Origin: a virus
IMG/VR virus record: IMGVR_UViG_3300042455_001086
Span: 124,001-188,000 of that record
Length of the DNA stretch: 64,000 nucleotides
Direction: 5' to 3' (one strand)
The position numbers and the translations under genes are program-made. The notes under the pieces were generated by a model. It was not told the DNA's origin. It did no database searches and saw nothing but the letters and a program-made list of their open reading frames with translations. This document shows, in pieces, positions 1 through 64,000 of the stretch. Within the stretch, counting starts at the first letter, position 1, and every line of letters starts with the position of its first letter.

Positions 1-53
1 AGTTCTCCGGTGTATGGATCGTGTGTTGGTATTTTATTTGCCGAAGTTTCCAT
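1..53 (-). CDS. Conserved small phage protein, N-terminal fragment
   Basis: Only the first 17 codons are inside the window. They begin METSANKIPTHDPYTGE and run off the left edge. The ATG lies inside the last codons of the upstream gene (20 nt overlap), which is the usual arrangement in this operon. The IPTHDPYTGEL-type opening is one I associate with short conserved proteins of Bacteroidota phages, but I know no function. The call rests on the frame staying open and on this peptide, so the rest of the gene is needed to confirm it. Confidence 0.5.
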   Translation of the reverse strand, partial: METSANKIPTHDPYTGE

Positions 54-228
54 TGAATAGCATTTTCATTTGGTTCATAAGTTGTATTTGTTTTTTTTGT
101 AGTTCTTGGACTTTCCTTTTTTCTTCATCACTGAGTTCGTAGCTATTTGCGTTGATGTCTGAAATTTCATTTAAGATTCTTCTATGTTCGTTCAATAACT
201 GTCCGTAAATTACCTCTATATTTTTCAT
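34..228 (-). CDS. Small helical hypothetical protein
   Basis: A 64-residue protein with no recognised domain. It is almost entirely charged and helical: a Lys/Glu/Gln-rich heptad-like stretch (about residues 34-58) ends in a Met-rich tail. The composition suggests a short coiled coil. Its ATG overlaps the stop of the preceding gene by 4 nt (ATGA), which indicates translational coupling in the same minus-strand operon. Confidence 0.75.
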   Translation of the reverse strand: MKNIEVIYGQLLNEHRRILNEISDINANSYELSDEEKRKVQELQKKQIQLMNQMKMLFNGNFGK

Positions 229-473
229 TTTACAATTGCATTTGTCAATTGGTTTATTAGTCCTTGGACTTCTTCAAATTTAGTAAATCTGATGATTGGA
301 TCCGTGTTAAATACTTCTACCGGCCAGTCTGATGTCTTTAATTCTTCATTTGCCGGAGTTATAAATGTTAAACCATTTACAATATCTAAAGCATAATAGT
401 AAGACTCATCATCATCATATTCTCCGATGTATTCTTTTTGGAACCCCAAAAGTTGTAATTCTTTCTCTGTCAT
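225..473 (-). CDS. Hypothetical protein, 82 aa
   Basis: Soluble 82-residue protein of unknown function. An acidic Asp/Tyr-rich patch near residue 20 precedes a hydrophobic beta-type middle (YALDIVNGLTFITPA). It overlaps the next gene by 4 nt and lies directly after the lipoprotein gene, so it belongs to the same operon. A related layout (charged start, then a short beta core and the end RFxxFEEVQGLI) recurs in the protein at 1013-1252, which ends in a similar LKRFEAAHSLI segment. The two may be distant paralogues. Confidence 0.75.
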   Translation of the reverse strand: MTEKELQLLGFQKEYIGEYDDDESYYYALDIVNGLTFITPANEELKTSDWPVEVFNTDPIIRFTKFEEVQGLINQLTNAIVK

Positions 474-474
474 C

Positions 475-738
475 TTATTTTTTTTCTACAATGTTAAATG
501 TTCCTTCTACTACACCCCAAGATGATTCTTCCTGAAACTGATAAGTTTCGGCAACATCGTTTGAATTCATTTCTCTTGTCAAATACCAAATTTGGTCTTT
601 TTTCCAAGTTATGTTCATCAACTTTCTTCCCTTTGGTAGATTAATTGTCCCTTGACCACCCCAAGATTTAACTCGTTCGTTTTGAGTACATGATGTTGCA
701 ATAACACAAATTAATATTCCTAAAATTACTTTTCTCAT
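475..738 (-). CDS. Predicted phage lipoprotein
   Basis: An 87-residue secreted lipoprotein. The N-terminus (MRKVILGILICVIATSC) is a type II signal peptide: a basic start, a hydrophobic core and a lipobox with the acylated Cys at residue 17. The mature part of about 70 residues contains a GGQGTINLPKGRKL segment and a Trp/Tyr-rich beta-type region. Small phage lipoproteins such as T5 Llp act in superinfection exclusion. That role is possible here but is inferred only from size and localisation. The gene sits 11 nt from the following membrane-protein gene. Confidence 0.8.
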   Translation of the reverse strand: MRKVILGILICVIATSCTQNERVKSWGGQGTINLPKGRKLMNITWKKDQIWYLTREMNSNDVAETYQFQEESSWGVVEGTFNIVEKK

Positions 739-749
739 TTTTATTTTTT

Positions 750-1016
750 TTACAATTCTCGTTTATCTAACTCTTCTAAAACTTCTTTTAACAATTCATC
801 ACCTTTTTTATATTTTATATCGTGGTAAATATACAATAAAAAACAAACAACATCAAGACATATTGAATACAAAATCCATTTTCCTGTGGATAATACAAAT
901 AAACTTTGTATTAAAACAATAATACACAATATAGTGGTAATAAAAGTATTTTTTTCCATCTTTTTTAATTCAGAATACGCTAAATCAAATAGATCGTCAT
1001 TTTTTAAATCTTTCAT
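750..1016 (-). CDS. Small membrane protein with two helices
   Basis: An 88-residue protein. A charged N-terminal helix (residues 1-22) is followed by two adjacent hydrophobic segments, roughly residues 25-45 and 48-65, and a Lys/Glu-rich amphipathic tail. The topology suggests a hairpin in the inner membrane with both ends in the cytoplasm. It neighbours the lipoprotein gene, so both may modify the infected cell envelope. It overlaps the upstream gene by 4 nt. No family is recognised. Confidence 0.7.
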   Translation of the reverse strand: MKDLKNDDLFDLAYSELKKMEKNTFITTILCIIVLIQSLFVLSTGKWILYSICLDVVCFLLYIYHDIKYKKGDELLKEVLEELDKREL

Positions 1017-1252
1017 TCCAGTTCTTTTACTTTTATTAACGAATGTGCGGCTTCAAATCTCTTTAATGTCATAATAAGTTCTGTGACATTATCAAAAGCC
1101 CATCTTTCTGTTTCAATAACATAAAAATCTCCACCACCACCATTTTGAGTTTTGATAGTTAAAAATTGATCTCTTGTATCACAACAATCAGCGTCCTGGG
1201 TAAATGTCATTTGGAATTCTTGACCCAATATTGAAACTTTATTTTCTCTCAT
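1013..1252 (-). CDS. Hypothetical protein, 79 aa
   Basis: Soluble 79-residue protein of unknown function. A beta-rich first half contains the adjacent Cys pair at DADCCD and a GGGGDFYVIETERW turn. The last 25 residues form a helix. The Cys pair could bind metal or form a disulfide, but nothing else supports this. The C-terminal helix resembles the end of the protein at 225-473. Confidence 0.7.
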   Translation of the reverse strand: MRENKVSILGQEFQMTFTQDADCCDTRDQFLTIKTQNGGGGDFYVIETERWAFDNVTELIMTLKRFEAAHSLIKVKELE

Positions 1253-1291
1253 AACCTTAATTTTAAATCAAAGTTAAAAAAAAAACTTTAA

Positions 1292-1513
1292 TCAAACAAG
1301 TTTTATGATGAATTTTCCAGGATTTAAATATTCTTCCTCACAAGTCATATTATAATCACTAACACAATTTATTACAATATTTTTCATTTGATTACTTTGG
1401 CCGGTAATAACACCAACAACTTTTTGATTTGATTTCATATTCTCCCACAGAAATTGATCCAGAATAGTTTGGACCTCGTTATGTCTAATCCCGTGGAGAT
1501 CCAGCGAGTTCAT
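1292..1513 (-). CDS. Stand-alone Smr domain protein
   Basis: A 73-residue protein consisting only of a small MutS-related (Smr) domain. The N-terminal LDLHGIRHNEV (about residues 4-14) is the diagnostic Smr opening. VVGVITGQSNQMKN (about 33-46) corresponds to the ITGxG loop, and the end KFIIKL matches the final strand. Smr domains are nicking nucleases or nucleic-acid binding modules that act on branched DNA or on RNA. The usual TGKG is TGQS here, so activity is uncertain. The ATG lies 29 nt inside the preceding gene; a TTG two codons earlier is less likely to be the start. Confidence 0.8.
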   Translation of the reverse strand: MNSLDLHGIRHNEVQTILDQFLWENMKSNQKVVGVITGQSNQMKNIVINCVSDYNMTCEEEYLNPGKFIIKLV

Positions 1514-1670
1514 CTTCAATTATATTTACTAAACTTACAGAAATTAAACTATTTGTCCCATCTTTGTCCTGATATATCACTTTTTTACCTCCAACAAAAT
1601 AATTATCATCTTCTAAAACGGCATCAACAATTTCACCATCAATCAATATTTTGATATTATTTTTGATCAT
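1485..1670 (-). CDS. Hypothetical protein, 61 aa
   Basis: A 61-residue protein starting MIKNNIKILIDGEIV. I chose the ATG at 1670 over an in-frame TTG at 1706 because a purine-rich AAAAAGGAAAAAAAG precedes it. It has a short beta-type core with a repeated acidic turn and no recognised domain. Both ends overlap neighbours: the start lies inside the 34-codon membrane peptide gene and the end inside the Smr gene. Confidence 0.6.
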   Translation of the reverse strand: MIKNNIKILIDGEIVDAVLEDDNYFVGGKKVIYQDKDGTNSLISVSLVNIIEDELAGSPRD

Positions 1671-1761
1671 CTTTTTTTCCTTTTTTATAACGAATATAAA
1701 GTTCAAGTGGTATTAAAATCATAACACAAACAATTCCACTAATTATTAAAAATTGTTCCAT
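1657..1761 (-). CDS. Single-span membrane micropeptide
   Basis: A 34-codon frame whose product is one hydrophobic helix (MEQFLIISGIVCVMILIPLE, then LYIRY) followed by a strongly basic tail (KKGKKDDQK). It exactly fills the gap between two genes and overlaps the start of the next one by 14 nt. A short leader followed by a single transmembrane helix fits a real membrane peptide, but coding potential is hard to judge at this length. Confidence 0.45.
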   Translation of the reverse strand: MEQFLIISGIVCVMILIPLELYIRYKKGKKDDQK

Positions 1762-1765
1762 TTTT

Positions 1766-2074
1766 TTAAATATTATAGGTTAATTCACCATTTTCAATTT
1801 CAACCTCTAACACACCATCACTTTCATAGGTAATTTTATCTATTTGTTCACCAGTTAATGTAATTTTTTCTGGTTCCATAAAAATTTTATATGCCTGGTT
1901 TAAAGACAACTTTGGGTCTGTAATTAAATTCAAAGTTGTTTGATTACTACATTCAACTATGGAAGGATATTGTCCGCCAACAGTCATAATCGCCTTATCC
2001 CCAATTTGAATTTCATCCAATGAGACCAAAAAAGGTTTTTCATCAATTATAAATAATTTTAATTTTTTTGTCAT
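1766..2074 (-). CDS. Hypothetical protein, 102 aa
   Basis: Soluble beta-rich protein of 102 residues with no recognised domain. Alternating hydrophobic strands (KLKLFIIDEKPFLVS, AIMTVGGQYPSIVE) suggest a small barrel-like fold. It overlaps the HAD phosphatase gene by 4 nt and is probably co-translated with it. Confidence 0.7.
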   Translation of the reverse strand: MTKKLKLFIIDEKPFLVSLDEIQIGDKAIMTVGGQYPSIVECSNQTTLNLITDPKLSLNQAYKIFMEPEKITLTGEQIDKITYESDGVLEVEIENGELTYNI

Positions 2075-2460
2075 TTTTTTATGTTAAAATTTAATAGAGT
2101 TTCAACCTCTTGATTTTTTAACTCAACAATAGGTCCCCACTCTCCTTTATATGTTATGCCTCTTACCGGTCTATTATCAACCCAAACATACTCACAATCA
2201 TCCTCAATACATCTTGGTTTATCCATAATCAAATCGTGAAATTTGAAACCGTTTTCTATTAACCAATTGTATGTTGTTTCTCTATCTTTTGATTCTCTTG
2301 CGGTGAAAAACACAATTTTATTTCCATCGTTATAAAGTTTATTAATAATCTCAATTGATTTTGGAAAAACTTTTGCTGTTGAGTAAAGGTGTGAATCCTC
2401 ATTTTTTATATCATCACAAATAGTGCCGTCAATATCAAGAAGAAAAACTCTTTTTTTCAT
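2071..2460 (-). CDS. HAD-superfamily phosphatase
   Basis: A compact 129-residue HAD hydrolase. Motif I is FLLDIDGTICDD (nucleophile Asp9, general acid Asp11), motif II is VFFTARES (about 69-76), a Lys-containing KPRC segment follows near residue 100, and the acidic motif IV is WVDNRPVRG (about 112-120). The size suggests a capless C0-type phosphatase. Such enzymes remove 3' or 5' phosphates from nucleotides or RNA ends. With the ligase and kinase-like genes elsewhere in the window, a role in nucleic-acid end processing is plausible but not shown. Confidence 0.8.
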   Translation of the reverse strand: MKKRVFLLDIDGTICDDIKNEDSHLYSTAKVFPKSIEIINKLYNDGNKIVFFTARESKDRETTYNWLIENGFKFHDLIMDKPRCIEDDCEYVWVDNRPVRGITYKGEWGPIVELKNQEVETLLNFNIKK

Positions 2461-2771
2461 ATTCTCAAATCATTTTTACGATTCATATCCAAAATATAAG
2501 CCATTAAATTTTTAACTAAAGTGTCTGGGTCAATGCTCTGATATAAATCCGGATAACGGTCTTGTAGAATTTTGTTTTCTTCATATTCTCTACAACTATC
2601 AAGTATATCTGAAAGCATTGATTTTAACATATGTTCTTTATCATAAGTATCTTCAACTTTACTTTCCATTACTTGCCCTTCAAGTTCTTGGGTATATTCA
2701 ATTAATTCCTCAACTGGACTTAAATCCATTAAGTGTTCATTCCCTTTGAATATTTGACTTATACTTTTCAT
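2457..2771 (-). CDS. Hypothetical acidic helical protein
   Basis: A 104-residue, acidic and largely helical protein without a recognised domain. It lies between two HAD-family genes with 4 nt overlaps on both sides, so the three are probably translated as a unit. No membrane segment or metal-binding cluster is visible. Confidence 0.7.
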   Translation of the reverse strand: MKSISQIFKGNEHLMDLSPVEELIEYTQELEGQVMESKVEDTYDKEHMLKSMLSDILDSCREYEENKILQDRYPDLYQSIDPDTLVKNLMAYILDMNRKNDLRI

Positions 2772-3316
2772 TCCAAAAACTTCAATATCTTTTCTTTAAC
2801 GCCCGATTGTTTAATTCCTTCAGTATGTGGTCTAGCACAATGAACGAAATTATCAAGACCCCACTCTTTCCAGGATGTCCCATCTTTACCCATATTAAGG
2901 TCATCAACGACAACCCAATGTGTTACTTCAGGATGATCGTGTAACCAGTTCATTATTTCAACAGCTCGTGTGTGCTCTAGTTCCCACATTGCCATCCATT
3001 CGTGATCGTTTATAAAATTTTCACAATCTTTAATTGATGGTGTTAAATCAATTGGCGCTTTAATTCCACGAGTTTTATACATTTCTTTCATATCATCTAA
3101 TGTTCCGTACTTCTTCCAATCAGAAGATATGACTATTTCACACCCTGTAAGTTCTATGATTTCATTTAATACTTTAACTGCCTTTTCATCAAAACTATCC
3201 ATTCGTATATCCATAGGAGTTTCGGGATTTGAATCAAATCCTTTTTTCTTATATCGCCCACCCCAATTATTGGATAGGCATATAACTCCGTCGTGATCTA
3301 AAAATAATATTTTCAT
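2768..3316 (-). CDS. HAD domain protein of the Swiss Army Knife RNA-repair type
   Basis: A 182-residue HAD-like protein starting MKILFLDHDGVICLSNN. The nucleophile motif is LDHDGV (second Asp replaced by His-Asp order, as LDHDG), followed by a VKVLNEIIELTGCEIVISSDWK block and the acidic VVDDLN (about 135-140). The SSDW(R/K) signature is typical of the HAD_SAK family associated with RNA repair proteins. I chose the ATG at 3316 over the upstream TTG. A TATATTTG box ends 4 nt before the ATG, which suggests a near-leaderless transcript. Confidence 0.75.
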   Translation of the reverse strand: MKILFLDHDGVICLSNNWGGRYKKKGFDSNPETPMDIRMDSFDEKAVKVLNEIIELTGCEIVISSDWKKYGTLDDMKEMYKTRGIKAPIDLTPSIKDCENFINDHEWMAMWELEHTRAVEIMNWLHDHPEVTHWVVVDDLNMGKDGTSWKEWGLDNFVHCARPHTEGIKQSGVKEKILKFLE

Positions 3317-3320
3317 AATA

Positions 3321-3328
3321 CAAATATA
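3321..3328 (-). promoter_or_regulatory. Possible -7 element (TATATTTG)
   Basis: The minus strand reads TATATTTG, then 4 nt, then the ATG of the HAD_SAK gene. It matches TAnnTTTG, but no TTTG is visible 19-21 nt upstream, so it is only half of the consensus. Confidence 0.4.
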
Positions 3329-3339
3329 ATAAATTAAAT

Positions 3340-3645
3340 TCAATAACCGGTAATAATATCAAGCTTTGTTTTATATTTTTGTGAAAACCATTCTTCCACA
3401 AAGTTATATGTTTCGTTATAATCAATATTAAACATATTTAATATTGGATCTATCACATATTTGGAACTAACAAAGACAACACTATCTATACTTCTATCTT
3501 CACAACTATCTAAAATGAAAATTTTATCACCAAAATTTTTCTGACTAAATGTTTTATATCTCCCATTCTTTTCTTCCGCAACAATTAAATTACCATAATG
3601 TAGATTCAAGAATTTAGATACTGCATTTTTTTGTAATTCGGTCAT
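3340..3645 (-). CDS. Hypothetical protein, 101 aa
   Basis: A 101-residue soluble protein of unknown function, starting MTELQKNAVSKFLNLHYG. An in-frame TTG upstream (3675) lies inside a terminator hairpin and is rejected as a start. Features are a mixed alpha/beta core, a FILDSCED turn and a Trp-containing helix near the C-terminus (FVEEWFSQKYK). The stop is 24 nt before the next ATG. Confidence 0.7.
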   Translation of the reverse strand: MTELQKNAVSKFLNLHYGNLIVAEEKNGRYKTFSQKNFGDKIFILDSCEDRSIDSVVFVSSKYVIDPILNMFNIDYNETYNFVEEWFSQKYKTKLDIITGY

Positions 3646-3654
3646 TTTTAAAAT

Positions 3655-3693
3655 TTTAAAAAACCCCAAACTCAATGAAGAGAGTGGGGTTTA
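3655..3693 (-). terminator. Rho-independent terminator
   Basis: On the minus strand AAACCCCACTC pairs with GAGTTTGGGGTTT around a short loop and is followed by T-rich sequence. It closes the transcript of the gene at 3855-4301. The 160 bases between them (3694-3854) show no convincing gene, only an AAGGCCTT palindrome near 3776. Confidence 0.7.
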
Positions 3694-3854
3694 TGAGTTG
3701 AGTTATGTCTATCTGAGGTTAGAAGAGGTTTAAGATTTGAAATACTAACTGTTGAACTATTTAACTTTTGACATTTAAGGCCTTGGTAATCTAATCATAG
3801 CATCGTAGATCTGGAACAAAGTTCTCGTAATAGATATAACATAATCAACTCAAA

Positions 3855-4301
3855 TTACAAACCAGCAATTGTGGTTGTAAAGTTGTGTTGGTCCAACTCT
3901 TCTTGAAGTTGTTCAATTTTCAACTCAAGTGATTTAACTTCATTGTCTCTCTCAACAATTGAAATTTCAGCGTTTTTGATAATTGGTGATTCACTTCTAC
4001 GAGCGTAGAAATCAACTGCCACACCATTGGTACAGTCAAGTTCTTTTAAACCTTTTACTAAAGATTTTAACTCACCCATTAGGAAAATTTTATCATAGAC
4101 TGGTCCATTTGCTCTATGGATTTGAGTTTTGATAATGTTGATTTGTTCAATCTTTTTATAGATTGCAGCTAATGTTTCTTTAGAAGAATATGATCTTTCA
4201 TTTCCTTCTAATACAGAGTTATTAATGTGTAATCTTTTTGTTAATTCATTTAATTCTTGAACTAACTTGTTTTTAAACTTTAATGCTTGTTTAATCGTCA
4301 T
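3855..4301 (-). CDS. DIP1984/septicolysin-like helical protein
   Basis: A 148-residue, almost entirely helical protein. The order of features (KNKLVQELNELTKRL, then an NNSVLEGN turn, then a helix ending QIHRANGP, then a C-terminal coiled coil of about 30 residues) resembles the DIP1984/septicolysin-like family of small cytoplasmic proteins of unknown function. The resemblance is from memory, so the family name is tentative. The gene has its own promoter and terminator and is thus a monocistronic unit. Confidence 0.6.
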   Translation of the reverse strand: MTIKQALKFKNKLVQELNELTKRLHINNSVLEGNERSYSSKETLAAIYKKIEQINIIKTQIHRANGPVYDKIFLMGELKSLVKGLKELDCTNGVAVDFYARRSESPIIKNAEISIVERDNEVKSLELKIEQLQEELDQHNFTTTIAGL

Positions 4302-4318
4302 AACTTATTTTTTTGTTT

Positions 4319-4351
4319 CAAAATTATACTTGTATTATATTTAATAGTCAA
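4319..4351 (-). promoter_or_regulatory. Vegetative-type promoter, imperfect
   Basis: The minus strand carries TAATTTTG at 4319-4326 and a TTG at 4349-4351, spaced 22 nt (the consensus is 19-21). It would start transcription about 10 nt before the ATG at 4301. Confidence 0.5.
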
Positions 4352-4670
4352 TATTTTTTGTTAGACAAATTTCTCTATCGGCTAAATGACTATATGCCCA
4401 CACCTCAAAACCAAAACCGCCGGTTGGTCTAAATATATATTCAATTTCACCATACATATCAAAAACACCTTTTATGTTTTCTTTCCATTTATTTAAGATT
4501 TCTACCTCATCCGGATGAATTGTAAATGTCATTGATTTATTATTTTCATCAACCAAATCATTTTTATGTTTTATTGAATCACAAAACAATAAATCTGTGT
4601 TATTACTATTTTCACTTTTATTAAGAATCCTTTCACGCATTTTGTTTAATCTTTCAACTTCAGTTTCCAT
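4341..4670 (-). CDS. Hypothetical protein, 109 aa
   Basis: A 109-residue soluble protein. A charged N-terminal helix with an NKSENSNNT turn precedes a beta-type second half containing FRPTGGFGFEVWAYSH. No known domain was recognised. Its 3' end overlaps the promoter of the following gene. Confidence 0.7.
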   Translation of the reverse strand: METEVERLNKMRERILNKSENSNNTDLLFCDSIKHKNDLVDENNKSMTFTIHPDEVEILNKWKENIKGVFDMYGEIEYIFRPTGGFGFEVWAYSHLADREICLTKNIDY

Positions 4671-4679
4671 GTGAAAATT

Positions 4680-5237
4680 TTAATCATTATTTTTTATAAC
4701 TTCAACAACCTTTAAAGACCAGGGATCAGAAAAATCATCAAACTCACAGATTGATATTTCATTATGAAGTGCGTTGAAATATAAATCTCCCTTTAATATT
4801 GGTTCCTTTAAATTTTTAAGGTATAATTTTCCATCTACTTCAATATATAGTTTTTCATCCCGATGTTCCTCGCATAAGGTATAAATCCAACCATTTATTT
4901 TATGTTGTTCTCCTGGTTCTCCACAAACTTCACATACCTGGAAACTCTCTCTTTCCGCCTCAACGATAAAGTGTAATCCATTTTCTGGAAGATTGTCAAT
5001 AAAAAAACTAAGCCCTCCAAATTTTTCTTTTACATTGATAAAACTTTTATCCCAACCAAGTCTAATCAAAGTTTCAAAAAGTCTCTCAAGTATTCCAAGC
5101 CAACCATTTCCAACATTGAATTCATTTCTTGATAATATTGGTCCTTTGTCTGTTCTATAAACTCTTACAAGTCCACCAATATTTGCTAAGAAATCTTCAA
5201 ACTCAGTATCAGTTCTAAAATTATCATTCTTTCTCAT
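4680..5237 (-). CDS. Conserved phage protein with CxxC zinc motif
   Basis: A 185-residue protein. Residues 45-80 contain a GWLGILERLFETL helix followed by VKEKFGGLSFF. Next come CEVCGEPGEQH and TLCEEHR (about residues 103-128), a likely Cys3-His or Cys4-type zinc site. This combination (GW..L, then VKEKFG.L.F, then CE.CG.PG, then TLC..H) occurs in many phage proteins of unknown function. It overlaps the next HAD gene by 14 nt. Confidence 0.7.
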   Translation of the reverse strand: MRKNDNFRTDTEFEDFLANIGGLVRVYRTDKGPILSRNEFNVGNGWLGILERLFETLIRLGWDKSFINVKEKFGGLSFFIDNLPENGLHFIVEAERESFQVCEVCGEPGEQHKINGWIYTLCEEHRDEKLYIEVDGKLYLKNLKEPILKGDLYFNALHNEISICEFDDFSDPWSLKVVEVIKNND

Positions 5238-5646
5238 CTTTTCTTATTTTTTTAACAATAGTCAATGCGTTTGATAAAGTCCAATATGAATCCCAAAAAC
5301 CACCTCGGTCATCAAGAAAAATGTTTGCATATAGTTTTCCGTTTATACCATAAGGTCTGTTCCATTCTGGGTGCATTTCATTTACTCCGTGGACTTCAAC
5401 ACCCAAAGATTCAACCTGTTCTTTTGCGTTCTCTAATCTATCTAAACTTCTTGCTGTATTAATCAAAAAGTATATTCCTTCTTTTTGACATTCCAAGATT
5501 AGATCAACCATTTTTTTACAATTTTCTCTAATCTCTTCATTATATGGAATAATTGTGTCGTCAAGATCACAAGCGATTATAATCTTACCATTCTTCAACC
5601 ATTCTTTGACTAATCTATTTGTATAAAAGTTTGTATGATGTCTCAT
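5224..5646 (-). CDS. HAD-superfamily phosphatase
   Basis: A 140-residue HAD protein. Motif I is IIIACDLDDTIIPYN (nucleophile Asp near residue 27), motif II is FLINTARSLDR (about 56-66), and motif IV is ANIFLDDRGGFWD (about 108-120). It lacks a visible cap domain and resembles small phage-encoded 5'-nucleotidase or polynucleotide phosphatase-like proteins. The exact substrate is unknown. It overlaps the zinc-ribbon gene upstream by 4 nt. Confidence 0.8.
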   Translation of the reverse strand: MRHHTNFYTNRLVKEWLKNGKIIIACDLDDTIIPYNEEIRENCKKMVDLILECQKEGIYFLINTARSLDRLENAKEQVESLGVEVHGVNEMHPEWNRPYGINGKLYANIFLDDRGGFWDSYWTLSNALTIVKKIRKDEKE

Positions 5647-5828
5647 TTTTCTAATTCTTCTTCTTTGATAATTCTTATTTCACCCATTGTTCTTGAATAA
5701 AATTCCTCCAAATCAAATCCACTTTTTCCACATTCACAAACTTGCATATCCCATCTTCTATTGGAATACGATTCGTGTTGGTTCCCACAACTAAGACATT
5801 CCCAGGTTACTTTTTTGTGTTTTGTCAT
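5643..5828 (-). CDS. Small zinc-ribbon protein
   Basis: A 61-residue protein starting MTKHKKVTWECLSCGNQHE. The pairs CLSC (about 11-14) and CEC (about 31-33) form a probable zinc ribbon, followed by an acidic helical tail (EEEELEK type). An earlier ATG at 5867 would add 13 residues (MNFTLTKPLNQNK). I prefer 5828 because the stop of an upstream frame (TAA) lies 1 nt before this ATG. Confidence 0.65.
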   Translation of the reverse strand: MTKHKKVTWECLSCGNQHESYSNRRWDMQVCECGKSGFDLEEFYSRTMGEIRIIKEEELEK

Positions 5829-5829
5829 C

Positions 5830-5985
5830 TTATTCTGATTTAAAGGTTTTGTTAAAGTAAAGTTCATAGATTTTTATTGCACCTAATCCGCTTTCTTTTT
5901 CTACTTCGGTCTGTATATGTAATTTTTTTACAAAGGTATGAATAAGTTTTGATATTTCAAAATAAAAAACTACATATACACCCAA
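5830..5985 (-). CDS. Possible small protein without an ATG start
   Basis: A 51-codon open frame reads like a protein (KLHIQTEVEKESGLGAIKIY, then ELYFNKTFKSE) and stops 1 nt before the ATG of the zinc-ribbon gene. It has no ATG; the only candidate start is a TTG at 5985. The promoter at 5931-5961 lies inside it. It may be a real gene with an unusual start or a decayed one. Confidence 0.3.
   Translation of the reverse strand: MGVYVVFYFEISKLIHTFVKKLHIQTEVEKESGLGAIKIYELYFNKTFKSE
5931..5961 (-). promoter_or_regulatory. Vegetative promoter (TTTG-N19-TACCTTTG)
   Basis: The minus strand shows TTTG at 5958-5961, a 19 nt spacer and TACCTTTG at 5931-5938, a full match to the Bacteroidota consensus. 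It drives the small zinc-ribbon and HAD genes below it. Confidence 0.7.
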
Positions 5986-5998
5986 CCGTTATATTCAA

Positions 5999-6202
5999 TT
6001 AACGACCATCCAAAAAACTACCTATAATAAGTTGTGGAACAATTTCACCGTCTTCCAAGGTCTCATCAAAATTAAAATCAACAAACATTTTCCAGTCCTG
6101 CAAATAATCCCCAAAATCTTCAATATATAATTCTGCGTTATATTTAACAAGTAATAAGTTAAGCTCTTTTAAAAATTGTTCTTGTTTTTCTTTTCCTATC
6201 AT
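5999..6202 (-). CDS. Hypothetical protein, 67 aa
   Basis: A 67-residue soluble acidic protein. A helical N-terminal half is followed by WKMFVDFNFDETLEDGE, and it ends LIIGSFLDGR. No family is recognised. It follows the AAA+ ATPase gene by 8 nt and may be translated with it. Confidence 0.65.
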   Translation of the reverse strand: MIGKEKQEQFLKELNLLLVKYNAELYIEDFGDYLQDWKMFVDFNFDETLEDGEIVPQLIIGSFLDGR

Positions 6203-6210
6203 AATATTAA

Positions 6211-7230
6211 CTATTTTCCAAACCCAACACTACCAGAACCTTTAATTGTTGGTGTTTTTTTCAACCCTTCAAGATTTTCAATTGTTTCTTCAAAAGTTCT
6301 ACCCATAACAATAACCGAAATAACAACTTCTTTTAAGTGTGACAATGACATCCCTTCAGTTTTTTTGATCCATTCCTCAATATCAATACCTTTTAAATCT
6401 TCTTCACTTAATTTATGTTCAATATAAGCTCTTCTAATATCTTCATTTGGAAGTTCCACTTTATATCTTCTATCAAAACGGGACGGACGGTTGGTGATTC
6501 TTTCCTGTAACTTCTCCGGATAGTTTGTTGTTGCAATATAAACAACACCTTCAATTTGTTTAACACCATCTAGTATGTTTAATAATCTAGCAGTTTGACT
6601 TCTACCTTCACCAGCAAGTGAATCAATATCCTCCAATAAAACAATCAATGGTCTTTTTGGTTCAACTTTTCTAAATGTCCCAATAAATGATGTAAACCTT
6701 TCAACATCTTCTTCATCTTTGATATTAATTACAATACCATCTTTTTCAATTAGTTGTTGTGATATTAATTGGATTATACCTGATTTACCACAACCTGGTT
6801 CACCATACATTAATATACCTCTTTTATGGATATAGTTATATTTCTTATAGTTGTCGGCTCTGTTCCAAAAATTATCAATATCTTTTAAAATGTCTGTAAT
6901 TTCATATGAAGGTAAGTGATATAACTCGTCAGACTTGAATGGTTGTTTTTTAACGGTATAAGTTTGTAAATTACCATTCCAACCTATTTCATAAACACCG
7001 GCAGGAACCTTTGGTACTGTAACATATGCCGGTGCGTACTCGTTATTTTTTAAATTACTCCAACAACAAGGTATATCTAAATCTTTTTTTTCTTCATCAG
7101 ATGTTCCACTAATAATAGGTTCTTCTATTGCCGGATCATCATTATATGCTAATGTATCTTCTATATATTTTTCACTCATATTATTTCTTTTTAATATTTC
7201 TTTTAGTTCTTTTCTCCAATCTCTTTCCAT
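6211..7230 (-). CDS. AAA+ ATPase
   Basis: A 339-residue ATPase with a single AAA+ module. Walker A is GEPGCGKS (residues 143-150), Walker B is LIVLLEDID (about 195-203), sensor 1 is ATTNYPE (about 233-239) and the arginine-finger region is RPSRFDRR (about 248-255). These are features of the classic FtsH/Bcs1/proteasomal clade. The first 130 residues are a poorly conserved N-domain that probably recognises substrate. No protease or nuclease domain is attached, so it should be an unfoldase or remodelling factor. The ATG at 7230 is preferred to an upstream TTG and overlaps the preceding gene by 28 nt. Confidence 0.85.
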   Translation of the reverse strand: MERDWRKELKEILKRNNMSEKYIEDTLAYNDDPAIEEPIISGTSDEEKKDLDIPCCWSNLKNNEYAPAYVTVPKVPAGVYEIGWNGNLQTYTVKKQPFKSDELYHLPSYEITDILKDIDNFWNRADNYKKYNYIHKRGILMYGEPGCGKSGIIQLISQQLIEKDGIVINIKDEEDVERFTSFIGTFRKVEPKRPLIVLLEDIDSLAGEGRSQTARLLNILDGVKQIEGVVYIATTNYPEKLQERITNRPSRFDRRYKVELPNEDIRRAYIEHKLSEEDLKGIDIEEWIKKTEGMSLSHLKEVVISVIVMGRTFEETIENLEGLKKTPTIKGSGSVGFGK

Positions 7231-7406
7231 TGTTCTATTTTTTCCCAATCTTCTTTTCTTGTAGCAACAGTAATACCATCAATATCAAAAAATACTTCCT
7301 GTGTAAAAATCCTTGGATTACTTATTTTGGTGGGGTCCACACTTATCTTATCATAGTAAGTTCCTTCATTTGCGAATCTTACATATATCTCAATCTTCTC
7401 TATCAT
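7203..7406 (-). CDS. Hypothetical protein, 67 aa
   Basis: A 67-residue beta-rich protein starting MIEKIEIYVRFANEGTYYDK. The DIDGITVATRKEDWE segment resembles a HAD motif I by chance only, because the rest of that fold is missing. It is nested between the WC-motif protein gene (17 nt overlap) and the AAA+ gene (28 nt overlap), so the three may act together. Confidence 0.6.
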   Translation of the reverse strand: MIEKIEIYVRFANEGTYYDKISVDPTKISNPRIFTQEVFFDIDGITVATRKEDWEKIEQWKEIGEKN

Positions 7407-8514
7407 AACTTTTGTCAAATAATATATGTTCTTCAATTTGGTTTTTCAGTTCTTCTTTAGTAATATCAACACGAATTTTTAAATCTTTCAAATATTCTTC
7501 AATGTCTTCTTCTTCCATTATAGGTTCAATTCTATCTTCTACTTGTGGTTCAAGAATTGGCATTGGTACTATTCTTCCTTGTCTTGTTAAAGGACGAGCA
7601 ATTGGCATAATTTCTTCTGCAATTTCCATCATTTTTTCTCCACCAAGAATTTCATCTTCAGGTAATGGTCCGTTGTATCTTCTCATTTCATTTTTTTCTT
7701 CTTCAGAAAACAATTTATAGTTTGGAATTGTTGTCGGTGACTTTACATCGCATTCCATTAAAATGATTTGAAGAATGTTCATTGGAAGACCTGTCTGTAT
7801 TGTATCAATTTGTTTATCTTCCTGGTTAAATGTTTTAAATGCGTAATCTTGGTGATCATCTGAAATTTCGTATTGGTTTGGTAAATGTCTATAAAATGCA
7901 AACTTTTTATTTTGTTTTTTGTCAATAAGATAAATTAAAATTCCTTTTGAATGATTGTAGAAATAATCTGGATCACTAACCATTGCTGTACACCATTTTG
8001 TTTGATAACCATATGAACAAGATGCAGCATAAGTTAATGGTTTAAAAATCAAATAATTGTCGTCCTCAAAAATCTTGTGAATTTCTTTTTTTGATCTTTT
8101 AAATAACTCACGATTTTTAGCTTCATATAGTTGTATTTCCAACATATCCCAGGAATCATATTTACTGATGTCTTTTTCATCAATCAAACCTCTTTCCATT
8201 AATTCAGTAAATTCAACAAATCTTTCCATTCTACCCCAAGAAAATAAATACTCACAAAATAAAGCTCTTGATATTATATTTTCAAATGAATCATTTGTTA
8301 CAGTTCTTTCAACTGGACTAAGGTGAACTCTTTCTGATTGAATGACTGGTCGAAAACCATCTTGTTCTAGTTGCCAATCTTCAATTTTTTTATTGAGCAT
8401 CTTAACCAAGAATTGTGTATATTTTTTGGTTTTACTTGTATCAAATCTTTCCAACATATTGGCAAGATTTAAATTTAAAATTTCATTTTCTTTTTTTAAT
8501 TTCTTAATTCCCAT
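7390..8514 (-). CDS. WC-motif family protein (paralogue 1)
   Basis: A 374-residue protein of unknown function. The middle (about residues 150-240) carries the block IFKPLTYAASCSYGYQTKWC, then a Tyr-rich stretch, then GILIYLIDKKQNKKFAFYR. The gene at 15295-16257 shares this block and a KYTxFLxK opening, and the gene at 24099-26054 has a more distant version. The invariant Trp-Cys followed by a (hydrophobic)YxI(D/N)K strand suggests a catalytic Cys or a binding pocket. The last 100 residues are Glu-rich. Its neighbour is an AAA+ ATPase, so it could be that enzyme's substrate or adaptor; this is inference. Confidence 0.65.
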   Translation of the reverse strand: MGIKKLKKENEILNLNLANMLERFDTSKTKKYTQFLVKMLNKKIEDWQLEQDGFRPVIQSERVHLSPVERTVTNDSFENIISRALFCEYLFSWGRMERFVEFTELMERGLIDEKDISKYDSWDMLEIQLYEAKNRELFKRSKKEIHKIFEDDNYLIFKPLTYAASCSYGYQTKWCTAMVSDPDYFYNHSKGILIYLIDKKQNKKFAFYRHLPNQYEISDDHQDYAFKTFNQEDKQIDTIQTGLPMNILQIILMECDVKSPTTIPNYKLFSEEEKNEMRRYNGPLPEDEILGGEKMMEIAEEIMPIARPLTRQGRIVPMPILEPQVEDRIEPIMEEEDIEEYLKDLKIRVDITKEELKNQIEEHILFDKSYDRED

Positions 8515-8713
8515 TTTCTTCTTCTTTTTTTTCTATCAGACATGAACTAAATATAAAAAATTCAAATATGACAAACAATACACCACCCCAAAAATATTGA
8601 TAAATCCACCATTCGGTTGGATTAAATGATCTATTTGTGATTACCATAATTGCATACCAAAAAAGATTTTTTGATACGAATTCAACAAAATTGAATTTAG
8701 GTTTATTTTCCAT
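8504..8713 (-). CDS. Small membrane protein
   Basis: A 69-residue protein with hydrophobic segments around residues 17-26 and 36-58, aromatic-rich between them (EWWIYQYFWGG), and a very charged C-terminus (EKKEEENGN). It has at least one and perhaps two membrane helices. It overlaps the next gene by 11 nt. Confidence 0.65.
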   Translation of the reverse strand: MENKPKFNFVEFVSKNLFWYAIMVITNRSFNPTEWWIYQYFWGGVLFVIFEFFIFSSCLIEKKEEENGN

Positions 8714-8955
8714 TATCTTAACACAAAAGGATGAATAATTACTACGATTTGTTCCACTCTACCTTCCTGTGGTATTATTGCTCTATCTTCTTTTATAATG
8801 AGATCCATTAGACCTAAATCTTCTTTTAATCTTTCTGCTTGGATTTTAACTTCTTTTTTCGCGTCTTCTTCATTTTTGAAGAATCCGAAATACGCGTCAC
8901 AACCTCCGGTTTTATCACAAACACCGAAAATAATTTCTCTTACTGGTTTTATCAT
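8713..8955 (-). CDS. Hypothetical protein, 80 aa
   Basis: An 80-residue soluble protein with a ferredoxin-like alternation: a first strand (REIIFGVC), a Cys-containing GGCDAYFGFF turn, a charged helix (EEDAKKEVKIQAERLK) and a final strand (VEQIVVIIHPFVL). No family is assigned. It shares one base with its downstream neighbour. Confidence 0.7.
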   Translation of the reverse strand: MIKPVREIIFGVCDKTGGCDAYFGFFKNEEDAKKEVKIQAERLKEDLGLMDLIIKEDRAIIPQEGRVEQIVVIIHPFVLR

Positions 8956-9218
8956 AATCTATTTGCTATTTTTTCAATAATTTCTTCTTCTTCATTAGTT
9001 AGTTGGTAATATGAGTTCCAAATTTTCATTAAATCATCTCTTAAATATTTTTCAACGATTGATTCTTGGTCACCTCTAACCATTTTTCTTATTTCTGGAT
9101 TTGGGTGTGTATCTAAAATACCATCTTCGTATAACCGTTCGGCCATATTGCGTTTATCAATCCTATCCATTTCGTTGTAAACCTCATCTAAATCAACATC
9201 TATTCTAACGTAACTCAT
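8952..9218 (-). CDS. Hypothetical acidic protein, 88 aa
   Basis: An 88-residue helical protein beginning MSYVRIDVDLDEVYNEMD. The tail (NEEEEIIEKIANRL) is strongly acidic. The first 20 residues plus a DxDxDEV pattern recur in phage proteins of unknown function. No catalytic motif is visible. It lies just below the ligase terminator. Confidence 0.7.
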   Translation of the reverse strand: MSYVRIDVDLDEVYNEMDRIDKRNMAERLYEDGILDTHPNPEIRKMVRGDQESIVEKYLRDDLMKIWNSYYQLTNEEEEIIEKIANRL

Positions 9219-9243
9219 ATTTTTAATTTTTTTAAAAAGTTAA

Positions 9244-9275
9244 GAAAAAAAGGTGACTCCATCAATGGGAGTCAC
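9244..9275 (-). terminator. Terminator overlapping the end of the RNA ligase gene
   Basis: On the minus strand a perfect 9 bp stem (GGTGACTCC/GGAGTCACC) is followed by seven T. The left arm encodes the final Gly-Asp-Ser residues of the ligase and the stop codon lies in the loop. Confidence 0.85.
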
Positions 9276-10377
9276 CAACATTATTTTTTTCACCAAAAAT
9301 TAAATAATCCGGATTTATACATTTTGACACTTTTTTACGATCACCGGTTACACATTTAACAACTATACCTTCGTGTGGAACTTTGGTTCCGTCTATAAAA
9401 TTATTAAACACAAAACTATCTTGTTTTTCTTTATTCCAATATCCCCAGTGTAATCTTTCAACTTGTGGTAAGTTTAACACATCAAAGTGTGCACACTCAG
9501 CTGGGTACCCAACATATTCATTATCAACCTCAACATCAAATCCGGCAAATTTTATTTCACTTAAACCGTAGTCATAGTTTTTTTGTATACCAGCGCCATA
9601 TATCTCACCGTATATTATAAAACCACTTTCAAGGTATTCATAAGTATCTTTAACGTGAGACCAAAGTTTTGATCTTATATCATATTTAACAGCAACCTCA
9701 TCCCAAACATCGGTAGAATAAAAACCTTGTGAGTCGGACCCTTTCTCAACATTATGAGATCCGTATACATATTCAAACGCCGCCCATTTATTTCCGAAGA
9801 ATATTTTAACACGGTCAAGTAATGAAAGTTTTTTCTTTTTAACTATTCCATATCTGGCATTGGTTCCGTGAAGTTTACGAGTTATAACAACTTCATCTTC
9901 TTCGTTAAACATATCCGGAACATTCTTCTGATTAGGAAACTTGTAGTATATGTGGAAATTAGGATTTTGATGGTATTTTATTTTTCTACCTCCAGATTGT
10001 AAAGTTATGGTTTTAACTGGTGGTTCGTATTTGAATATCTCAAGTAGTTCCATACAATCTGCCCCTTCGTATCTATATTTATCCGGAACAAAACCTATTG
10101 GTATTATTAAACATTCAGAGTAAACTCCACGAAGTTTTACGGTTCTTACTCTTTGTCCTTTTCTTAAATAATTTGTAACACCCAATCCATCAGAAAGTTT
10201 CTTTGGTATTACAGCGTCAGTAGTAGAAACAACAACCATATCGCCAACCTGGTATTCACCTTTTTTGGTTATTGCTTGCCAACCATTAACTAATACTAAT
10301 TCTATATTGTCAGCACCTGGTATTTCAGATACTGAACCTATCTTACCAACATATGTAACACTATTTAAATTTTCCAT
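9262..10377 (-). CDS. RNA ligase, DRB0094 (Rnl5-like) family
   Basis: A 371-residue ATP-dependent RNA ligase. The first 110 residues form an N-terminal OB-like module (KLRGVYSECLIIP), as in the Deinococcus DRB0094 family. The nucleotidyl-transferase core follows: motif I is TRKLHGTNARYG with the adenylated Lys168, a FIIYGEIYGAG motif (IIIa-type) lies near residue 255, and the closing motif is HEGIVVKC (motif IV/V region, about 335). The length fits the family. Phage RNA ligases reseal RNAs cut by host anticodon nucleases or other RNA-targeting defences. A hairpin terminator ends the gene, which follows the coiled-coil gene by 2 nt. Confidence 0.88.
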   Translation of the reverse strand: MENLNSVTYVGKIGSVSEIPGADNIELVLVNGWQAITKKGEYQVGDMVVVSTTDAVIPKKLSDGLGVTNYLRKGQRVRTVKLRGVYSECLIIPIGFVPDKYRYEGADCMELLEIFKYEPPVKTITLQSGGRKIKYHQNPNFHIYYKFPNQKNVPDMFNEEDEVVITRKLHGTNARYGIVKKKKLSLLDRVKIFFGNKWAAFEYVYGSHNVEKGSDSQGFYSTDVWDEVAVKYDIRSKLWSHVKDTYEYLESGFIIYGEIYGAGIQKNYDYGLSEIKFAGFDVEVDNEYVGYPAECAHFDVLNLPQVERLHWGYWNKEKQDSFVFNNFIDGTKVPHEGIVVKCVTGDRKKVSKCINPDYLIFGEKNNVGDSH

Positions 10378-10379
10378 TT

Positions 10380-10640
10380 TTATATACTTTCAAATTCTTC
10401 TTTTACTAATTCTATTTCTTTTTTTAATCTTTCAAGTTCCTTAACTATCATTTCTTTGATTACTTCTTTGTTATAAAGAATAACCTCGTCTTTTCTTCGT
10501 GATTCACCTCCTGTTGAGTATGTGATTGTTGCACCCAAAAAACAAGATTTAAGAGATCTTTCCAACTTATACTTCTGATTTTCTAATCTATCAAGTTGTT
10601 CTTTAACTTTTTTTGCTCTTTCAAATGCCTCAAATTCCAT
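10380..10640 (-). CDS. Coiled-coil hypothetical protein
   Basis: An 86-residue protein made of two charged helices. The first (residues 1-30) has Lys/Leu heptads, the middle has a STGGESRRKDEV turn, and the second (about 50-85) is Glu/Lys-rich. It probably forms a helical hairpin. It is co-transcribed with the RNA ligase and with the membrane peptide before it. Confidence 0.65.
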   Translation of the reverse strand: MEFEAFERAKKVKEQLDRLENQKYKLERSLKSCFLGATITYSTGGESRRKDEVILYNKEVIKEMIVKELERLKKEIELVKEEFESI

Positions 10641-10644
10641 AATT

Positions 10645-10776
10645 TTAATCGTTACTTTTCATAGATGGTGTTAATAATAAAGCCCATAAACAATTTGCGT
10701 TTTGGGTAATGTACAATGCGGTTCCTATTAATCCAAAGAACCCTAAATAAATCAAACTAACTCCTAAATATTTCAT
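10645..10776 (-). CDS. Small membrane protein, 43 aa
   Basis: A 43-codon gene encoding MKYLGVSLIYLGFFGLIGTA followed by LYITQNANCLWALLLTPSMKSND. A hydrophobic helix covers residues 3-24 and a second, shorter one about 31-37. A TACCTTTG promoter element lies 4 nt before the ATG and the stop is 4 nt before the next gene. This arrangement supports a real gene at the head of the ligase operon. Confidence 0.6.
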   Translation of the reverse strand: MKYLGVSLIYLGFFGLIGTALYITQNANCLWALLLTPSMKSND

Positions 10777-10780
10777 ATCA

Positions 10781-10788
10781 CAAAGGTA
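10781..10788 (-). promoter_or_regulatory. -7 element TACCTTTG
   Basis: The minus strand reads TACCTTTG-TGAT-ATG in front of the 43-codon membrane peptide gene. The -33 TTTG is not clear, so the promoter may be weak or need an activator. Confidence 0.5.
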
Positions 10789-10800
10789 TAAATAATTTTT

Positions 10801-11325
10801 TTAATTATCACTATCTTCTTCAAAATAATTTTTCTTCATAGACCTTGGTTCAGTAAAGTCCCACGTCTTACTTTCAAACTCTTTGGTCATCTCGTCAACT
10901 TCCTCTTTTGTCCAAATAGGTGCAAACATAGGCCTGTATCTTAATGGTTTATCTTTACATTCCTCCCACTCATTAACTCTTTTTGTTACATCTTCAACAA
11001 AGTTTTTTTCTTTATTGTATTTAACCCAGTCTCTGTAATCACTTTCAGATTTAATATACATAACGTCACCATAATTTTCAAACTCCATTTCCGGAAATTC
11101 TAAATTGGGGTTGTTAGTATATACATCAACAATACCGTTGTCTCCGTAATACGAATCACAAAGTTCTTTTAACGAATATAAACTACTTGGTCTTTCTTCC
11201 CAAACACTACCAAACTGACGAACAGAACAGATATACAAATATCCATCTTCGTATGACTGTATTTTATTCTCAATTTCATTTCTTAATGAGATAAGTTCGT
11301 CCATTGTTAGTTTATCTAAGTTCAT
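10801..11325 (-). CDS. Hypothetical protein, 174 aa
   Basis: A 174-residue soluble protein of unknown function. It begins with a DELISLRNEIENKIQSYEDG helix. The middle is aspartate- and tyrosine-rich (YYGDNGIVDVYTNN) and the C-terminal half has Trp-containing segments (WKEEVDEMTKEFE type). No catalytic motif is recognised. It is 12 nt from the gene above it. Confidence 0.7.
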   Translation of the reverse strand: MNLDKLTMDELISLRNEIENKIQSYEDGYLYICSVRQFGSVWEERPSSLYSLKELCDSYYGDNGIVDVYTNNPNLEFPEMEFENYGDVMYIKSESDYRDWVKYNKEKNFVEDVTKRVNEWEECKDKPLRYRPMFAPIWTKEEVDEMTKEFESKTWDFTEPRSMKKNYFEEDSDN

Positions 11326-11337
11326 ATTATTTGTTTT

Positions 11338-11694
11338 TTATTTATACACGCCATAATCGGTCATATCAACATTTCTTTGTTCCACAATTTGAATTAACTT
11401 TTCAAGTGCAACATCACCTTCAAAAACTTGATTCTCCAAATTATAAACATACCACCCATTTTCACCTAAACAAACTTTAAATTCACCATCTATTTGGGGT
11501 AATAACCATCTAAATGCTTGTTGGAATAGTGGTGCTGAATATCCAATTTCGGGTTGTAATTCTCTATCTGAATAGCAAAAAGCATATCCAATACTATAAC
11601 CCTCATCAACATCATAATATCCAAAACAAGGTTCATCAAATCCAAGTTTTTTCATCCTTAAAGCTAACTCATAAGGTACAAATTCTTTTTCCAT
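11338..11694 (-). CDS. Conserved phage protein starting MEKEFVPYELA
   Basis: A 118-residue soluble protein. The start MEKEFVPYELALRMKKLGFD, a CFGYYD segment and an APLFQQAFRWLLPQ helix recur in many phage proteins of this type, whose function I do not know. A promoter ends 4 nt before the ATG at 11694, so that start is chosen over an upstream in-frame ATG at 11754, which would include the promoter. Confidence 0.8.
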   Translation of the reverse strand: MEKEFVPYELALRMKKLGFDEPCFGYYDVDEGYSIGYAFCYSDRELQPEIGYSAPLFQQAFRWLLPQIDGEFKVCLGENGWYVYNLENQVFEGDVALEKLIQIVEQRNVDMTDYGVYK

Positions 11695-11695
11695 A

Positions 11696-12109
11696 TTACA
11701 AAGATAAATGTTTTTTTGCATTTTCCAAAAATGATTCAATATTTTTTTTACCAACAGGATTTGCTGAGTGGATCAAATATTCCGGTAATGGTTGGTTCTC
11801 GTCCGCACAATATTCAACAAGAAATTTTGCACAGTCAAGACCAGTTTTTTCTTTGATGTTGTCGTAATCCAAAGTTCCTTTGGTTGCAACATTTCTAAAA
11901 TATTCATCCATTGCAGTATCACCAAGGTCGTGATCAAATGATACAAACTCAGGAGCACCATTTACTTCTAGGTATTGTACGAACTCGTCATAGTTTCTTA
12001 CAACATCCCAATCATTCTCCCAATAAAACTTATTATGTTTATCCGGAACCAATCCAATTGCGTCCTTTGGTGACCGCACGTCATCCAAGAATAATTTGTT
12101 ATTTTTCAT
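11696..12109 (-). CDS. Cyclic-phosphate processing receiver domain (cREC) protein
   Basis: A 137-residue receiver-like protein. FLDDVRSP (about residues 7-14) matches the acidic pocket of receiver domains, EFVSFDHDLGD (about 55-65) carries the second acidic set, and the end has LIHSANPVGKKNI. The LDDxR, SFDHDLG and HSxNPxGxxNI combination is that of the cREC family, predicted to act on cyclic phosphate ends of RNA in repair systems. The ATG at 12109 is preferred; an ATG six codons earlier is possible. It overlaps the previous gene by 11 nt. Confidence 0.75.
   Translation of the reverse strand: MKNNKLFLDDVRSPKDAIGLVPDKHNKFYWENDWDVVRNYDEFVQYLEVNGAPEFVSFDHDLGDTAMDEYFRNVATKGTLDYDNIKEKTGLDCAKFLVEYCADENQPLPEYLIHSANPVGKKNIESFLENAKKHLSL
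11699..11729 (-). promoter_or_regulatory. Vegetative promoter (TTTG-N19-TATCTTTG)
   Basis: A full consensus on the minus strand, lying inside the 3' end of the cREC gene. TATCTTTG ends 4 nt before the ATG at 11694, so the message should have almost no leader. Confidence 0.75.
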
Positions 12110-12626
12110 ATAATCCGTCTTTTTCATCGTCTTTCATCATTTGAATCAATCTAGCTTCTCTCGAATACTTTCGTATAAGTTTGAATATTTCTGTAATATC
12201 TGTAAATTCAGACACTGGACTATCATTTCTACCAGGAAGAAATATCAAAGTAAATCCGTGGTTTGCTTCAAACTTTTCGGTAACTCTAATTCCACAGATC
12301 TCATCAATATAAACCCAAGGAAAGTTTCCCGATAGTTTTACATCAATACCAATTTTTTTCAATCTTTCAACAAAGATAGTAATTTTTTTACTAGTTAAAC
12401 TTGTTGGTGTTTCTTTTTCCATATAAGTTCCAAATTTAGTTTCTTTTGTTTTCATACTAGAATTTTTCCATTCTCTCCAATTATCAAAGTCTTTAAGTTT
12501 TTCTAAAAACTCATCATCCATTTTTTTTGCTTGTTGAATAAGTCGTTTTATTTCATTTTCTGTTAAATGTCTTTCGCCATCTAATTGTTCAACCAACCAT
12601 TCTACTGCTGTCTGTTTTACCTCCAT
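12099..12626 (-). CDS. Hypothetical protein, 175 aa
   Basis: A 175-residue protein. The first 60 residues form a charged helical region starting TAVEWLVEQL, a start common in phage proteins. The second half (residues 80-160) is beta-rich with VERLKKIGIDVKLSG and FTLIFLPGRNDSP. No known domain is recognised. It is followed directly by the cREC gene. Confidence 0.7.
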   Translation of the reverse strand: MEVKQTAVEWLVEQLDGERHLTENEIKRLIQQAKKMDDEFLEKLKDFDNWREWKNSSMKTKETKFGTYMEKETPTSLTSKKITIFVERLKKIGIDVKLSGNFPWVYIDEICGIRVTEKFEANHGFTLIFLPGRNDSPVSEFTDITEIFKLIRKYSREARLIQMMKDDEKDGLYEK

Positions 12627-12636
12627 AACATTCTAA

Positions 12637-12948
12637 TTATTTATTTTTTATAATCCATTCAACAATTTCTTCTCTAGTTAAACCAACTAATTTATCTTTA
12701 TATTCTTTGTTAAATTTATCCGCAAGATATAAAGGCATTTCGTGATGTCTCGCCCAAAAATTCCCATTCTCATCAGGTTCAAAAAAGTATATTCTACCAT
12801 ACCCTTTTGTTGGTGGTGGAAGTTTTTCTATATCTTTTCCTGTTGTTAAAATTTTTTTAATCCTAATAACATAAAAGGGTATTACCAACTTTATAAAAAA
12901 TAATAATCTACTTTTAATTTTTTTTAATCTACTTTCTTTTACTTCCAT
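12637..12948 (-). CDS. Membrane-anchored hypothetical protein
   Basis: A 103-residue protein. A basic start (MEVKESRLKKIKSR) precedes a hydrophobic segment of about 15 residues (LLFFIKLVIPFYVIR). The soluble part has a PPPTKGYGRIYFFEPDENG turn and a C-terminal REEIVEWIIKNK helix. It is probably anchored or peripheral at the inner membrane. The function is unknown. Confidence 0.65.
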   Translation of the reverse strand: MEVKESRLKKIKSRLLFFIKLVIPFYVIRIKKILTTGKDIEKLPPPTKGYGRIYFFEPDENGNFWARHHEMPLYLADKFNKEYKDKLVGLTREEIVEWIIKNK

Positions 12949-13105
12949 AACATTCCAAATTTTTATTAGTTACATTCCACAAATCTTTTTTTCCCTCTGT
13001 CATATGACAATTGTGTTTCTTACCGGTTCTCTCAGCAAAATCAACAATAGTATCGTTGTGACGATTACGAATGAAGTGAGGACATTCTTTACAGGGTTTT
13101 TTCAT
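12929..13105 (-). CDS. Small Cys/His protein (DUF6283-like)
   Basis: A 58-codon gene encoding a basic protein that opens MKKPCKECPHFIRNRHND and has a second Cys-His pair at NCHMTEGKK. The CxxCPxF opening followed by CHMT resembles the DUF6283 type of putative zinc-binding phage protein. Its ATG overlaps the stop of the previous gene (TAATG), and its end overlaps the next gene by 20 nt. Confidence 0.65.
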   Translation of the reverse strand: MKKPCKECPHFIRNRHNDTIVDFAERTGKKHNCHMTEGKKDLWNVTNKNLECYGSKRK

Positions 13106-13338
13106 TAATCAACTAATACAAAGTTTTCAGAACTTAAAAACTTCAACACTCTTTTTTCAGAAGTTGAGTTTATTGCTGGTTTTGTTGCTATATCATTAAG
13201 TCCTTTTGAAAATATGATTTGAAACTTTCTTTTATTACCAGTATAATATGAACCAACATAACAATGTTCGTCTTTATCATTAACAAAGACACCAGATGTT
13301 TTACCCTTCAATAATTGACCTAATGTTTTATTTTCCAT
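13105..13338 (-). CDS. Hypothetical protein, 77 aa, first gene of an early operon
   Basis: A 77-residue soluble beta-type protein beginning MENKTLGQLLKGKTSG, with an NDKDEHCYVGSYY segment in the middle. The function is unknown. A perfect promoter ends 4 nt before the ATG, so this is the promoter-proximal gene of the run down to about 11.7 kb. Confidence 0.75.
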   Translation of the reverse strand: MENKTLGQLLKGKTSGVFVNDKDEHCYVGSYYTGNKRKFQIIFSKGLNDIATKPAINSTSEKRVLKFLSSENFVLVD

Positions 13339-13342
13339 ATCA

Positions 13343-13373
13343 CAAAGATATAGAAAAAAATCAGATTACCAAA
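13343..13373 (-). promoter_or_regulatory. Vegetative promoter (TTTG-N19-TATCTTTG)
   Basis: TTTG lies at 13370-13373 and TATCTTTG at 13343-13350 on the minus strand, with a 19 nt spacer. The spacer to the ATG is TGAT. The TTTG overlaps the stop region of the zincin gene upstream. Confidence 0.8.
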
Positions 13374-14603
13374 CTATTTTTTGAAATTGTAGGAAGTTTG
13401 AATTGGTCTTTTACCATACTTTTTTTCCATAAGTTTCTGGTGTAGATCCCAATCTAATATTGATTCATTTGTTTGTTCCTTTTCATCCGGAATCAATGAA
13501 TAAATTTTTGATATTTTTTTCATAAGTTTTGTTGCAACATAATTAAATCTTTCACATTCGTCTTTGAAGAAATCCAACTCTCTATTTTGGTATTTGGTTA
13601 TATGATTTATAAATTTATTCCTAACTTTTTCTTTATTTGGATTTATTTTCTCTCCACCACCCAATAGTTGTGCCATAAACCCATCAAACATACTGTTAAT
13701 CTTTTCTCGTTGTGAATAAAAATAATTATCAAAATTTTCAACTTTAGTATTTACTAAATTAACATATACCAATCTAAGCACCATTTTTATTTTTGTTTCA
13801 TCATCAACATTTGTTTCCATTCCAGCGTGTTCTAATAATCTATCAACCCTTTCCATTTCATTATACAAACTTTCAATCAAATAATCAAATGAAAAATTTT
13901 TAATATCTTGTAATTCTTTATATGCCGTATCATTTGTTATAAAATCATAAAACTGTTCTTTTGTAATACCTTTCTTTAACATTCTAGTTGAGATCTCAGT
14001 TGGTCTTACCAGATTTTCGGTCATTTGAATAAAATAACTGTATCTCATAAACTTATTTAAGATTGGTATTCCAAAATTTAATCTACCTGATGAGTACGCC
14101 TGGTAATCGGCAAGATCGCCTACGAATCCTTTTGTTTTTTTTGTTCTATCGTATTTGTGTTTTAATTCGTGAGCCATAACTGAAACTGTATGTGCTTCAT
14201 CTTCTTGGAATTTTTCTAATATTTCCTCTGGTTCCCACATTTCTGCCGCAACAAAATTAATGTGTAATATTAAAGTTTTATTTACCGGTGAAATCTGCAT
14301 GAGTATAGCATTATCAAAAATAAATTCGTTTGAGACACCCATCGCCGCTATTTCTGGTTTTCCATCGTAATCTTCAACTTCTTGGATTTCAACTATAACT
14401 TTGATATGATCTATTGTTATATCTGAAATTTGTAATTCTTTATCTTCAATATCAAATTCGTATTCTATATCATTTTCATTTATTGATTTTAACTTTTCTA
14501 GAACAATACTATATAGTTCTTCGGCCGCTTCCATAATTCCTTTTGGAACACCAACAGCTTCTGTGATTAGTCTTAATTGATTTTCGGTTATTAGGATTTT
14601 CAT
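13374..14603 (-). CDS. Zincin metalloprotease with capsid-targeting-like leader
   Basis: A 409-residue protein. Residues 1-16 (MKILITENQLRLITEA) look like a cleavable head-targeting leader ending in Ile-Thr-Glu. The protease signature is VMAHELKHKYD, with HELKH at residues 145-149 giving two His ligands and the catalytic Glu. Glu203 in RPTEIS is a candidate third ligand. The rest is helical, with no membrane segment. If packaged in the head it could be injected and degrade a host target, or it could act in head maturation. Both are inferences from the leader and the late-type promoter box at its start. Confidence 0.75.
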   Translation of the reverse strand: MKILITENQLRLITEAVGVPKGIMEAAEELYSIVLEKLKSINENDIEYEFDIEDKELQISDITIDHIKVIVEIQEVEDYDGKPEIAAMGVSNEFIFDNAILMQISPVNKTLILHINFVAAEMWEPEEILEKFQEDEAHTVSVMAHELKHKYDRTKKTKGFVGDLADYQAYSSGRLNFGIPILNKFMRYSYFIQMTENLVRPTEISTRMLKKGITKEQFYDFITNDTAYKELQDIKNFSFDYLIESLYNEMERVDRLLEHAGMETNVDDETKIKMVLRLVYVNLVNTKVENFDNYFYSQREKINSMFDGFMAQLLGGGEKINPNKEKVRNKFINHITKYQNRELDFFKDECERFNYVATKLMKKISKIYSLIPDEKEQTNESILDWDLHQKLMEKKYGKRPIQTSYNFKK

Positions 14604-14606
14604 AAT

Positions 14607-14614
14607 AATAAATA
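14607..14614 (-). promoter_or_regulatory. Late-type box TATTTATT before the zincin gene
   Basis: The box lies 3 nt before the ATG at 14603. Confidence 0.45.
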
Positions 14615-14629
14615 TATTGGAGTTATAGT

Positions 14630-15283
14630 TTATCCAACAACACCAACTAAATCATCCAGGTGGTGATCTCCAGACATATCGGACCCAACTGGTCTTTTAT
14701 CCATAATTTTGATTATTTCATCAATACTATATGGGTCCAATCCATTTCCATCAACACCAACATCCATTTTTTTACCATTACCGAATTTGGCTTCTCGTCC
14801 AAGGTGTGAGTGTCCGTGTAAATGGATAACACCTTTGTTAAGACCATTCCAACTTTGTAATGGATAATGACATAAAACAAAGTTTCTGTCATTTATTCTA
14901 ACTTCCAAGTAGTGATTTACACTTAAAAATCTTGATTGGATATTTTCTTTGTTATTAACTATATGTTGGTCGTGATTACCAAGTATTAGATGAATGTTTT
15001 TACAAATCAATCTTTCTAAGAAAATACCAATATTCTCAAACCCACCAAATGAAACATCACCTAACATAATCAATGTATCGTCCTGACCCACCATATTGTT
15101 AATTCCATCTACCAATCGTTGGTTCATCTGCTCGATAGTTTGAAAATCTCTTGTTGAATCAACTGGGATTTTTCCATCTTGAGTTCTCCAATTCGTCACA
15201 CCACGACAAATATTTTGGTGTCCGAAATGTGTATCGCTCACTATAAACACTTTTCCTATTGTTTCTAATGTTTTAAATTTCAT
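14630..15283 (-). CDS. Calcineurin-like metallophosphoesterase
   Basis: A 217-residue phosphoesterase with all dinuclear-metal motifs in order: SDTHFGH (Asp17, His19), MLGDVSFGG (about 73-81), LGNHDQH (about 103-109), an isolated His in LCHYPL (about 138) and HLHGHSHLG (about 153-161). It resembles phage and bacterial YfcE or PPP-type phosphoesterases acting on phosphodiesters. The substrate is unknown; the nearby RNA-repair-like genes make nucleic-acid ends possible. It follows the WC-motif paralogue by 11 nt. Confidence 0.85.
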   Translation of the reverse strand: MKFKTLETIGKVFIVSDTHFGHQNICRGVTNWRTQDGKIPVDSTRDFQTIEQMNQRLVDGINNMVGQDDTLIMLGDVSFGGFENIGIFLERLICKNIHLILGNHDQHIVNNKENIQSRFLSVNHYLEVRINDRNFVLCHYPLQSWNGLNKGVIHLHGHSHLGREAKFGNGKKMDVGVDGNGLDPYSIDEIIKIMDKRPVGSDMSGDHHLDDLVGVVG

Positions 15284-15294
15284 AGTTTTTATCT

Positions 15295-16257
15295 TTAAGG
15301 TAAATCATCTAAATAATTATAATCTTCATCTAAATAATTATAATCTATGGTATTATTTAATCCTATCGTTGCACTCGATAGTCCTAACAATTCTTTAATC
15401 CTACCAAGTTGGATATTTCCAGTTGTACTCGGTTGAGGATTACTTATAACAATATCCCCATAATTCGCGTTTCCAGATATGGTATGTCCATAAAAATGTG
15501 GATCATTTGTTAATATTCTATCACTAATTGGGTAGTCAGCTATTTTTCTTACACTTTTCACATTATCACCCCAACCAATTAAATCTCCAGTTGTCTTATC
15601 CCTTTGTAGTTCTTTTCTAATTTTTAAAAACAATTCATCCGGAATAAAGTCAATAAACATTGGATCAACTTCTCTATCTTGTTGATCCCAAGCTTGGAAC
15701 TTTTCATTTCTAAACTCTCTTGAGAATGCGATTTTTGTATCCGTTTTTTTATTTAAAACATAAATCAACCTATGTGTTGTTAAATATTGATTCCAATATT
15801 TTTCTTGTGTTACACACCATTTTGTGTTTGTACCATATACTTTAGATGCTTCAAAACTTAATGGTGTTAGAATAAACCAGGTTTCATCTTCGTGAATATT
15901 TAATATTTCTTTTTCAATTTTTTTTCTGTTTTCAATTTCTTCGGCGACTTTAACGGCTTCGTTTAATTCTAAAAAATTTTTGTATTGACTAATATCTTTA
16001 ATTTTAATTCTATTTGCCTTTGAATGTCTTTCAAATTCATTTAGAGTTTCAACCTCACCGGAACCAAATAGGAATATACCCATATATCCCATAAATTCAT
16101 CTTTGTTAGAACTATAATAATCACTATCTCTTTTAAAATTCTTAATTAAGAACTCTGTATATTTGTAAGAATCCGTTGGATCCAAATGTGAAATAATATC
16201 AATTAGTGATATGTTCAAATCCGGATGTTGTTCTTTTAATCTGTCTAATCTACTCAT
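15295..16257 (-). CDS. WC-motif family protein (paralogue 2)
   Basis: A 320-residue protein related to that at 7390-8514. Shared parts are the opening (SYKYTEFLIKNF), a charged helical region, and the core ILTPLSFEASKVYGTNTKWC followed by LIYVLNKKTDTKIAFSRE and WDQQDREVD. The last 70 residues differ, with a GHTISGNANYGDIVISN stretch and a C-terminal direct repeat of a Tyr-Asn-Tyr-Leu-Asp-Glu-Asp type. The function is unknown. It overlaps the kinase-like gene by 4 nt. Confidence 0.65.
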   Translation of the reverse strand: MSRLDRLKEQHPDLNISLIDIISHLDPTDSYKYTEFLIKNFKRDSDYYSSNKDEFMGYMGIFLFGSGEVETLNEFERHSKANRIKIKDISQYKNFLELNEAVKVAEEIENRKKIEKEILNIHEDETWFILTPLSFEASKVYGTNTKWCVTQEKYWNQYLTTHRLIYVLNKKTDTKIAFSREFRNEKFQAWDQQDREVDPMFIDFIPDELFLKIRKELQRDKTTGDLIGWGDNVKSVRKIADYPISDRILTNDPHFYGHTISGNANYGDIVISNPQPSTTGNIQLGRIKELLGLSSATIGLNNTIDYNYLDEDYNYLDDLP

Positions 16258-16646
16258 AATTTTATACTAAAACGATTTTTCATTTGTTCTATCTTATCTT
16301 CTGGAACATTGTGTTCGTTGGTATTTCCGTGACGATTTTCAACAATTATAGTAAAAACTTTATATCCAAATTCTTTTGCTAAATCAAAATATGGTGTCAT
16401 CTCCCATTCTTGTGTAAAGGTGTTTGAGACAACAATTTTTTCACGAGCAACGGCCATATCGGTTTTAACCTTATCTAAACACCAAGTATGAGCATTTTTA
16501 ATTTTTGTCCCATCAAATTTATATTCACCGGTATTTGGATCAATAAAATACATATCAGCTTCATAATGTTTTCCACCTAAAGTTTTAGCAAATGTTGATT
16601 TTCCAGCACCACAAATCCCGCGGCATATCACAAGTATTTTTTCCAT
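16254..16646 (-). CDS. Polynucleotide-kinase-like P-loop protein
   Basis: A 130-residue P-loop protein. Walker A is RGICGAGKST (residues 9-18). EADMYF, then YKFDGTKIKNAHTWC, and VVSNTFTQEWEMTPY match the AAA_33/N4BP2L1-like branch related to the T4 Pnkp kinase domain. Such enzymes transfer phosphate to 5'-OH ends of RNA or DNA. It has no phosphatase domain of its own, but separate HAD genes exist in the window. With the RNA ligase it would make an end-healing and sealing pair, though the genes are 6 kb apart. Confidence 0.8.
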   Translation of the reverse strand: MEKILVICRGICGAGKSTFAKTLGGKHYEADMYFIDPNTGEYKFDGTKIKNAHTWCLDKVKTDMAVAREKIVVSNTFTQEWEMTPYFDLAKEFGYKVFTIIVENRHGNTNEHNVPEDKIEQMKNRFSIKL

Positions 16647-16683
16647 AAAACAAAATTAAAAAAAATATCTTATAAAAACAAGA

Positions 16684-16763
16684 AAAGGAACCATTTCTGA
16701 TTCCTTTAATTTGGGTCGACATTGAATGTCAACTCTCCACCACCTTGTTTTGATAGAACAAGG
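16684..16763 (-). terminator. Hairpin-rich 3' region with terminator
   Basis: Three inverted repeats follow the gene at 16767-17039. In transcription order they are CCTTGTT/AACAAGG (16743-16763), GACAT/ATGTC (16718-16730) and AAAGGAA/TTCCTTT (16684-16707), the last followed by T-rich DNA. The final hairpin is a likely terminator. No gene is seen here. Confidence 0.6.
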
Positions 16764-16766
16764 AAA

Positions 16767-17039
16767 CTACTTTGTAACCAACGCCTCAATCTTACTTTTA
16801 ACCTGTTCGGTTATTGATATTTCTTTTGTGTTTGTAACTATTATACAATCACCCAATGTTTTTGCTGGTATATTCACATAAAATGTATCTCCATTAAAAA
16901 AAGATAAATTCTCTTTTAATTCAACACTTGCATGAACCATCTTCAAAAATAATTTGAATTGTGTCTGATCCATAAATGTTTCATTTAGTAATTCACCAAA
17001 GGTTTCGTGTAATATTCTTATGTTAAATCCTATTTTCAT
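16767..17039 (-). CDS. Hypothetical protein, 90 aa
   Basis: A 90-residue soluble protein starting MKIGFNIRILHETFGELL. Its middle is beta-rich with a PAKTLGDCIIVTNTKEISI segment, and it ends in a basic helix. The ATG at 17039 is chosen because a full promoter ends 4 nt before it; an upstream GTG would lie within the promoter. It is a single-gene unit closed by the hairpins below. Confidence 0.7.
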   Translation of the reverse strand: MKIGFNIRILHETFGELLNETFMDQTQFKLFLKMVHASVELKENLSFFNGDTFYVNIPAKTLGDCIIVTNTKEISITEQVKSKIEALVTK

Positions 17040-17043
17040 ATCA

Positions 17044-17075
17044 CAAATATAATGAACTTTTTGATATAAAACAAA
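17044..17075 (-). promoter_or_regulatory. Vegetative promoter (TTTG-N20-TATATTTG)
   Basis: TTTG lies at 17072-17075 and TATATTTG at 17044-17051 on the minus strand, spaced 20 nt. The distance to the ATG is again 4 nt (TGAT). Confidence 0.75.
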
Positions 17076-17209
17076 AAATCTCACAAATTATATTACTAAT
17101 CTATGAGATTTTAAATTATTACCAACAAAATAAGAAGGATATGTGGTTTTTTTGTGTTTTATAAATACTATGAAATTCACAAAAAGTCAAAAATTTTTCA
17201 AAATTTCCA

Positions 17210-17470
17210 TCATATTTTTTGTTTTTTTTGTCTCCGGAAGGTCATTTTTAGTAAAATACCAATAAGATTCAAATTTTTTTTATCAATTTTCAAATGCGTT
17301 TCTTCCTTAAATTCTCTAACAGCAGCATCAATTGGTAATTCATCTTTATCCATATGTCCAGATGGTATAGACCATTCCAATGGTAAAGATTCGTTTTTTG
17401 ATCTTTTACACAAAAGTAATTTATCATTATATTTAACAACAACTCCGGCTATTTTTTTTAATTCAGACAT
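17210..17470 (-). CDS. Nudix hydrolase, C-terminally short
   Basis: An 86-residue protein with an intact Nudix box: GHMDKDELPIDAAVREFKEE (about residues 38-57), with the REFKEET catalytic Glu residues. The N-terminus (AGVVVKYNDKLLLCKRS) is the normal first strands. Nudix proteins are usually 130-150 residues; this one ends soon after the box with a basic tail (MTFRRQKKQKI). A frameshift in the A-rich tract near 17240 may have removed the rest, or it may be a minimal version. The box binds Mg and cleaves nucleoside diphosphate-X bonds. Confidence 0.7.
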   Translation of the reverse strand: MSELKKIAGVVVKYNDKLLLCKRSKNESLPLEWSIPSGHMDKDELPIDAAVREFKEETHLKIDKKNLNLIGILLKMTFRRQKKQKI

Positions 17471-17476
17471 AAGATA

Positions 17477-17484
17477 TATTTATA
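17477..17484 (+). promoter_or_regulatory. Late-type box TATTTATA before the DUF192 gene
   Basis: The box is on the plus strand, 5 nt before the ATG at 17490. Confidence 0.4.
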
Positions 17485-17489
17485 TAAAT

Positions 17490-17837
17490 ATGGAGATTTT
17501 ACTTAATAATAATCTGTTGAATGTAAAATGTGTAATGAATTCAAAAGACACTCAAAAAGGAATGATGGGTAGAAAATTTTCAAATGAATTTGATGGGATG
17601 TTGTTTATTATGAATGATAAAGAACACTCATTCTGGATGAAAGACTGTATCATACCATTAGATATTATTTTTATCGAAAATAATAGAGTTTCTAAAATAC
17701 ACCATAACTGCAAACCTTGTAGGCAAGAGCCTTGTAAAAGATACAAAGGTAATGGCGATATGGTTTTAGAGGTTAAAGGTGGTTTCTGTAATGAGTATGA
17801 TATTGAGATTGGTGATATTCTAACTTTTAACGATTAG
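17490..17837 (+). CDS. DUF192 family protein
   Basis: A 115-residue protein matching DUF192 from end to end: KGMMGRKFSNEFDGMLFIM, HSFWMKDCIIPLDIIFIE, then an isolated Pro-Cys segment, MVLEVKGGF and a closing IGDILTF. DUF192 proteins are small secreted or cytoplasmic beta barrels of unknown biochemical role. Extra Cys residues (CKPCRQEPC) occur in the loop. The open frame extends upstream, but the ATG at 17490 fits the family start. It is the first plus-strand gene in the window and converges with the DUF3310 gene, overlapping it by 11 nt. Confidence 0.75.
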   Translation: MEILLNNNLLNVKCVMNSKDTQKGMMGRKFSNEFDGMLFIMNDKEHSFWMKDCIIPLDIIFIENNRVSKIHHNCKPCRQEPCKRYKGNGDMVLEVKGGFCNEYDIEIGDILTFND

Positions 17838-18054
17838 ATTTTAATATATCAATATGGTGCTGTAAATACCAAGCGGCTTTTTCCAAATCTTGTATTTCTT
17901 TATCCGGATCTTTCTTCCCGGCTCTTGAAATGTATTTTACCGTGTTGCCCAATGAAAACCCAAGATTCCAAGCATCAATCACCTTTATGGCTTCATAAAT
18001 GTTCGTTTCTCCACCATAATGATTAGGATGATTTACCTGTTCCTTATTTTCCAT
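17827..18054 (-). CDS. DUF3310 family protein
   Basis: A 75-residue protein that is a full DUF3310 domain: VNHPNHYGG near the start, YEAIKVIDAWNLGFSLGNTV, KYISRAGKKDPDKEIQDLEK and WYLQHHI. The family is common in phages, sometimes fused to or annotated as nucleotide kinase (SaV-like), and may act in nucleotide metabolism. The start at 18054 (MENKEQ) is preferred to an ATG at 18072, because the 36-codon gene before it overlaps this ATG. Confidence 0.8.
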   Translation of the reverse strand: MENKEQVNHPNHYGGETNIYEAIKVIDAWNLGFSLGNTVKYISRAGKKDPDKEIQDLEKAAWYLQHHIDILKSNR

Positions 18055-18154
18055 TTTTTTGTTTAAGTTCATTTACGATTCTTCTAATCTCTTCACCCAA
18101 ATCATAATCGTTAGGAAATTTTTTTACTAATTCAATAAGTTCTTTCTCATTCAT
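18044..18154 (-). CDS. Small helical protein, 36 aa
   Basis: A 36-codon gene encoding MNEKELIELVKKFPNDYDLG and a helical EEIRRIVNELKQKNGK tail. The ATG overlaps the end of the gene before it and the stop overlaps the ATG of the DUF3310 gene, so all three are translationally coupled. The amphipathic two-helix pattern suggests a real small protein of unknown function. Confidence 0.55.
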   Translation of the reverse strand: MNEKELIELVKKFPNDYDLGEEIRRIVNELKQKNGK

Positions 18155-18923
18155 CTTGTTCTGTTTTAACACTTTTATAATATTCAACTATTTTTTTCTG
18201 TTCGATATAAGAAATTAGTTTTCTCTTGAACAATGGTAATAAAGTTTCTTCTAAAGGAAAATCACCATTACTTACCATTTCAACTACTGATAATTTCTTT
18301 TTATCTTCCAATAAACTAAATGTAGATATTATTCTTGAGGGAGTCAAATTATTTCTTTCTCCATCATAAATTATTTTTGTGATTAACTTATTTTCCGGTG
18401 ATCCTTTAGCGACTGGTTTTTTTTCATATTCCCAAACAATAATTCTTTTGTTTTTCTTATCATTAAAATACATAAAACCAGAATCATTTATAATATTTTC
18501 TTTGTTTTTTTTAACAACCAAATAAATCTTATCAAAAACAAGTTCCCAAACAGATTTGGCAATATTAAAGTATTCAATCATTCTTGGTGTTGTATATGAT
18601 AAAATTTGGATAAATTCTTCATACTCGTCCTTTGTCATTTCTGGAACATCTTTAATCTTTAAATCTTTCACCAATAGTTCATCGTCAATTGAAGAAAATC
18701 TTTTGTTTGTGTATAGAATTTTTTTGTCTTTTACAAGTGTTTGAACATTTGCCAAATGTAATGCAAGTTCAATAAATCCTGGGTATAATTCCAAATTATC
18801 TAGTTTTTCACCCATTTTTTGGAAATAAGAAAGTAATTTATATTCTTTGTGTTCCTTGTCAATTGGTTTTTCAAACATCCATTCGGTGTTCATTAAAAAT
18901 TCTATCTTCTTTTTCTTTGCCAT
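18147..18923 (-). CDS. Hypothetical protein, 258 aa
   Basis: A 258-residue basic protein (MAKKKKIEFLMNTEWMFEKP start) with a helical first half and a mixed second half. No domain is recognised. The segment NTEWMFEKPIDKEHKEYKLL resembles openings of proteins conserved in large Bacteroidota phages. The function is unknown. Confidence 0.7.
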   Translation of the reverse strand: MAKKKKIEFLMNTEWMFEKPIDKEHKEYKLLSYFQKMGEKLDNLELYPGFIELALHLANVQTLVKDKKILYTNKRFSSIDDELLVKDLKIKDVPEMTKDEYEEFIQILSYTTPRMIEYFNIAKSVWELVFDKIYLVVKKNKENIINDSGFMYFNDKKNKRIIVWEYEKKPVAKGSPENKLITKIIYDGERNNLTPSRIISTFSLLEDKKKLSVVEMVSNGDFPLEETLLPLFKRKLISYIEQKKIVEYYKSVKTEQDE

Positions 18924-18961
18924 TTGGAATAATAATAATCATATAATATTTTCAGTAAATA

Positions 18962-20473
18962 TTAGTCGGTTCTCATTACAACAAATTCTTTATCACCGAC
19001 ATCAATCATACTATATTGTCCGTCGTATGAACTCAAAGTTTCACCATAATCACTATCTCTAATCAAATCGTCTTTTAGTCGATCCTTGTCAATATAATTG
19101 TAAAGTTCATCACCACCAAAACCCATTTCATCTAACCAATCAGCAGGTCTTCTCCTTATTTGGTCCAAATAATCTTCAACAGCTTCTTCAATATCATCAT
19201 CACTTGGGTCACCATCTGGATTATCTTTTATTTCTTCAATCTCATATTCAATATCTGATATTCTACTATCTCTATCGTCTTGATGGTCTTGTGTGTCCTC
19301 GTCGTCATATATTTGATTGGGATCTACTCTTACACCATCTTTATCTAAAAACCAATTACCACCTTCTTCATAATATTGAAACCTATTACCTTCTTCATCT
19401 TCAAAATCAAAAACTCCACCATCTTCTTTTGTTGCATGTTGAATTGGAAATCTTACACCAGTATTTTCAAGAATATATTTTTCCATTTCAAGTAGCCAAA
19501 TTTCTTCTTCTTGGTCACTACTTAATTGTTTTTCAACATTATAAGACTCTGGTTCTTCATATATCCAATCTCTTACTGTGTCTTCCCAACCTTCGGCTAA
19601 AGCGTCTCCATCTATATAATAAGATAGTCGGTCTTTACTGATATAATGTTCTGGATTCTCGACCCATTCTTCGTAGTAATCCTCCATAGCGACATCAGCT
19701 TCAGATTCTGTTCCAACGGTATATTCATAACCGGTTGATAAACATTCAAAACTATCCATTCTATAGTTAGTTCCACTCGGATAGAAATCATAAACATCGG
19801 ATTTTCCTGAAATTAACTCATCTCTTTCTTCTTCAAGTTCTAATTGTTTATTTGTAATCTCATCAAATTTTTCACTATACTCTTCATCATCTAGGTTCAA
19901 ATTTTGTTGTTCTTCTTCAAGTCTTTGAATTTCTTCTTCAATTTCTTTGACACTATCTCTATCATCGTCCGTTAAACCACTAACATCACCTCTTTCCATC
20001 GCATATAAAAAGACGGCATTTGCTCTTAATCCTTCATCATCTGTATTGGCCAGATTCCACACATCATTTCTTCTCCGTTCTTCCTGTTCTCTATATTTTT
20101 CTTGTTGTATTCTTCTTTGGACTAAACCATAATAAGGTGTGTCCCAATACCTTTTACTTCCGGTAACTTCGGTGTTGTCAAGATTTTTTATTTTAGTGTA
20201 ATTAACACTTAAATCACCCTCAATTCTAATTGATCCAAGATCTATTAAATTATTACTATCAATACCGTCTAATTTTAAACTACCAGTTACAACAATTTTT
20301 TTATTTTTAAATTTTGACATTTTTGGAATTAAATGTGCATTATATCCCACATGTCTTAAAAGCATTGTATATTCTTCTGGTGTAAATCTCACTTCCTCCA
20401 CTTCTTGTTCTTTAATAATATCCTTAACTAATTTAATCAAATTTGATTCTGTAAGTCTTAAAATTCTTTTCAT
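18962..20473 (-). CDS. Acidic protein with capsid-targeting-like leader
   Basis: A 503-residue, very acidic protein. The first 23 residues are a basic amphipathic leader (MKRILRLTESNLIKLVKDII, then KEQ) ending in an (I)-x-E site. Residues 55-110 are beta-rich with repeated strands (KKIVVTGSLKL, IRIEGDLSVNYTKI). Residues 130-230 form a long charged coiled coil (EEEIQRLEEEQQNL type), and two Asp/Glu-dense regions follow. The structure would suit an internal head or scaffold-associated protein; no enzyme motif is seen. A TATTTATT box lies before the start. Confidence 0.65.
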   Translation of the reverse strand: MKRILRLTESNLIKLVKDIIKEQEVEEVRFTPEEYTMLLRHVGYNAHLIPKMSKFKNKKIVVTGSLKLDGIDSNNLIDLGSIRIEGDLSVNYTKIKNLDNTEVTGSKRYWDTPYYGLVQRRIQQEKYREQEERRRNDVWNLANTDDEGLRANAVFLYAMERGDVSGLTDDDRDSVKEIEEEIQRLEEEQQNLNLDDEEYSEKFDEITNKQLELEEERDELISGKSDVYDFYPSGTNYRMDSFECLSTGYEYTVGTESEADVAMEDYYEEWVENPEHYISKDRLSYYIDGDALAEGWEDTVRDWIYEEPESYNVEKQLSSDQEEEIWLLEMEKYILENTGVRFPIQHATKEDGGVFDFEDEEGNRFQYYEEGGNWFLDKDGVRVDPNQIYDDEDTQDHQDDRDSRISDIEYEIEEIKDNPDGDPSDDDIEEAVEDYLDQIRRRPADWLDEMGFGGDELYNYIDKDRLKDDLIRDSDYGETLSSYDGQYSMIDVGDKEFVVMRTD

Positions 20474-20478
20474 ACAAT

Positions 20479-20486
20479 AATAAATA
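20479..20486 (-). promoter_or_regulatory. Late-type box TATTTATT before the 503-aa gene
   Basis: The box lies 5 nt before the ATG at 20473 on the minus strand. Confidence 0.4.
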
Positions 20487-20518
20487 CTTAAAACTTTACA
20501 AATATGAATATATCATAA

Positions 20519-20526
20519 TATTTATA
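20519..20526 (+). promoter_or_regulatory. Possible late-type box TATTTATA
   Basis: On the plus strand, 29 nt before the ATG at 20556, farther than in the other cases. Confidence 0.3.
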
Positions 20527-20555
20527 GATAAATAAACTTGTAAAAACAAATCATT

Positions 20556-20702
20556 ATGTCATGCGGATGCAAAAACAAAGGAAATCAACAAGCGGCTGCC
20601 AGTCAACCAGCGCAAAAAACTGTATCTGAACAAGCTAAAACTACTGATTCTGTAAAAGATTCAGTAAAAAAAATCGTTGAGAAATATTACAACAAAAAAT
20701 AA
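20556..20702 (+). CDS. Small Cys-rich-start protein MSCGCKNKGN
   Basis: A 48-codon gene. The product begins MSCGCKNKGNQQAAASQPAQ, then a polar region and a C-terminal basic helix (SVKKIVEKYYNKK). The CGC pair could bind metal or cross-link. The MSCGCKNK start is one I know from other phages of this type, without function. It is followed by a terminator and has no overlap with neighbours. Confidence 0.65.
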   Translation: MSCGCKNKGNQQAAASQPAQKTVSEQAKTTDSVKDSVKKIVEKYYNKK

Positions 20703-20725
20703 TTTCCTTTGGCCAAAGAAAAATT

Positions 20726-20755
20726 AAAGGTGGAAGTAATTTTCCGCTTTTTTTT
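20726..20755 (+). terminator. Terminator after the MSCGCKNK gene
   Basis: AAAG..GGAA pairs imperfectly with TTCC.CTTT and is followed by nine T. A perfect palindrome, CTTTGGCCAAAG, lies just before it (20707-20718). Confidence 0.6.
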
Positions 20756-20756
20756 A

Positions 20757-20764
20757 TATTTATA
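20757..20764 (+). promoter_or_regulatory. Late-type box TATTTATA before the 373-aa gene
   Basis: On the plus strand, 4 nt before the ATG at 20769 and directly after the T tract of the terminator. Confidence 0.45.
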
Positions 20765-20768
20765 AAAT

Positions 20769-21890
20769 ATGGGAAGATTGGATCAATTTTTAGAATGGTT
20801 TCACGATGGTAGAGAAAGTGAGTATGATGAAATACTCAAAATTTTTGTAACAACAAGAAACTTCTTAAATTCCGTCATAAAATTTGGTGAAGAAGACAAC
20901 ATAGATATTTCTTATATTCCAGCAAATGAATTTAAAAAAGACCCAGAACTTTTTGATTTTTTAAGTGAAAATGGTTTTTTGGAAGATGTTAAGTATAACG
21001 ATTTAAATGATCATTTAAGGAATTGCTATCTTCTTTGGATGATGAACAGAGACAAGGTTTCAACATTAAAATTCATATGTGATAACTTACTAACTGATGT
21101 TGAACCAAGGAGTGATGGATATTGGTTAAGATTAAGGGATAGAGAAGAACTTGCAGATTTTTTTAGAAGTAGTAGTAGAAGAAGTGATTATGACTTACAA
21201 GAAATTGCAAAACAAGTATTAAGTGATGGTTTAGATTATGGAAGATATTGGGATACAACAAATGATGTATATGAAGATGTTATTAAAGTATTAAACAAAA
21301 AAAATATTCAATATCTTGCAAATTACATTTTAAAACATATCGGAAACAAAGATTTAAATGTTAGTGATTATAATTCTGATTTCTTTGAAGAATTGGCTCA
21401 GATTCAGGCTCGTGATGGTATGTTCCAAATTACACAAGATGATGTTATTCCTTTAATAAATGATGCAGAAGCAATGGAAGAACTAATGGATGGTGATTTA
21501 TCTGATTTAGAAAGTGAATTACATTCAATACACGAAAACGCTTATAATAGCGCATATGAAAGTATGTTTTATAAACAAGTTATGGATGGTCTTGAAGAAT
21601 ATTTTTCACCACCAATTGATGAAATTGCAACAAAAGTTGGTGAAAAAACAAAATATATTTCATATATTAAAATTCGTGATTTTTATTCTAATGTCTTAGC
21701 TTTTATTGAAAATAACTTGGGTGATTCCTGGAATGAAAGTGTTTTAGAATATTTTGGTTCTTATACTGGAATGATGAACCAATTATTCAGTGAAGATATT
21801 TATGAACCAATTGATTTTAGAGTTGATGATTATCCAGACCATAGAGAGGTTGATTTAGCAATTAACGATTATTTTGGTGATTATATCTAA
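20769..21890 (+). CDS. Hypothetical protein, 373 aa
   Basis: A 373-residue acidic helical protein starting MGRLDQFLEWFHDGRESEYD. Features are a Ser/Arg-rich FFRSSSRRSDYDL segment near residue 135 and a long helical middle. No membrane segment or catalytic motif was found. It is one of the few plus-strand genes in this half of the window. The late-type box before it suggests late expression, perhaps a virion or assembly function. Confidence 0.65.
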   Translation: MGRLDQFLEWFHDGRESEYDEILKIFVTTRNFLNSVIKFGEEDNIDISYIPANEFKKDPELFDFLSENGFLEDVKYNDLNDHLRNCYLLWMMNRDKVSTLKFICDNLLTDVEPRSDGYWLRLRDREELADFFRSSSRRSDYDLQEIAKQVLSDGLDYGRYWDTTNDVYEDVIKVLNKKNIQYLANYILKHIGNKDLNVSDYNSDFFEELAQIQARDGMFQITQDDVIPLINDAEAMEELMDGDLSDLESELHSIHENAYNSAYESMFYKQVMDGLEEYFSPPIDEIATKVGEKTKYISYIKIRDFYSNVLAFIENNLGDSWNESVLEYFGSYTGMMNQLFSEDIYEPIDFRVDDYPDHREVDLAINDYFGDYI

Positions 21891-21943
21891 AACTATTTAG
21901 ATATTTAATTAAAAATCATATTCATTATAAAAAATGATGGAAT

Positions 21944-22639
21944 ATGAGAAAAATTAACAAAAATTCAAGGAGAGGTATTGTAAATCTATTTGCCGATTTT
22001 ATTCTTACAAGAATAGACAAAAAAGAAAATTCAATCATCCAGGTTACAGATTGTGAATCATTTATGGTTATCCACGGTCACACAACATCAAATGATATTT
22101 TAGATCTAGAAAAAATAAAAACAGATTTTTTTGAGTGGTTCAAGGATATATTAGATGAAGTTGGTATTACCCAAATAAATACAATTGATATTATTCGTTA
22201 TGGACAAGAAATCAATAATATTGAGAAAGGTTGGATTGATGTAAATAAAAGTGTGTTCGTTGATGAACCAGAACCAATTATGGAACTTTCAATATCATCA
22301 GAGTTTCCATACGGATATAGTCATAATTGTGGTCGTCTTATGGTGTATTATTCACACTACATTTTTAATCATTTATACAATACGATGGGTGTTAATCGTT
22401 TAGATTTTTATTTTACCAAAGAAATGAATGAAGATGAAGATTTTAAAATAAAAATTGTTGCGGATTCAAAATATAATATAGTTGGTATTAAGTCTTTGGT
22501 TCTTGATGTATTTTCTTTTAATTTAGAAGAGTTTGGTGAGAGAATTAAGGATTATGACCTTTTACAAGATATACTATTTCCAGATGAAGAAAAACCATAT
22601 GTAAAACAAGATATGTTAGAACATATAATATTCTTTTAA
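21944..22639 (+). CDS. Hypothetical protein, 231 aa
   Basis: A 231-residue mixed alpha/beta protein (MRKINKNSRRGIVNLFADFI start). Strands such as FMVIHGHTTSNDIL and ELSISSEFPYGYSHNCGRLM suggest a compact enzyme or binding fold, but no known motif is present. It follows the 373-aa gene by 53 nt and ends just before a bidirectional terminator. Confidence 0.65.
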   Translation: MRKINKNSRRGIVNLFADFILTRIDKKENSIIQVTDCESFMVIHGHTTSNDILDLEKIKTDFFEWFKDILDEVGITQINTIDIIRYGQEINNIEKGWIDVNKSVFVDEPEPIMELSISSEFPYGYSHNCGRLMVYYSHYIFNHLYNTMGVNRLDFYFTKEMNEDEDFKIKIVADSKYNIVGIKSLVLDVFSFNLEEFGERIKDYDLLQDILFPDEEKPYVKQDMLEHIIFF

Positions 22640-22640
22640 A

Positions 22641-22675
22641 AAGAAACCCCACCTTATTAGGATGGGGTTTTTTTA
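22641..22675. terminator. Bidirectional terminator
   Basis: AAACCCCACC pairs with GG.TGGGGTTT, with A-rich DNA on one side and T-rich DNA on the other. It separates the plus-strand gene at 21944-22639 from the convergent glutaredoxin gene. Confidence 0.85.
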
Positions 22676-22960
22676 ATCATTTAAGAATTTTTTAATTATT
22701 TTAAAACCTTCATTTATATCATCAAAATCTCTATCCGGAGCAAAAAGTTCTGTTATTGGTTCGTTTGATTCTGGAGATTCAATTAACATAAAGGCAGGAA
22801 CAAAATCATTACCGGTTAATTCGACAAATAAGTCATATTCTTCTTCGTGTTCGTGAATATCTCTATCAACAAAGAAAATATCCTCTTTTTCCAACATTTC
22901 TTTAAGTTCAACACAGAAAGGACATCCTTTCATTGTGAATATCACAGTTACCTTATCCAT
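22673..22960 (-). CDS. Glutaredoxin
   Basis: A 95-residue glutaredoxin-fold protein. VTVIFTMKGCPFCVELKEML places the dithiol active site CPFC at residues 13-16, and a DFVPAFM segment (about 52-58) contains the cis-Pro. An acidic insertion (IHEHEEEYD) follows the second strand. Phage glutaredoxins reduce ribonucleotide reductase or other disulfide enzymes. It overlaps the thioredoxin gene by 8 nt, so the two are made together. Confidence 0.88.
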   Translation of the reverse strand: MDKVTVIFTMKGCPFCVELKEMLEKEDIFFVDRDIHEHEEEYDLFVELTGNDFVPAFMLIESPESNEPITELFAPDRDFDDINEGFKIIKKFLND

Positions 22961-23267
22961 TAATTAACTCTATTAGTAAATCATTTATTTGTCCTTCTGA
23001 CAAAACACCAACTTTTGTATCAATAACTTCACCACCATTAAAAACTTTTATCGTTGGTACACTTCTAACGCCAAGGGTCATTGCAACCTCTCTATTTAGA
23101 TCAACATCCATCGTGTACATCTGAACTTCTGATGTGTTTTGACTAGCTATTTTTTCAAAAATCGGATTTAAAACCAAACACGGTTGGCACCAAGATGCAC
23201 CTAATTTTAGAATAATTTTTTCACCATTTTTAATTTTTTCTTGTAATTCTACACTACTAATTTCCAT
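22953..23267 (-). CDS. Thioredoxin
   Basis: A 104-residue thioredoxin. The active site is ASWCQPC (WCQPC at 26-30, in place of the canonical WCGPC), the buried Asp-containing strand is MYTMDVDLN, and the cis-Pro loop is VRSVPTIKVFNGG (about 73-85). It provides electrons to ribonucleotide reductase and other reductases, or could serve as a polymerase processivity factor as in T7. It overlaps the preceding gene by 11 nt. Confidence 0.9.
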   Translation of the reverse strand: MEISSVELQEKIKNGEKIILKLGASWCQPCLVLNPIFEKIASQNTSEVQMYTMDVDLNREVAMTLGVRSVPTIKVFNGGEVIDTKVGVLSEGQINDLLIELING

Positions 23268-23601
23268 TTTGTTTTAATTTAGTTAATTGTTTAATGAAAA
23301 GAGTAACCTCATTAAGCTTACTAATTTCATAAATTATCTTCAATCGATATTCACCATCATATCTACATAGATAAAGATAAATATCAGACCTATTTTTAAA
23401 AATACTCTCAAAGTGAAACATTTTTTTCTCTACCTGGAGCCAAATACTTTCTAAATATTCTGTTGTAAAATTATCTCTACTAATTAAATCATCTGGGACT
23501 AAATTTGGTGTTTCAATTAAAACTGAACTATACAAGTTTCCAGTTTTTTTTGTTAATTCTTCAATAAAAATATCTTCCTTTTTAAAGTATTTTTTTTCCA
23601 T
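23257..23601 (-). CDS. Hypothetical protein, 114 aa
   Basis: A 114-residue protein of unknown function. It starts MEKKYFKKEDIFIEELTKKT and ends in a basic helix (FIKQLTKLKQNGN). A middle strand and turn (SDIYLYLCRYDGEYRLKII) is followed by helix. It is coupled with the thioredoxin gene by an 11 nt overlap. Confidence 0.65.
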   Translation of the reverse strand: MEKKYFKKEDIFIEELTKKTGNLYSSVLIETPNLVPDDLISRDNFTTEYLESIWLQVEKKMFHFESIFKNRSDIYLYLCRYDGEYRLKIIYEISKLNEVTLFIKQLTKLKQNGN

Positions 23602-23608
23602 ACATATT

Positions 23609-23722
23609 TTAGTAGGATTTATTTTTGTGTTTTTGTTTACGAGTGTATTCTTTTTTACTCTTTTGAACGATTGGCCTTGTTGCAGCCCAGATTTCTTGTA
23701 TTGTTATTTCTACAGTTTTCAT
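23609..23722 (-). CDS. Small basic protein, 37 aa
   Basis: A 37-codon gene encoding MKTVEITIQEIWAATRPIVQ followed by a highly basic tail (KSKKEYTRKQKHKNKSY). A full promoter lies about 40 nt upstream and the start has a purine-rich leader. The strong positive charge suggests nucleic-acid or membrane-surface binding. It was found by reading the gap between genes. Confidence 0.6.
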   Translation of the reverse strand: MKTVEITIQEIWAATRPIVQKSKKEYTRKQKHKNKSY

Positions 23723-23760
23723 TTTTATATTTTTTAAAGTTATTATCAATTATTGCCTAG

Positions 23761-23791
23761 CAAAGATACAAACATTTTTTTAATCTCCAAA
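23761..23791 (-). promoter_or_regulatory. Vegetative promoter (TTTG-N19-TATCTTTG)
   Basis: TTTG lies at 23788-23791 and TATCTTTG at 23761-23768 on the minus strand. It leaves a leader of about 35 nt before the 37-codon gene, the longest leader among these promoters, and reads into the thioredoxin/glutaredoxin genes. Confidence 0.8.
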
Positions 23792-23804
23792 TATTTTTTT
23801 GAAA

Positions 23805-24095
23805 CTAATTTAAAATAATGTCACCAAACTTTGTCTTATGTATAAGTTTATCTAAATCTACTTTTTTGTCCGATACAATTTCTGGTATTTTTAGTTCAAG
23901 AACAATATCGATAATTTGTTCTCTTGACAAAATAAAATCTTTTCCTTCTTTAAAATTTAATTCGCTCCTTTGTCTCAATTTTTGATAAAACTCATCCTTT
24001 TGTAGGGACCCAATAAGATCAATTAAATCATTTGGGTTGTTTTCAAAAAAAGAAATTAAATTTGAAATGTAAATTTCTACATCAATATTTTTCAT
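23805..24095 (-). CDS. Hypothetical protein, 96 aa
   Basis: A 96-residue, acidic helical protein (NIDVEIYISNLISFFENNPN start). No domain is recognised. It follows the large WC/LRR gene by 3 nt and probably shares its late transcript. Confidence 0.6.
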   Translation of the reverse strand: MKNIDVEIYISNLISFFENNPNDLIDLIGSLQKDEFYQKLRQRSELNFKEGKDFILSREQIIDIVLELKIPEIVSDKKVDLDKLIHKTKFGDIILN

Positions 24096-24098
24096 AAA

Positions 24099-26054
24099 TT
24101 AAAAATCAGTTGGTCCTTCACTAACACATTGATCGGTAATATAATCTGGGAAGTTTGGTGACCACAACTCATCACCAACAATTAAATATTGTGCCAATTC
24201 TTCTGGCACATTCTTAATGTCCAAACCAGAATTTCTTTTTGATATAAAGGTCAAACAAGGACAATTAAGTAGTGTCACAGGTAGTGTTTTTAATTCACGA
24301 CAATTTGTTATATTCAAGAAAGATAATTCTTTACATTCACCAATTTCTTCAGGAATTGATTTAACAATATTAGTAACAGAAAGTGTATATAAATTTTTAA
24401 GCCTACCGATCGTTTCAGGGAGTTCAATATAAATCTCATCGTTTGATTTGTTTTCTATTGTAAGCATTGTTGTATTTTCCGGTATTAACTCAAAAACTTC
24501 TCTAAATCCAAACATTCTGGCATATTTCGCATTTGGGTCACTTGGATAAATGATTTGAATAAACCCTGTGTTAAAATTTTCAATTTCTTTTTTGTATTTT
24601 GCTTTCAAACTTTTTAAATATGGTCTCATTTCTCTACTCATAATAACTTCCATATTATTTTCACTTAAATCTTTCAAGGATTTTGTAAGCAATTTTTCTT
24701 TTTTCTTTGATACATAATATGACATAGCACTTGGTGTAAGGACTCTAACCATTCCAGCGCTTAATTCATTTCCAAGTCCAATGTATTTCTTTTGCATTTC
24801 TTCTGGAAGATTCTTAAATATTTCATCCCCATTTTGTGTTGATTTTAAATCTGGGCTTCTTAATTCTAACCACATTTCAACTTCTTGGTAACCACCAAGT
24901 TCAGTTATAGGATCTGTAGTTTTTAAATTATAAGACTTATATTTTTGCATTTTATCTTGATCCTCATCAGTAAATGGTTTTCCTTCCAAATATTTTTCTT
25001 TATCTTTAAGAACTGGAATTTTACTTAAAATCTCACTCCAAGGAATAACAGTAGATCCGGCATATCTTCCAGAATTAGAACCATCGGCTAACCTCTTTTC
25101 GCCCCACTTATCAACAAGAATAACTGAAGCGTAATTTAAATCTGATTCTGGTAAATTTTTGTTGATGATATAATAAAGTGTAAGATTTTGATTTAATCTA
25201 TAATTGTAATAGTAATTTGAAGCACCCTCCCAAGATGTACACCATCTTCTATCTGGTGCAAATTTCTTTCTAATGTTAATACATTTATGTTTTTGATCTG
25301 GCGCAAAGATTAATACATTATCATCCTCATATGCAATATCAACATCGCTTGTGTCAACTTCAGGAACATCATACTCACTTTCTTCCATTGGTGTATAACC
25401 ATCAACAGCATGTTCAAATTCATCAAATGTCATAAACGCACTTAACTTCATATTGATTGGAAATAAGTTGTAGTGTTTTACAAATCTTTTTGCTCTCGGT
25501 AAAATTACTGTCATAACATCCTCTTCCGGTAATTGATCGTGGAATTTTTGTGCGATTGCAACAATAAGTTCATTGACACCTTGGTTATTAAATTTTGAAA
25601 AGTATCTTTCAACCAAAGAATTTAATTCTGCCGGAGTATAAGTTGTAACTTCTTTCTTAAATTCTTTTAATTGTGGTAATTGTGTTTTAATTTCAAAAAA
25701 CTTCTTGATATTTGTTTTTACTAATTGTAAATCGGTTCCTTTATATTTTTGGATATAGTCTTGAACCATATCTTCAAGATTCTTTTTACTTTTTTGTTTT
25801 GTTGCCTTATCTTCAATAAGTTTTTTAAGTTTTTCGTATGTATGTTTAAAAATGTCTTTGTCTTCATTTGCAAACGCACTTTTAAATCTTTCAAAGTCGG
25901 CAATATTTTTTCTTATCATTTCTTCAGAATCTTGAGTTTCTTTAGAAAATTTATCTACTAACTTTTTAATTGTGGATTCTGGGTATTCCAATAGAATTTT
26001 TTTAGTGTTAGCATTCTCCTTAACTACATTTGATAATAGGTTGATTAATTCCAT
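24099..26054 (-). CDS. WC-motif protein with leucine-rich repeats and leader
   Basis: A 651-residue protein. The opening (MELINLLSNVVKENANTKKI, then LLE) resembles a head-targeting leader ending in Leu-x-Glu. Residues 30-180 are helical. The core near residues 240-330 has VLIFAPDQKHKCINIRKKF, then APDRRWCTSW and a Tyr-rich stretch, the distant version of the WC motif. Residues 530-640 form about three leucine-rich repeats (IGRLKNLYTLSVTN, IGECKELSFLNITNC type), a protein-binding surface. A TATTTATA box is present 13 nt upstream. A packaged effector protein is one reading; the function is unknown. Confidence 0.65.
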   Translation of the reverse strand: MELINLLSNVVKENANTKKILLEYPESTIKKLVDKFSKETQDSEEMIRKNIADFERFKSAFANEDKDIFKHTYEKLKKLIEDKATKQKSKKNLEDMVQDYIQKYKGTDLQLVKTNIKKFFEIKTQLPQLKEFKKEVTTYTPAELNSLVERYFSKFNNQGVNELIVAIAQKFHDQLPEEDVMTVILPRAKRFVKHYNLFPINMKLSAFMTFDEFEHAVDGYTPMEESEYDVPEVDTSDVDIAYEDDNVLIFAPDQKHKCINIRKKFAPDRRWCTSWEGASNYYYNYRLNQNLTLYYIINKNLPESDLNYASVILVDKWGEKRLADGSNSGRYAGSTVIPWSEILSKIPVLKDKEKYLEGKPFTDEDQDKMQKYKSYNLKTTDPITELGGYQEVEMWLELRSPDLKSTQNGDEIFKNLPEEMQKKYIGLGNELSAGMVRVLTPSAMSYYVSKKKEKLLTKSLKDLSENNMEVIMSREMRPYLKSLKAKYKKEIENFNTGFIQIIYPSDPNAKYARMFGFREVFELIPENTTMLTIENKSNDEIYIELPETIGRLKNLYTLSVTNIVKSIPEEIGECKELSFLNITNCRELKTLPVTLLNCPCLTFISKRNSGLDIKNVPEELAQYLIVGDELWSPNFPDYITDQCVSEGPTDF

Positions 26055-26067
26055 AATTTGTTTTTAC

Positions 26068-26075
26068 TATAAATA
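26068..26075 (-). promoter_or_regulatory. Late-type box TATTTATA before the WC/LRR gene
   Basis: The box lies 13 nt before the ATG at 26054. The rest of the 200 nt divergent spacer (26055-26257) shows no gene and no clear plus-strand promoter. Confidence 0.45.
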
Positions 26076-26257
26076 TTATAACCAAGTAAAAAAATAACTA
26101 TTTATTATTTATATGTCAATTTAAAAAAAATTAATTACTTATTTGTTGAACTACTCACGAACTAAAGATTTATGACATTTTAATTAGAGAAGAATTAAGT
26201 TTTAATTACTTTACTAAAATCGTAAGAGGTGATATAATTATTTATTATAATTAAAAT

Positions 26258-26419
26258 ATGGAAAATAAAGAAGCAACAAAAGTAGGGTGTCAATCTTGTA
26301 AAACTGACAAGGGTGTTAAAAGAACACAAAATTTTTTAATTGGTTTTGGTATTGTAATGTTTGTTTTATCAATATATGGTGGAATAGCGTTAGTAAAAGA
26401 TATTATGTCTTTTTTCTAA
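26258..26419 (+). CDS. Small CxxC membrane protein, 53 aa
   Basis: A 53-codon plus-strand gene encoding MENKEATKVGCQSCKTDKGV, a KRTQNF link and one hydrophobic segment (LIGFGIVMFVLSIYGGIALV). The soluble CxxC end may bind metal and the helix should insert in the membrane. It converges on the DnaJ gene with a 4 nt overlap of the ends. Confidence 0.6.
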   Translation: MENKEATKVGCQSCKTDKGVKRTQNFLIGFGIVMFVLSIYGGIALVKDIMSFF

Positions 26420-27357
26420 TTTCTTTCGTATCTCAAAAATTGATTTATCATTAAGTCACCCCCATTTTCAATTCTAAATCCCTTTCCTTTAACTCTTAAA
26501 GGTTTTGATGTGTCAATGTTCTTTGGAAACTTGATTGTCATTGATCCGTCCGGATGTGGGATTTCAAAACTATCCTTTTCCAGATCTTTAAGTGTAAAAT
26601 AACAATTATAAACTAAATGGTTTCCGAATTTTTCAAAGTTATTTTCTTTATCCACTTGTATTCTCAAAATTAAATCACCAAAAATTCCGTTTCTAAAATC
26701 ACCTTGTCCTTGTAATCTTAAAAACTGACCGTCATCAGCCCCATGTGGTAATTTAATATCAACATTTTTAATTTCATCTTTTGTTCCTTGACCACCACAG
26801 GAATGGCAAGCGTTTATCATTATTTTTCCAGAACCCATACAGGTTGGACATTGCATTTGAACCATTTGTATAAACATATTTGATCCGACTTGTCTTACGA
26901 CCTGGCCTTGTCCGTGGCAGGTTGAACAAGTTTGACTATCACCCCCACTACCATTACAAGGTTCACACATTGTTTTTCTTTGATATGTGATTGTTTTAGT
27001 TTTACCCAAAAAAGATTCTACAGCACCAATAGATATTGTAAGATTTGTTGTGTGAGTTCTTGGTTGTTGTCTTTGTTGTCTTCCAGCACCAAAAACACTA
27101 TTAAATAAATCACTCATTGACGAACCGAAACCACCACCCATACCGGCAAATGGATTCTTTCTTTCCATATCATATTGTTGTCTTTTTTGTTCATCACCAA
27201 TAGTATCATAGGCCACAGAAATCTTTTTAAAAATATCCTCATTTCCACCTTTATCTGGATGATTTTCTTTTGCAAGTGTTCTATATGCTTTTTTTATGTC
27301 GTCTTGTGTCGCGGTTTCAGCAACACCTAAAATGTCGTAATATGTTTCACCATTCAT
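26416..27357 (-). CDS. DnaJ-like co-chaperone
   Basis: A 313-residue type A J-protein. The J domain covers residues 1-65 with the HPD triad at 33-35, followed by a Gly/Phe/Met-rich linker. The four zinc-finger repeats CEPCNGSG, CSTCHGQG, CPTCMGSG and CHSCGGQG lie at about 130-205, with substrate-binding beta domains after them. The protein is about 60 residues shorter than cellular DnaJ, mainly at the C-terminal dimerisation region. It would recruit host DnaK for replication-complex or virion protein folding. It starts divergently from the plus-strand gene at 27403. Confidence 0.88.
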   Translation of the reverse strand: MNGETYYDILGVAETATQDDIKKAYRTLAKENHPDKGGNEDIFKKISVAYDTIGDEQKRQQYDMERKNPFAGMGGGFGSSMSDLFNSVFGAGRQQRQQPRTHTTNLTISIGAVESFLGKTKTITYQRKTMCEPCNGSGGDSQTCSTCHGQGQVVRQVGSNMFIQMVQMQCPTCMGSGKIMINACHSCGGQGTKDEIKNVDIKLPHGADDGQFLRLQGQGDFRNGIFGDLILRIQVDKENNFEKFGNHLVYNCYFTLKDLEKDSFEIPHPDGSMTIKFPKNIDTSKPLRVKGKGFRIENGGDLMINQFLRYERN

Positions 27358-27402
27358 TTATCTAATGTTTTTAATATACTTTTTAATTATAGGAATATTT
27401 TT

Positions 27403-28035
27403 ATGAAATATCTAATAGTTTTATTCAAAAATAAAGAAAGAAAAAAGATTTTAAAGAAATTTAAAACATTTCAACGAGCCAATTCATATTTTACCGGTCT
27501 AACGAACAACGATGTTATTTTTGATAAGAGAGTCGAAAACGGTAAAAGTGTTTTTTTTGAGGTTGGGTTGCTTGAAAAGGATTCTAACGATTTTACAATT
27601 TTTTATAAAAAAGATAGTCTGGGAAGACAATTAAAAATAGAACTTGATGATCCAGATTATAAATTATCAAAAGTTTCCGACTATAAGGTTGAGGAATTTC
27701 TTTTTGATCTTCAATCAAATAAAAAAATAAGTTTTAAAAAATTCTACAATCAATACCTCAAAGGTGGTGGATTAAAATTCATATCAAGTCTAAATAATAA
27801 AATTGTTGTTCAGGAAGACGATAATTATAACTTATTTTCATTAAAGTGTGAGCCAGAATCTAACAGATTTTTAAATATACTTTCTGATGTTTTATATAAA
27901 AATAGGAGGAGTGATTGTATTGTGGTTCCAGAAACAACTAAGGATCAAAAAAGATATTTATACTCAACATTGGAGCAGAAGGGTTTTTCAAAATCAACCC
28001 TCTATAGAAACTCTACGACTTACTTTTACGATTAA
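27403..28035 (+). CDS. Hypothetical protein, 210 aa
   Basis: A 210-residue basic protein starting MKYLIVLFKNKERKKILKKF. The N-terminal 45 residues (IVLFKNKERKKILKKFKTFQ, then RANSYF) resemble a small beta-alpha module found at the start of several phage proteins. The rest is unassigned. It overlaps the convergent gene at 28013-28330 by 23 nt. Confidence 0.65.
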   Translation: MKYLIVLFKNKERKKILKKFKTFQRANSYFTGLTNNDVIFDKRVENGKSVFFEVGLLEKDSNDFTIFYKKDSLGRQLKIELDDPDYKLSKVSDYKVEEFLFDLQSNKKISFKKFYNQYLKGGGLKFISSLNNKIVVQEDDNYNLFSLKCEPESNRFLNILSDVLYKNRRSDCIVVPETTKDQKRYLYSTLEQKGFSKSTLYRNSTTYFYD

Positions 28036-28330
28036 ATTTTGTTAAAATTTGAGACCAGAACGATTTTTTTTCAATAATAGGTTCATCTTCTATTTTTTCT
28101 TCAATAGTCCCTTCAAGAATAAAAATTACCTCAACACCCGATATATCAATTTTAAACCTACTTCCATCAGTTTTTAATTGTTTAAAATAATTTTTAACCC
28201 TATAAAAATCGTGTGGTCTTAATTCAAAAACAATAGCACCAACACCATCTGGAAAAATGTTTTGCATTCCATCGGTAATTAGTGCTAATTTTTCTAAATC
28301 CCCAACAATACTTTCTTCATTCTTTGCCAT
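28013..28330 (-). CDS. Hypothetical protein, 105 aa
   Basis: A 105-residue protein: an acidic helical start, a central strand region (VGAIVFELRPHDFYRVKNYF) and a basic C-terminus (WSQILTKFNRKSKS). No family is recognised. It overlaps its upstream neighbour by 37 nt, so the two are coupled. Confidence 0.6.
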   Translation of the reverse strand: MAKNEESIVGDLEKLALITDGMQNIFPDGVGAIVFELRPHDFYRVKNYFKQLKTDGSRFKIDISGVEVIFILEGTIEEKIEDEPIIEKKSFWSQILTKFNRKSKS

Positions 28331-28497
28331 AAGGACATTTTTTCTTTTTCAGTTGGGATTATCTCTTCTTTTTTTAGGTTTTTAATTTGTGATATGAACT
28401 CCATCTTTTCCCTATGAAGTTCTTTTTCATCAGCTTCAATCTCATTCTTCAACCATTGGAGATTCTTCTCCTTGTCTGTCATTATCTTGCTCATCAT
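28294..28497 (-). CDS. Small charged helical protein
   Basis: A 67-residue highly charged helix (KNLQWLKNEIEADEKELHRE, and so on) ending in MSLWQRMKKVLLGI. Both ends overlap neighbours (56 nt upstream, 37 nt downstream). A second ATG at 28482 is an alternative start. It is probably a coiled-coil partner of the neighbouring products. Confidence 0.5.
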   Translation of the reverse strand: MMSKIMTDKEKNLQWLKNEIEADEKELHREKMEFISQIKNLKKEEIIPTEKEKMSLWQRMKKVLLGI

Positions 28498-28879
28498 CTA
28501 TCAATTTAAATTTATCTTCAAGATCAAACTTCAAATCTTTGAGTGTTGTTAAATTTTGTTTTTCAAATATATTTTTAAGTTCTTTGACTTTCAAATTGAA
28601 TAACCTTTCTTTTTCTTCAAGTTCCTTATTGTATTTAATAACATTTTTGATGTTTGTGGCAATCGTATTGATTTTTTCCTCTTCAAATTCTGAAACAAAA
28701 GAGATTAACCTTTTATTTGGATCTTGTGATTCATTTTCAACAACACTATTTTCTGGAACAAACTTTTTTGGTAATTTCCATTCTTTTGGAAAATTCATAT
28801 CAAAACTCAAATAATTTTTTAATTTTCTGATTGACTGGATATAAGGATAAAAATCACTAAATTCTTTGTAAATACTCAT
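28442..28879 (-). CDS. Coiled-coil hypothetical protein, 145 aa
   Basis: A 145-residue protein. A globular first third (DFYPYIQSIRKLKNYLSFDM) is followed by about 70 residues of Lys/Glu/Leu coiled coil and an acidic tail. The first part resembles proteins of unknown function found in the head/neck regions of related phages, but this is not firm. Confidence 0.6.
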   Translation of the reverse strand: MSIYKEFSDFYPYIQSIRKLKNYLSFDMNFPKEWKLPKKFVPENSVVENESQDPNKRLISFVSEFEEEKINTIATNIKNVIKYNKELEEKERLFNLKVKELKNIFEKQNLTTLKDLKFDLEDKFKLIDDEQDNDRQGEESPMVEE

Positions 28880-28880
28880 C

Positions 28881-29069
28881 TTATTTTTGTATAATGTAGG
28901 TTATTATATATGAAATCAAAATCCCATAAAAAAACAATTCATTCTTTTGTAAATTTAACTTTTGTGGAGTGTTTTGTAATAATAAAATTATTGTTTTAAA
29001 ACAAAGTCGTATTACTCCAATCAAAGAAAATATAAATAGAAAAAGAAATATTGTATTTATATTAGTCAT
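28881..29069 (-). CDS. Small membrane protein with two helices
   Basis: A 62-residue very hydrophobic protein with helices at about residues 4-24 and 46-60 and a short polar loop with Lys-Leu-Asn-Leu between them. It overlaps the Hc1 gene by 8 nt. A holin-like or envelope role is possible by size only. Confidence 0.55.
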   Translation of the reverse strand: MTNINTIFLFLFIFSLIGVIRLCFKTIILLLQNTPQKLNLQKNELFFYGILISYIITYIIQK

Positions 29070-29238
29070 TTTTTTTAGCTTCTAATATTTCAGCTCTAAA
29101 TGTTTTTAACAATTCTCGTAATTCTTGTGCTGAGGTTCTTGCTCTTGTTCCGGCAGATTTGTTTCCTTTTTCAAAAAACTTTGTTGATTCTGCTGATATT
29201 GTCTCAACCAATGTTTTAATTTTTTCTAAAGTTTCCAT
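29062..29238 (-). CDS. Hc1-like histone H1 family protein
   Basis: A 58-codon gene just below common size cut-offs. The product begins METLEKIKTLVETISAESTK and continues FFEKGNKSAGTRARTSAQEL, then a RELLKTFRAEILEAKKND helix. The FxEKGNKxAGTRxRxxxQELxxL pattern is the signature of the Bacteroidota Hc1 histone-like family, small DNA-binding proteins that condense DNA. The usual Lys-rich tail is short here. A phage copy could compact phage DNA or interfere with the host nucleoid. It overlaps the membrane protein gene. Confidence 0.8.
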   Translation of the reverse strand: METLEKIKTLVETISAESTKFFEKGNKSAGTRARTSAQELRELLKTFRAEILEAKKND

Positions 29239-29289
29239 TTTTAAATTTTTATTTGTTTATTAAACTATAAGATATGGTATGATTCGCCT

Positions 29290-29766
29290 TTAGTAAATAT
29301 TAACGGTCATATTTTTATCAAGGTTCTTATATATCGTCAATATAAGGTCTAAATCAGATTGTGTAAATGATTGTTCTAAATCAAAAACATCTCTAAAAAA
29401 CTTATCTATTGATTCTCTTATTTTTTTTTCTTTTTGTTTGTAAAATATTTCATCAAAAAATGTTATGAAATAATCATAATGATCACCATCCGGTTCAAAA
29501 CTTATGTTTTCTTTTTTGAAATCTTCCAATAATTGGTCCCAACACCAGTTGAAATGATTTATATTATCTTCTTCTGACATTATTGTATTGGTTTCGTCTT
29601 TACCTTCAAAACCAAGGTATGTTGATGTTACTTTAAGGTATAATGAATTACAAAAGTCATAGTATAACTCCATTTTTTCTGGATAGATATTATTCATTTT
29701 CATCCAAATATCAACATCCTCTTTTTCTACTTGTTTTGTAATATAGTTAAAAAAATTATTCTCCAT
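29290..29766 (-). CDS. Hypothetical protein, 158 aa
   Basis: A 158-residue acidic helical protein (MENNFFNYITKQVEKEDVDI start) with aromatic residues throughout and no recognised domain. Its start codon lies in a long inverted repeat, which suggests control of its translation. Confidence 0.65.
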   Translation of the reverse strand: MENNFFNYITKQVEKEDVDIWMKMNNIYPEKMELYYDFCNSLYLKVTSTYLGFEGKDETNTIMSEEDNINHFNWCWDQLLEDFKKENISFEPDGDHYDYFITFFDEIFYKQKEKKIRESIDKFFRDVFDLEQSFTQSDLDLILTIYKNLDKNMTVNIY

Positions 29767-29794
29767 AAACTATTAATTGTCTATGGAGAATAAT
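29755..29794 (-). promoter_or_regulatory. Inverted repeat over a start codon
   Basis: A perfect 13 bp inverted repeat (ATTATTCTCCATA / TATGGAGAATAAT) with a 14 nt spacer. In the minus-strand mRNA the 3' arm contains the ATG of the gene at 29290-29766. The hairpin would hide the start codon; it could also be an operator or terminator. Confidence 0.6.
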
Positions 29795-29817
29795 ATCATA
29801 GTTAAATTATAAGTAAA

Positions 29818-31146
29818 TTATTGTGTCGCTCTATCGTAGTTAATAAGTTTTTGGATTTTTGAAAACTCTTCTAAAACAAGATTTCTTCTTTTATCTAAAT
29901 CTGATTCTAGTTTAATATTAACACCAGATCCGGAGTTTTCGCCAGTACCATCCGTTATAGGTTGTTTTGATTTTCTATATGCGGCCATCTTAGCTTTACG
30001 ATATTTCTGATCTTTCATTTTCTTACTCAATTTTTTACCAAGATCAGTTTCTTCGGCATTTGCCCACTCCGGGTTATTTCCGGTTCTTGATGAACCTTCA
30101 ATATTATCTTTTACCCATTTTTCGTCATATTCAATTTCATCCGGAACCAAATTTTCCATTCCTGGTCTCATATAGTCATCCAAGAATTCTTTACCATCAT
30201 CAGACATTGTATATTTTTTTGTTTTCATTTTTTCCAACTGTCCGTTTCCTTTTGGGAAATGTTTTGGGTTTTCCTCATAATCACCTTTAGAACCGTCTTT
30301 TAAATAATCACCCATTTTCTTTTTAACTGATTTTAAGTAATCATCGTTTTCTTTTTTGGATTTTTTCACAGCTCTTTCATACTCACCAAGACCTTTTGGT
30401 GTTTTTCCTTTACTAATATTGTTTTGTTCTTTTAAAACAGCTTTTTCAATAATATCTAAAAGTTTTTCCTCACTTACAATAAATCCTTTTCCTCCCACTT
30501 CTAATTGGTATTTAACCTCTGAAGATTCGTTATTTTTTTGTTCTTTTTCAACGATACTAATAATTAACTGATCCAATTCAGACTCAGACAAAATAGTTTC
30601 TTCACCATCAATCTCCAAATTATACAATACAGATTCTTTTACTGGGAATTTTTTACCATCCAAATCAAAACTTTTCTTACCTTCTTTTTTTGCCATTTTC
30701 GCAGCATAAGTGAATTCACTACTTTCTTCCATTTCTTCGTCTAATTCCAACTCGTAAATAGCCTCATCACCTTCTTTTCTTAATTTATCAAAATCGGCTT
30801 TTGTTAATTTACCAAATGGTTTTGCTTTATCTAATTTCTTTTGACCACCATATAGTTTTTCAAGAACTTCACCTTCTTTCATTCCACATTCTGAACATTC
30901 GCCTTCTTTCATTTCACTACCACATTGTTCACAAGTTTCACCTTCACTCATTTCCTTACTACATTGCTCACAAGTTTCACCTTCTTTCATTTCACCACCA
31001 CATTGCTCACAAGTTTCACCTTCCTCAACATAATCAAATGATTCACCTGGTTTATTGAATTTCAATTTTTCCATAATATCATTTGTTTTATCTTCAAGAG
31101 TCTCGTTTAATATTTTGTTAGTTATTTTTGCAATTAAATTTTTCAT
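29818..31146 (-). CDS. Zinc-ribbon repeat protein with capsid-targeting-like leader
   Basis: A 442-residue protein. The leader MKNLIAKITNKILNETLEDK fits a head-targeting peptide cut after Leu-Asn-Glu. Residues 40-95 contain four Cys pairs in a repeated GETCEQCGGEMKE pattern (CEQC, CEQC, CEQC, CSEC), which should form tandem zinc knuckles. The rest is charged and helical with KKxGDYLKDGSKGDYEE and an Arg/Lys-rich C-terminus. The order leader, zinc repeats and acidic/basic coil suggests an internal head or scaffold protein. A TATTTATA box is present 14 nt upstream, next to a purine-rich RBS. Confidence 0.7.
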   Translation of the reverse strand: MKNLIAKITNKILNETLEDKTNDIMEKLKFNKPGESFDYVEEGETCEQCGGEMKEGETCEQCSKEMSEGETCEQCGSEMKEGECSECGMKEGEVLEKLYGGQKKLDKAKPFGKLTKADFDKLRKEGDEAIYELELDEEMEESSEFTYAAKMAKKEGKKSFDLDGKKFPVKESVLYNLEIDGEETILSESELDQLIISIVEKEQKNNESSEVKYQLEVGGKGFIVSEEKLLDIIEKAVLKEQNNISKGKTPKGLGEYERAVKKSKKENDDYLKSVKKKMGDYLKDGSKGDYEENPKHFPKGNGQLEKMKTKKYTMSDDGKEFLDDYMRPGMENLVPDEIEYDEKWVKDNIEGSSRTGNNPEWANAEETDLGKKLSKKMKDQKYRKAKMAAYRKSKQPITDGTGENSGSGVNIKLESDLDKRRNLVLEEFSKIQKLINYDRATQ

Positions 31147-31160
31147 CTTTACTTTTTTAT

Positions 31161-31168
31161 TATAAATA
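31161..31168 (-). promoter_or_regulatory. Late-type box TATTTATA before the zinc-repeat gene
   Basis: The box lies 14 nt before the ATG at 31146, with AAAAAAGTAAAG between them. Confidence 0.45.
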
Positions 31169-31849
31169 TCATTTATTCTTTCTTTTTACAATTTCTTTGT
31201 AAATTATTTCTTTTATGAAATCTTCGTGAATATCCATTTTTTCTGAAAGATTGTTTATTACTTTTTTAATAGTATCGTTTTCAAATATTTTAAGGGCTTT
31301 AATATCACCTTGATTACAATAAGGAAATTTCTTACATTTTTTTTTAACCTGGACGAATTTACCACCCGGAATTTGTGTTTTAGATTTTCCTCTCCAATCT
31401 TTCTTACTAGTTGATTTAGCCCAAGCGGCCGGAGTTTCATAAGAACCAGACGATGATGATGAGGTTGCTTCCTTTGCTTCAACTTTCTTTGGTTCTTCAC
31501 CAGAAAATAGAGGTGCAGAATATGCACCAGCTGAAGATGCACCAGTCGATTCTTTATTTTCTTTTCTTCTATTTATTTTTTCCAGAATTGAAGTTAAAAA
31601 TTCTCTTAGTTCTTCTGGGTTTTTAAGAAATTCTTTAATTTTTTGTTTTATTCTAGTTCCTGATAATTTTTTATTTTTAACCAATTTTAAAATATCTCCC
31701 ATATTTTTTGGGTCATTAAGATATTCTTCCGGATTTTTATGTGTATCCTCCTCACTTAAACTTTTAAGTGCTTTTGTTCTAGCTTCTTGATTTCCAGCTG
31801 TTAAACTAGAAACCATTTGTTGTAATTTTGGTTTTATTGGGTCTTCCAT
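31169..31849 (-). CDS. Conserved phage protein with Ser/Gly-rich linker
   Basis: A 226-residue protein. Helical residues 1-95 are followed by a low-complexity Ser/Ala/Gly/Glu linker (STGASSAGAYSAPLFSG, about 100-140). The conserved block is KDWRGKSKTQIPGGKFVQVK, then CKKFPYCNQGD (about 150-185), and the C-terminus is helical. The DWRGxxKTQIPGGKFV and CxxFPYCNQGD segments recur in large phages of this group, usually among head genes, but no biochemical role is known to me. Confidence 0.65.
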   Translation of the reverse strand: MEDPIKPKLQQMVSSLTAGNQEARTKALKSLSEEDTHKNPEEYLNDPKNMGDILKLVKNKKLSGTRIKQKIKEFLKNPEELREFLTSILEKINRRKENKESTGASSAGAYSAPLFSGEEPKKVEAKEATSSSSSGSYETPAAWAKSTSKKDWRGKSKTQIPGGKFVQVKKKCKKFPYCNQGDIKALKIFENDTIKKVINNLSEKMDIHEDFIKEIIYKEIVKRKNK

Positions 31850-31850
31850 T

Positions 31851-32258
31851 TTATTTAAAAACTAAAGCGTATGTTAATCCAACTATAATTGAGCCACCAA
31901 CTATATCTATAATTATATGTTTTGTCTTAATTTTTTTTATTTCACTTCTTAAACTTTTATTTTCCTTATCTAATAATTTAAATTTTGATTCGGTTAGTGA
32001 TATTATTTGATTATTTTTTTTGTCCTTTTCTTCTAGGATTGAAATTATATCGTTGTTTTTGGTTATTTTCGTCTCCAATTGAAAAATTTCATTAATATAA
32101 GTTTCCTCTTGTTTCTTTAGTCGATCAAACTCATTTAAATCAAGTAAAATAGACTTACCAACTCTAGCTGGTATATTCAAGGTTGTTGAATCAACATTTT
32201 TTTGTGAAAACAAAAATGTTGTAAGACAAATAAAAATAATGTTTAAAATATATTTCAT
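31851..32258 (-). CDS. Spanin-like secreted coiled-coil protein
   Basis: A 135-residue protein with a signal peptide (MKYILNIIFICLTTFLFSQK), a coiled coil over residues 45-105 and a C-terminal hydrophobic helix (IIIDIVGGSIIVGLTYALVF). It follows an N-anchored coiled-coil gene with a 1 nt gap, beside the endolysin. Paired envelope coiled-coil proteins in this position are typical of spanins, which fuse the inner and outer membranes in lysis. No lipobox is present, so it is not a classic o-spanin. The start at 32258 is preferred to an ATG inside the upstream gene. Confidence 0.6.
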   Translation of the reverse strand: MKYILNIIFICLTTFLFSQKNVDSTTLNIPARVGKSILLDLNEFDRLKKQEETYINEIFQLETKITKNNDIISILEEKDKKNNQIISLTESKFKLLDKENKSLRSEIKKIKTKHIIIDIVGGSIIVGLTYALVFK

Positions 32259-32259
32259 A

Positions 32260-32613
32260 TTAATAGTTATATCTTTTTTTAAGTGCCGAATCAATTTGTC
32301 TGGCATCATAGGTCAAAATCAATTCTTTTTCAACCTGGAAATAATTGTTTATTGTTTTTCTTTCATTTTTAATTTTGAAAATAGCAGAATCAATTTTTAA
32401 AATATCTTTCTTGTAGTTTAAGATTGAACTATCCAATTTTTTTTGTTGGCTTTTTAAATCGTTAATTTTTAAATCCAGTTGTTCTAATTTATATTTTAAC
32501 AATTCAGATCTATCTTCCACTGGTGTAAAAGCTCTAATTACAAGAACAATCAATAGGATAATTCCAATTGACTGAATAATAAATTTGAAATTATGTTTAA
32601 AAAAATCTTTCAT
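32260..32613 (-). CDS. Inner-membrane coiled-coil protein (i-spanin-like)
   Basis: A 117-residue protein. A basic start (MKDFFKHNFK) and one transmembrane helix (FIIQSIGIILLIVLVIRAF, about 11-29) precede a periplasmic coiled coil (residues 36-95). This is the layout of i-spanins (Rz-like). The chosen ATG overlaps the stop of the previous gene (ATGA); an ATG 14 codons earlier lies deep in that gene. Its partner would be the secreted protein encoded next. Confidence 0.6.
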   Translation of the reverse strand: MKDFFKHNFKFIIQSIGIILLIVLVIRAFTPVEDRSELLKYKLEQLDLKINDLKSQQKKLDSSILNYKKDILKIDSAIFKIKNERKTINNYFQVEKELILTYDARQIDSALKKRYNY

Positions 32614-33206
32614 TCGGTTGGGGTTTTCTTTCGGCTTGCGATTATTTTGGACCATTTTGTTTTAAATTTCTCATAATATTTTTTCAAATCAACAAGAAAA
32701 GCAAGGTATTCCTCATCAATTTTTGTCATTGTTCCATTTATATAGACACCATTTTTTTCACCAATAGTATAGAAAAATTCAACATCAAGTTCGGTTATTT
32801 TTCCAGACCATTCAACATTGTTTTCATATAAATTAAGTTTATTAAAATCAACAAGTTCAGAAACTTCAACAACAAATTCATCCATAGTTTCTTGGAAAGC
32901 TCTTTTATCTTCAGTTGTTAATTGTAAATCTTTACTTTCCTTGCTATGTATTACCATAATACCTCCAGAAATTCTATAAGCTTTCTTTTTTTCTGACTTA
33001 TTTGATTTTTCTTCATCTTCCTCATTATCAGTTTCGGCTGTCTCATACTCTTTTGTTACCCCTTCAATTTCTTTTTCAACATCTTCTTGTTCTGTAAGTA
33101 ATTTATAATTGTTAATAATTTGTTTTGACTCACTTTCAGAAATTTGGGTTTTAAGAGCTTTTCTTGTTGCCTCCAATAATGTTTTAATTTCTTCGTATCT
33201 ACTCAT
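32610..33206 (-). CDS. Hypothetical protein with leader ending LLTEQ
   Basis: A 198-residue protein. The first 40 residues are helical and basic and end LLTEQ, like a head-targeting leader but longer. An acidic region (DNEEDEEKSNKSEKKK) follows, then a compact beta-rich domain (IMVIHSKESKDLQL; LDVEFFYTIGEKNGVYINGT). Its position between the amidase and the spanin-like genes is unexpected for a head protein. The start overlaps the amidase stop by 8 nt. Confidence 0.6.
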   Translation of the reverse strand: MSRYEEIKTLLEATRKALKTQISESESKQIINNYKLLTEQEDVEKEIEGVTKEYETAETDNEEDEEKSNKSEKKKAYRISGGIMVIHSKESKDLQLTTEDKRAFQETMDEFVVEVSELVDFNKLNLYENNVEWSGKITELDVEFFYTIGEKNGVYINGTMTKIDEEYLAFLVDLKKYYEKFKTKWSKIIASRKKTPTE

Positions 33207-33795
33207 CTTCAATTTTTTTTAAAAAATATTCAAAATTAAATGATGGGTTTAAATCTGTGGAATCTGAAAAGAAATTACTTCTAGTCAAAATACCATTTGT
33301 TTTTTCCGCACCATTTATTTTGGTGTTATGTCCAACAAATTTTTTCTCAATATTAAATTCTGTAATTAATTTTTTACATAAAAATATTGTAGAATTTATT
33401 TGTTCTTCTGTGTAAGTATCCCAAAAAATAAAATCTCTCCATTTTTTTTCGTATGGCTTACCTTTATAAATACTTCCAATCCAGTTAATGTATCCATTTT
33501 TTAATGGTTCTTTTTGCAACCATCCTAAATTTTCTAAACAAATCGTGATTGCGTTTTTATCTATTAACTTACTATTAAATATTTTAGATGTTTCTTCTTG
33601 GTTCAATAACTCCAAAATCTTACCTTCTTTATCTATAAAAAAATTTGGGATTTTATCGTATTTTCTATTTCCACGATATTTTAAGGCTGTAAGATATTCT
33701 TCGGCCAAACGAGAAGAATGTAGGAGTATTATTTGTTTTTTATTTTTATTTATACCTTGACCTAAAAAATTTCCGTATTTTATTATTTTAGTCAT
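33199..33795 (-). CDS. N-acetylmuramoyl-L-alanine amidase (endolysin)
   Basis: A 198-residue amidase of the Amidase_2/AmpD type. Candidate zinc ligands are His26 (IILLHSS), His156 (FVGHN) and Asp181 (DLNPSF), in the order seen in AmpD-like enzymes. It cuts the amide bond between N-acetylmuramic acid and L-Ala in peptidoglycan. No cell-wall binding domain and no signal peptide are visible, so release would need a holin or the neighbouring membrane proteins. It is followed by three genes of envelope type, forming a lysis cassette. Confidence 0.85.
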   Translation of the reverse strand: MTKIIKYGNFLGQGINKNKKQIILLHSSRLAEEYLTALKYRGNRKYDKIPNFFIDKEGKILELLNQEETSKIFNSKLIDKNAITICLENLGWLQKEPLKNGYINWIGSIYKGKPYEKKWRDFIFWDTYTEEQINSTIFLCKKLITEFNIEKKFVGHNTKINGAEKTNGILTRSNFFSDSTDLNPSFNFEYFLKKIEDE

Positions 33796-34858
33796 TAGAT
33801 TTTTTATAAACCAATCTTTTTATGTTTTGATTAACTTCTTCACCCTTTTCTTCGTTTGTTGGGATCCAGGATTTTTGTTCTGTTATATTCAATGGTTCTC
33901 TTTTGATTTCAATTGTTGGCATATCAACTACTTGGTCGGTACTTGGTCGGTACTTGGTCGGTACTTGGTCACTTTCTTGGTCACTTTCTTGGTTACCCTC
34001 ATCTACTTGGGGGGTAGTTGGGGGGTGGTTGGGGGTTGGTTGAATATTATCATCGTCCTTTTTATTCCCCTTAAACGCTTGGTTTGTTGCAATAACCAAT
34101 GTTATTGCCAATGGATCAAAAACAAAAATAAGAATCAAAATAAAAAGATTTGCCGTTCTTTTAATGTCCCAATTCAAAACCTCACTTAAATACTTTATGG
34201 TTCCCAATTCACTTCCTTCAATTTCCTGAGATTCCATATTTAATATCTCAACATCTAGATTTGTTATACTGTCATTTAAATTATCAATCTTTTTTGAAAT
34301 TGTATCTCTTCTTATTTGTGCATCTTTTAATTGATTTTCAAATGTCTTTCTATTGGCATTATTTGCTTTTGTTATGATTTGACCGGTCTTTCTATCAACT
34401 GATTGTGTGGTCGTATTATTTGATAAACCATCTCTTAATTTTGTAATATCACGATCCAAAGTTTCTTTTTCCTTGGTTAATTCATCTTTAATTTCTTCAA
34501 ATCTGGTTTTTTTAAGTTCAACATTTTTTACTTTTTTTCCACTGATTTCAAGTTTTGCAATATTCTGTTGGAAACCGGTACTTAATAAACCATAAATCCC
34601 AAGTGATGTAATGATTGAAAGTGTTACGAGGGCTGTTGTCATATATATTTTTAAAACACCATATACTTCGTCCCACTTATCGTGAAGATAAGTTGCAATT
34701 GCGAGTTTTGAGATTTCAAGAAAACTACCCATTATAATAACAGGAATTGCAACACCTGTAAAAACCACAGATAATCCAATAACACTATAGTAGGCCGCAG
34801 TTCCGGAAAGACCTAGCGCACAAAATAATAAAAACCAAGGTAATAATTTATCTTTCAT
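33788..34858 (-). CDS. Multi-span membrane protein with central coiled coil
   Basis: A 356-residue protein. The N-terminus has about three membrane helices (LLPWFLLFCALGLSG, VIGLSVVFTGVAIPV, TTALVTLSIITSLGI). A coiled coil of about 120 residues follows (KTRFEEIKDELTKEKETLDR region), then another helix (TANLFILILIFVFDPL) and a Pro/Gln-rich cytoplasmic tail containing tandem repeats. Similar proteins occur in many large phages. It lies beside the endolysin, so a holin-like or lysis-timing role is conceivable, though it is much larger than typical holins. Confidence 0.65.
   Translation of the reverse strand: MKDKLLPWFLLFCALGLSGTAAYYSVIGLSVVFTGVAIPVIIMGSFLEISKLAIATYLHDKWDEVYGVLKIYMTTALVTLSIITSLGIYGLLSTGFQQNIAKLEISGKKVKNVELKKTRFEEIKDELTKEKETLDRDITKLRDGLSNNTTTQSVDRKTGQIITKANNANRKTFENQLKDAQIRRDTISKKIDNLNDSITNLDVEILNMESQEIEGSELGTIKYLSEVLNWDIKRTANLFILILIFVFDPLAITLVIATNQAFKGNKKDDDNIQPTPNHPPTTPQVDEGNQESDQESDQVPTKYRPSTDQVVDMPTIEIKREPLNITEQKSWIPTNEEKGEEVNQNIKRLVYKKSND
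33930..33994 (-). repeat. 11 bp tandem repeat inside a coding region
   Basis: The unit CAAGTACCGAC (minus strand) occurs three times and is followed by a partial copy. It is preceded by two copies of a 12 bp unit (GACCAAGAAAGT). Because 11 is not a multiple of 3, each unit is read in a different frame, and gain or loss of one unit would shift the frame. Confidence 0.8.
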
Positions 34859-35339
34859 AATGAACAATTATATTCCCTTTGACAAATTTTGTAAATGACT
34901 TTAGATTTACAAATTCCTCAACAACTAAATCACCATCACTTTTTATGATAATTAATTTATTTTCTGGTTTATATGATAAAGTTTTTGGGTATATTATTGA
35001 AGTTACAATATTGAGGGAGTATGTTCCGTTTCTATTTAGATGTGGTACAACAATAAAATCAAAAAGATTTAAATAATCCTTAACTAATATACTTGTTTTA
35101 TTACCACCTTCTAATATTGTTTTAGCAAGCTCAGAAAAAACATCCGAGAATTCAAAAATAACATCACCAATAGTATTAACATCTACTCTACCAAATCTTG
35201 TATTAGGTGCTGTGGTTTCTTGAGAATGTATTGTTGCCACAACCTTAAATGTGTCACCATCTTCATCAGTGAAATCTCCCAAATTTATTCTTGCTCCTTG
35301 TTCAAGTATTATGTTTTTTAAAACACTTAATAGTTCCAT
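34848..35339 (-). CDS. Hypothetical protein with leader LKNIILEQ
   Basis: A 163-residue protein. The leader MELLSVLKNIILEQ ends at a Leu-x-Glu-type site. The body is beta-rich (DTFKVVATIHSQET, YSLNIVTSIIYPKTL), suggesting a small barrel domain. It has a late-type box 4 nt before the ATG and follows a terminator, so it begins a new transcription unit. Confidence 0.65.
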   Translation of the reverse strand: MELLSVLKNIILEQGARINLGDFTDEDGDTFKVVATIHSQETTAPNTRFGRVDVNTIGDVIFEFSDVFSELAKTILEGGNKTSILVKDYLNLFDFIVVPHLNRNGTYSLNIVTSIIYPKTLSYKPENKLIIIKSDGDLVVEEFVNLKSFTKFVKGNIIVHYER

Positions 35340-35343
35340 ATGT

Positions 35344-35351
35344 TATAAATA
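35344..35351 (-). promoter_or_regulatory. Late-type box TATTTATA before the LKNIILEQ gene
   Basis: The box lies 4 nt before the ATG at 35339 and overlaps the T-rich end of the ncRNA terminator. Confidence 0.5.
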
Positions 35352-35507
35352 TAAAACCCCCCGTAAAAACGGAGGGTTCAATGGATATTTAACCAATTAA
35401 GGTAGGTTTATCCAACCCGAATCTTTGCTATCACTTGATTCTCAGTGGTCAGCTTTACACTAGGAGGGCTGACATTCCTTGTTTCTGTGTTTGTGAACTA
35501 CATCAAC
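35350..35507 (-). ncRNA. Probable small non-coding RNA 1
   Basis: About 155 nt between a perfect promoter and a terminator, with no credible gene inside. The predicted RNA has a hairpin GTCAGC/GCTGAC with a 14 nt loop starting CCTCCT, then GGTT/AACC, then the terminator. The CCTCCT loop resembles an anti-Shine-Dalgarno and could pair with AGGAGG-like sites. Confidence 0.6.
35355..35378 (-). terminator. Terminator of ncRNA 1
   Basis: AACCCTCCGT/ACGGGGGGTT with one mismatch, followed on the minus strand by TTTTATATTT. Confidence 0.8.
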
Positions 35508-35511
35508 AATA

Positions 35512-35543
35512 CAAAGATATGTTCTTTTTTTTAATCTACCAAA
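35512..35543 (-). promoter_or_regulatory. Vegetative promoter (TTTG-N20-TATCTTTG) of ncRNA 1
   Basis: TTTG lies at 35540-35543 and TATCTTTG at 35512-35519 on the minus strand. It is divergent from the plus-strand gene at 35570. Confidence 0.8.
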
Positions 35544-35555
35544 TAATTTTTGTGG

Positions 35556-35563
35556 TATTTATT
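35556..35563 (+). promoter_or_regulatory. Late-type box TATTTATT before the plus-strand leader gene
   Basis: On the plus strand, 6 nt before the ATG at 35570. Confidence 0.45.
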
Positions 35564-35569
35564 ATAAAT

Positions 35570-36190
35570 ATGAAAAGTTTAATTAGGAGAATTTTAAAAG
35601 AGGAAGTTGAGACTTTCAGTATTAAAGAGATTGATTTACCAGATTTTCTTTTTGAAAATTTATTAACTGAAGGAAGGTCATCAATGCCTGTTGATAAAGA
35701 GCTTGTTGAAGAATTAAATAAATATGTTAAAGAAAGATACAACTGGCCACCAAATATAAAAAATGAATGGTGTAGCGATATAAAAGAAAAAGAATTACCA
35801 AATGAAAAAATTGTAAAATATTCTTGTTCTAAAAAATTTGAGATTAAAGTTTCTGATCATTGGGCGCAAAGACTTTTTAGGCCAGAAGAACCAGAGCATC
35901 AACCTGGTGGTAGATTATCACATTTAAATATATTATACCCTAGAAAACACGAAGGGTTGAATCTTTTTTTTGATTATAAAGATTCAATTAATGAATATTT
36001 TACAAATGCAACAAGTTGGGCACCTCCACAAACAAAAAGATTTTTACTTACTTTAGGTAATTATCAAGAAATTGTTGCGGTAAGAAAAGAAGGTAAAGGT
36101 CAGTATTACGCAGAATTTATAACACAAATAAAAGGAGAAAGATTTTTTGATACGGAAGATCTAAAAAAAACAATACGTTTATATCTATAA
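35570..36190 (+). CDS. Hypothetical protein with leader RRILKEE
   Basis: A 206-residue protein on the plus strand starting MKSLIRRILKEEVETFSIKE, a leader with a Leu-Lys-Glu site. The body has an FEIKVSDHWAQRLFRPEEPE segment and ends in a GERFFDTEDLKKTIRLYL helix. The DHWxxRL...HQPGGRL arrangement recalls compact nuclease or toxin-like folds but is not diagnostic. The open frame extends upstream through the ncRNA promoter; the ATG at 35570 is chosen because the leader and the box fit it. It stands alone between two minus-strand RNAs. Confidence 0.65.
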   Translation: MKSLIRRILKEEVETFSIKEIDLPDFLFENLLTEGRSSMPVDKELVEELNKYVKERYNWPPNIKNEWCSDIKEKELPNEKIVKYSCSKKFEIKVSDHWAQRLFRPEEPEHQPGGRLSHLNILYPRKHEGLNLFFDYKDSINEYFTNATSWAPPQTKRFLLTLGNYQEIVAVRKEGKGQYYAEFITQIKGERFFDTEDLKKTIRLYL

Positions 36191-36191
36191 G

Positions 36192-36222
36192 AAAAAAAGG
36201 ACGGTTTATCCGTCCTTTTTTA
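36192..36222. terminator. Bidirectional terminator
   Basis: GGACGG/CCGTCC with a 5 nt loop, flanked by seven A on one side and seven T on the other. It ends the plus-strand leader gene and ncRNA 2. Confidence 0.85.
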
Positions 36223-36403
36223 ATCTTATCTCGTAAGATTTTAACGCCCATCGAGCTGTATATGGGATAGCTGATGATTACCACATTTCTGTGTATTTTG
36301 GGGACCTCCCATCTTTTTCAATCACCCCCCCTAACCCGTAAGTTAAGAGATAAACTCCTTTTCTATACTTGGGAGCCCAAAAACAAGTTGTTATTAATTT
36401 AAT
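36192..36403 (-). ncRNA. Probable small non-coding RNA 2
   Basis: About 210 nt between a perfect promoter and the bidirectional terminator, visibly richer in G and C than its surroundings. Predicted hairpins are CTTG/CAAG, TGGG/CCCCA, CCCAT/ATGGG and ATCTTA/TAAGAT. It has an AAAAGGAG and a run of seven G. A 23-codon frame beginning MGGPQNTQKCGNH could be read, but it has no good ribosome binding site. Function unknown. Confidence 0.6.
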
Positions 36404-36407
36404 AATA

Positions 36408-36438
36408 CAAAGATAAAAAGTTTTTTCTAATTACCAAA
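36408..36438 (-). promoter_or_regulatory. Vegetative promoter (TTTG-N19-TATCTTTG) of ncRNA 2
   Basis: TTTG lies at 36435-36438 and TATCTTTG at 36408-36415 on the minus strand, followed by TATTATT, very like the start of ncRNA 1. Confidence 0.8.
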
Positions 36439-36443
36439 CTTTC

Positions 36444-37277
36444 CTAATAAATATTTTTAAAAATATGTGCAATCACATCTACGGTCCATCCATTACCGAG
36501 TAAATTGAATCTTTGTGTGTTTGAAACAACGGATGTGTAATTATCTTGGACAGTTTGTAATCTCTCACATTCAAGTGGTGTAAATAACCTATCTTCTCCT
36601 GTTATAGCTTTAATTTCTATATAACATTTTGGTGTTATATTTTTACCCCATCCGTGTGCTAACTCACGAGTAAGTGTTGGTGCTTTACCAGTTGCTTTAT
36701 AGTTTTTAGCATAATTTAGTTGAGCTTGGATGGTTTTTGGTGGTAAAGTTTTATGTTTTGTTGAATAATCCAAAATATCTTTAACTAATATTCCTTTATC
36801 ATCCGGTTGTTTTAAATTAGGAATATTTGTCCAATATAATCGTTCTCTATTTTGTGCTGAAACTAAATTACTATTAATCCTGATCGGTTCAACACCCATA
36901 TGTTCTGTAATTACATTTTCGGATTCCTTTTTCATCTTAACATTCTCTAACAAGAAATATTTTGGTTGTAATTCATCTCTTAATCGAACAAACTCAAAAA
37001 ATAATTTACTTCTTGAATCCTCAAAATTCAATCCTTTACCGGCAAAGGAAAAACCTCGACACGGTGATCCACCAAACATTAAATCTATTTTTGGTAAATC
37101 AGATCCTTTTACATTTAATACATCTCCAACCTGGATTGTTTCCGGATAATTATGTTGTGTTACCTTAATCGCATATTCATCAATTTCGGAAGCATAATAT
37201 TTATCATATTTAATACCAGCTCGGTTCAAAGCAATTTGGCCACAACTCATCCCATCGAAAAGACTCAGTATATTCAT
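36444..37277 (-). CDS. C5-cytosine DNA methyltransferase
   Basis: A 277-residue Dcm-like enzyme with the motifs in order. Motif I is LSLFDGMSCGQIAL, motif IV is GGSPCRGFSF with the catalytic Cys73, motif VI is ENVKM (111-115), motif VIII is QNRERLYW (142-149), the target region is short, RLFTPLECERLQ is motif IX, and GNGWTVDVI is motif X. It adds a methyl group to cytosine C5 at a sequence I cannot deduce. It is small for the family (usually 320 or more). It is followed with a 4 nt overlap by a nuclease gene. Confidence 0.9.
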   Translation of the reverse strand: MNILSLFDGMSCGQIALNRAGIKYDKYYASEIDEYAIKVTQHNYPETIQVGDVLNVKGSDLPKIDLMFGGSPCRGFSFAGKGLNFEDSRSKLFFEFVRLRDELQPKYFLLENVKMKKESENVITEHMGVEPIRINSNLVSAQNRERLYWTNIPNLKQPDDKGILVKDILDYSTKHKTLPPKTIQAQLNYAKNYKATGKAPTLTRELAHGWGKNITPKCYIEIKAITGEDRLFTPLECERLQTVQDNYTSVVSNTQRFNLLGNGWTVDVIAHIFKNIY

Positions 37278-38188
37278 AATTCAATATTTTTTAATAAGAT
37301 ATTTTCAATATCATCAAACTTATAATATGGAATTCTAATTAATGTTATATTATTATCCATACAATATTTAGTTTTAATTTTATCTCTTTTTTTTGTTTTT
37401 TCCAATAATTCATCACCACCAAAATTTTTAACACTTTTAAAATGTAGTTCACCATCAAATTCAACACATATATTTTGTTCTGGTAAATAAAAATCAAAAG
37501 GGAGTGGTTTAATGTTTTTACAATCATCAAAAATACATTCTCTAATATATTTAATTTTTTGTTTATCTAATATTTCCACAATTTTTTCCTCACCTTTTGA
37601 ATTTTGACACTCTGGACATCCAGACTTTTTACTTAAATGGTGATTTGGTGAAACATTAAATATTCCGTGATTTTTACACACAATACTAACTTTTGTTCTA
37701 TTATTTTTATATTCTACCAAACTATAATCATATCTATTATTGTGTATCTGATTTGCCTCGTCAATAAATTCACTTGTTGTTTTTTTATAAACATTACCAC
37801 ATTTTTGACAACCAGCACCGGCCAAATGATGATGTGGTGTCTGTTTGAATAAGCCGTGTGTTGGGCAAATTATATCAATTTTTATTTCGTTTCGAACATA
37901 GACACTATTTGAATAGTCGTATTTATTATTGTGTTTTTTATTAAATCTATCAATTATATTTTTACCAATATTTTTAGATTTTGATATACTAGCGTTATTA
38001 CATTTATTACAACCAACTTTTTTACTTAAATGGTCGTTTGGTCTTATACTAAATAAACCGTGTATTGGACAAATTAAATTAACTTTAACACCATTACTAA
38101 TATAATTTACTTGTGAATATTCATATTTATCACCGTGAATTTCAATTGATTCCGAAATAAATTCTTCATTTGTTTTTCTTTTACTCAT
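37274..38188 (-). CDS. Zinc-ribbon repeat protein with Vsr-like PD-(D/E)XK nuclease domain
   Basis: A 304-residue protein. Three tandem repeats of about 65 residues (KYEYSQVNY..., then CPIHGLF, then H..KK.GC.KC) resemble the DUF723-type zinc-ribbon DNA-binding repeats. The C-terminal domain has FDFYLPEQNICVEFDGELHF, KKRDKIKTKYC and ITLIRIPY, as in Vsr and related restriction-type nucleases. Vsr partners C5 methyltransferases in bacteria to repair T:G mismatches, but a homing or restriction role is equally possible. The start at 38188 is preferred to a TTG upstream. Confidence 0.75.
   Translation of the reverse strand: MSKRKTNEEFISESIEIHGDKYEYSQVNYISNGVKVNLICPIHGLFSIRPNDHLSKKVGCNKCNNASISKSKNIGKNIIDRFNKKHNNKYDYSNSVYVRNEIKIDIICPTHGLFKQTPHHHLAGAGCQKCGNVYKKTTSEFIDEANQIHNNRYDYSLVEYKNNRTKVSIVCKNHGIFNVSPNHHLSKKSGCPECQNSKGEEKIVEILDKQKIKYIRECIFDDCKNIKPLPFDFYLPEQNICVEFDGELHFKSVKNFGGDELLEKTKKRDKIKTKYCMDNNITLIRIPYYKFDDIENILLKNIEL
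38092..38099 (-). other. Upstream coding region of the nuclease gene, no extra feature
   Basis: No separate regulatory site is seen inside the nuclease gene here; the promoter-like box lies at its start, listed separately. Confidence 0.1.
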
Positions 38189-38191
38189 ACT

Positions 38192-38199
38192 GATAAATA
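38192..38199 (-). promoter_or_regulatory. Late-type box variant TATTTATC before the nuclease gene
   Basis: The box lies 3 nt before the ATG at 38188. The last base differs from the commonest form. Confidence 0.35.
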
Positions 38200-38231
38200 T
38201 GAGTAAAGAACAAAAAAGACAAATTAAATTT

Positions 38232-39032
38232 TTATATATAATCAAATAATTCAGAACAACTATTTCTCAACTTCCTAAGCGATTTTTCCTTGATCTGACG
38301 AACGCGCTCTTTTGTCAAACCAAAATCAGAACCAATATCTTCCAAGGTTCTTGGTGTTCCAGTTAGACCAAAGTAATCACCAACGATTGTTTTTTCGCGT
38401 TCATCCAAGATGTTGAGTAATGAAAGTAATTTATCTTTTAAAATGTCTTTTGTGTCAAAACCAGCATCTGGAGCTAAAGCATCGTGATTTTCAATTAAAT
38501 CAATAAGTGTATCACCTTCCTCATTGATGTTCATATCAAGATTGATAATTGACGGAAGTCCCGCAAACTTGTCATCAAGTTTCTTTCCTGATTGATCTAC
38601 CTCTTTTTTAGCTTTTTGAAGGTCTTGAACAACATTAACCGGTAGACGGATTGTTCTTGCGTTATCATTTAAAGATTGAATAATAGATTGTTTAACCCAC
38701 CATACAGCATATGATATAAATCGTAGATCTTTACTCCAATCAAAGTTTTTAATTGCTTTCATTAATCCAAGATTTCCTTCAGCAATAAGGTCCGATAAAT
38801 CAAGACCTTGATTTTGGTATTGTTTTGCAACCGTAATTACAAAACGAAGATTTCCTCGTAATAGTTCTTCTTCAATTTTTCTTTTTTCACGATCAGAGAT
38901 TTCATCTGACTTCATTTTTATGGCCAGTTCTTTTTCACGATCAGGTGTCATAACCTTAATCTTTCTAATGTCTTTTAGGTAGTGATAAATCTCTTCCTGG
39001 TTAATTGGAACTCCGGTGTTTTTTTCCTTCAT
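38232..39032 (-). CDS. RNA polymerase sigma factor, RpoD-like
   Basis: A 266-residue sigma-70 family factor of the primary type. Region 1.2 has EEIYHYLKDI. Region 2 has LLRGNLRFVITVAKQYQNQG, LSDLIAEGNLGL and RFISYAVWWVKQSI. Region 3.0 has NARTIRLPVN. Region 4 has LDEREKTIVGDYFGLTG and the helix-turn-helix LTKERVRQIKEKSLRKLR. It is shorter than cellular RpoD and lacks region 1.1. It resembles the Bacteroidota vegetative sigma, which recognises TTTG...TAnnTTTG, so it could direct host polymerase to phage promoters. Its start lies 7 nt after the gene upstream. Confidence 0.9.
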   Translation of the reverse strand: MKEKNTGVPINQEEIYHYLKDIRKIKVMTPDREKELAIKMKSDEISDREKRKIEEELLRGNLRFVITVAKQYQNQGLDLSDLIAEGNLGLMKAIKNFDWSKDLRFISYAVWWVKQSIIQSLNDNARTIRLPVNVVQDLQKAKKEVDQSGKKLDDKFAGLPSIINLDMNINEEGDTLIDLIENHDALAPDAGFDTKDILKDKLLSLLNILDEREKTIVGDYFGLTGTPRTLEDIGSDFGLTKERVRQIKEKSLRKLRNSCSELFDYI

Positions 39033-39039
39033 ATTATAA

Positions 39040-39573
39040 TTATATTTGTTTTGAATATTCGTCTAATTTATCTTTCTCAGCTCTTGTTAATGAGTCAATT
39101 CCTTGTTCTGTAATTTTATCCAAAATTTCGTCAAGAGTCAAGTCGCATACTTGATTTTTTAAAAATTCTTCAACACGGATTCTATTCTCTTCCATAAATT
39201 TCGAAATATCGAAACCTAGATGATCGTTTGACAATACTTCTTTGATTGGATTTGACTTTGGTTTTCTACCTCTTTTATTGACCTTCAATAAGTGTTCCAA
39301 ATGATTGCTATCCATATTTGAATTTACACTTTTAACACCTTGGGCTAATACGAACATAAACTCTGGTGATTCATCCTTAATAAGTTCAACATAGTCGCTC
39401 ATTTCTGAAGGTGATAGTATCGAATCAAAGTGAAAAATACTATGGTTTTCACCATAAACATATTTTATATCGTCTGATTTTGAAACTGTAGCTAATTCAC
39501 TTGCTATTTTTTCATTTGACTCTGTTGGGTCCCAGCTATCATCACAGGGATAAACAAACAATAAATATTTCAT
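39040..39573 (-). CDS. Hypothetical protein with AT-hook-like motif
   Basis: A 177-residue protein. An acidic N-terminal half (LLFVYPCDDSWDPTES) is followed by NKRGRKPKSNP (about residues 99-109), an AT-hook-like Arg-Gly-Arg-Lys-Pro core, then a C-terminal helical segment. The end (LDEILDKITEQGIDSLTRAE, then KDKLDEYSK) matches a helical motif found at the C-terminus of other Bacteroidota proteins. It lies directly upstream of the sigma factor gene and may bind DNA. Confidence 0.65.
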   Translation of the reverse strand: MKYLLFVYPCDDSWDPTESNEKIASELATVSKSDDIKYVYGENHSIFHFDSILSPSEMSDYVELIKDESPEFMFVLAQGVKSVNSNMDSNHLEHLLKVNKRGRKPKSNPIKEVLSNDHLGFDISKFMEENRIRVEEFLKNQVCDLTLDEILDKITEQGIDSLTRAEKDKLDEYSKQI

Positions 39574-39633
39574 AGTTTTTTATTTTGGTTCAACAAAGAT
39601 AGTAAAAATTCTGAATTGGTTGGTTATAAACCC

Positions 39634-40350
39634 TTAAATTTTTTCTTCTAAAAGACTTTTTGATAAACCCATATACTTTTCGTCAATTTCAATACCAATA
39701 AAATTTCTATTTAATCTACTAGCAACAATTCCTGATGTGCCAGAACCTAAAAAAGGGTCTAAAACAACATCGTTTTCATCTGTTGATAATAAGATACAAT
39801 TTTCAACTAATTTTTGTGGAAAAGGTGCTGGATGTTGTGTGTTTTTATCTGGATTTATAATCCAAACTTCAGAATGAAATTGTTTATCCACATTATTTTT
39901 AAAAACTTTTGGTTTTGATTTTGTCAACCAGTAAATGTGTTCAGTACATGGTAATAAAACATCTTTTCTTATGTTTGGACTAGACAATCTATTCCAAATT
40001 ATTAATTGGTATAAATCTAATTTTGATTTAGAGATAAAATCGGTTGGTAAATAAACCTTGTTATTGTGTCTTCTTGGTTTATGATTAAAGAATATGGATC
40101 CATCTTTTTTTAAAACTCTATACATTTCGTCAAGGATCTGAACCATCCAATTTTTATAATCATCTTCTTTCAAGTCGTCACCATACGAATTATAATCTAT
40201 ATTAAATTTTTTCCAAACTTGATTACCTGGTTTTACTTTACCAATCAATCCTTTTTTATTATAAGGTGGTGATGTGACAATACAAGAAATTGACTCATCA
40301 TCAATTTTTTTTAATTCATCCAAGGAGTCACCTAAAATAAGTTTTAACAT
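39634..40350 (-). CDS. DNA methyltransferase, beta class (N4-C or N6-A)
   Basis: A 238-residue methyltransferase. The catalytic motif TSPPY is at residues 26-30 and the SAM-binding motif DPFLGSGT at 198-205, followed by FIGIEID. This catalytic-before-SAM order is that of the beta class. SPPY is common in N4-cytosine enzymes but also occurs in N6-adenine ones. It lies 18 nt from a probable restriction endonuclease gene, which it would protect against. A TATTTATA box is 8 nt before the start. Confidence 0.88.
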   Translation of the reverse strand: MLKLILGDSLDELKKIDDESISCIVTSPPYNKKGLIGKVKPGNQVWKKFNIDYNSYGDDLKEDDYKNWMVQILDEMYRVLKKDGSIFFNHKPRRHNNKVYLPTDFISKSKLDLYQLIIWNRLSSPNIRKDVLLPCTEHIYWLTKSKPKVFKNNVDKQFHSEVWIINPDKNTQHPAPFPQKLVENCILLSTDENDVVLDPFLGSGTSGIVASRLNRNFIGIEIDEKYMGLSKSLLEEKI

Positions 40351-40358
40351 AATGTAAT

Positions 40359-40366
40359 TATAAATA
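40359..40366 (-). promoter_or_regulatory. Late-type box TATTTATA before the methyltransferase gene
   Basis: The box lies 8 nt before the ATG at 40350, in the 18 nt gap between the two genes. Confidence 0.4.
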
Positions 40367-40368
40367 TT

Positions 40369-40998
40369 TTAATTTAAAAATAAATTTTTATGAATATGGA
40401 ACAAAACATTAAATCTATTATTTTTATTTTTTTTACCTTCTCTTTGTAAATGAAAAATTGTTTTATTTTTTTCATTTTTTAAATGGACACCACCTTTTAA
40501 CATTACCCAAGTTGTATTTTCACAAATTTTTTGTATCTCTTGGTAACTCTTAGTATATATTTTACCATTTTGTAAATCTCTTATTGTTACATTAGTTATA
40601 TTTTCACCATTACAAATTATCAATTCAATAATTTTTTCTTTATTTTGTTCTAAAAATGATAAAAATTCATTTTTTATTTCATCATCGATTTCATTTGTAT
40701 GGAAACGATCTTTACCATTATTGTTAATAGTCGTATCGCCACAAAAAAGTTCAATAAATTTTTTACTTAATCCGTTTAAATTAAATTTTTTTATAAATTT
40801 TTTTTGAGTTGTTAAATGAACTTGTGTGCTTTTACCAGAAAAATTTTTAATACTTTCATTCTGATTACCATTAGTCCCATCAATTTTAGTTTTACTACCA
40901 CCAACTTGTATTAAATTTCTAACTTCACAAATTTCTTTTTCTTTTTTGGTTGAGTATTCTTTTTGAACTTCCCTACCTTTTTCAGAGTTTATCCCCAT
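40369..40998 (-). CDS. Probable type II restriction endonuclease
   Basis: A 209-residue protein. QVGGSKTKIDGTNGNQNESI followed by KNFSGKSTQVHLTTQKKF (about residues 31-68) looks like a PD-(D/E)XK active site: Asp40, Glu48 and Lys51, with the final Ile-Lys-Asn strand typical of restriction enzymes (IKN.SG). The helical middle and the C-terminal MLKGGVHLKNEKNKTIFHLQ strands fit the fold. Its position next to a beta-class methyltransferase supports the call. The Glu-to-Lys spacing is one residue longer than the classic ExK, so an unusual active site should be considered. Confidence 0.6.
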   Translation of the reverse strand: MGINSEKGREVQKEYSTKKEKEICEVRNLIQVGGSKTKIDGTNGNQNESIKNFSGKSTQVHLTTQKKFIKKFNLNGLSKKFIELFCGDTTINNNGKDRFHTNEIDDEIKNEFLSFLEQNKEKIIELIICNGENITNVTIRDLQNGKIYTKSYQEIQKICENTTWVMLKGGVHLKNEKNKTIFHLQREGKKNKNNRFNVLFHIHKNLFLN

Positions 40999-41030
40999 AA
41001 TATTTTTTTACTAAACTTACAAACAATTTT

Positions 41031-43409
41031 CTAGTCCACCAAGAGTTTTGAAATATTATTTTGTTTTGTAATTTTAACTACACTATCTGCCCACTGACTT
41101 ACCATTGGATTGTGTGTAATTACAAACACTTTATCAAAATAATCCTTAATCTTAACAAAAAATTCAGAAACCATTTCTAAGTTGTCATTACTTATTTTAC
41201 CAAATACCTCGTCGAATACTACAAGGTTGGGTTTTGGTAGAGAACATACCTTACTCAAGACAGATCTTAAAGCAAGTGAAGCAATTGTTTTTTCATAACC
41301 AGAACCACTAACCATTAACTTTTCAACACCGGTATTATTATCTACCTGGATGAACTCAACCTCTGACTTATCGTTAATTCTAATCTCTAATTTGAAATAT
41401 GAAGAATCTTCCATCAATCTTTGTAATTCAGAGTTAATAAGTGGCATCATAGTTCTCATAATAATTTTACTAACACCATTTTTACCATAACTTTCCAGAT
41501 ACATTTTATAAATCTTATCCTTACTTTCCTCTTCTTTAATTTTTACAATTAAATTTTTGTTGTTTGTAATCTTTTCCTGGTTAGATTTGATACTATACTC
41601 ATTTGAGTTGATTGTATTGTTCTTTTCTCTTAATAGTTTATCATAACTATCCAATTTCAAATCAGCTTTGATTAACATTGCATCAATCTGATCGTTTGTT
41701 TTAATTTTATCCTGGACTTCATCCCACCTTTTTAATTTATCTTCCAAACCAGATATTTTAAGATCACAGCTTTCAACACTCAAATCATATTTTTCTTTGA
41801 TAAGTTTGTTTTTTTCATATTCATCAAACTGTCTTTTTGTCTCAACAAATTCTTTTTCTTTGTTGGATAATTCCGTCATTAACTTCTCAATAACCTTTTT
41901 TTGTTGTGTAAATCCATCAAGTTCCGAAATTTTTTGTTGTGTTATTGCCGCGTTCATTAACTCAATACCACAATGTTCGCACTTAATGCCACCCTTCACT
42001 GATGATTGTAATTTTTCGATTTCAGAAATTTTGGTTTCAAGTTCAATTTTTGATTGGAATTTATTTTTATAATCCTCTTTTACTTTATCGTGTTCATCTT
42101 CTTTATAATATTGTTCTGGTTCAACAACTTTTAAATTAGATAATAATTCAACATATCCTTCTTTTTCTTTCTTTAAAGTCTCAATTTGAGATTTTGTTGT
42201 TTCCGGATTAAGTAATGCAATTTCTTTATCAATGTCTGTGTGTTTCTTTTTTAACATTGAATCTCTATAATCCTTTCCTTTTGCAATACCTTCTTCAATT
42301 TCTTTTACTTCTTTTTGTAATACATCAATCTGGCTATTTAGTTCAGTAATTTTTTCCTCGAAAGTTTCAATATCTTGTTTTAGTTGTTCTGAACTATAAA
42401 GGTTTGATATTTTTGATTTACTAAATGAAGAATAAATTTCTTTTGCCGCTTCTTCTTTTCTCTTTAAAAATTCAAGACCCATAAACCTTGATAGGACTTG
42501 CCCTCTGGCGGTTGGTTTTGATTCCAATAGTTCTTCCAGGTTTGTTGCTGTTGTAAGAATTGTCATTAAGAAATCTTCCTTGGTTCCGATTGAGTTTTTA
42601 ATGAAAGCTTCAGTTTCTCGTCTTTGCTCACCGGTGAAATTCTGTAATGATCCATCGTGTAGTTTTTTAAAGAAATCAAGCTCGGTCTTAACATTCCATT
42701 CACCTTTCTTTGATTTTTTTCTTTCAATGGTTCTTACAATAATATAATCTTCCCCATCAATTGTAATCTCACCTTTTACAACTACCGAGTTTTTATCGGT
42801 AAATCGATTAAATACTTCTTCAGCCTTTGATGTTTTTGTTGTTTCGTTAAAGAATAGGAACATTAATAAATCCACCGATAATACGGTTTTACCTCCAAAA
42901 TTTGGAGGATCTGATTCAACAACAACTATTCCATTTAACTTATCAAAATCAAGTCGTTGGTTTTCACCATATGATAAAAAGTTGGAGAACTCAATGTTTC
43001 TAATATACCACTTTTTAAATTGTGTTGTATCAACATCATCTTCTTTCATTTTGTTTTCAACCGTTTGGTTTAAATCCAAAACTTCTTTAAGGTGTTCTCC
43101 ATATCCCTTGGATTCCAAGAATTTTTTTAACAAATCAAGTTGGTAATTTGTATCTGTAATATTCATTGACACATCAACCGTTTGCATAGTTTCAGTATCA
43201 ACATTTTTTACTTTTGTAACAACATTAACATTTGTGGTGTTATACTTCTTTTGGAAGTAATGTTTAACACTTTTCATTTTGTCTTGTGTGAAATTTTCTT
43301 GTAGGTCTTCCCACACCACTTGAATAGATGGGTTTTCAAGCTTTGAAAAATCCAAATCTTTTATCATAATATTGTAATTGAATAATTTTGGTGGATTAAA
43401 TAAATCCAT
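41031..43409 (-). CDS. SbcC/Rad50-like recombination endonuclease subunit (T4 gp46-like)
   Basis: A 792-residue ABC-type ATPase of the Rad50/SbcC/gp46 family. An N-terminal region of about 130 residues precedes the ATPase. Walker A is PPNFGGKT (about residue 170, lacking the usual first Gly of GxxGxGKS), the zinc hook is CEHCGIEL near residue 478 between two long coiled coils, the signature is VSGSGYEKT near 700, and Walker B is NLVVFDEVF near 728. With the gp47/SbcD partner encoded 1.5 kb away it would process DNA ends for recombination-dependent replication. An ATG at 43367 is an alternative start. Confidence 0.9.
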   Translation of the reverse strand: MDLFNPPKLFNYNIMIKDLDFSKLENPSIQVVWEDLQENFTQDKMKSVKHYFQKKYNTTNVNVVTKVKNVDTETMQTVDVSMNITDTNYQLDLLKKFLESKGYGEHLKEVLDLNQTVENKMKEDDVDTTQFKKWYIRNIEFSNFLSYGENQRLDFDKLNGIVVVESDPPNFGGKTVLSVDLLMFLFFNETTKTSKAEEVFNRFTDKNSVVVKGEITIDGEDYIIVRTIERKKSKKGEWNVKTELDFFKKLHDGSLQNFTGEQRRETEAFIKNSIGTKEDFLMTILTTATNLEELLESKPTARGQVLSRFMGLEFLKRKEEAAKEIYSSFSKSKISNLYSSEQLKQDIETFEEKITELNSQIDVLQKEVKEIEEGIAKGKDYRDSMLKKKHTDIDKEIALLNPETTKSQIETLKKEKEGYVELLSNLKVVEPEQYYKEDEHDKVKEDYKNKFQSKIELETKISEIEKLQSSVKGGIKCEHCGIELMNAAITQQKISELDGFTQQKKVIEKLMTELSNKEKEFVETKRQFDEYEKNKLIKEKYDLSVESCDLKISGLEDKLKRWDEVQDKIKTNDQIDAMLIKADLKLDSYDKLLREKNNTINSNEYSIKSNQEKITNNKNLIVKIKEEESKDKIYKMYLESYGKNGVSKIIMRTMMPLINSELQRLMEDSSYFKLEIRINDKSEVEFIQVDNNTGVEKLMVSGSGYEKTIASLALRSVLSKVCSLPKPNLVVFDEVFGKISNDNLEMVSEFFVKIKDYFDKVFVITHNPMVSQWADSVVKITKQNNISKLLVD

Positions 43410-43415
43410 ATTTTA

Positions 43416-43748
43416 TTACTGCTCGTTGTTTTCAGTTGTTTCTACAACATCAACAACTGTTTCTTCTGGTTTAAATTCTGTTGTTTGTAAAATTTCAGGA
43501 TTTTCCTCTTTGAACGAGACATTACCTTCAAATTCAAAACCTTTAATGCCGGTGTTAGTTGGTTGACCCACAACTTCAAATGGAATATTTTCATTACCAA
43601 CTTTTACTGCTAAATTATCGGCTTCTTTTTGTTCCGCCATTTGTTTCATCATTTTATTCAATGCGTTTTGCATCGAATATTTCTCTTGTGCAATTCTTCT
43701 GTTTCTTTTTGCAACCTTTGCCCTGCGTTCTTTTTCTTTCTTACCCAT
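43416..43748 (-). CDS. Hypothetical protein with basic N-terminus
   Basis: A 110-residue protein. A very basic start (MGKKEKERRAKVAKRNRRIA) precedes a helical Met/Gln-rich region and an acidic C-terminal half. The basic end may bind nucleic acid. It lies between the two subunits of the recombination nuclease, so it may be an accessory factor, but this is only positional. Confidence 0.6.
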   Translation of the reverse strand: MGKKEKERRAKVAKRNRRIAQEKYSMQNALNKMMKQMAEQKEADNLAVKVGNENIPFEVVGQPTNTGIKGFEFEGNVSFKEENPEILQTTEFKPEETVVDVVETTENNEQ

Positions 43749-43760
43749 TTTTATTTATTT

Positions 43761-44159
43761 TTAATCGTTTAATATTTGTTCTTCCTCAATTTCCGATTCT
43801 TGATGATATTCAATCTTTTGTGGTCTATTTTCTTCAAACCATTCAATTATCGCATTGATTGCCCATACAGAACCCGCCGAAAACATTCCATCAAAGAATA
43901 CGGAAACATATTCATTAAGTCCAATAAAATTATGAATTGGTGAGAAGAAAGTTAATGATAGGAAAAATCCAACCCATGTTGAAGTACATAACACACAAGA
44001 AATGAGCCCCGATAGGAATTTACCGAGACCATTAAAGGCCATATAGTCACTATTACCCCAATTGTGTATGGATTGTCTTAATCCGTTAAAAATTGATCCG
44101 TAGACCAAAATGTTTGTCATTCCGTAGGCAACCAACATAAAAATTACTAATTGTATCAT
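43761..44159 (-). CDS. Membrane protein, three or more helices
   Basis: A 132-residue membrane protein. Hydrophobic segments are residues 1-22 (IQLVIFMLVAYGMTNILVYG), about 48-72 (FLSGLISCVLCTSTWVGFFL) and a short one near 86-108. The C-terminus is Glu-rich and cytoplasmic. It resembles DUF1360-type phage membrane proteins, which sit among replication or late genes without known function. Confidence 0.6.
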   Translation of the reverse strand: MIQLVIFMLVAYGMTNILVYGSIFNGLRQSIHNWGNSDYMAFNGLGKFLSGLISCVLCTSTWVGFFLSLTFFSPIHNFIGLNEYVSVFFDGMFSAGSVWAINAIIEWFEENRPQKIEYHQESEIEEEQILND

Positions 44160-44165
44160 ACTATT

Positions 44166-44924
44166 TTATTTTAAATTTGAACCTCTCAAGAATACGGCGC
44201 TTAATCTATTTTCTTTTGTATTTTGTAGGTCCTGGTTTATTTTTGTTAATTCTTTTATTTTTTCGTTTTTTTCAAGCAACTCTTTTCTTAACTTCTGGAG
44301 TGTTTCTTGAAGCATTTTTTCATTTGTGTTGTCTAACTTAATGTCTAAACTTCGTCTAACTTCGTCTAATTCATTATCCTTTTTAGACATTTCTTTTTGG
44401 AAATTATTTTCCAGTTCTTGGGTTTTAATGGAAAAAATTTTCCTTTCTTCTTCTAATTGTTTTTCTAAATGGAAAATATTTTCTTCCAATTTGGTGATTT
44501 TTTCGCCAAGTTCATTTATTTGTTGATTGTCTGTTATGTAAATTTCTTTTTCTATAACTCTATCAACCGGAACTTCCTTAATCACTTCAATCACTTTTTC
44601 TATTTCTTTGATTGTTTCAACTGGAACTTCTTTTATTATTTCTTTTTCAACAACAACTTCTTTAATCACTTCAACTGGTATTTCCACTCGTTTTTCAACA
44701 ATAACTTCCTTTATTAACTGTTTTTCTTCAACAACACCCGTTTTTAAGTCTTTTTCACCTTCATTAAGTGTTTTTCCCAATAATCCATACTTTTCTATAT
44801 TGAACCCCGATTCAAAACATTTTTTAATAAATCCATCAATATCTTCAATATTATTTAATTGACAATATTCTTTAATGGATTTAATTAATTTTTCATTAAA
44901 AATTTGTGAGTAATTCAGTTCCAT
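44166..44924 (-). CDS. Coiled-coil protein with Val-Glu-Lys repeats
   Basis: A 252-residue protein. After a helical start of about 45 residues comes a repeat region of about 60 residues (VIVEKRVEIPVEVIKEVVVE, EKEIIKEVPVETIKE pattern) in which (V/I)-(E/K)-(V/I) alternates with charges. About 110 residues of regular Glu/Lys coiled coil follow. The product is a long rod. It lies directly after gp47, which it overlaps by 29 nt, so it could tether or space replication proteins. The ATG at 44924 is preferred to one at 44939. Confidence 0.65.
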   Translation of the reverse strand: MELNYSQIFNEKLIKSIKEYCQLNNIEDIDGFIKKCFESGFNIEKYGLLGKTLNEGEKDLKTGVVEEKQLIKEVIVEKRVEIPVEVIKEVVVEKEIIKEVPVETIKEIEKVIEVIKEVPVDRVIEKEIYITDNQQINELGEKITKLEENIFHLEKQLEEERKIFSIKTQELENNFQKEMSKKDNELDEVRRSLDIKLDNTNEKMLQETLQKLRKELLEKNEKIKELTKINQDLQNTKENRLSAVFLRGSNLK

Positions 44925-45675
44925 TCTCAATATCTTCAAATGATTTTATTGAAAATTTTAAAAAAGGTTTAGGATTAAATAAATCAACATATCTATACTC
45001 TTTAGTTTCAATGTTATAAATACCATACCCATGCTTAGTTATACTTTCACCTATATTATTTTGTATCGTTGACCCAATCATAAATCCCTTGCCAGTTTTA
45101 AATTTAAATTCGGCTCTTTTATGAATATCACCACATAAAACAATTTCAAGTCCATTAAATTTTTCAACATCATAGGCCTCATCCCCAAATTCAAAACCAA
45201 GATCTGTTTTTAAACCGGAAATGGGTCCGTGGAATAAACCAATTTTAATTCCAGTCGCTACATTCAAATCTGGTGGAATATTCCCTTGAAACTGAGAATA
45301 TACACACCAACTGACATTTTCATCTTCGTAAACACCTCTATCCTTGTAATAAACAATATTATTGTTATTTAGTGAATCGATAATCGGAGATAAAGCGTCT
45401 AACCTATCTGAATTATTGATTAAGGCATCGTGATTGCCAGGTATAATAATTGTTTTTGTAATTTTAGAACATTCTGTTAATAACCAACTCACCATTTCTA
45501 TCAATTCTGGTGTTAATTGGTTTTTGCTATGAACCAGGTCACCTGTGAAGATAATTCGACAAGGTTTTAATTCTTTCCATTGATTTAACATATCAGTTAA
45601 TATTGACCTATAAAGGTCATGATCTTTAAATAATCTTAGATGAAGATCAGAAAAATGAACTAAAGTTTTTATCAT
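44896..45675 (-). CDS. SbcD/Mre11-like recombination nuclease (T4 gp47-like)
   Basis: A 259-residue metallophosphoesterase of the Mre11/SbcD/gp47 family. Motifs: FSDLHLR (Asp9, His11), FTGDLVHS (about 44-51), IPGNHDA (about 79-85), an isolated His in LFHGP (about 148) and CGDIHKR (about 177-183). With the SbcC-like subunit it resects DNA ends and opens hairpins in a Mn-dependent way. It is shorter than SbcD because the capping domain is reduced. It overlaps the small gene before it by 4 nt. Confidence 0.9.
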   Translation of the reverse strand: MIKTLVHFSDLHLRLFKDHDLYRSILTDMLNQWKELKPCRIIFTGDLVHSKNQLTPELIEMVSWLLTECSKITKTIIIPGNHDALINNSDRLDALSPIIDSLNNNNIVYYKDRGVYEDENVSWCVYSQFQGNIPPDLNVATGIKIGLFHGPISGLKTDLGFEFGDEAYDVEKFNGLEIVLCGDIHKRAEFKFKTGKGFMIGSTIQNNIGESITKHGYGIYNIETKEYRYVDLFNPKPFLKFSIKSFEDIENGTELLTNF

Positions 45676-45818
45676 ACTAATTCTCTATTATAAAGGTTTG
45701 CTAAAATAATTCTTGCAAATCTAAAATCTCTAACTCTGTGTAATTTTAATCCATAAGTGTGTGATATAATCGCCAAATGAGGATATATCTCACTTATTGT
45801 CATTCTACCTATTTCCAT
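45672..45818 (-). CDS. Small basic protein, 48 aa
   Basis: A 48-codon gene encoding MEIGRMTISEIYPHLAIISH, then TYGLKLHRVRDFRFARIILA and a short tail. It exactly fills the gap between two genes: its stop overlaps the gp47-like ATG (ATGA) and its start is 2 nt from the next stop. The composition, basic and amphipathic, suggests a DNA-interacting helix-turn-helix-like peptide, but this is not certain. Confidence 0.6.
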   Translation of the reverse strand: MEIGRMTISEIYPHLAIISHTYGLKLHRVRDFRFARIILANLYNRELV

Positions 45819-45819
45819 T

Positions 45820-46035
45820 TTAATCTATAAAAAGTTCAAATTCTTCATTTACAAACCCACAACTATTACACATATAGGTCGGAAACGGAACAATCGTGTC
45901 TTCGTGGCTTCCGGTTAATAATTTTGGGACTTTTTTAATCATCACAACTTCTTTGAAGCATTTTGATCCGCATTCCGTACATTTTACAGTTTCCTGTTGT
46001 TTTAGATCAATTCTTGGTTTAATAATATCTTCCAT
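45820..46035 (-). CDS. Zinc-ribbon protein, 71 aa
   Basis: A 71-residue protein with two Cys pairs: CTECGSKC (about 19-26) and CNSCGF (about 56-61). Together they form a zinc ribbon. The middle (LTGSHEDTIVPFPTYM) is a flexible loop. Similar ribbons occur in phage transcription or replication adaptors, but no role is assigned. Confidence 0.75.
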   Translation of the reverse strand: MEDIIKPRIDLKQQETVKCTECGSKCFKEVVMIKKVPKLLTGSHEDTIVPFPTYMCNSCGFVNEEFELFID

Positions 46036-46038
46036 AAT

Positions 46039-46287
46039 TTAATAATTTACAATTTCTTCTTCCTCGTTAGAGTATTTTTGATTTATCATTTCAGTGTTAA
46101 ATTGAAACTCGTCGACTAATGTTTCTTCACTACCATCTTTAATGTTTTCTTCATACATAATTTCATTAAAGTATTCAAGAATTTCTTTATCTGTTTTACC
46201 TTCCAACTCTGGGTAATCTTCCAAATTTACTTCAATCGGCCCGTAAGACTCATAAACCGAATAAGTTTTTGTCATATACAACTTCAT
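46039..46287 (-). CDS. Hypothetical acidic protein, 82 aa
   Basis: An 82-residue very acidic protein (KTYSVYESYGPIEVNLEDYP; EILEYFNEIMYEENIKDGSE). No domain is recognised. It lies 3 nt upstream of the zinc-ribbon gene. Its charge is typical of DNA-mimic inhibitors, but the sequence alone cannot show this. Confidence 0.65.
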   Translation of the reverse strand: MKLYMTKTYSVYESYGPIEVNLEDYPELEGKTDKEILEYFNEIMYEENIKDGSEETLVDEFQFNTEMINQKYSNEEEEIVNY

Positions 46288-46292
46288 AATTT

Positions 46293-47159
46293 TTATTTTT
46301 TTAATTTATTTAACATTGGTTTTATATCCATATTAAGTATAGTATTTATTGTGGATTTATCAACTCTGTATTCAACATATTCTCTATCTTCTGTTAATCT
46401 CACAATAATACAACCCAACAATTTTATATTTTCATATTTTGTCCCCTCAAGCATTTTAAGAAGTAATTTACCATATAACGGAAGTTGTGTGTTATAGTGC
46501 CCAAGAGCATTATTTGGTAGATATTCAAATGGTGGTCGCATTGGTTTTGTATACCATTGTTTTATGAAATTTTTTTCTTTATTCGTCTTGTAATCTGTTA
46601 TTATAAAACCAAAACCATCTTTATTCTTATTTTCAATTAACCAGCTCGTATCTCCTTGTCCTGTATATTCTAATTCCGGATGTCCTAAAACAATTTCGGT
46701 GTCAAGTAAATGAGCTCCTCGTTCTTTCATTTTCTCTAAAAAAAGTTTTCCGGCGGTAATCATTGCATCACCTTTTGTTATTTGTGTTGCATCACACTCA
46801 TAGATTGGTTCTCTAATTGTTTTCTCATAATTAAACATATCCAACGAATGTTTTTCCAATAAAAAATGGACCCTACTACCCATATTTGTTGCGTATTCAC
46901 CGGACATTTTCCATTCATTTAATAACCTTTCTGTTTCATCTGGATCACCACCAGACATCTCAAATGCTTTTTTTTCTGATGGAAATTCATCATAAAACAA
47001 TTTCATTACCTTTGAAACTGATGGCCATTTATCTGTTAATTCTCCATTGAGATTTAACATTGTATATTTATGTGTATCTTCCTCAAAAGATAATTTAAAT
47101 TCTTTTCGTCTTTCTGATAAGATATATCTTATTTCTTCTACTGTTTTAATTAAATCCAT
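46293..47159 (-). CDS. PD-(D/E)XK nuclease
   Basis: A 288-residue RecB/Cas4-like exonuclease. The N-terminal FSFEEDTHKYT-type strand and PSVSKV are typical of phage RecB-like nucleases. GSRVHFLLEKH carries the early His. The catalytic core is YTGQGDTSWLIENKN followed by FGFIITDYKTNKE, giving Asp and the Asp-x-Lys of the PD-(D/E)XK motif. The C-terminal LGHYNTQLPLYGKLL includes the conserved Gln and Tyr. It probably resects or degrades DNA during recombination or host DNA breakdown. It overlaps the next gene by 14 nt. Confidence 0.82.
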   Translation of the reverse strand: MDLIKTVEEIRYILSERRKEFKLSFEEDTHKYTMLNLNGELTDKWPSVSKVMKLFYDEFPSEKKAFEMSGGDPDETERLLNEWKMSGEYATNMGSRVHFLLEKHSLDMFNYEKTIREPIYECDATQITKGDAMITAGKLFLEKMKERGAHLLDTEIVLGHPELEYTGQGDTSWLIENKNKDGFGFIITDYKTNKEKNFIKQWYTKPMRPPFEYLPNNALGHYNTQLPLYGKLLLKMLEGTKYENIKLLGCIIVRLTEDREYVEYRVDKSTINTILNMDIKPMLNKLKK

Positions 47160-47433
47160 AATTTTGTGTAAGTTTTTTATAAATCAAGTATCCTTCAATA
47201 TCTCTAATTATTTGATTGACAATTGGGTATATTCTGTTATTTCGTTTTACACCTTTAGAATGTAGATATAATATATCGTGGTTTGTTTTTTTAATATATA
47301 CTATAACACCATTTGATAAATGTATTTGTTTTGGTGTTCTTTTTATAACTGATATTTTGGAATCACCTACCATATAGTAATCACCAACATTGGCGTTATA
47401 TAAAAACAAGTTTGCTTGTTTATTTAAATCCAT
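47146..47433 (-). CDS. Hypothetical protein, 95 aa
   Basis: A 95-residue protein. The first half is a small beta domain (VGDYYMVGDSKISVIKRTPK; LSNGVIVYIKKTNHDIL) and the second a basic helix. It is 1 nt from the primase stop and overlaps the nuclease gene, so it is part of the replication operon. The function is unknown. Confidence 0.65.
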   Translation of the reverse strand: MDLNKQANLFLYNANVGDYYMVGDSKISVIKRTPKQIHLSNGVIVYIKKTNHDILYLHSKGVKRNNRIYPIVNQIIRDIEGYLIYKKLTQNYGFN

Positions 47434-47434
47434 T

Positions 47435-48337
47435 TTAATCTCTTATTTCAAAATAATAATCATCTATTTGTCCCTTCAAATCACAGACATCCCTATCATT
47501 TGGAAGTTTTACAATTTTTACCTTACCCCACAATTCACCACCATTAAGTTCGTGATATAATCTTACGGCATTTTCCCAGGCATCACCGTCTAAACAAATT
47601 ATAACATTTCCTTTTGCTTTATTGTATATTGTCTCAAAAAGAAGTTCTGACATATGTTTTCCAAGCATCACAACTGGGTTGTCTAAAAACATTCCGTCAA
47701 AGGCTCCCTCAACCAAATATATGTCTTTATTCCAATCAATCAAATTTTCCCAAAATATTATTTGGTCTTTTTCGGCTTCCGGATTTCTATATTTTGCCCT
47801 GCTATGTGGATCCCAACTTCTTCCGACATAATAATTAAGATCACCTTTGAGATTGTATGAAGGTATTATAATTCTACCCATATGACTTCCTTTGTCACAA
47901 AAACCAATGCCAAATCTTTCAATTATCTCATCGGTTATTCCTCTACTTTTAAGATAATTATATGCTTGTTTTCTGACCGGATATATTGGGTGTGAATCTT
48001 TGAATAATGTGAAATTTTCTGGAAGAACTACTTTTGGTTTTTTAACTCTAACGACTTTTTCATTTTCTTCTGGTCTTAAAATTAGATAAAGTTTTTTTAA
48101 CTTTTTATTGCCAAATTTATCAAATAATTTTCCCAATTTTCCGTGGGTTCCCTCACTATCGCCGCACGCCCAGCATTTGAAAACACCCTCAAAATAATTT
48201 ACTTCCAAATTATGTTTATTTCTATCATCATCGCACACCGGGCAATTAAATTGGATTTGACCGCGATTTGGATAATGTAATCCGTGATCACCTAAAAATT
48301 CCTCCAATAATTCAACAATTGCTTCTTGTTCTTCCAT
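47435..48337 (-). CDS. DNA primase (DnaG/gp61 type)
   Basis: A 300-residue primase. The N-terminal zinc-binding domain has CPVCDDDRNKHN and FKCWACG (Cys32, Cys35, Cys55, Cys58). The TOPRIM core has IYLVEGAFDGMFL (about 207-219, catalytic Glu) and VIICLDGDAWENA (about 246-258, the DxD). The middle linker (PVRKQAYNYLKSRGITDEII) is as in DnaG. It is smaller than DnaG and lacks the helicase-binding C-domain. It makes RNA primers for lagging-strand synthesis; no helicase gene is seen in the window. Confidence 0.88.
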   Translation of the reverse strand: MEEQEAIVELLEEFLGDHGLHYPNRGQIQFNCPVCDDDRNKHNLEVNYFEGVFKCWACGDSEGTHGKLGKLFDKFGNKKLKKLYLILRPEENEKVVRVKKPKVVLPENFTLFKDSHPIYPVRKQAYNYLKSRGITDEIIERFGIGFCDKGSHMGRIIIPSYNLKGDLNYYVGRSWDPHSRAKYRNPEAEKDQIIFWENLIDWNKDIYLVEGAFDGMFLDNPVVMLGKHMSELLFETIYNKAKGNVIICLDGDAWENAVRLYHELNGGELWGKVKIVKLPNDRDVCDLKGQIDDYYFEIRD

Positions 48338-48398
48338 TCACTATAATATAGATAAAACAAATAACTATATCAACTACACAAGTTTTTCTTATCTTCTA

Positions 48399-48406
48399 TA
48401 TTTATG
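48399..48406 (+). promoter_or_regulatory. Late-type box variant TATTTATG before the structural block
   Basis: On the plus strand, 14 nt before the ATG at 48421, followed by AAAAAGAAAATAA. Confidence 0.35.
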
Positions 48407-48420
48407 TAAAAAGAAAATAA

Positions 48421-48642
48421 ATGCCAACAAATATAACAATTAGTGGTCTTGGTGGTGCATCTCCGTTTGATGTATATGTTTGTGACGCAACAATCACAAC
48501 TTGTGTATATGTATCAACAATAACTCCGGCAAGTTTGCCTTATGTGTTTGAAATACCGTCTGTTTATTCTTCTTTAACAAATTTTGTTGTCAAGGTTGTT
48601 GATAATAATAATTGCATTAAAACACAAAGTTTATCAGTTTAA
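48421..48642 (+). CDS. Small beta-domain structural protein
   Basis: A 73-residue protein ([20 protein letters not shown] start, [11 protein letters not shown] middle, [14 protein letters not shown] end). The ISGLxGxSPxDVYVC opening is shared with the large repeat protein at 49596-51779 (NITGIDAPYNVFGCD), so this is a stand-alone copy of the tail-fibre N-terminal domain. It belongs to the structural block of plus-strand genes. The next ATG is 1 nt after its stop. Confidence 0.65.
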
Positions 48643-48643
48643 T

Positions 48644-49531
48644 ATGGCTACCGAACCAATAACACCAACACCAGTTAATCCTTGTAATAGTACTTATTGT
48701 ATTAATGGTGCTGGAATTTATGATGGGAATTACAATATTTCATCAACAAATTACAATGGTTATAAATATTTTACTCGTAGTACTTCGCCAACATATCAAA
48801 TATACTACAGATCTGGTTCAACAAATCCAAGTTGGTGTTTATCCACAACTTTGGGTGGTTCTTGTTTATTATTTGGTAAATCGCCTTGTTTAAGTTCTTG
48901 TCCTGATTTATGTGATGATTTTTTTGGGCCTGGTCCTTGCTCATTACCTACACCAACACCAACACCAGTTTGTGATATTGATTTTAACGCACATTTTGAT
49001 TGTGAGGTTGATCCAACACCGACACCAACACCAACACCGATTGCAACATCAACACCTACTCCAACACCTACTCCAACAAATCAATGTGCTGGTGTTAGTC
49101 TAACAGTATCGGCGACTACCGTTCCAGTAGCACCGACTCCAACACCCACACCAACTCCAACTCCAACACCAAGTATTACAAGAAATTGTGATTTTACGGG
49201 TAAGGTCTCTTTTAACACAATTGATGATTATATTCGTTGTCAGACTAATAAAAAATTCAGAGATTGCACATCTGGTTTATTATACTATTCTTCTGACGTG
49301 ATTTTGAATGAATCTGGTTCAACACCAACATTAGGTTATGTATATAAAACAACAATAAATGGAAATTGTCTATGTGTTGTTTTTGATGGTTTGGTCGATA
49401 ATATAAGTGGAATTGATGATATTGTAATAATTCAAACAATTGGTTTGGAATCAAATGGTGCTTGTTTAACTTGTGTTCCAACAAATTGTATTACACCAAC
49501 ACCAACACCTACCTCAACACCAACACCTTAA
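48644..49531 (+). CDS. Cys-rich fibre-like protein with Pro-Thr linkers
   Basis: A 295-residue protein. An N-terminal Cys-rich domain ([20 protein letters not shown]) is followed by three Pro-Thr repeat linkers (TPTPTPTPT type, about residues 110-130, 135-155 and 175-200) and a C-terminal globular domain ([18 protein letters not shown]). It then ends in another short Pro-Thr run. Pro-Thr linkers separate domains in several proteins of this window and should be stiff or extended. The start at 48644 is chosen because it follows the preceding stop by 1 nt. Confidence 0.65.
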
Positions 49532-49595
49532 ATAAAAAAATATCTTTAAAAAAAAAATATCTGTCAAATATACTTATAAATAAAAGTATATAACT

Positions 49596-51779
49596 ATGAC
49601 AAATGAAATAGTTCTTAGTAATATTACAGGGATTGACGCACCATACAATGTTTTTGGTTGTGATATATATGGGAATAATTGTATTTTAATTGCCACAGTA
49701 GATAGAGATATTCCACCACCATTAACACTACCATTATCACCAATTTTTAACACATATCCTGGTGTTCTGTTAAAATTATCAAATTGTTCTGGATGTGTTG
49801 ATAGTGAATATTTGAGTTGTATTGAGCAACCATTATTGGGATTGTGTTTTAATTTGGGGGTTGAAGCGACAAATACTAACCCATGTCATATATTACCAAG
49901 TGGTTATTACCATAGTAAGCCATATTATCGTATGTTAGATTTAGATTGTTTAACTCCTATTAATTATTATGTTTGGTGGAATAATGATACAACAAGGTGG
50001 GAATTGACCAATGCAGTAGGTTCTGGACCAGTATGTTATTACCTTAATAATCCAGGTAATTATCCGGTAAGTAATCAAGAATATCCTTGGGTAGGTGGGG
50101 ATTGTTCCATTATTTTGAAATACTCTATCCTAGGTGAATGTCCTGAACCTATGTGTTTTAGTTACAATTTTGAAGCTTTTGGTGGTAATTCCGTTTGTAC
50201 GATACTTGCTAGTGGTTTTCATAATAATAAAGTATATTTTTTGTTATTAGATAGTGCATGTTCGATGGCTGAAAGTAATTATTATATTTGGTGGAATAAT
50301 AATACAACAAGGTGGGAATTGACCGAAACATTAGGTTCTGGACTAGTACTAAATTATCTTACTAATCCTGGAAATTACCCAGAAACAAACAGTACTTATA
50401 GTTGGAATAATTCAAATCCGCAAATAATTTTTAATTATTCATTACTAGGTGAATGTCCTACTATGTGTATTTGGTGGGAGGGTGAATCGATTGTTGGCGA
50501 TTCTAGTCCTTGTGAAACAAATCCAAGTGGTTATCATAATGGTAAAATATATTACCAAATGTTAGATACAAGTAATAATTGTTCCACAACTATACCTAGG
50601 TATATTTGGTGGAATAGTGGTACAACAAGGTGGGAAGTAACAGAAACATTTGGTTCTGGAGAGGTCAAATGGTATAATGAAAATCCTGGAAACTACCCAG
50701 AAGGTACATCAGAATATCCTTGGGTTTGGAATGGTGATAGCAATGTATCTACCCTTGCTGTAATATTTGGTGATTGTCCTGAAATTATGTGTTTTAGTTA
50801 CGGAAAATATAGTGTGTTTGATGGTATTTTTAAACAAATAAGTTGTAATCCATTTCCATTAGGAATCCACAATGGTAAATACTATTATGTATTTTCACTT
50901 GATGGGTGTAATCCTACAGGTCCTGAACTAGCTGAGTTTTATTTATATTGGGAAACATCAACATCTAGATGGGAAATAAGAACAGGTATTGGTTCTGGAA
51001 CATTATATTCATATCTTAATAATCCTAGTAATTATCCTACATCTTCACCTACTGTTACTTGGACCAACACTCAACCAGGTGTATTAGCGATGTATACATC
51101 AAATACACCAAATGAATGTCCTACTATGTGTATTTATGCTAGTGGTGAAGGTCTTGGAGAAACGACTAATTGTCAAACAGGTCCAAGAGGTTATCATAAT
51201 AATAAAGTGTATTACCAATTACTTCAAGCGGATTGTTACACAGATAGTTTTTTGTATATTTGGTGGAATAGTACTAATATGCGATGGGAAATGACCACCG
51301 CTTTAGGGTCTGGAAACCTTTTGTGGTATAATGAAAATCCTGGAAATTATCCAGAAGGTACATCAGAATATCCTTGGGTTCATTATGCTAGTTCTGTTGT
51401 TGGTTCATTGTCCACAATACTTGGTGATTGTCCTGAACCTATGTGTTTTGTCTATTACACTGAAATTGCTAGTCTTTCAAGTTGTAATAATACATTTCCA
51501 GTAGGAATCCACAATGGTAAATACTATTATGGAATTGCGGCCGATCTGTGTAGTCCTTTAACTTATGATATTTCTATTGAGTTTTATTTATATTGGGAAA
51601 CATCAACATCTAGATGGGAAATAAGAACAGGCATTGGTTCTGGAACATTATATTCATATCTTAATAATCCTGACGATTATCCAGTAGTAACAGACGTATA
51701 TAGTTGGAATAATACTCAACCAAGTGTATTCGAAATGTTTGGGTCTGATTTTGGTTCAGATTGTTATTCAGAAGCGTAG
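49596..51779 (+). CDS. Tail-fibre-like protein with six tandem WWN repeats
   Basis: A 727-residue protein. After a short beta N-domain it consists of about six repeats of about 100 residues, each with HNGK(Y/V)YYxL, IWWNxxTTRWE, GSGxxxxYLxNPGNYP and a CPEPMCF closing segment. The repeats are unlike any family I can name. They resemble carbohydrate-binding or fibre shaft modules by their aromatic surfaces. Repeats 3 and 5, and 4 and 6, are very similar at DNA level (93 bp with one mismatch), so the array grew by recent duplication. A paralogue lies at 55876-57249 on the other strand. Confidence 0.7.
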   Translation: MTNEIVLSNITGIDAPYNVFGCDIYGNNCILIATVDRDIPPPLTLPLSPIFNTYPGVLLKLSNCSGCVDSEYLSCIEQPLLGLCFNLGVEATNTNPCHILPSGYYHSKPYYRMLDLDCLTPINYYVWWNNDTTRWELTNAVGSGPVCYYLNNPGNYPVSNQEYPWVGGDCSIILKYSILGECPEPMCFSYNFEAFGGNSVCTILASGFHNNKVYFLLLDSACSMAESNYYIWWNNNTTRWELTETLGSGLVLNYLTNPGNYPETNSTYSWNNSNPQIIFNYSLLGECPTMCIWWEGESIVGDSSPCETNPSGYHNGKIYYQMLDTSNNCSTTIPRYIWWNSGTTRWEVTETFGSGEVKWYNENPGNYPEGTSEYPWVWNGDSNVSTLAVIFGDCPEIMCFSYGKYSVFDGIFKQISCNPFPLGIHNGKYYYVFSLDGCNPTGPELAEFYLYWETSTSRWEIRTGIGSGTLYSYLNNPSNYPTSSPTVTWTNTQPGVLAMYTSNTPNECPTMCIYASGEGLGETTNCQTGPRGYHNNKVYYQLLQADCYTDSFLYIWWNSTNMRWEMTTALGSGNLLWYNENPGNYPEGTSEYPWVHYASSVVGSLSTILGDCPEPMCFVYYTEIASLSSCNNTFPVGIHNGKYYYGIAADLCSPLTYDISIEFYLYWETSTSRWEIRTGIGSGTLYSYLNNPDDYPVVTDVYSWNNTQPSVFEMFGSDFGSDCYSEA
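50934..51026 (+). repeat. Long direct repeat, copy 1
   Basis: A 93 bp stretch identical except for one base to 51579-51671, both inside the WWN repeat gene. The offset is 645 bp, equal to two repeat units. Confidence 0.85.
51579..51671 (+). repeat. Long direct repeat, copy 2
   Basis: The second copy of the 93 bp repeat; the single difference is a C in place of T at GCATTGG. A further 57 bp pair (50670-50726 and 51324-51380) is offset by 654 bp. Confidence 0.85.
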
Positions 51780-51840
51780 TAGAATAAAAAAATATCACAT
51801 AAAAAGACGATATTTCAAATTATCAGTAAATTAAACGATA

Positions 51841-52452
51841 TTATTTCCAAATTTCTTTTGATTTCATATAACCTAATACACAAGTATAGGCATCAGTTTG
51901 GTCAAAATTTTCTTTTTTAAGGGTGTTGTTTTTGGTATATCCCCAAGTTATTTGTGGTTCTTTTTTTGCTACTTTTTCCCAAATAATCATTTTTTTATCA
52001 ATGTCTTTTGGTAGACCACCGAATAATACAAATTTTTTCTTATCGTTTTCTTGAACTAGTTCTGGCCAAGCAAACTTTCTAGCGTTATAGGTTGATATGA
52101 ATTCTGGAACAACACCTAAAATATTATATATTTCTTTACAAACAAAACTATTAAACCTTAATAATGTTTGAATTGTATATATATTGTTTGAGTTTAATAA
52201 TGGTTCCTCAATAATCACCTTTACAATCCCAAGACCAATATATTGTTTTAACTTTTCTGCGAATATTTCTGATTTTAAAAGAAGTTCAAATAATTTATTA
52301 TCACTTTCTTCTTTTTTTATTTTAGGTCTTGGTGATATGTGTGTCAATTCCAATAATTCCTCGTTTTGAGTATCAAATAAAGCCCATCCAATTGTTCTAG
52401 TTGAAATATCAAGACCCAATACTTTTGGTGTATTTTTAATAGGTTTTCCCAT
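51841..52452 (-). CDS. RuvC-like RNase H-fold nuclease
   Basis: A 203-residue protein with the RNase H-fold set: VLGLDISTRTIGWALF (Asp15), VIIEEPL (Glu82/Glu83) and a C-terminal FDQTDAY (Asp184/Asp187). The DxSTxxIGWA opening and IEEP segment match RuvC-type Holliday junction resolvases of phages. It would resolve recombination or replication intermediates before packaging. It is isolated from the replication operon, between structural genes, and converges with the WWN repeat gene. Confidence 0.78.
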   Translation of the reverse strand: MGKPIKNTPKVLGLDISTRTIGWALFDTQNEELLELTHISPRPKIKKEESDNKLFELLLKSEIFAEKLKQYIGLGIVKVIIEEPLLNSNNIYTIQTLLRFNSFVCKEIYNILGVVPEFISTYNARKFAWPELVQENDKKKFVLFGGLPKDIDKKMIIWEKVAKKEPQITWGYTKNNTLKKENFDQTDAYTCVLGYMKSKEIWK

Positions 52453-52503
52453 AAAGTTATAGTTTATGATTAAATTCTAACATAAAAAGAAATAAAATGA
52501 ATA

Positions 52504-55104
52504 TTAGAAGTCCAATTTGACTACAAATTGTTGAATACCTTGTCTTAAAACCGGTGATTGGAGTTTTGACATTACAAGAATATCTTTATTATCATCAAGT
52601 AATGCAATCTCACTAACATATGATTGATTACCAGTAGTCCAAGTTGGGTTTGATGTATTTTTGAATTCATTAGAATTTAAAACTATCTTATAATTCATTT
52701 CATATATCGTCGCTTGAATATCCGTTTCCAAAGAACCATAGAAATAATACTCATCACCGAAATTTAAATCTGGTGCTGTATTTCCTTGTGGTGTAAGTTC
52801 AATATAATCACCAAGATTATATATTGGGGCACTATTATATAATTCTTTTGTAATTACAAATGTTGTTCCAGTTAAACCTTCTTGTGTTATATATCCATTT
52901 ACTGTTGTTGCGGAAATATAATCTGTGAAATCAATGATTTTCCAAGCATTTGGTTGCGGTCTATTACCAGTTGTAACTTTTTGAGCAATAATTTCAAAGT
53001 TTGTTGCAAAGAAACCGGGTTTTACATCGCAATCAGTAATAGGGTCGCTTGTTTTCATTGGACCACTTGTGTTCAGATATGTTTCTTTTAATTCCGGTGT
53101 ATTATCTTTTGTTAATAAAATTGAATCATCACACCAAATAAGATCGTCATCATTTTCTGTTATTGTTATGTCTAATTCTTCAGTTAAAATAAAACAAGTA
53201 TCTTCAATTGGTGGTTGTTCTTGATAATTTAAACAAGAAAATTCTGGTCCAAATCTTACCGCAACATTTTTTGAAGTTTCTGGATTACATATATTATTAT
53301 TTCCAACAATTTTTGGATAATAGTTTGAATGTAATGAATTTGTGAAAGTGTTTTGATTTGTAAATCTATAAGTGACATACATAGTTTCATTAGCACTTGA
53401 CATAACACCATCAGTTGATTGAGACTCAACTCCACAAGTATTTGGTGTGATTAAGGAAAGTTGTGGTGCTGGTAATGTCCAGTTTCTATTTGATTTGTAT
53501 GACATTGCCGCAATAATTTCTTCATCGTCAATAATAACCAATTTACTATCCGGAAATACCTTACCAATTCTACTTGGTATTCCGTTTGAATTCGCATGTG
53601 TATCCCACAAATGATAATAACGAATTCCTGGTTGATTCATATTGTCATTCTTATTTGACTTAATATATTGAACTTGGAATAAATCAAGTTCTTCAAAATT
53701 CGGTGGATCAACCCAAAATGTCTCACCATTACAACATTCAGGATTTTTGTGCCACATTAACCAAGGAATGTGTAGCTTAAAATTCCTAGCTTGACCAGTA
53801 GTATCATCCGGATTTGATGGATTATATGGTTGTAATGCAAATTTTTCACCGTAGAAAAAATCTATTGTTTGGTTTGTATAGTGAATAATCGCAATTGCTT
53901 TCTGTTCTTCTGGTTTTACCTCAACAATTTCATCAAATGAATTATAATAATAGACATAATCTGTGTCTGTTTGACCTAAACTTGAGTTATATCCAAAATA
54001 TTCTTTTGTTCCAATGTAATCAACAGATCCAAATTTATCATATCCTTCATATGATATTGTGTTAATACCTGCTGGTGTTTCTGTCCAAGGAATGTTCATA
54101 TTCCAAATTTTAACATCAAATTGATCTATATCACAAACCGATTCAAAATTAATCACATCACTAGACCAATGAGGTCTTGGTGTTATACTATCATAAAGTG
54201 ATGTCATTGTTGGTGGATAAATGATTGCTCTTCCATAACAACTAGAACCAGATAATGTAAAATTAGGTGTTGCTCTATCTAATGTTATTTCGTTTTGACA
54301 AACACCAACAATCTTATAAGTTAAAATTGGATAACAAGAATTAAAACTCATACCACATTTAGCATCTGGTGGTTGAGGACATAATGCGGTTGGTTCTGGT
54401 GGTGGACAAGGTGTTGCCGTTGGTGTAGGTGTCGGTGTAGGTGTCGCACAAGGATCTTCAGTTGGTCCCGGTGTTGGTGTGGGTGTTACTGTTAATCCCG
54501 GTGTTGGTGTGGGTGTTGGAGTTGGTTGAGGTGGATAATCACTACAAGAACAATTATTACCACCATTACCATCATAATATATTGTTATAATATCACCAAT
54601 AGAAGGTTCTTTAAAATTATATATATTACAACCAGAATATATTAAATTTATTGTGTTTGTCCCATTTAATGTTGTCATATCAACAACAAAATTTGATGAT
54701 ATAACATACTTGTCGTTTGTTAATACACTCCAATCTGTTGTTGGTGTTGTAGTATCTCCACTAAAAAATCCTCGCATTGCCGCTCTATTATAAACTGGTT
54801 CAACAACCGAATCCATAAATGGAATTCCATATGTATTTCCAGCGCCACCATCAACAAAATAAGGGTATTTAACACTTTGTTTATTTGATTGTGGAACACC
54901 GGCGGTGTTTTGAGTATTAAATGGGGGTTCTAATATATTTGTTTTTGTTTGGTTATATCCAGTTGGTGTTTTATTGTATGAAACTTCACTGTCACCAATT
55001 TGGAAATAAGATATTTTAAAATTACCTTGTGAAAGTTTTTGTCTTCCAGTATCGGTAACTCTTGTATTGACTAATCCTGATGTATTTTTAAGTATATAAC
55101 TCAT
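52504..55104 (-). CDS. Large baseplate or tail protein with Pro-Thr linker
   Basis: An 866-residue structural protein. The N-terminus (MSYILKNTSGLVNTRVTDTG, then RQKLSQGNFKISYFQIGDSE) is a conserved opening of tail or baseplate proteins in large Bacteroidota phages. Near residues 190-245 a Pro-Thr-rich linker ([10 protein letters not shown] type) joins it to a Cys-containing domain, and further beta-rich domains fill the rest. It is probably part of the baseplate or a fibre attached to it. A TATTTATT box precedes the start. Confidence 0.7.
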   Translation of the reverse strand: MSYILKNTSGLVNTRVTDTGRQKLSQGNFKISYFQIGDSEVSYNKTPTGYNQTKTNILEPPFNTQNTAGVPQSNKQSVKYPYFVDGGAGNTYGIPFMDSVVEPVYNRAAMRGFFSGDTTTPTTDWSVLTNDKYVISSNFVVDMTTLNGTNTINLIYSGCNIYNFKEPSIGDIITIYYDGNGGNNCSCSDYPPQPTPTPTPTPGLTVTPTPTPGPTEDPCATPTPTPTPTATPCPPPEPTALCPQPPDAKCGMSFNSCYPILTYKIVGVCQNEITLDRATPNFTLSGSSCYGRAIIYPPTMTSLYDSITPRPHWSSDVINFESVCDIDQFDVKIWNMNIPWTETPAGINTISYEGYDKFGSVDYIGTKEYFGYNSSLGQTDTDYVYYYNSFDEIVEVKPEEQKAIAIIHYTNQTIDFFYGEKFALQPYNPSNPDDTTGQARNFKLHIPWLMWHKNPECCNGETFWVDPPNFEELDLFQVQYIKSNKNDNMNQPGIRYYHLWDTHANSNGIPSRIGKVFPDSKLVIIDDEEIIAAMSYKSNRNWTLPAPQLSLITPNTCGVESQSTDGVMSSANETMYVTYRFTNQNTFTNSLHSNYYPKIVGNNNICNPETSKNVAVRFGPEFSCLNYQEQPPIEDTCFILTEELDITITENDDDLIWCDDSILLTKDNTPELKETYLNTSGPMKTSDPITDCDVKPGFFATNFEIIAQKVTTGNRPQPNAWKIIDFTDYISATTVNGYITQEGLTGTTFVITKELYNSAPIYNLGDYIELTPQGNTAPDLNFGDEYYFYGSLETDIQATIYEMNYKIVLNSNEFKNTSNPTWTTGNQSYVSEIALLDDNKDILVMSKLQSPVLRQGIQQFVVKLDF

Positions 55105-55109
55105 TTGTT

Positions 55110-55117
55110 AATAAATA
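55110..55117 (-). promoter_or_regulatory. Late-type box TATTTATT before the 866-aa gene
   Basis: The box lies 5 nt before the ATG at 55104. Confidence 0.45.
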
Positions 55118-55170
55118 TTCTATTTGATAATTTATGAAACTAAATTTGTGTTTTATATCTATTATTCAAA

Positions 55171-55857
55171 TCAACCCACTTGTTGAATTAGTGTTGAACA
55201 ACAATCACAACCTAATATTTTTAAATTATCTATGTATGTTTTTGTTTCTATTGTTCCAAAATAACAGTCAGTTTTTGGTAAATTTGGTGATAAATTACTT
55301 AAAATTGTTCCGCTTACTGTTGTTGTTGATCCCATAGTTATATTCCAAGTATAAGTATCATTTGTAATATAGTAATTACCATTATCACAAGAATTAAAAC
55401 TACTTGAGTTATTGGTTATTGGTAATGGGTTTATAATTTGGTTTCCATCAACAATTACACTTGTTGTTATTGTATTTGTTGCAGAATTTTCTTGTGGAGC
55501 TCTAGTAAAATCATTTTTAAAAATTAAACTAAATTCAATTAACACACCATTTGGTAAAGAAGGTGTGATATTAACATTAAAATTATTACCATTTTTAATT
55601 AAATTTACAACATATACCGTGTTTTTTATTGTTTGGTTTATTACGACATTTTGTGTTTTAATTTCTTGATTATTATCAATAATACTTACCGAATATATTC
55701 CACTAGGTAAATTTTGAAATATAGGGTTTTGTTGCGTTGTAATTCCTCTATCTAATGAATAACTATACGGTGGCATTCCACCATATGGTAATATAATGAT
55801 TGATCCATTGTCTCTACAATCACTATCATTTTTTGTAATATTAAAACCTAATTGCAT
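55171..55857 (-). CDS. SprB-like repeat structural protein
   Basis: A 228-residue protein. The first 70 residues (CRDNGSIIILPYGGMPPYSY, then LPSGIYSVSIIDNN) form an SprB-type beta repeat, as in Bacteroidota adhesins. The remaining domain is beta-rich with two Cys pairs at the end (GCDCCST). It is probably a fibre or adhesin component and is transcribed with its larger neighbours. Confidence 0.6.
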   Translation of the reverse strand: MQLGFNITKNDSDCRDNGSIIILPYGGMPPYSYSLDRGITTQQNPIFQNLPSGIYSVSIIDNNQEIKTQNVVINQTIKNTVYVVNLIKNGNNFNVNITPSLPNGVLIEFSLIFKNDFTRAPQENSATNTITTSVIVDGNQIINPLPITNNSSSFNSCDNGNYYITNDTYTWNITMGSTTTVSGTILSNLSPNLPKTDCYFGTIETKTYIDNLKILGCDCCSTLIQQVG

Positions 55858-55875
55858 TTAATTATTTTAATTTTT

Positions 55876-57249
55876 TTATGCGGGTACGGCAGCATTTTGA
55901 GTTAGACCAACAGCTTCAGCATATTTAAGACATGTTTCAAGATCGTCAAAAGAAACAAACATTTGAAATAATGACTCATTTACATTTGTCCAAGTACTAG
56001 TTCCTATAGTCGCTGGATAATCATAGTTATTATTAAGATATGAGTGTAAAGTACCAGAACCTATATTTGAACTTACTTCCCACCTTGGTGTTGTGTTATT
56101 CCAATAGACATAATAATTTACTGGGGTAGTGCAATCACTTTCAGTTAATTGATAAAACCACTTACCATTATACTTACCTAATGGATACTTTGGTGAACAA
56201 CCTATAGTGTTTCCAGATATACTATAGGTAAAACACATTGGTTTAGGACAACTTCCTAGATTTGAGATTACTTCAGTGCTACCTGTCCATATACTTGTAT
56301 TTGTTGCTTCTGGGTAATTTCCGGGGTTTTGAAGGGTCGCATATGTTGTTCCTCCGTTTATTATGTCTGATAATACCCATCTTGTTGTTCCACTGTTCCA
56401 CCATACATAAAACTCTGGTGTTAAATCATCACCAAGCCCATAATACCATTTTTCGTTATATTTACCAATTGGATATTTGTTAGAAAATGATACATATTCA
56501 TCTTCAATTTTAAGTGTGAAACACATTGGTTCAGGACAACTTCCTAAATTTGTTATTAAATAAATCGAACCACTATTCTGTATCCAACTATAAGTTGTTG
56601 TTGTTTCAGGATAATTTCCAGGATTAAGATTATGATTATATTGTGTACCACTACCTAATGCACTTGTTAATACCCATCTTGTTGTAATATCATTCCACCA
56701 TATATAAAAAGGTTTTGGTGTTGTACAATTAGTATCTAATAATCGATAATATGGTTTATCTTTATAAAAACCACTACTTGAGATTGAACAAATTGTTTTA
56801 ACATCATCAATTATTGTGGTAATACACATAGGTAGTGGTAATGGTCGTGGTGGTGCTGTCAAAACACAAGTAGTTATTATTGTGAAATCGCCATAAGAGT
56901 CTGTCACGGTTGCTTTATATGAACCAGTACCCAAATTTGTTATTGATGATCCAACATTACCATTTTCCCAAATTATTTGATAAGGTGGTGTTCCACCAGT
57001 AATCTGTAAAGAAGCTGAACCGTTAAATGTGTCTGTATATGTTGGATTTGTTGTTAAACAATCAACTTCCATAGGAAATATTGTAATAACACTACATTCA
57101 TTTATAGGATCAATAGGGTTATTTGGAACTGGAGCAATCGTAGGTGTTGGTGTAGGTGTTGGTATAACAAATCCTAAAACACCAATAGGGTTATTTGGAA
57201 CCGGATTTGGTGTTGTGTTTAAAACAGTGTTACTATTTGTTTCCGACAT
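55876..57249 (-). CDS. Tail-fibre-like protein with SprB and WWN repeats
   Basis: A 457-residue protein. An N-terminal Pro-Thr linker ([12 protein letters not shown]) precedes one SprB-type repeat (GSASLQITGGTPPYQIIWEN region). Three WWN repeats follow (YYIWWNDITTRWVL, GSG...NPGNYPE, CPEPMCF), the same module as in the plus-strand gene at 49596. Having both SprB and WWN modules links the two domain families in one fibre system. The C-terminus is a short hydrophobic tail. A TATTTATA box precedes the start. Confidence 0.7.
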   Translation of the reverse strand: MSETNSNTVLNTTPNPVPNNPIGVLGFVIPTPTPTPTIAPVPNNPIDPINECSVITIFPMEVDCLTTNPTYTDTFNGSASLQITGGTPPYQIIWENGNVGSSITNLGTGSYKATVTDSYGDFTIITTCVLTAPPRPLPLPMCITTIIDDVKTICSISSSGFYKDKPYYRLLDTNCTTPKPFYIWWNDITTRWVLTSALGSGTQYNHNLNPGNYPETTTTYSWIQNSGSIYLITNLGSCPEPMCFTLKIEDEYVSFSNKYPIGKYNEKWYYGLGDDLTPEFYVWWNSGTTRWVLSDIINGGTTYATLQNPGNYPEATNTSIWTGSTEVISNLGSCPKPMCFTYSISGNTIGCSPKYPLGKYNGKWFYQLTESDCTTPVNYYVYWNNTTPRWEVSSNIGSGTLHSYLNNNYDYPATIGTSTWTNVNESLFQMFVSFDDLETCLKYAEAVGLTQNAAVPA

Positions 57250-57262
57250 CTAAACTTTTACT

Positions 57263-57270
57263 TATAAATA
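57263..57270 (-). promoter_or_regulatory. Late-type box TATTTATA before the SprB/WWN gene
   Basis: The box lies 13 nt before the ATG at 57249. Confidence 0.45.
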
Positions 57271-57321
57271 ATCAATTATTTGTTTTTTTGGGTAAATAAC
57301 AATATATTTTCCATATTGGAA

Positions 57322-57465
57322 TTATAATTTGAAATATTTTAAAGTGAATTGGTTGATTTTTAAAATTATGGTGGTCAGTAGAGTCCATATTGTATCATTT
57401 GTCGCTTTAGGAATTGCAACACCGTTATTATATGTTGTATCAATTAAGTTTTGGGTTGTCCAAAC
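57322..57465 (-). pseudogene. FISUMP domain remnant after the adhesin gene
   Basis: Directly after the stop of the 1013-aa gene, in the same frame, 47 further codons read VWTTQNLIDTTYNNGVAIPK, then ATNDTIWTLLTT and an unrelated tail. The VWTTxNL...YxNGxxIPxxTDxxxWxxLTT pattern is the start of a FISUMP domain, common in Bacteroidota adhesins and phage fibres. It has no start of its own, so it is a broken leftover of an exchanged C-terminal module. Confidence 0.6.
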
Positions 57466-60400
57466 TTAATTACCACCTGATAGAATATTATTTAAGTCAT
57501 TTGCAAATTCTTGAGGTGTAAAATCAATTGCATCAGGACCACAAATATCAGTAGTTACAGATTTATTTAAAATAGCACTCCAACCATAATTCCATAAACC
57601 TACATTTTGTGAAACATAAACATTTGCTATAGGATATGTTATAGAATTAAAACTAGCATCAAAGTTTGTACCTAAAGCTGAAGATAATTCAGCTGAAGAT
57701 ATATTTGAACTATTTGTTGTAGCAGCATACGCGTGAAGTAAAAAGTTTTTAGCACTACTAGCTAAATCATTTGCTGGATAAATTACTCCTTTAAAATAAT
57801 CCCAATGAGTATTATAATCACTTACAAAATTTGCATGATCATAAGTCCATCCACCATAAGGAAAAGGATATGCTGTTGGTTGTAGTACATCATTTGTTAA
57901 TGAAGGAGGTAAATCTGATCCGTGATACCTACTGTCACTTTCATTAACAAATGCAATAAATAAAATTGAAGTTGGTGCAACCCAACTTGGTGTATTCCAA
58001 TTTGGAGGAATTACTGCTCCTATGGTTGTACCATCGGCAGGATTTAACCATGTTATAGTATTAGCATAAGAAGGTTTTGTACCTAATTTAATACTTCTAG
58101 GAAGCCCTAAATAATCTTCTGGTTGAAGATATTCAAATAAATATAAATTACCAGTATAATTTGGATTTGCTAATTGATAATTACTAAACCATTGTGAAAT
58201 ACTTTGAGCTAATACGAGTTTATTCCGAGTAGCACAATTAAAGGCATAGGGTCCTGATGTTATATCTATATAAGCATATACATCAGTTGTATTTGGTAAT
58301 GGTGGAATTGGTGTAGGAGTTGGTGTAGGAGTTGGTGTAGGAGTTGGTGTAGGAGTTGGTATTGGTCCACAATAAAGACAAGAAATGTCATATTCTATCA
58401 CCAAATTAACAATTACTTTTGCGTCAGATAGTAAATTTACATTACTTGGGTTACAATCTGTACCACTAATACAATTCGTAAATATTTGTATTGTGTTTTT
58501 AGTTTCATCAATAATAACTTCACCTATCCCTTCAAAACCTTCCAATGTGTCAACAAGAATTGTGATCCAGTCTTGATCTGAAGGATAATCATTTAAACCG
58601 TTTGATGTGTAAAAAGGAACTGTTTCCAAGTCGCCATCAACAGTTACTTCTAATATAAATTGAGCATCATTTAATATACAATCTGTATAATCAAAAGTTA
58701 AATCATAATAACCTTCATTATACATTTGAAATATTCCTCTTTTCCCTGATATACCGAGACTTTGGAAGTTTGAATCACAAATATTAAAAACTTGATATGA
58801 TGACACCAAACTTGTTCCTTGTAATGTTGTTGATTTGGAATACGAACAACCTTTACTATCGGTAACTTGTAAGGTATAAACACCTGGTGATAAACCGGTA
58901 ACTAAAAGCCCAGTTTGAGAACCCACATTTGGGCTCCAAGAATATGTAAATGTTGGTTCACCATTATATATTAAAACTTCAATTTCACCATTATTACCAG
59001 TTGTTGGTTGTGTTACTAAAAAATCAAAAAACACACCACTTGATGGTGATATATTAAATGTTTTTGTTTGTGAACAACCATTATTATCTGTTACTGTTGC
59101 GGTATATGTTCCGGATGCTAGGTTGTTGAATTGTGTTTGTGATGATGGTGGTTGACCAGTAATTTGATATGTGTATGGTAATGCACCACCAGGACTTGCT
59201 GTAATCTTTACAGAACCATTATTAAGACCACAAGTTGTTCCGGTTGTGGCTGCCGATATTGTAAATAAAATAATATTTGTTATTGTAATCGTCTTTGTAT
59301 ATGTACAAGTCCCATCTGTAATTGTTAAGGTATATGTCCCCGATGCTAAATTATTAAATGAAAAATTAACAAGTGTTGTTGTTTGTGAATTCGTATTACC
59401 AAGAGAATCTGTCAGTGTGTATATAAAAGTTCCTCCAGCAACACCATTATTTAAAACAATATTAACACTACCATTATTACCACAACTTGAATTTACAGTA
59501 TTTACTGATGTTACAAAAAATGAGTTTGGTGTTGATAATGTGGTTGAGTTTGTAATACTACAAAGACCGGCATCTTGAACGAAAACTGAAAAATTTCCTG
59601 GGTTTAAATTTGTGAAAGTATATGTTTGCGAATAAGTAACGATTGTCTGACCGTTGCTACCACTAAAATAATATGGTGCTGTACCATCAACAACCGTAAC
59701 ACTAACTTCACCGTTATTTGTAAAACAACTTGGTGGTGTTGTAATAAAAGAACCAAATTTAATTGGTGGAACATTATTAACTGTTACTGTTTTAATTAAC
59801 TCACACCCTTTTGAATCGGTTACTGTAACCGAATATACACCAGGTAATAAGTTTTCTACCGATGATGAAGTTTCACCATTAGACCACAAATATGTAAATG
59901 GTGCGTTTCCAGTTAAACCAGTTATGAATATTTTTCCATTACCAGCCGCAGAAACACAATTGGCATCATTTACAACATAAAACCCATAATTTATCGGTGT
60001 TGATGAATATATAATACAAGATTCCGATCTTCCAGAACAACCACCACCATCATTTGCAACAACATAATAGGTGTCGGCCGATAGTCCGTTAAATATGTAA
60101 TTATTTGGAACCCCAGTTGCCGAATCATATAAATTATTTGATATATTATATAAATAAAAATCGGCTGAGCCATATATACTCTGTGTTGTTGCTGTAATTG
60201 ATCCGTTATTTGCACCACAAAAAGTTCCTTCAACATTTAGTGAAACACAAGTTCCAGATGATATATATACCGGAACTATTTCACTATCAAAAGCCGAATC
60301 TGTAATTTCAACAAAATAACTACCAGCCGGTAAATTATTAACCCGATATACACTTGTTGTTGCTGATGTTGGTAATAACCCACTTGTTGAGATTTCGCTA

Positions 60401-60507
60401 ACCGCCCAACCCGGACTATCACCAGTAATATTAAAAAATACTTGCCCAAGACCGGAATTAGTACAATCCCCAGTTATAGAATAATTATTTATTGTTATTA
60501 CACCCAT
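57466..60507 (-). CDS. Giant SprB-repeat adhesin or tail-fibre protein
   Basis: A 1013-residue protein. About six or seven SprB-type Ig-like repeats fill residues 1-560 (ATNGxGxIxxxVxGGxxPYxYxWS, LxxGxYxVTVTDxxGC pattern). A beta domain at about 590-720 is similar to the C-terminus of the neighbour at 60507, then comes a Pro-Thr linker. The C-terminal domain of about 270 residues (DVYAYIDITSGPYAFN start; FIAFVNESDSRYHG; GGWTYDHANFVSD) has a vWA-like alternation and would be the receptor-binding tip. It borrows the adhesin fold of gliding Bacteroidota. A FISUMP remnant follows the stop. Confidence 0.72.
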   Translation of the reverse strand: MGVITINNYSITGDCTNSGLGQVFFNITGDSPGWAVSEISTSGLLPTSATTSVYRVNNLPAGSYFVEITDSAFDSEIVPVYISSGTCVSLNVEGTFCGANNGSITATTQSIYGSADFYLYNISNNLYDSATGVPNNYIFNGLSADTYYVVANDGGGCSGRSESCIIYSSTPINYGFYVVNDANCVSAAGNGKIFITGLTGNAPFTYLWSNGETSSSVENLLPGVYSVTVTDSKGCELIKTVTVNNVPPIKFGSFITTPPSCFTNNGEVSVTVVDGTAPYYFSGSNGQTIVTYSQTYTFTNLNPGNFSVFVQDAGLCSITNSTTLSTPNSFFVTSVNTVNSSCGNNGSVNIVLNNGVAGGTFIYTLTDSLGNTNSQTTTLVNFSFNNLASGTYTLTITDGTCTYTKTITITNIILFTISAATTGTTCGLNNGSVKITASPGGALPYTYQITGQPPSSQTQFNNLASGTYTATVTDNNGCSQTKTFNISPSSGVFFDFLVTQPTTGNNGEIEVLIYNGEPTFTYSWSPNVGSQTGLLVTGLSPGVYTLQVTDSKGCSYSKSTTLQGTSLVSSYQVFNICDSNFQSLGISGKRGIFQMYNEGYYDLTFDYTDCILNDAQFILEVTVDGDLETVPFYTSNGLNDYPSDQDWITILVDTLEGFEGIGEVIIDETKNTIQIFTNCISGTDCNPSNVNLLSDAKVIVNLVIEYDISCLYCGPIPTPTPTPTPTPTPTPTPIPPLPNTTDVYAYIDITSGPYAFNCATRNKLVLAQSISQWFSNYQLANPNYTGNLYLFEYLQPEDYLGLPRSIKLGTKPSYANTITWLNPADGTTIGAVIPPNWNTPSWVAPTSILFIAFVNESDSRYHGSDLPPSLTNDVLQPTAYPFPYGGWTYDHANFVSDYNTHWDYFKGVIYPANDLASSAKNFLLHAYAATTNSSNISSAELSSALGTNFDASFNSITYPIANVYVSQNVGLWNYGWSAILNKSVTTDICGPDAIDFTPQEFANDLNNILSGGN

Positions 60508-63500
60508 TATCCGTTACACAATATTTTAAAATTTATCCCTACATTGAATTCCAAATTATTATTCATATTTAGTGGAATACAATTATTACTATATATTACA
60601 ATTTTCCCACTATTTTGATTAATTATAAAACTTAATCCATAAAGTTGTAGTTCATCACTTGAACTATTAACCCCTTCAATCCATTTGTTAGGTGTTGGGA
60701 AACTAAGACCTTCAACCAAATACCCTGTACCACTAAAAAATGGAACAGATGCTACTACACTATTATTTAGTCTTACATCAACAAACCAATTAGTGGTAAT
60801 TGAATTTAAAACACAATCATTTGTTAGATCGTAACCATTTGTCACTAAATATGATTCTATAACATTCATTAAAACAACACCAAAAGAATTTATTGCAGGA
60901 TTTGAACCCCAAGGATATAATGGACATTCAACAGATTGAACTGGACAATCATATGCAAATAATTGTCCGACAAGAGAACAAGGCTTACAAGGAACTGGAA
61001 TAATTTGACAACCAGCTTGTCTTCTCCACACAAATTTTTGTCTATGAAAAATTGAGTTTTCATATTTAACTCCGGTATTCCAGATTGTTGTTGCTGGAAC
61101 CATTTGTTCAATAAGTCTAATCCAATAATCACCTAGTCCGTGAACATAATCAATCATTGTTTGGTATGTGAAATTATCATTTGGAATGTTAATTGTTTGT
61201 TCTGATTCCAAATATTTCCAATAAATTGACTGTAATGTTGGGTAACCCCCAGTTTTTCCATCAGTTATATATTGTCTATTTCTTACATTTATCATATTTC
61301 TCCAGAAAGTCTGGGCAAATTCAAAAAATGTTTTTTGTTTTGGTTTTGGGACGATTTCTGTCCAATCTATACCACCTCTCATAGGATATGGTGTGTTTGG
61401 GTTTGGATTACAACAAGTTGGTTCAACATAGTGTAACCCTTCGTTTGGTATTGGATAGTTGTAAATTCTTGACATATTCCAAACATCATAAACCAACCCT
61501 TGGGCTGGGTTCATGTGTATATCAGCATTTTTAACATTGATTGTTAATCTTTCATCACCAACTTCATAATACGCATTAAAATTACCATCAAAACTTTGTC
61601 TTAATGTTGATTCTTCGTCCGTCCAACTTTTTTTATTATCTACGGTTCTTCTCAATCTATACCCCAAATCCATATATGGAAACTTTCTATATCTTTGAAG
61701 ATATTGTTCTCCGTAGTTAAATGGAAGTAGTGTTGTTTGAAAATCTTGATTTGAACCGGTAAATACACTATTTGTTGAATCAACCTTTTCTGGCATTCTA
61801 TGTTTTGGTGTCGATTCAAACCATCCACCACCTATTTGATAATAAAACGAATCGGTTGCTTGTGGCATACTTGGGTAACCATCATCATCGAGAGGATAAT
61901 CTTCAATAACCGAATCAACATTTGATGATATTGTTTGTGTTGTAATACCGGTATATGTTTTTCCCATTACCGAATAAACATCCGTTGTATCAAGAACTGG
62001 TAATTCTTGATTATAAGTTCCACCTGAAATTAAACTATATTGTTTATCAAAATCATCTATACTTATTTTTTGATCCGCAACATAGATATATTCATTAAAT
62101 TCAACTAAAGCTTCTGGTGCTCCAATTAACCTAAGTAAAATTTCAATGGATTTTCTTGTTCCCTTTGATTTAAAAAGATATGCCGAATTTAATATTAAGT
62201 TCCTATAATATTGGTAATTTAATTCTTCTGGTGTTTGTCCAATCCCAACACCGGAAAATTGATTTGACCCGTTTGAAAATACAGAATCCAATAAATTTTG
62301 TTCTGTAATTGGTGAAATATTTGTATTCCACCCCAATGTTTGAGCAAGATTTTTTAATAATTGTGATGGTATATCATTTTTTACAATATAATGGACATTA
62401 TTCATATTTGGTAATGCCAATATGAATTTCATAGATTCATCAAAACTCCTACCATATATTTGTAGGACTTTTTCCATTTTTTGATCATCAGTATCAAATT
62501 CTTTAAACGCCCCAGTTGTTAAAAACCTTGAAACAAGATTGGTTCTATATCTATCCAAACTTGTGGCAAATTCATTTAATTGTGTTAGATAAGCATCAAA
62601 AGATGATGATGTGATGTCTAGGTTCCAAACACCGTTTTTTGGAAATGTTAAATTTTGATTTGTAAGATAATATGTTCCATCTTCATCTTCAACCGATATA
62701 ACAAATTTTGCGGTATATTGTGGGACAGAACTCCTATCAAGTAAAAATTTTTCAACTTCATCAAAATCTTCATTAAAAACCTTTGAAACATAATAATCAC
62801 TTGGTCTTACTACAATTTGTTGAAATGATGTTTGGTTCCCGGAAAAAGGATTCCCTTCTACCGATAATTCAAGAACTGTTGAATTTGAACTAGTTGGTGA
62901 AAACCCAATTATTTTATATGGACTATCATCAACATAAACAACATAGCTCTGGAAATTTTTTGTAAAATTTCTTAATGGTGATACAACAACATCACTTACT
63001 TCAAGATTTCTTGTTGCGTTTGTGGTATAATCAATATCAAATGGATTTCTTATTACAGTTAAAGGAATTTCAAAGTTTGTAATATCTTCAACTTGGTCAT
63101 ATACGATATTCTGTGCAGTTTGATTTGTCGTAAAATCACCAGCAATTGATAATGCTTCAAGTCCTGCTGGAAAGAAGTTAATTATATTTGTAATTGACGC
63201 TGATACTCTTTTTACTAATGAACCATAAAGAGTAAAATTTGTTACTTGTGATAAATCAAAATTTGGATAAACTCTAAAATTATTTGCTTGTATTAACCTT
63301 GATTGTGTTACACTTTCAATATTTAATGTATCCAAATTTATTGGGTCAGAAAATGTCCCAATATTAAAATTCCTATTTTGTTTTTCGTTAAGATTTTCGG
63401 TAAATTCAAAATTACCTTGGGTAAAACCTCCCCCATCAACAAGTTGGAATCCTACCAAATTGTCTGAAAATGTTCCAGCGCCAGATGCTGTTTGTGGGGG

Positions 63501-63524
63501 ACATGTATATTTCTTTAAAGCCAT
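60507..63524 (-). CDS. Large baseplate-like structural protein
   Basis: A 1005-residue protein. The opening MALKKYTCPPQTASGAGTFS is shared with phage structural proteins. Residues 380-520 contain KSKGTRKSIEILLRLIGAPE and LVEFNEYIYVADQ, a stretch typical of baseplate wedge or gp6/gp7-like proteins. The beta-rich middle and a C-terminal domain with VVASVPFFSGTGY resemble a domain of the adhesin next to it. It would form part of the baseplate that anchors the fibres. The stop and next start overlap by 1 nt. Confidence 0.7.
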   Translation of the reverse strand: MALKKYTCPPQTASGAGTFSDNLVGFQLVDGGGFTQGNFEFTENLNEKQNRNFNIGTFSDPINLDTLNIESVTQSRLIQANNFRVYPNFDLSQVTNFTLYGSLVKRVSASITNIINFFPAGLEALSIAGDFTTNQTAQNIVYDQVEDITNFEIPLTVIRNPFDIDYTTNATRNLEVSDVVVSPLRNFTKNFQSYVVYVDDSPYKIIGFSPTSSNSTVLELSVEGNPFSGNQTSFQQIVVRPSDYYVSKVFNEDFDEVEKFLLDRSSVPQYTAKFVISVEDEDGTYYLTNQNLTFPKNGVWNLDITSSSFDAYLTQLNEFATSLDRYRTNLVSRFLTTGAFKEFDTDDQKMEKVLQIYGRSFDESMKFILALPNMNNVHYIVKNDIPSQLLKNLAQTLGWNTNISPITEQNLLDSVFSNGSNQFSGVGIGQTPEELNYQYYRNLILNSAYLFKSKGTRKSIEILLRLIGAPEALVEFNEYIYVADQKISIDDFDKQYSLISGGTYNQELPVLDTTDVYSVMGKTYTGITTQTISSNVDSVIEDYPLDDDGYPSMPQATDSFYYQIGGGWFESTPKHRMPEKVDSTNSVFTGSNQDFQTTLLPFNYGEQYLQRYRKFPYMDLGYRLRRTVDNKKSWTDEESTLRQSFDGNFNAYYEVGDERLTINVKNADIHMNPAQGLVYDVWNMSRIYNYPIPNEGLHYVEPTCCNPNPNTPYPMRGGIDWTEIVPKPKQKTFFEFAQTFWRNMINVRNRQYITDGKTGGYPTLQSIYWKYLESEQTINIPNDNFTYQTMIDYVHGLGDYWIRLIEQMVPATTIWNTGVKYENSIFHRQKFVWRRQAGCQIIPVPCKPCSLVGQLFAYDCPVQSVECPLYPWGSNPAINSFGVVLMNVIESYLVTNGYDLTNDCVLNSITTNWFVDVRLNNSVVASVPFFSGTGYLVEGLSFPTPNKWIEGVNSSSDELQLYGLSFIINQNSGKIVIYSNNCIPLNMNNNLEFNVGINFKILCNG

Positions 63525-64000
63525 TATCCAGTTATGTTATTGAAAGCTTTGCTAAAATCAATATTATTACCTCTATCCTGTCTTACTTCATAAAGTAAAT
63601 TATTAAATTGATCTCTAATTTCGTATAAGTTGTATTGTTTGTAGATGTTGTTTCCACTATCGTAAATTGTGTAAATACCATCATCCATAGATTTAGTTTG
63701 ATTACCATAAAGAGCAATTGCAAGTGTAGAAATATCCTGATCCACAATTTCAATTTCAGTTGTGATTGGATTAAAATAGGTATTTGTTATAATAATATTT
63801 TGGTTTGGTTGTCCGATAAATGGTGTTGCGTTTGGTTTATTTGTTGGTGATGACGATGGTGATAATGTGCAAAAAAGTAAGTTTGAAGTTCCTTCAACAT
63901 AGATATATCTAATTGATTTTTGACTTGTATTTGTCAAATTTTGAACCACTGGCTCACAATAAAAAGATGATGTAATAATCCTAAAGAAGTTGGGAATTTT
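63524..64000 (-). CDS. Structural protein, 5' end outside the window
   Basis: The frame is open from 63524 to the right edge, with no stop; the window does not contain its start. The only in-window start is a GTG at 63949, but the frame upstream still reads protein-like (FFRIITSSFYCEPVVQNLTN), so I take it as a 5'-truncated gene. The visible 141 or more residues are beta-rich with an acidic turn. It overlaps the baseplate-like gene by 1 nt, so they form one structural operon. Confidence 0.6.
   Translation of the reverse strand, partial: KIPNFFRIITSSFYCEPVVQNLTNTSQKSIRYIYVEGTSNLLFCTLSPSSSPTNKPNATPFIGQPNQNIIITNTYFNPITTEIEIVDQDISTLAIALYGNQTKSMDDGIYTIYDSGNNIYKQYNLYEIRDQFNNLLYEVRQDRGNNIDFSKAFNNITG

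What the first reader, a model, noticed from the sequence alone, without database searches (positions are those of the whole stretch)
13374..36190. Seven unrelated proteins share a head-targeting-like N-terminal leader
Genes at 13374, 18962, 24099, 29818, 32610, 34848 and 35570 begin with a short amphipathic, mostly basic helix that ends in (L/I)-x-E: LITE/A, IIKE/Q, ILLE/Y, ILNE/T, LLTE/Q, IILE/Q and ILKE/E. T4 internal head proteins carry such capsid-targeting sequences, cut by the prohead protease after (L/I)-x-E. The bodies behind the leaders are unrelated: a metalloprotease, a WC/LRR protein, a zinc-repeat protein and four unknowns. Six of the seven also have the TATTTAT box. This predicts a regulon of proteins carried in the capsid and delivered to the host.
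Basis: partly seen in the sequence, partly recalled or inferred. Interest (0 to 1): 0.78.

Follow-up and report, generated by a model that had tools for sequence, protein, structure and literature searches.

The report
Capsid-cargo leader peptides in Bacteroidota phage
A large uncultured phage, probably infecting freshwater Bacteroidota, starts about fifty otherwise unrelated proteins with interchangeable short helical leaders ending in leucine/isoleucine-any-glutamate, the same site its own capsid protein carries for the head protease, so these proteins are probably loaded into the capsid, trimmed and injected into the host.

Summary
All seven leaders are present; six of seven genes have TATTTAT close upstream. 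They belong to a genome-wide set: profile models find 42 leader N-termini among 313 genes (about 49 with further candidates). An unbiased pattern gives 39/304 against 6 in shuffles. The 42 bodies fall into 41 unrelated families.

Homologous bodies in related phages carry different leader classes. Leaders occur in dozens of other metagenomic phages; 95/95 pattern hits lie within 12 codons of an ATG. Conservation runs through P3 (I/L/V), P2 (variable) and P1 (Glu), then collapses.

The predicted protease exists: an S77/gp21 family member beside a gp23-type capsid protein with invariant LINE^A at the position of T4's FLTE^A. The HExxH protein family keeps [LI]xE^A while its leader is 15 or 21 residues long.

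Best reading: T4-type capsid-targeting sequences, expanded from T4's four ejected proteins to dozens. Packaging, cleavage and injection are inferred; no virion proteome was available. Caveats: the box looks like a general late-promoter element, some contigs and bacterial genomes carry the leader without S77, and most cargo functions are unknown.

The parts
14559..14603 (-). leader MKILITENQLRLITE^ of the HExxH (metalloprotease-like) protein 13374-14603, class B
   Evidence: HMM class B E 2e-9; [LI]xE^A kept in family with 15- or 21-residue leaders; AF2 residues 1-17 pLDDT < 50
14608..14614 (-). TATTTAT box of 13374
20408..20473 (-). leader MKRILRLTESNLIKLVKDIIKE^ of protein 18962-20473, class A
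   Evidence: HMM class A E 4e-13; AF2 residues 1-11 and 16-23 pLDDT < 50
20480..20486 (-). TATTTAT box of 18962
25986..26054 (-). leader MELINLLSNVVKENANTKKILLE^ of the LRR-containing protein 24099-26054
   Evidence: [LR]E^YPEST junction kept in the full-length homologues read; weak LRR match
26069..26075 (-). TATTTAT box of 24099
31102..31146 (-). leader MKNLIAKITNKILNE^ of the CxxC-repeat protein 29818-31146
   Evidence: ILNE^T kept in homologue L098_12057
31162..31168 (-). TATTTAT box of 29818
33090..33206 (-). leader-like N-terminus ending LLTE^Q of protein 32610-33206; weakest of the seven, no box
   Evidence: LLTEQEDVE kept in homologue L098_9442; HMM E only 0.09
35301..35339 (-). leader MELLSVLKNIILE^ of protein 34848-35339, class C
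   Evidence: HMM class C E 2e-4
35345..35351 (-). TATTTAT box of 34848
35556..35562 (+). TATTTAT box of 35570
35570..35602 (+). leader MKSLIRRILKE^ of protein 35570-36190, class C
   Evidence: HMM class C E 1e-9

Best explanation
The leaders are capsid-targeting propeptides of the T4 type. Late in infection the proteins are made with an N-terminal basic amphipathic helix that docks them onto the prohead core (inferred). The phage's S77 (gp21-family) protease then cuts after the Glu of (L/I)xE, the site also present in its major capsid protein (site shown by sequence, cutting inferred). The freed proteins stay in the head and enter the host with the DNA (inferred). The leader is a module joined to dozens of unrelated bodies (shown), so the phage would carry an exchangeable set of virion-borne proteins, among them an HExxH protein, a GH19/peptidoglycan-binding protein and an Ntn-hydrolase-like protein.
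For: S77 protease, gp23 and T4 portal encoded. MCP site LINE^A invariant in 79 relatives and aligned with T4 FLTE^A. 39/304 leaders against 6 in shuffles, repeated in G001 with 41/327. 41 body families for 42 leaders. Leader classes swapped on homologous bodies. Class A logo: P3 I/L/V, P2 free, P1 E, then collapse. [LI]xE^A kept despite a 6-residue leader insertion. The 3636 family has leader-IxE^ATS like the mature MCP start, plus further [ILV]xE sites. T4 gp24, cut by gp21, begins MAKINELLRE^S like class C. 13 of 19 leader-bearing contigs over 80 kb encode S77. AF2 leaves most leader residues below pLDDT 50, outside the folded body. T4 rules from PMC9026906 and PMC7411985.
Against: No virion proteomics or cleavage data. 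Six leader-bearing contigs have no S77, gp23 or gp20 hit (fragments or another head type). Ten of 13 bacterial genomes with class A-like leaders lack S77. A GH19 protein (lysis function possible) carries a leader. The regex also catches some false positives, such as a GIY-YIG-like protein at 50489.
Confidence: 0.8

Rival explanations
1. The leader targets proteins into the prohead core, but most carriers are assembly or core proteins that are degraded and leave the head, like T4 gp22, gp67 and gp68; few are delivered to the host.
For: Core-position gene 13665 and the 3636 family near the MCP carry leader-like N-termini and 3636 has several [ILV]xE sites.
Against: Many carriers are variable, genome-specific proteins in the accessory 60-120 kb region, some with enzyme-like domains and few homologues, unlike conserved assembly proteins.
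Confidence: 0.1
2. The leader is a sorting signal of another kind (membrane, a replication compartment, or a tail/baseplate site) and the final Glu is part of the helix, not a cut site.
For: Leaders occur in bacterial genomes and contigs without S77.
Against: Sharp end of conservation at Glu, free P2, kept junction despite length change, and the same site in the MCP.
Confidence: 0.07
3. The shared N-termini are recombination leftovers: a mobile promoter-plus-leader DNA cassette copied in front of genes, without a role for the peptide.
For: The class C array at genome 84-90 kb is nearly identical at DNA level, codon for codon; some leader genes sit beside an IS1595 transposase in Prevotella.
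Against: Classes A and B keep the peptide through many synonymous changes and recur in many distant phages.
Confidence: 0.02
4. Chance: (L/I)xE is short and common in an AT-rich phage proteome.
For: [LI]xE occurs about once per 66 residues in this proteome.
Against: 39 against 6 in shuffles, 0-2 decoys for profile models below E 0.1, conservation in relatives.
Confidence: 0.01

Closest known systems
Phage T4 capsid-targeting sequences (IPI, IPII, IPIII, Alt) and the gp21-cut propeptides of gp23 and gp24
   Same: Short N-terminal propeptide ending in (L/I)xE, unrelated bodies, S77 protease, gp23-type capsid protein with the same site (PMC9026906, PMC7411985).
   Different: About 42-49 carriers instead of four ejected proteins; four leader classes, up to about 22 residues or more, with consensus such as MKKIIRLTESDLTRIVKRVINE; the T4 IPIII leader itself was not aligned here; packaging not shown.
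Ejected (E) proteins of giant phages SPN3US and phiKZ
   Same: Large phages with many head proteins, some with N-terminal propeptides cut by a distant gp21 homologue after a short motif ending in Glu (PMC7411985, PMC10052503).
   Different: The SPN3US motif is AxE, most of its head proteins (42) are uncut, and no shared leader family on dozens of proteins is described in the passages read.
bS21-encoding freshwater Bacteroidetes phages (PMC9723584)
   Same: S21 gene on the opposite strand inside the portal/protease/MCP cluster; genomes up to 331 kb.
   Different: The paper passages read do not mention leaders or packaged proteins; the S21 match here is just under the Pfam cut-off.
Far-T4 phages (PMC4360716)
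   Same: Divergent T4-like gp23/gp20 phages common in lakes and sea.
   Different: Membership was not tested by phylogeny here.

Membership tests
T4-type capsid-targeting / gp21 propeptide system | S77 prohead protease encoded by the phage | tested here: met
   PF03420, 80 bits against cut-off 27, genome 11778-12506
T4-type capsid-targeting / gp21 propeptide system | gp23-type capsid protein with an (L/I)xE cut site after an N-terminal propeptide | tested here: met
   PF07068 E 9e-73; LINE^A aligned with T4 FLTE^A, invariant in 79 relatives; site only, cutting not shown
T4-type capsid-targeting / gp21 propeptide system | Short N-terminal propeptide ending in (L/I)xE | tested here: met
   P3 is V or M in a minority
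T4-type capsid-targeting / gp21 propeptide system | Unrelated mature bodies behind the propeptide | tested here: met
   41 families among 42 proteins
T4-type capsid-targeting / gp21 propeptide system | Sequence match to the IPIII targeting residues (positions 4 and 7) | not tested
   IPIII was not fetched; only gp22, gp23 and gp24 N-termini were read
T4-type capsid-targeting / gp21 propeptide system | Late expression with head genes | tested here: inconclusive
   TATTTAT shared with structural genes and enriched at leader genes; no transcript data
T4-type capsid-targeting / gp21 propeptide system | Leader removed in the prohead; protein present in virion and ejected | not testable with these tools
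   needs proteomics
bS21-encoding freshwater Bacteroidetes phage clades | bS21 gene on the opposite strand within the portal/protease/MCP region | tested here: inconclusive
   PF01165 E 1.9e-6 at genome 13497-13643 +, 26.1 bits against cut-off 27; position and strand fit

The most novel reading that the evidence does not exclude
These phages run a sequence-coded capsid loading system: interchangeable leader cassettes (late box plus helix plus IxE) let unrelated genes be captured and loaded as virion-borne proteins, about fifty per genome, with lineages reshuffling leaders and bodies much as bacterial secretion effectors are reshuffled.
Probability: 0.55. Interest if true: 0.86.

Novelty: new variant of a known kind. 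Interest (0 to 1): 0.75.

Why it matters
If true, the leader grammar lets one list the proteins that uncultured T4-like phages carry in their heads straight from metagenomic sequence. T4's few ejected proteins include an anti-restriction factor and an RNA-polymerase modifier (PMC9026906); here dozens of unknown proteins become candidate first-strike takeover or anti-defence factors. It also gives a simple, testable rule for which proteins a capsid takes in. A search of 5.4 million open papers found no mention of the class A motif strings, which says only that those letters are not printed there.

Tried and rejected
Chance: rejected by shuffles and internal segments. [LI]xE alone as evidence: too weak. 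Paralogous bodies: rejected, 41 families for 42 proteins. Purely DNA-level cassette: rejected for classes A and B, open for the class C array. tblastn with a 23-residue leader found nothing in the phage collection, and the search for related loci refuses such short queries; a degenerate DNA pattern was used instead. Pfam and PHROGs name very few cargo proteins. Foldseek of the models of 18962 and 13374 against PDB gave no match with E below 0.1. p-crAssphage as an S77-free control was not held under its accession; phi38:1 was used instead. Profile-HMM counts are partly circular because the models were trained on N-termini; the regex counts are the unbiased ones.

Full report
The window is bases 124,001-188,000 of a 257,166-base IMG/VR virus record. 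I read the rest of the record in stretches. It is a T4-like phage. Its head cluster at genome 7,990-18,422 holds a gp23 capsid protein (PF07068, E 9e-73), a scaffold-like acidic protein, an S77 prohead protease (PF03420, E 2e-22) and a T4-type portal with intein domains (PF07230, PF14890). An S21-like gene lies on the opposite strand inside this cluster, as described for freshwater Bacteroidetes phages (PMC9723584). The host is inferred from that resemblance and from cultured relatives such as Flavobacterium phage immuto.

Observation. All seven leaders are there, and six of the seven genes have TATTTAT close upstream. [LI]xE by itself is common, so I tested a stricter pattern: 39 of 304 N-termini match, against 6.0 +- 2.4 after shuffling (maximum 14 in 200) and about 1-3% in internal segments. 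A near relative, G001, gives 41 of 327 against 6.0; other S77 relatives are enriched too; the part of Cellulophaga phage phi38:1 that I read (no S77 annotated) gives 1 of 69 against 1.2. Profile HMMs of four leader classes find 42 N-termini in this genome with essentially no decoys, though the models were trained on N-termini. With seven further candidates the total is about 49.

The leaders are modules. The 42 bodies fall into 41 blastp families. In related phages homologous bodies carry different leaders: the 2727 family has MNLNRIIKKVLKE or MKRIVKLTEQDLVKIVKKIVNE; the FDWDDN family (HAD-like by motif only) has MNQKKYIKKLINE or MNIKLTESQYKLLKE; similar swaps occur at 72907, 78919, 67754, 84368 and 88973. 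Classes A and B keep the peptide through many synonymous changes, so selection acts on the peptide; the class C array at 84-90 kb is nearly identical DNA and may spread by recombination.

The leaders end like a protease site. In 83 distinct class A leaders the information is high up to P3 (I 52, L 15, V 14), low at P2, high at P1 (E in 72 of 83) and collapses after it. In the family of the window's HExxH protein 13374, leaders are 15 or 21 residues long, yet 14 of 15 distinct N-termini join the body through [LI]xE^A and one has Met at P3; P2 is K, N, S, Q, T or I. The full-length homologues of 24099 keep [LR]E^YPEST.

The same site is in the capsid protein. LINE^A is invariant in the 79 relatives whose N-terminus I could read and aligns with T4 FLTE^A, immuto IVSE^A and Mel-JY01 LISE^A. 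The conserved gene 3636 near the MCP has leader-IxE^ATS, the residues that follow the MCP site, and further conserved [ILV]xE sites including one before DL(A/G)VWFG. T4 gp24, annotated as cut by gp21, starts MAKINELLRE^S, very like class C. T4 gp21 cuts after L/I-x-E, and T4 capsid-targeting sequences are short N-terminal propeptides that bring IPI-III and Alt into the core and are then removed; these proteins enter the host with the DNA (PMC9026906, PMC7411985).

Structure. AlphaFold2 models of 18962 (8 sequences) and 13374 (19 sequences) put most of the leader below pLDDT 50 as a separate helix, with confident body structure starting a few residues after the predicted cut. Foldseek found no significant relatives.

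Distribution. Of 19 leader-bearing viral contigs over 80 kb, 13 encode S77, including all four over 290 kb. The other six also lack gp23 and gp20 hits; G011 has a weak tail-sheath match, so some are probably fragments, but a different head type is not excluded. Class A-like leader genes also occur in Prevotella and other bacterial genomes, ten of 13 tested without S77, several beside an IS1595-like transposase. These are the main loose ends.

Regulation. TATTTAT lies within 45 bases upstream of 30 of 49 leader genes and 52 of 264 others (odds ratio 6.4, p 1e-8); relatives show the same (odds ratio 6.1, p 1e-10). It also precedes scaffold, core and other structural genes, so it is more likely a general late-promoter element than a cargo-specific regulon. 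This is inference; no transcript data were used.

Conclusion. What is shown: a large, modular family of N-terminal leaders, conserved as peptides, ending in the site that the phage's own capsid protein carries for a gp21-type protease encoded in the same genome. What is inferred: core docking, cutting, packaging and ejection. I place this as an expanded variant of the T4 capsid-targeting system, confidence 0.8.

Noticed in passing
L352, L355, L357, L359 (Prevotella/Bacteroidaceae genomes): Class A-like leader genes (MNKKLIRLTESDLHRIVKESV...) sit beside IS1595-like transposase genes in bacterial chromosomes or MAG contigs, as if carried as passengers; 10 of 13 such genomes tested lack S77. The transposase was confirmed by Pfam only in L357.
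   Followed up: partly
L006:10526-11473 (genome 90526-91473): AAT-type Ntn-hydrolase-like protein (PF03417) with a class C leader; a second site LVE^C directly precedes Cys in TLVECTIAGVRID, so cutting there could expose an N-terminal Cys nucleophile. Speculative.
   Followed up: no
L006:14481-15479 (genome 94481-95479): GH19 plus peptidoglycan-binding protein with a class B leader: endolysin or virion-borne muramidase?
   Followed up: no
L002:14400-18422: The portal gene carries intein splicing domains and an HNH endonuclease.
   Followed up: no
L006:3916-11473 (genome 84-91 kb): Array of about nine genes with near-identical leader DNA (MNLQESIRRILREE) and unrelated bodies, as if a leader cassette were copied or genes were captured behind it.
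   Followed up: partly
window 13374-14603, C-terminus: The last 30 or so residues (TNESILDWDLHQKLMEKKYGKRP...) are almost invariant in the HExxH family although AlphaFold gives much of them low confidence; a second signal or processing site is possible.
   Followed up: no
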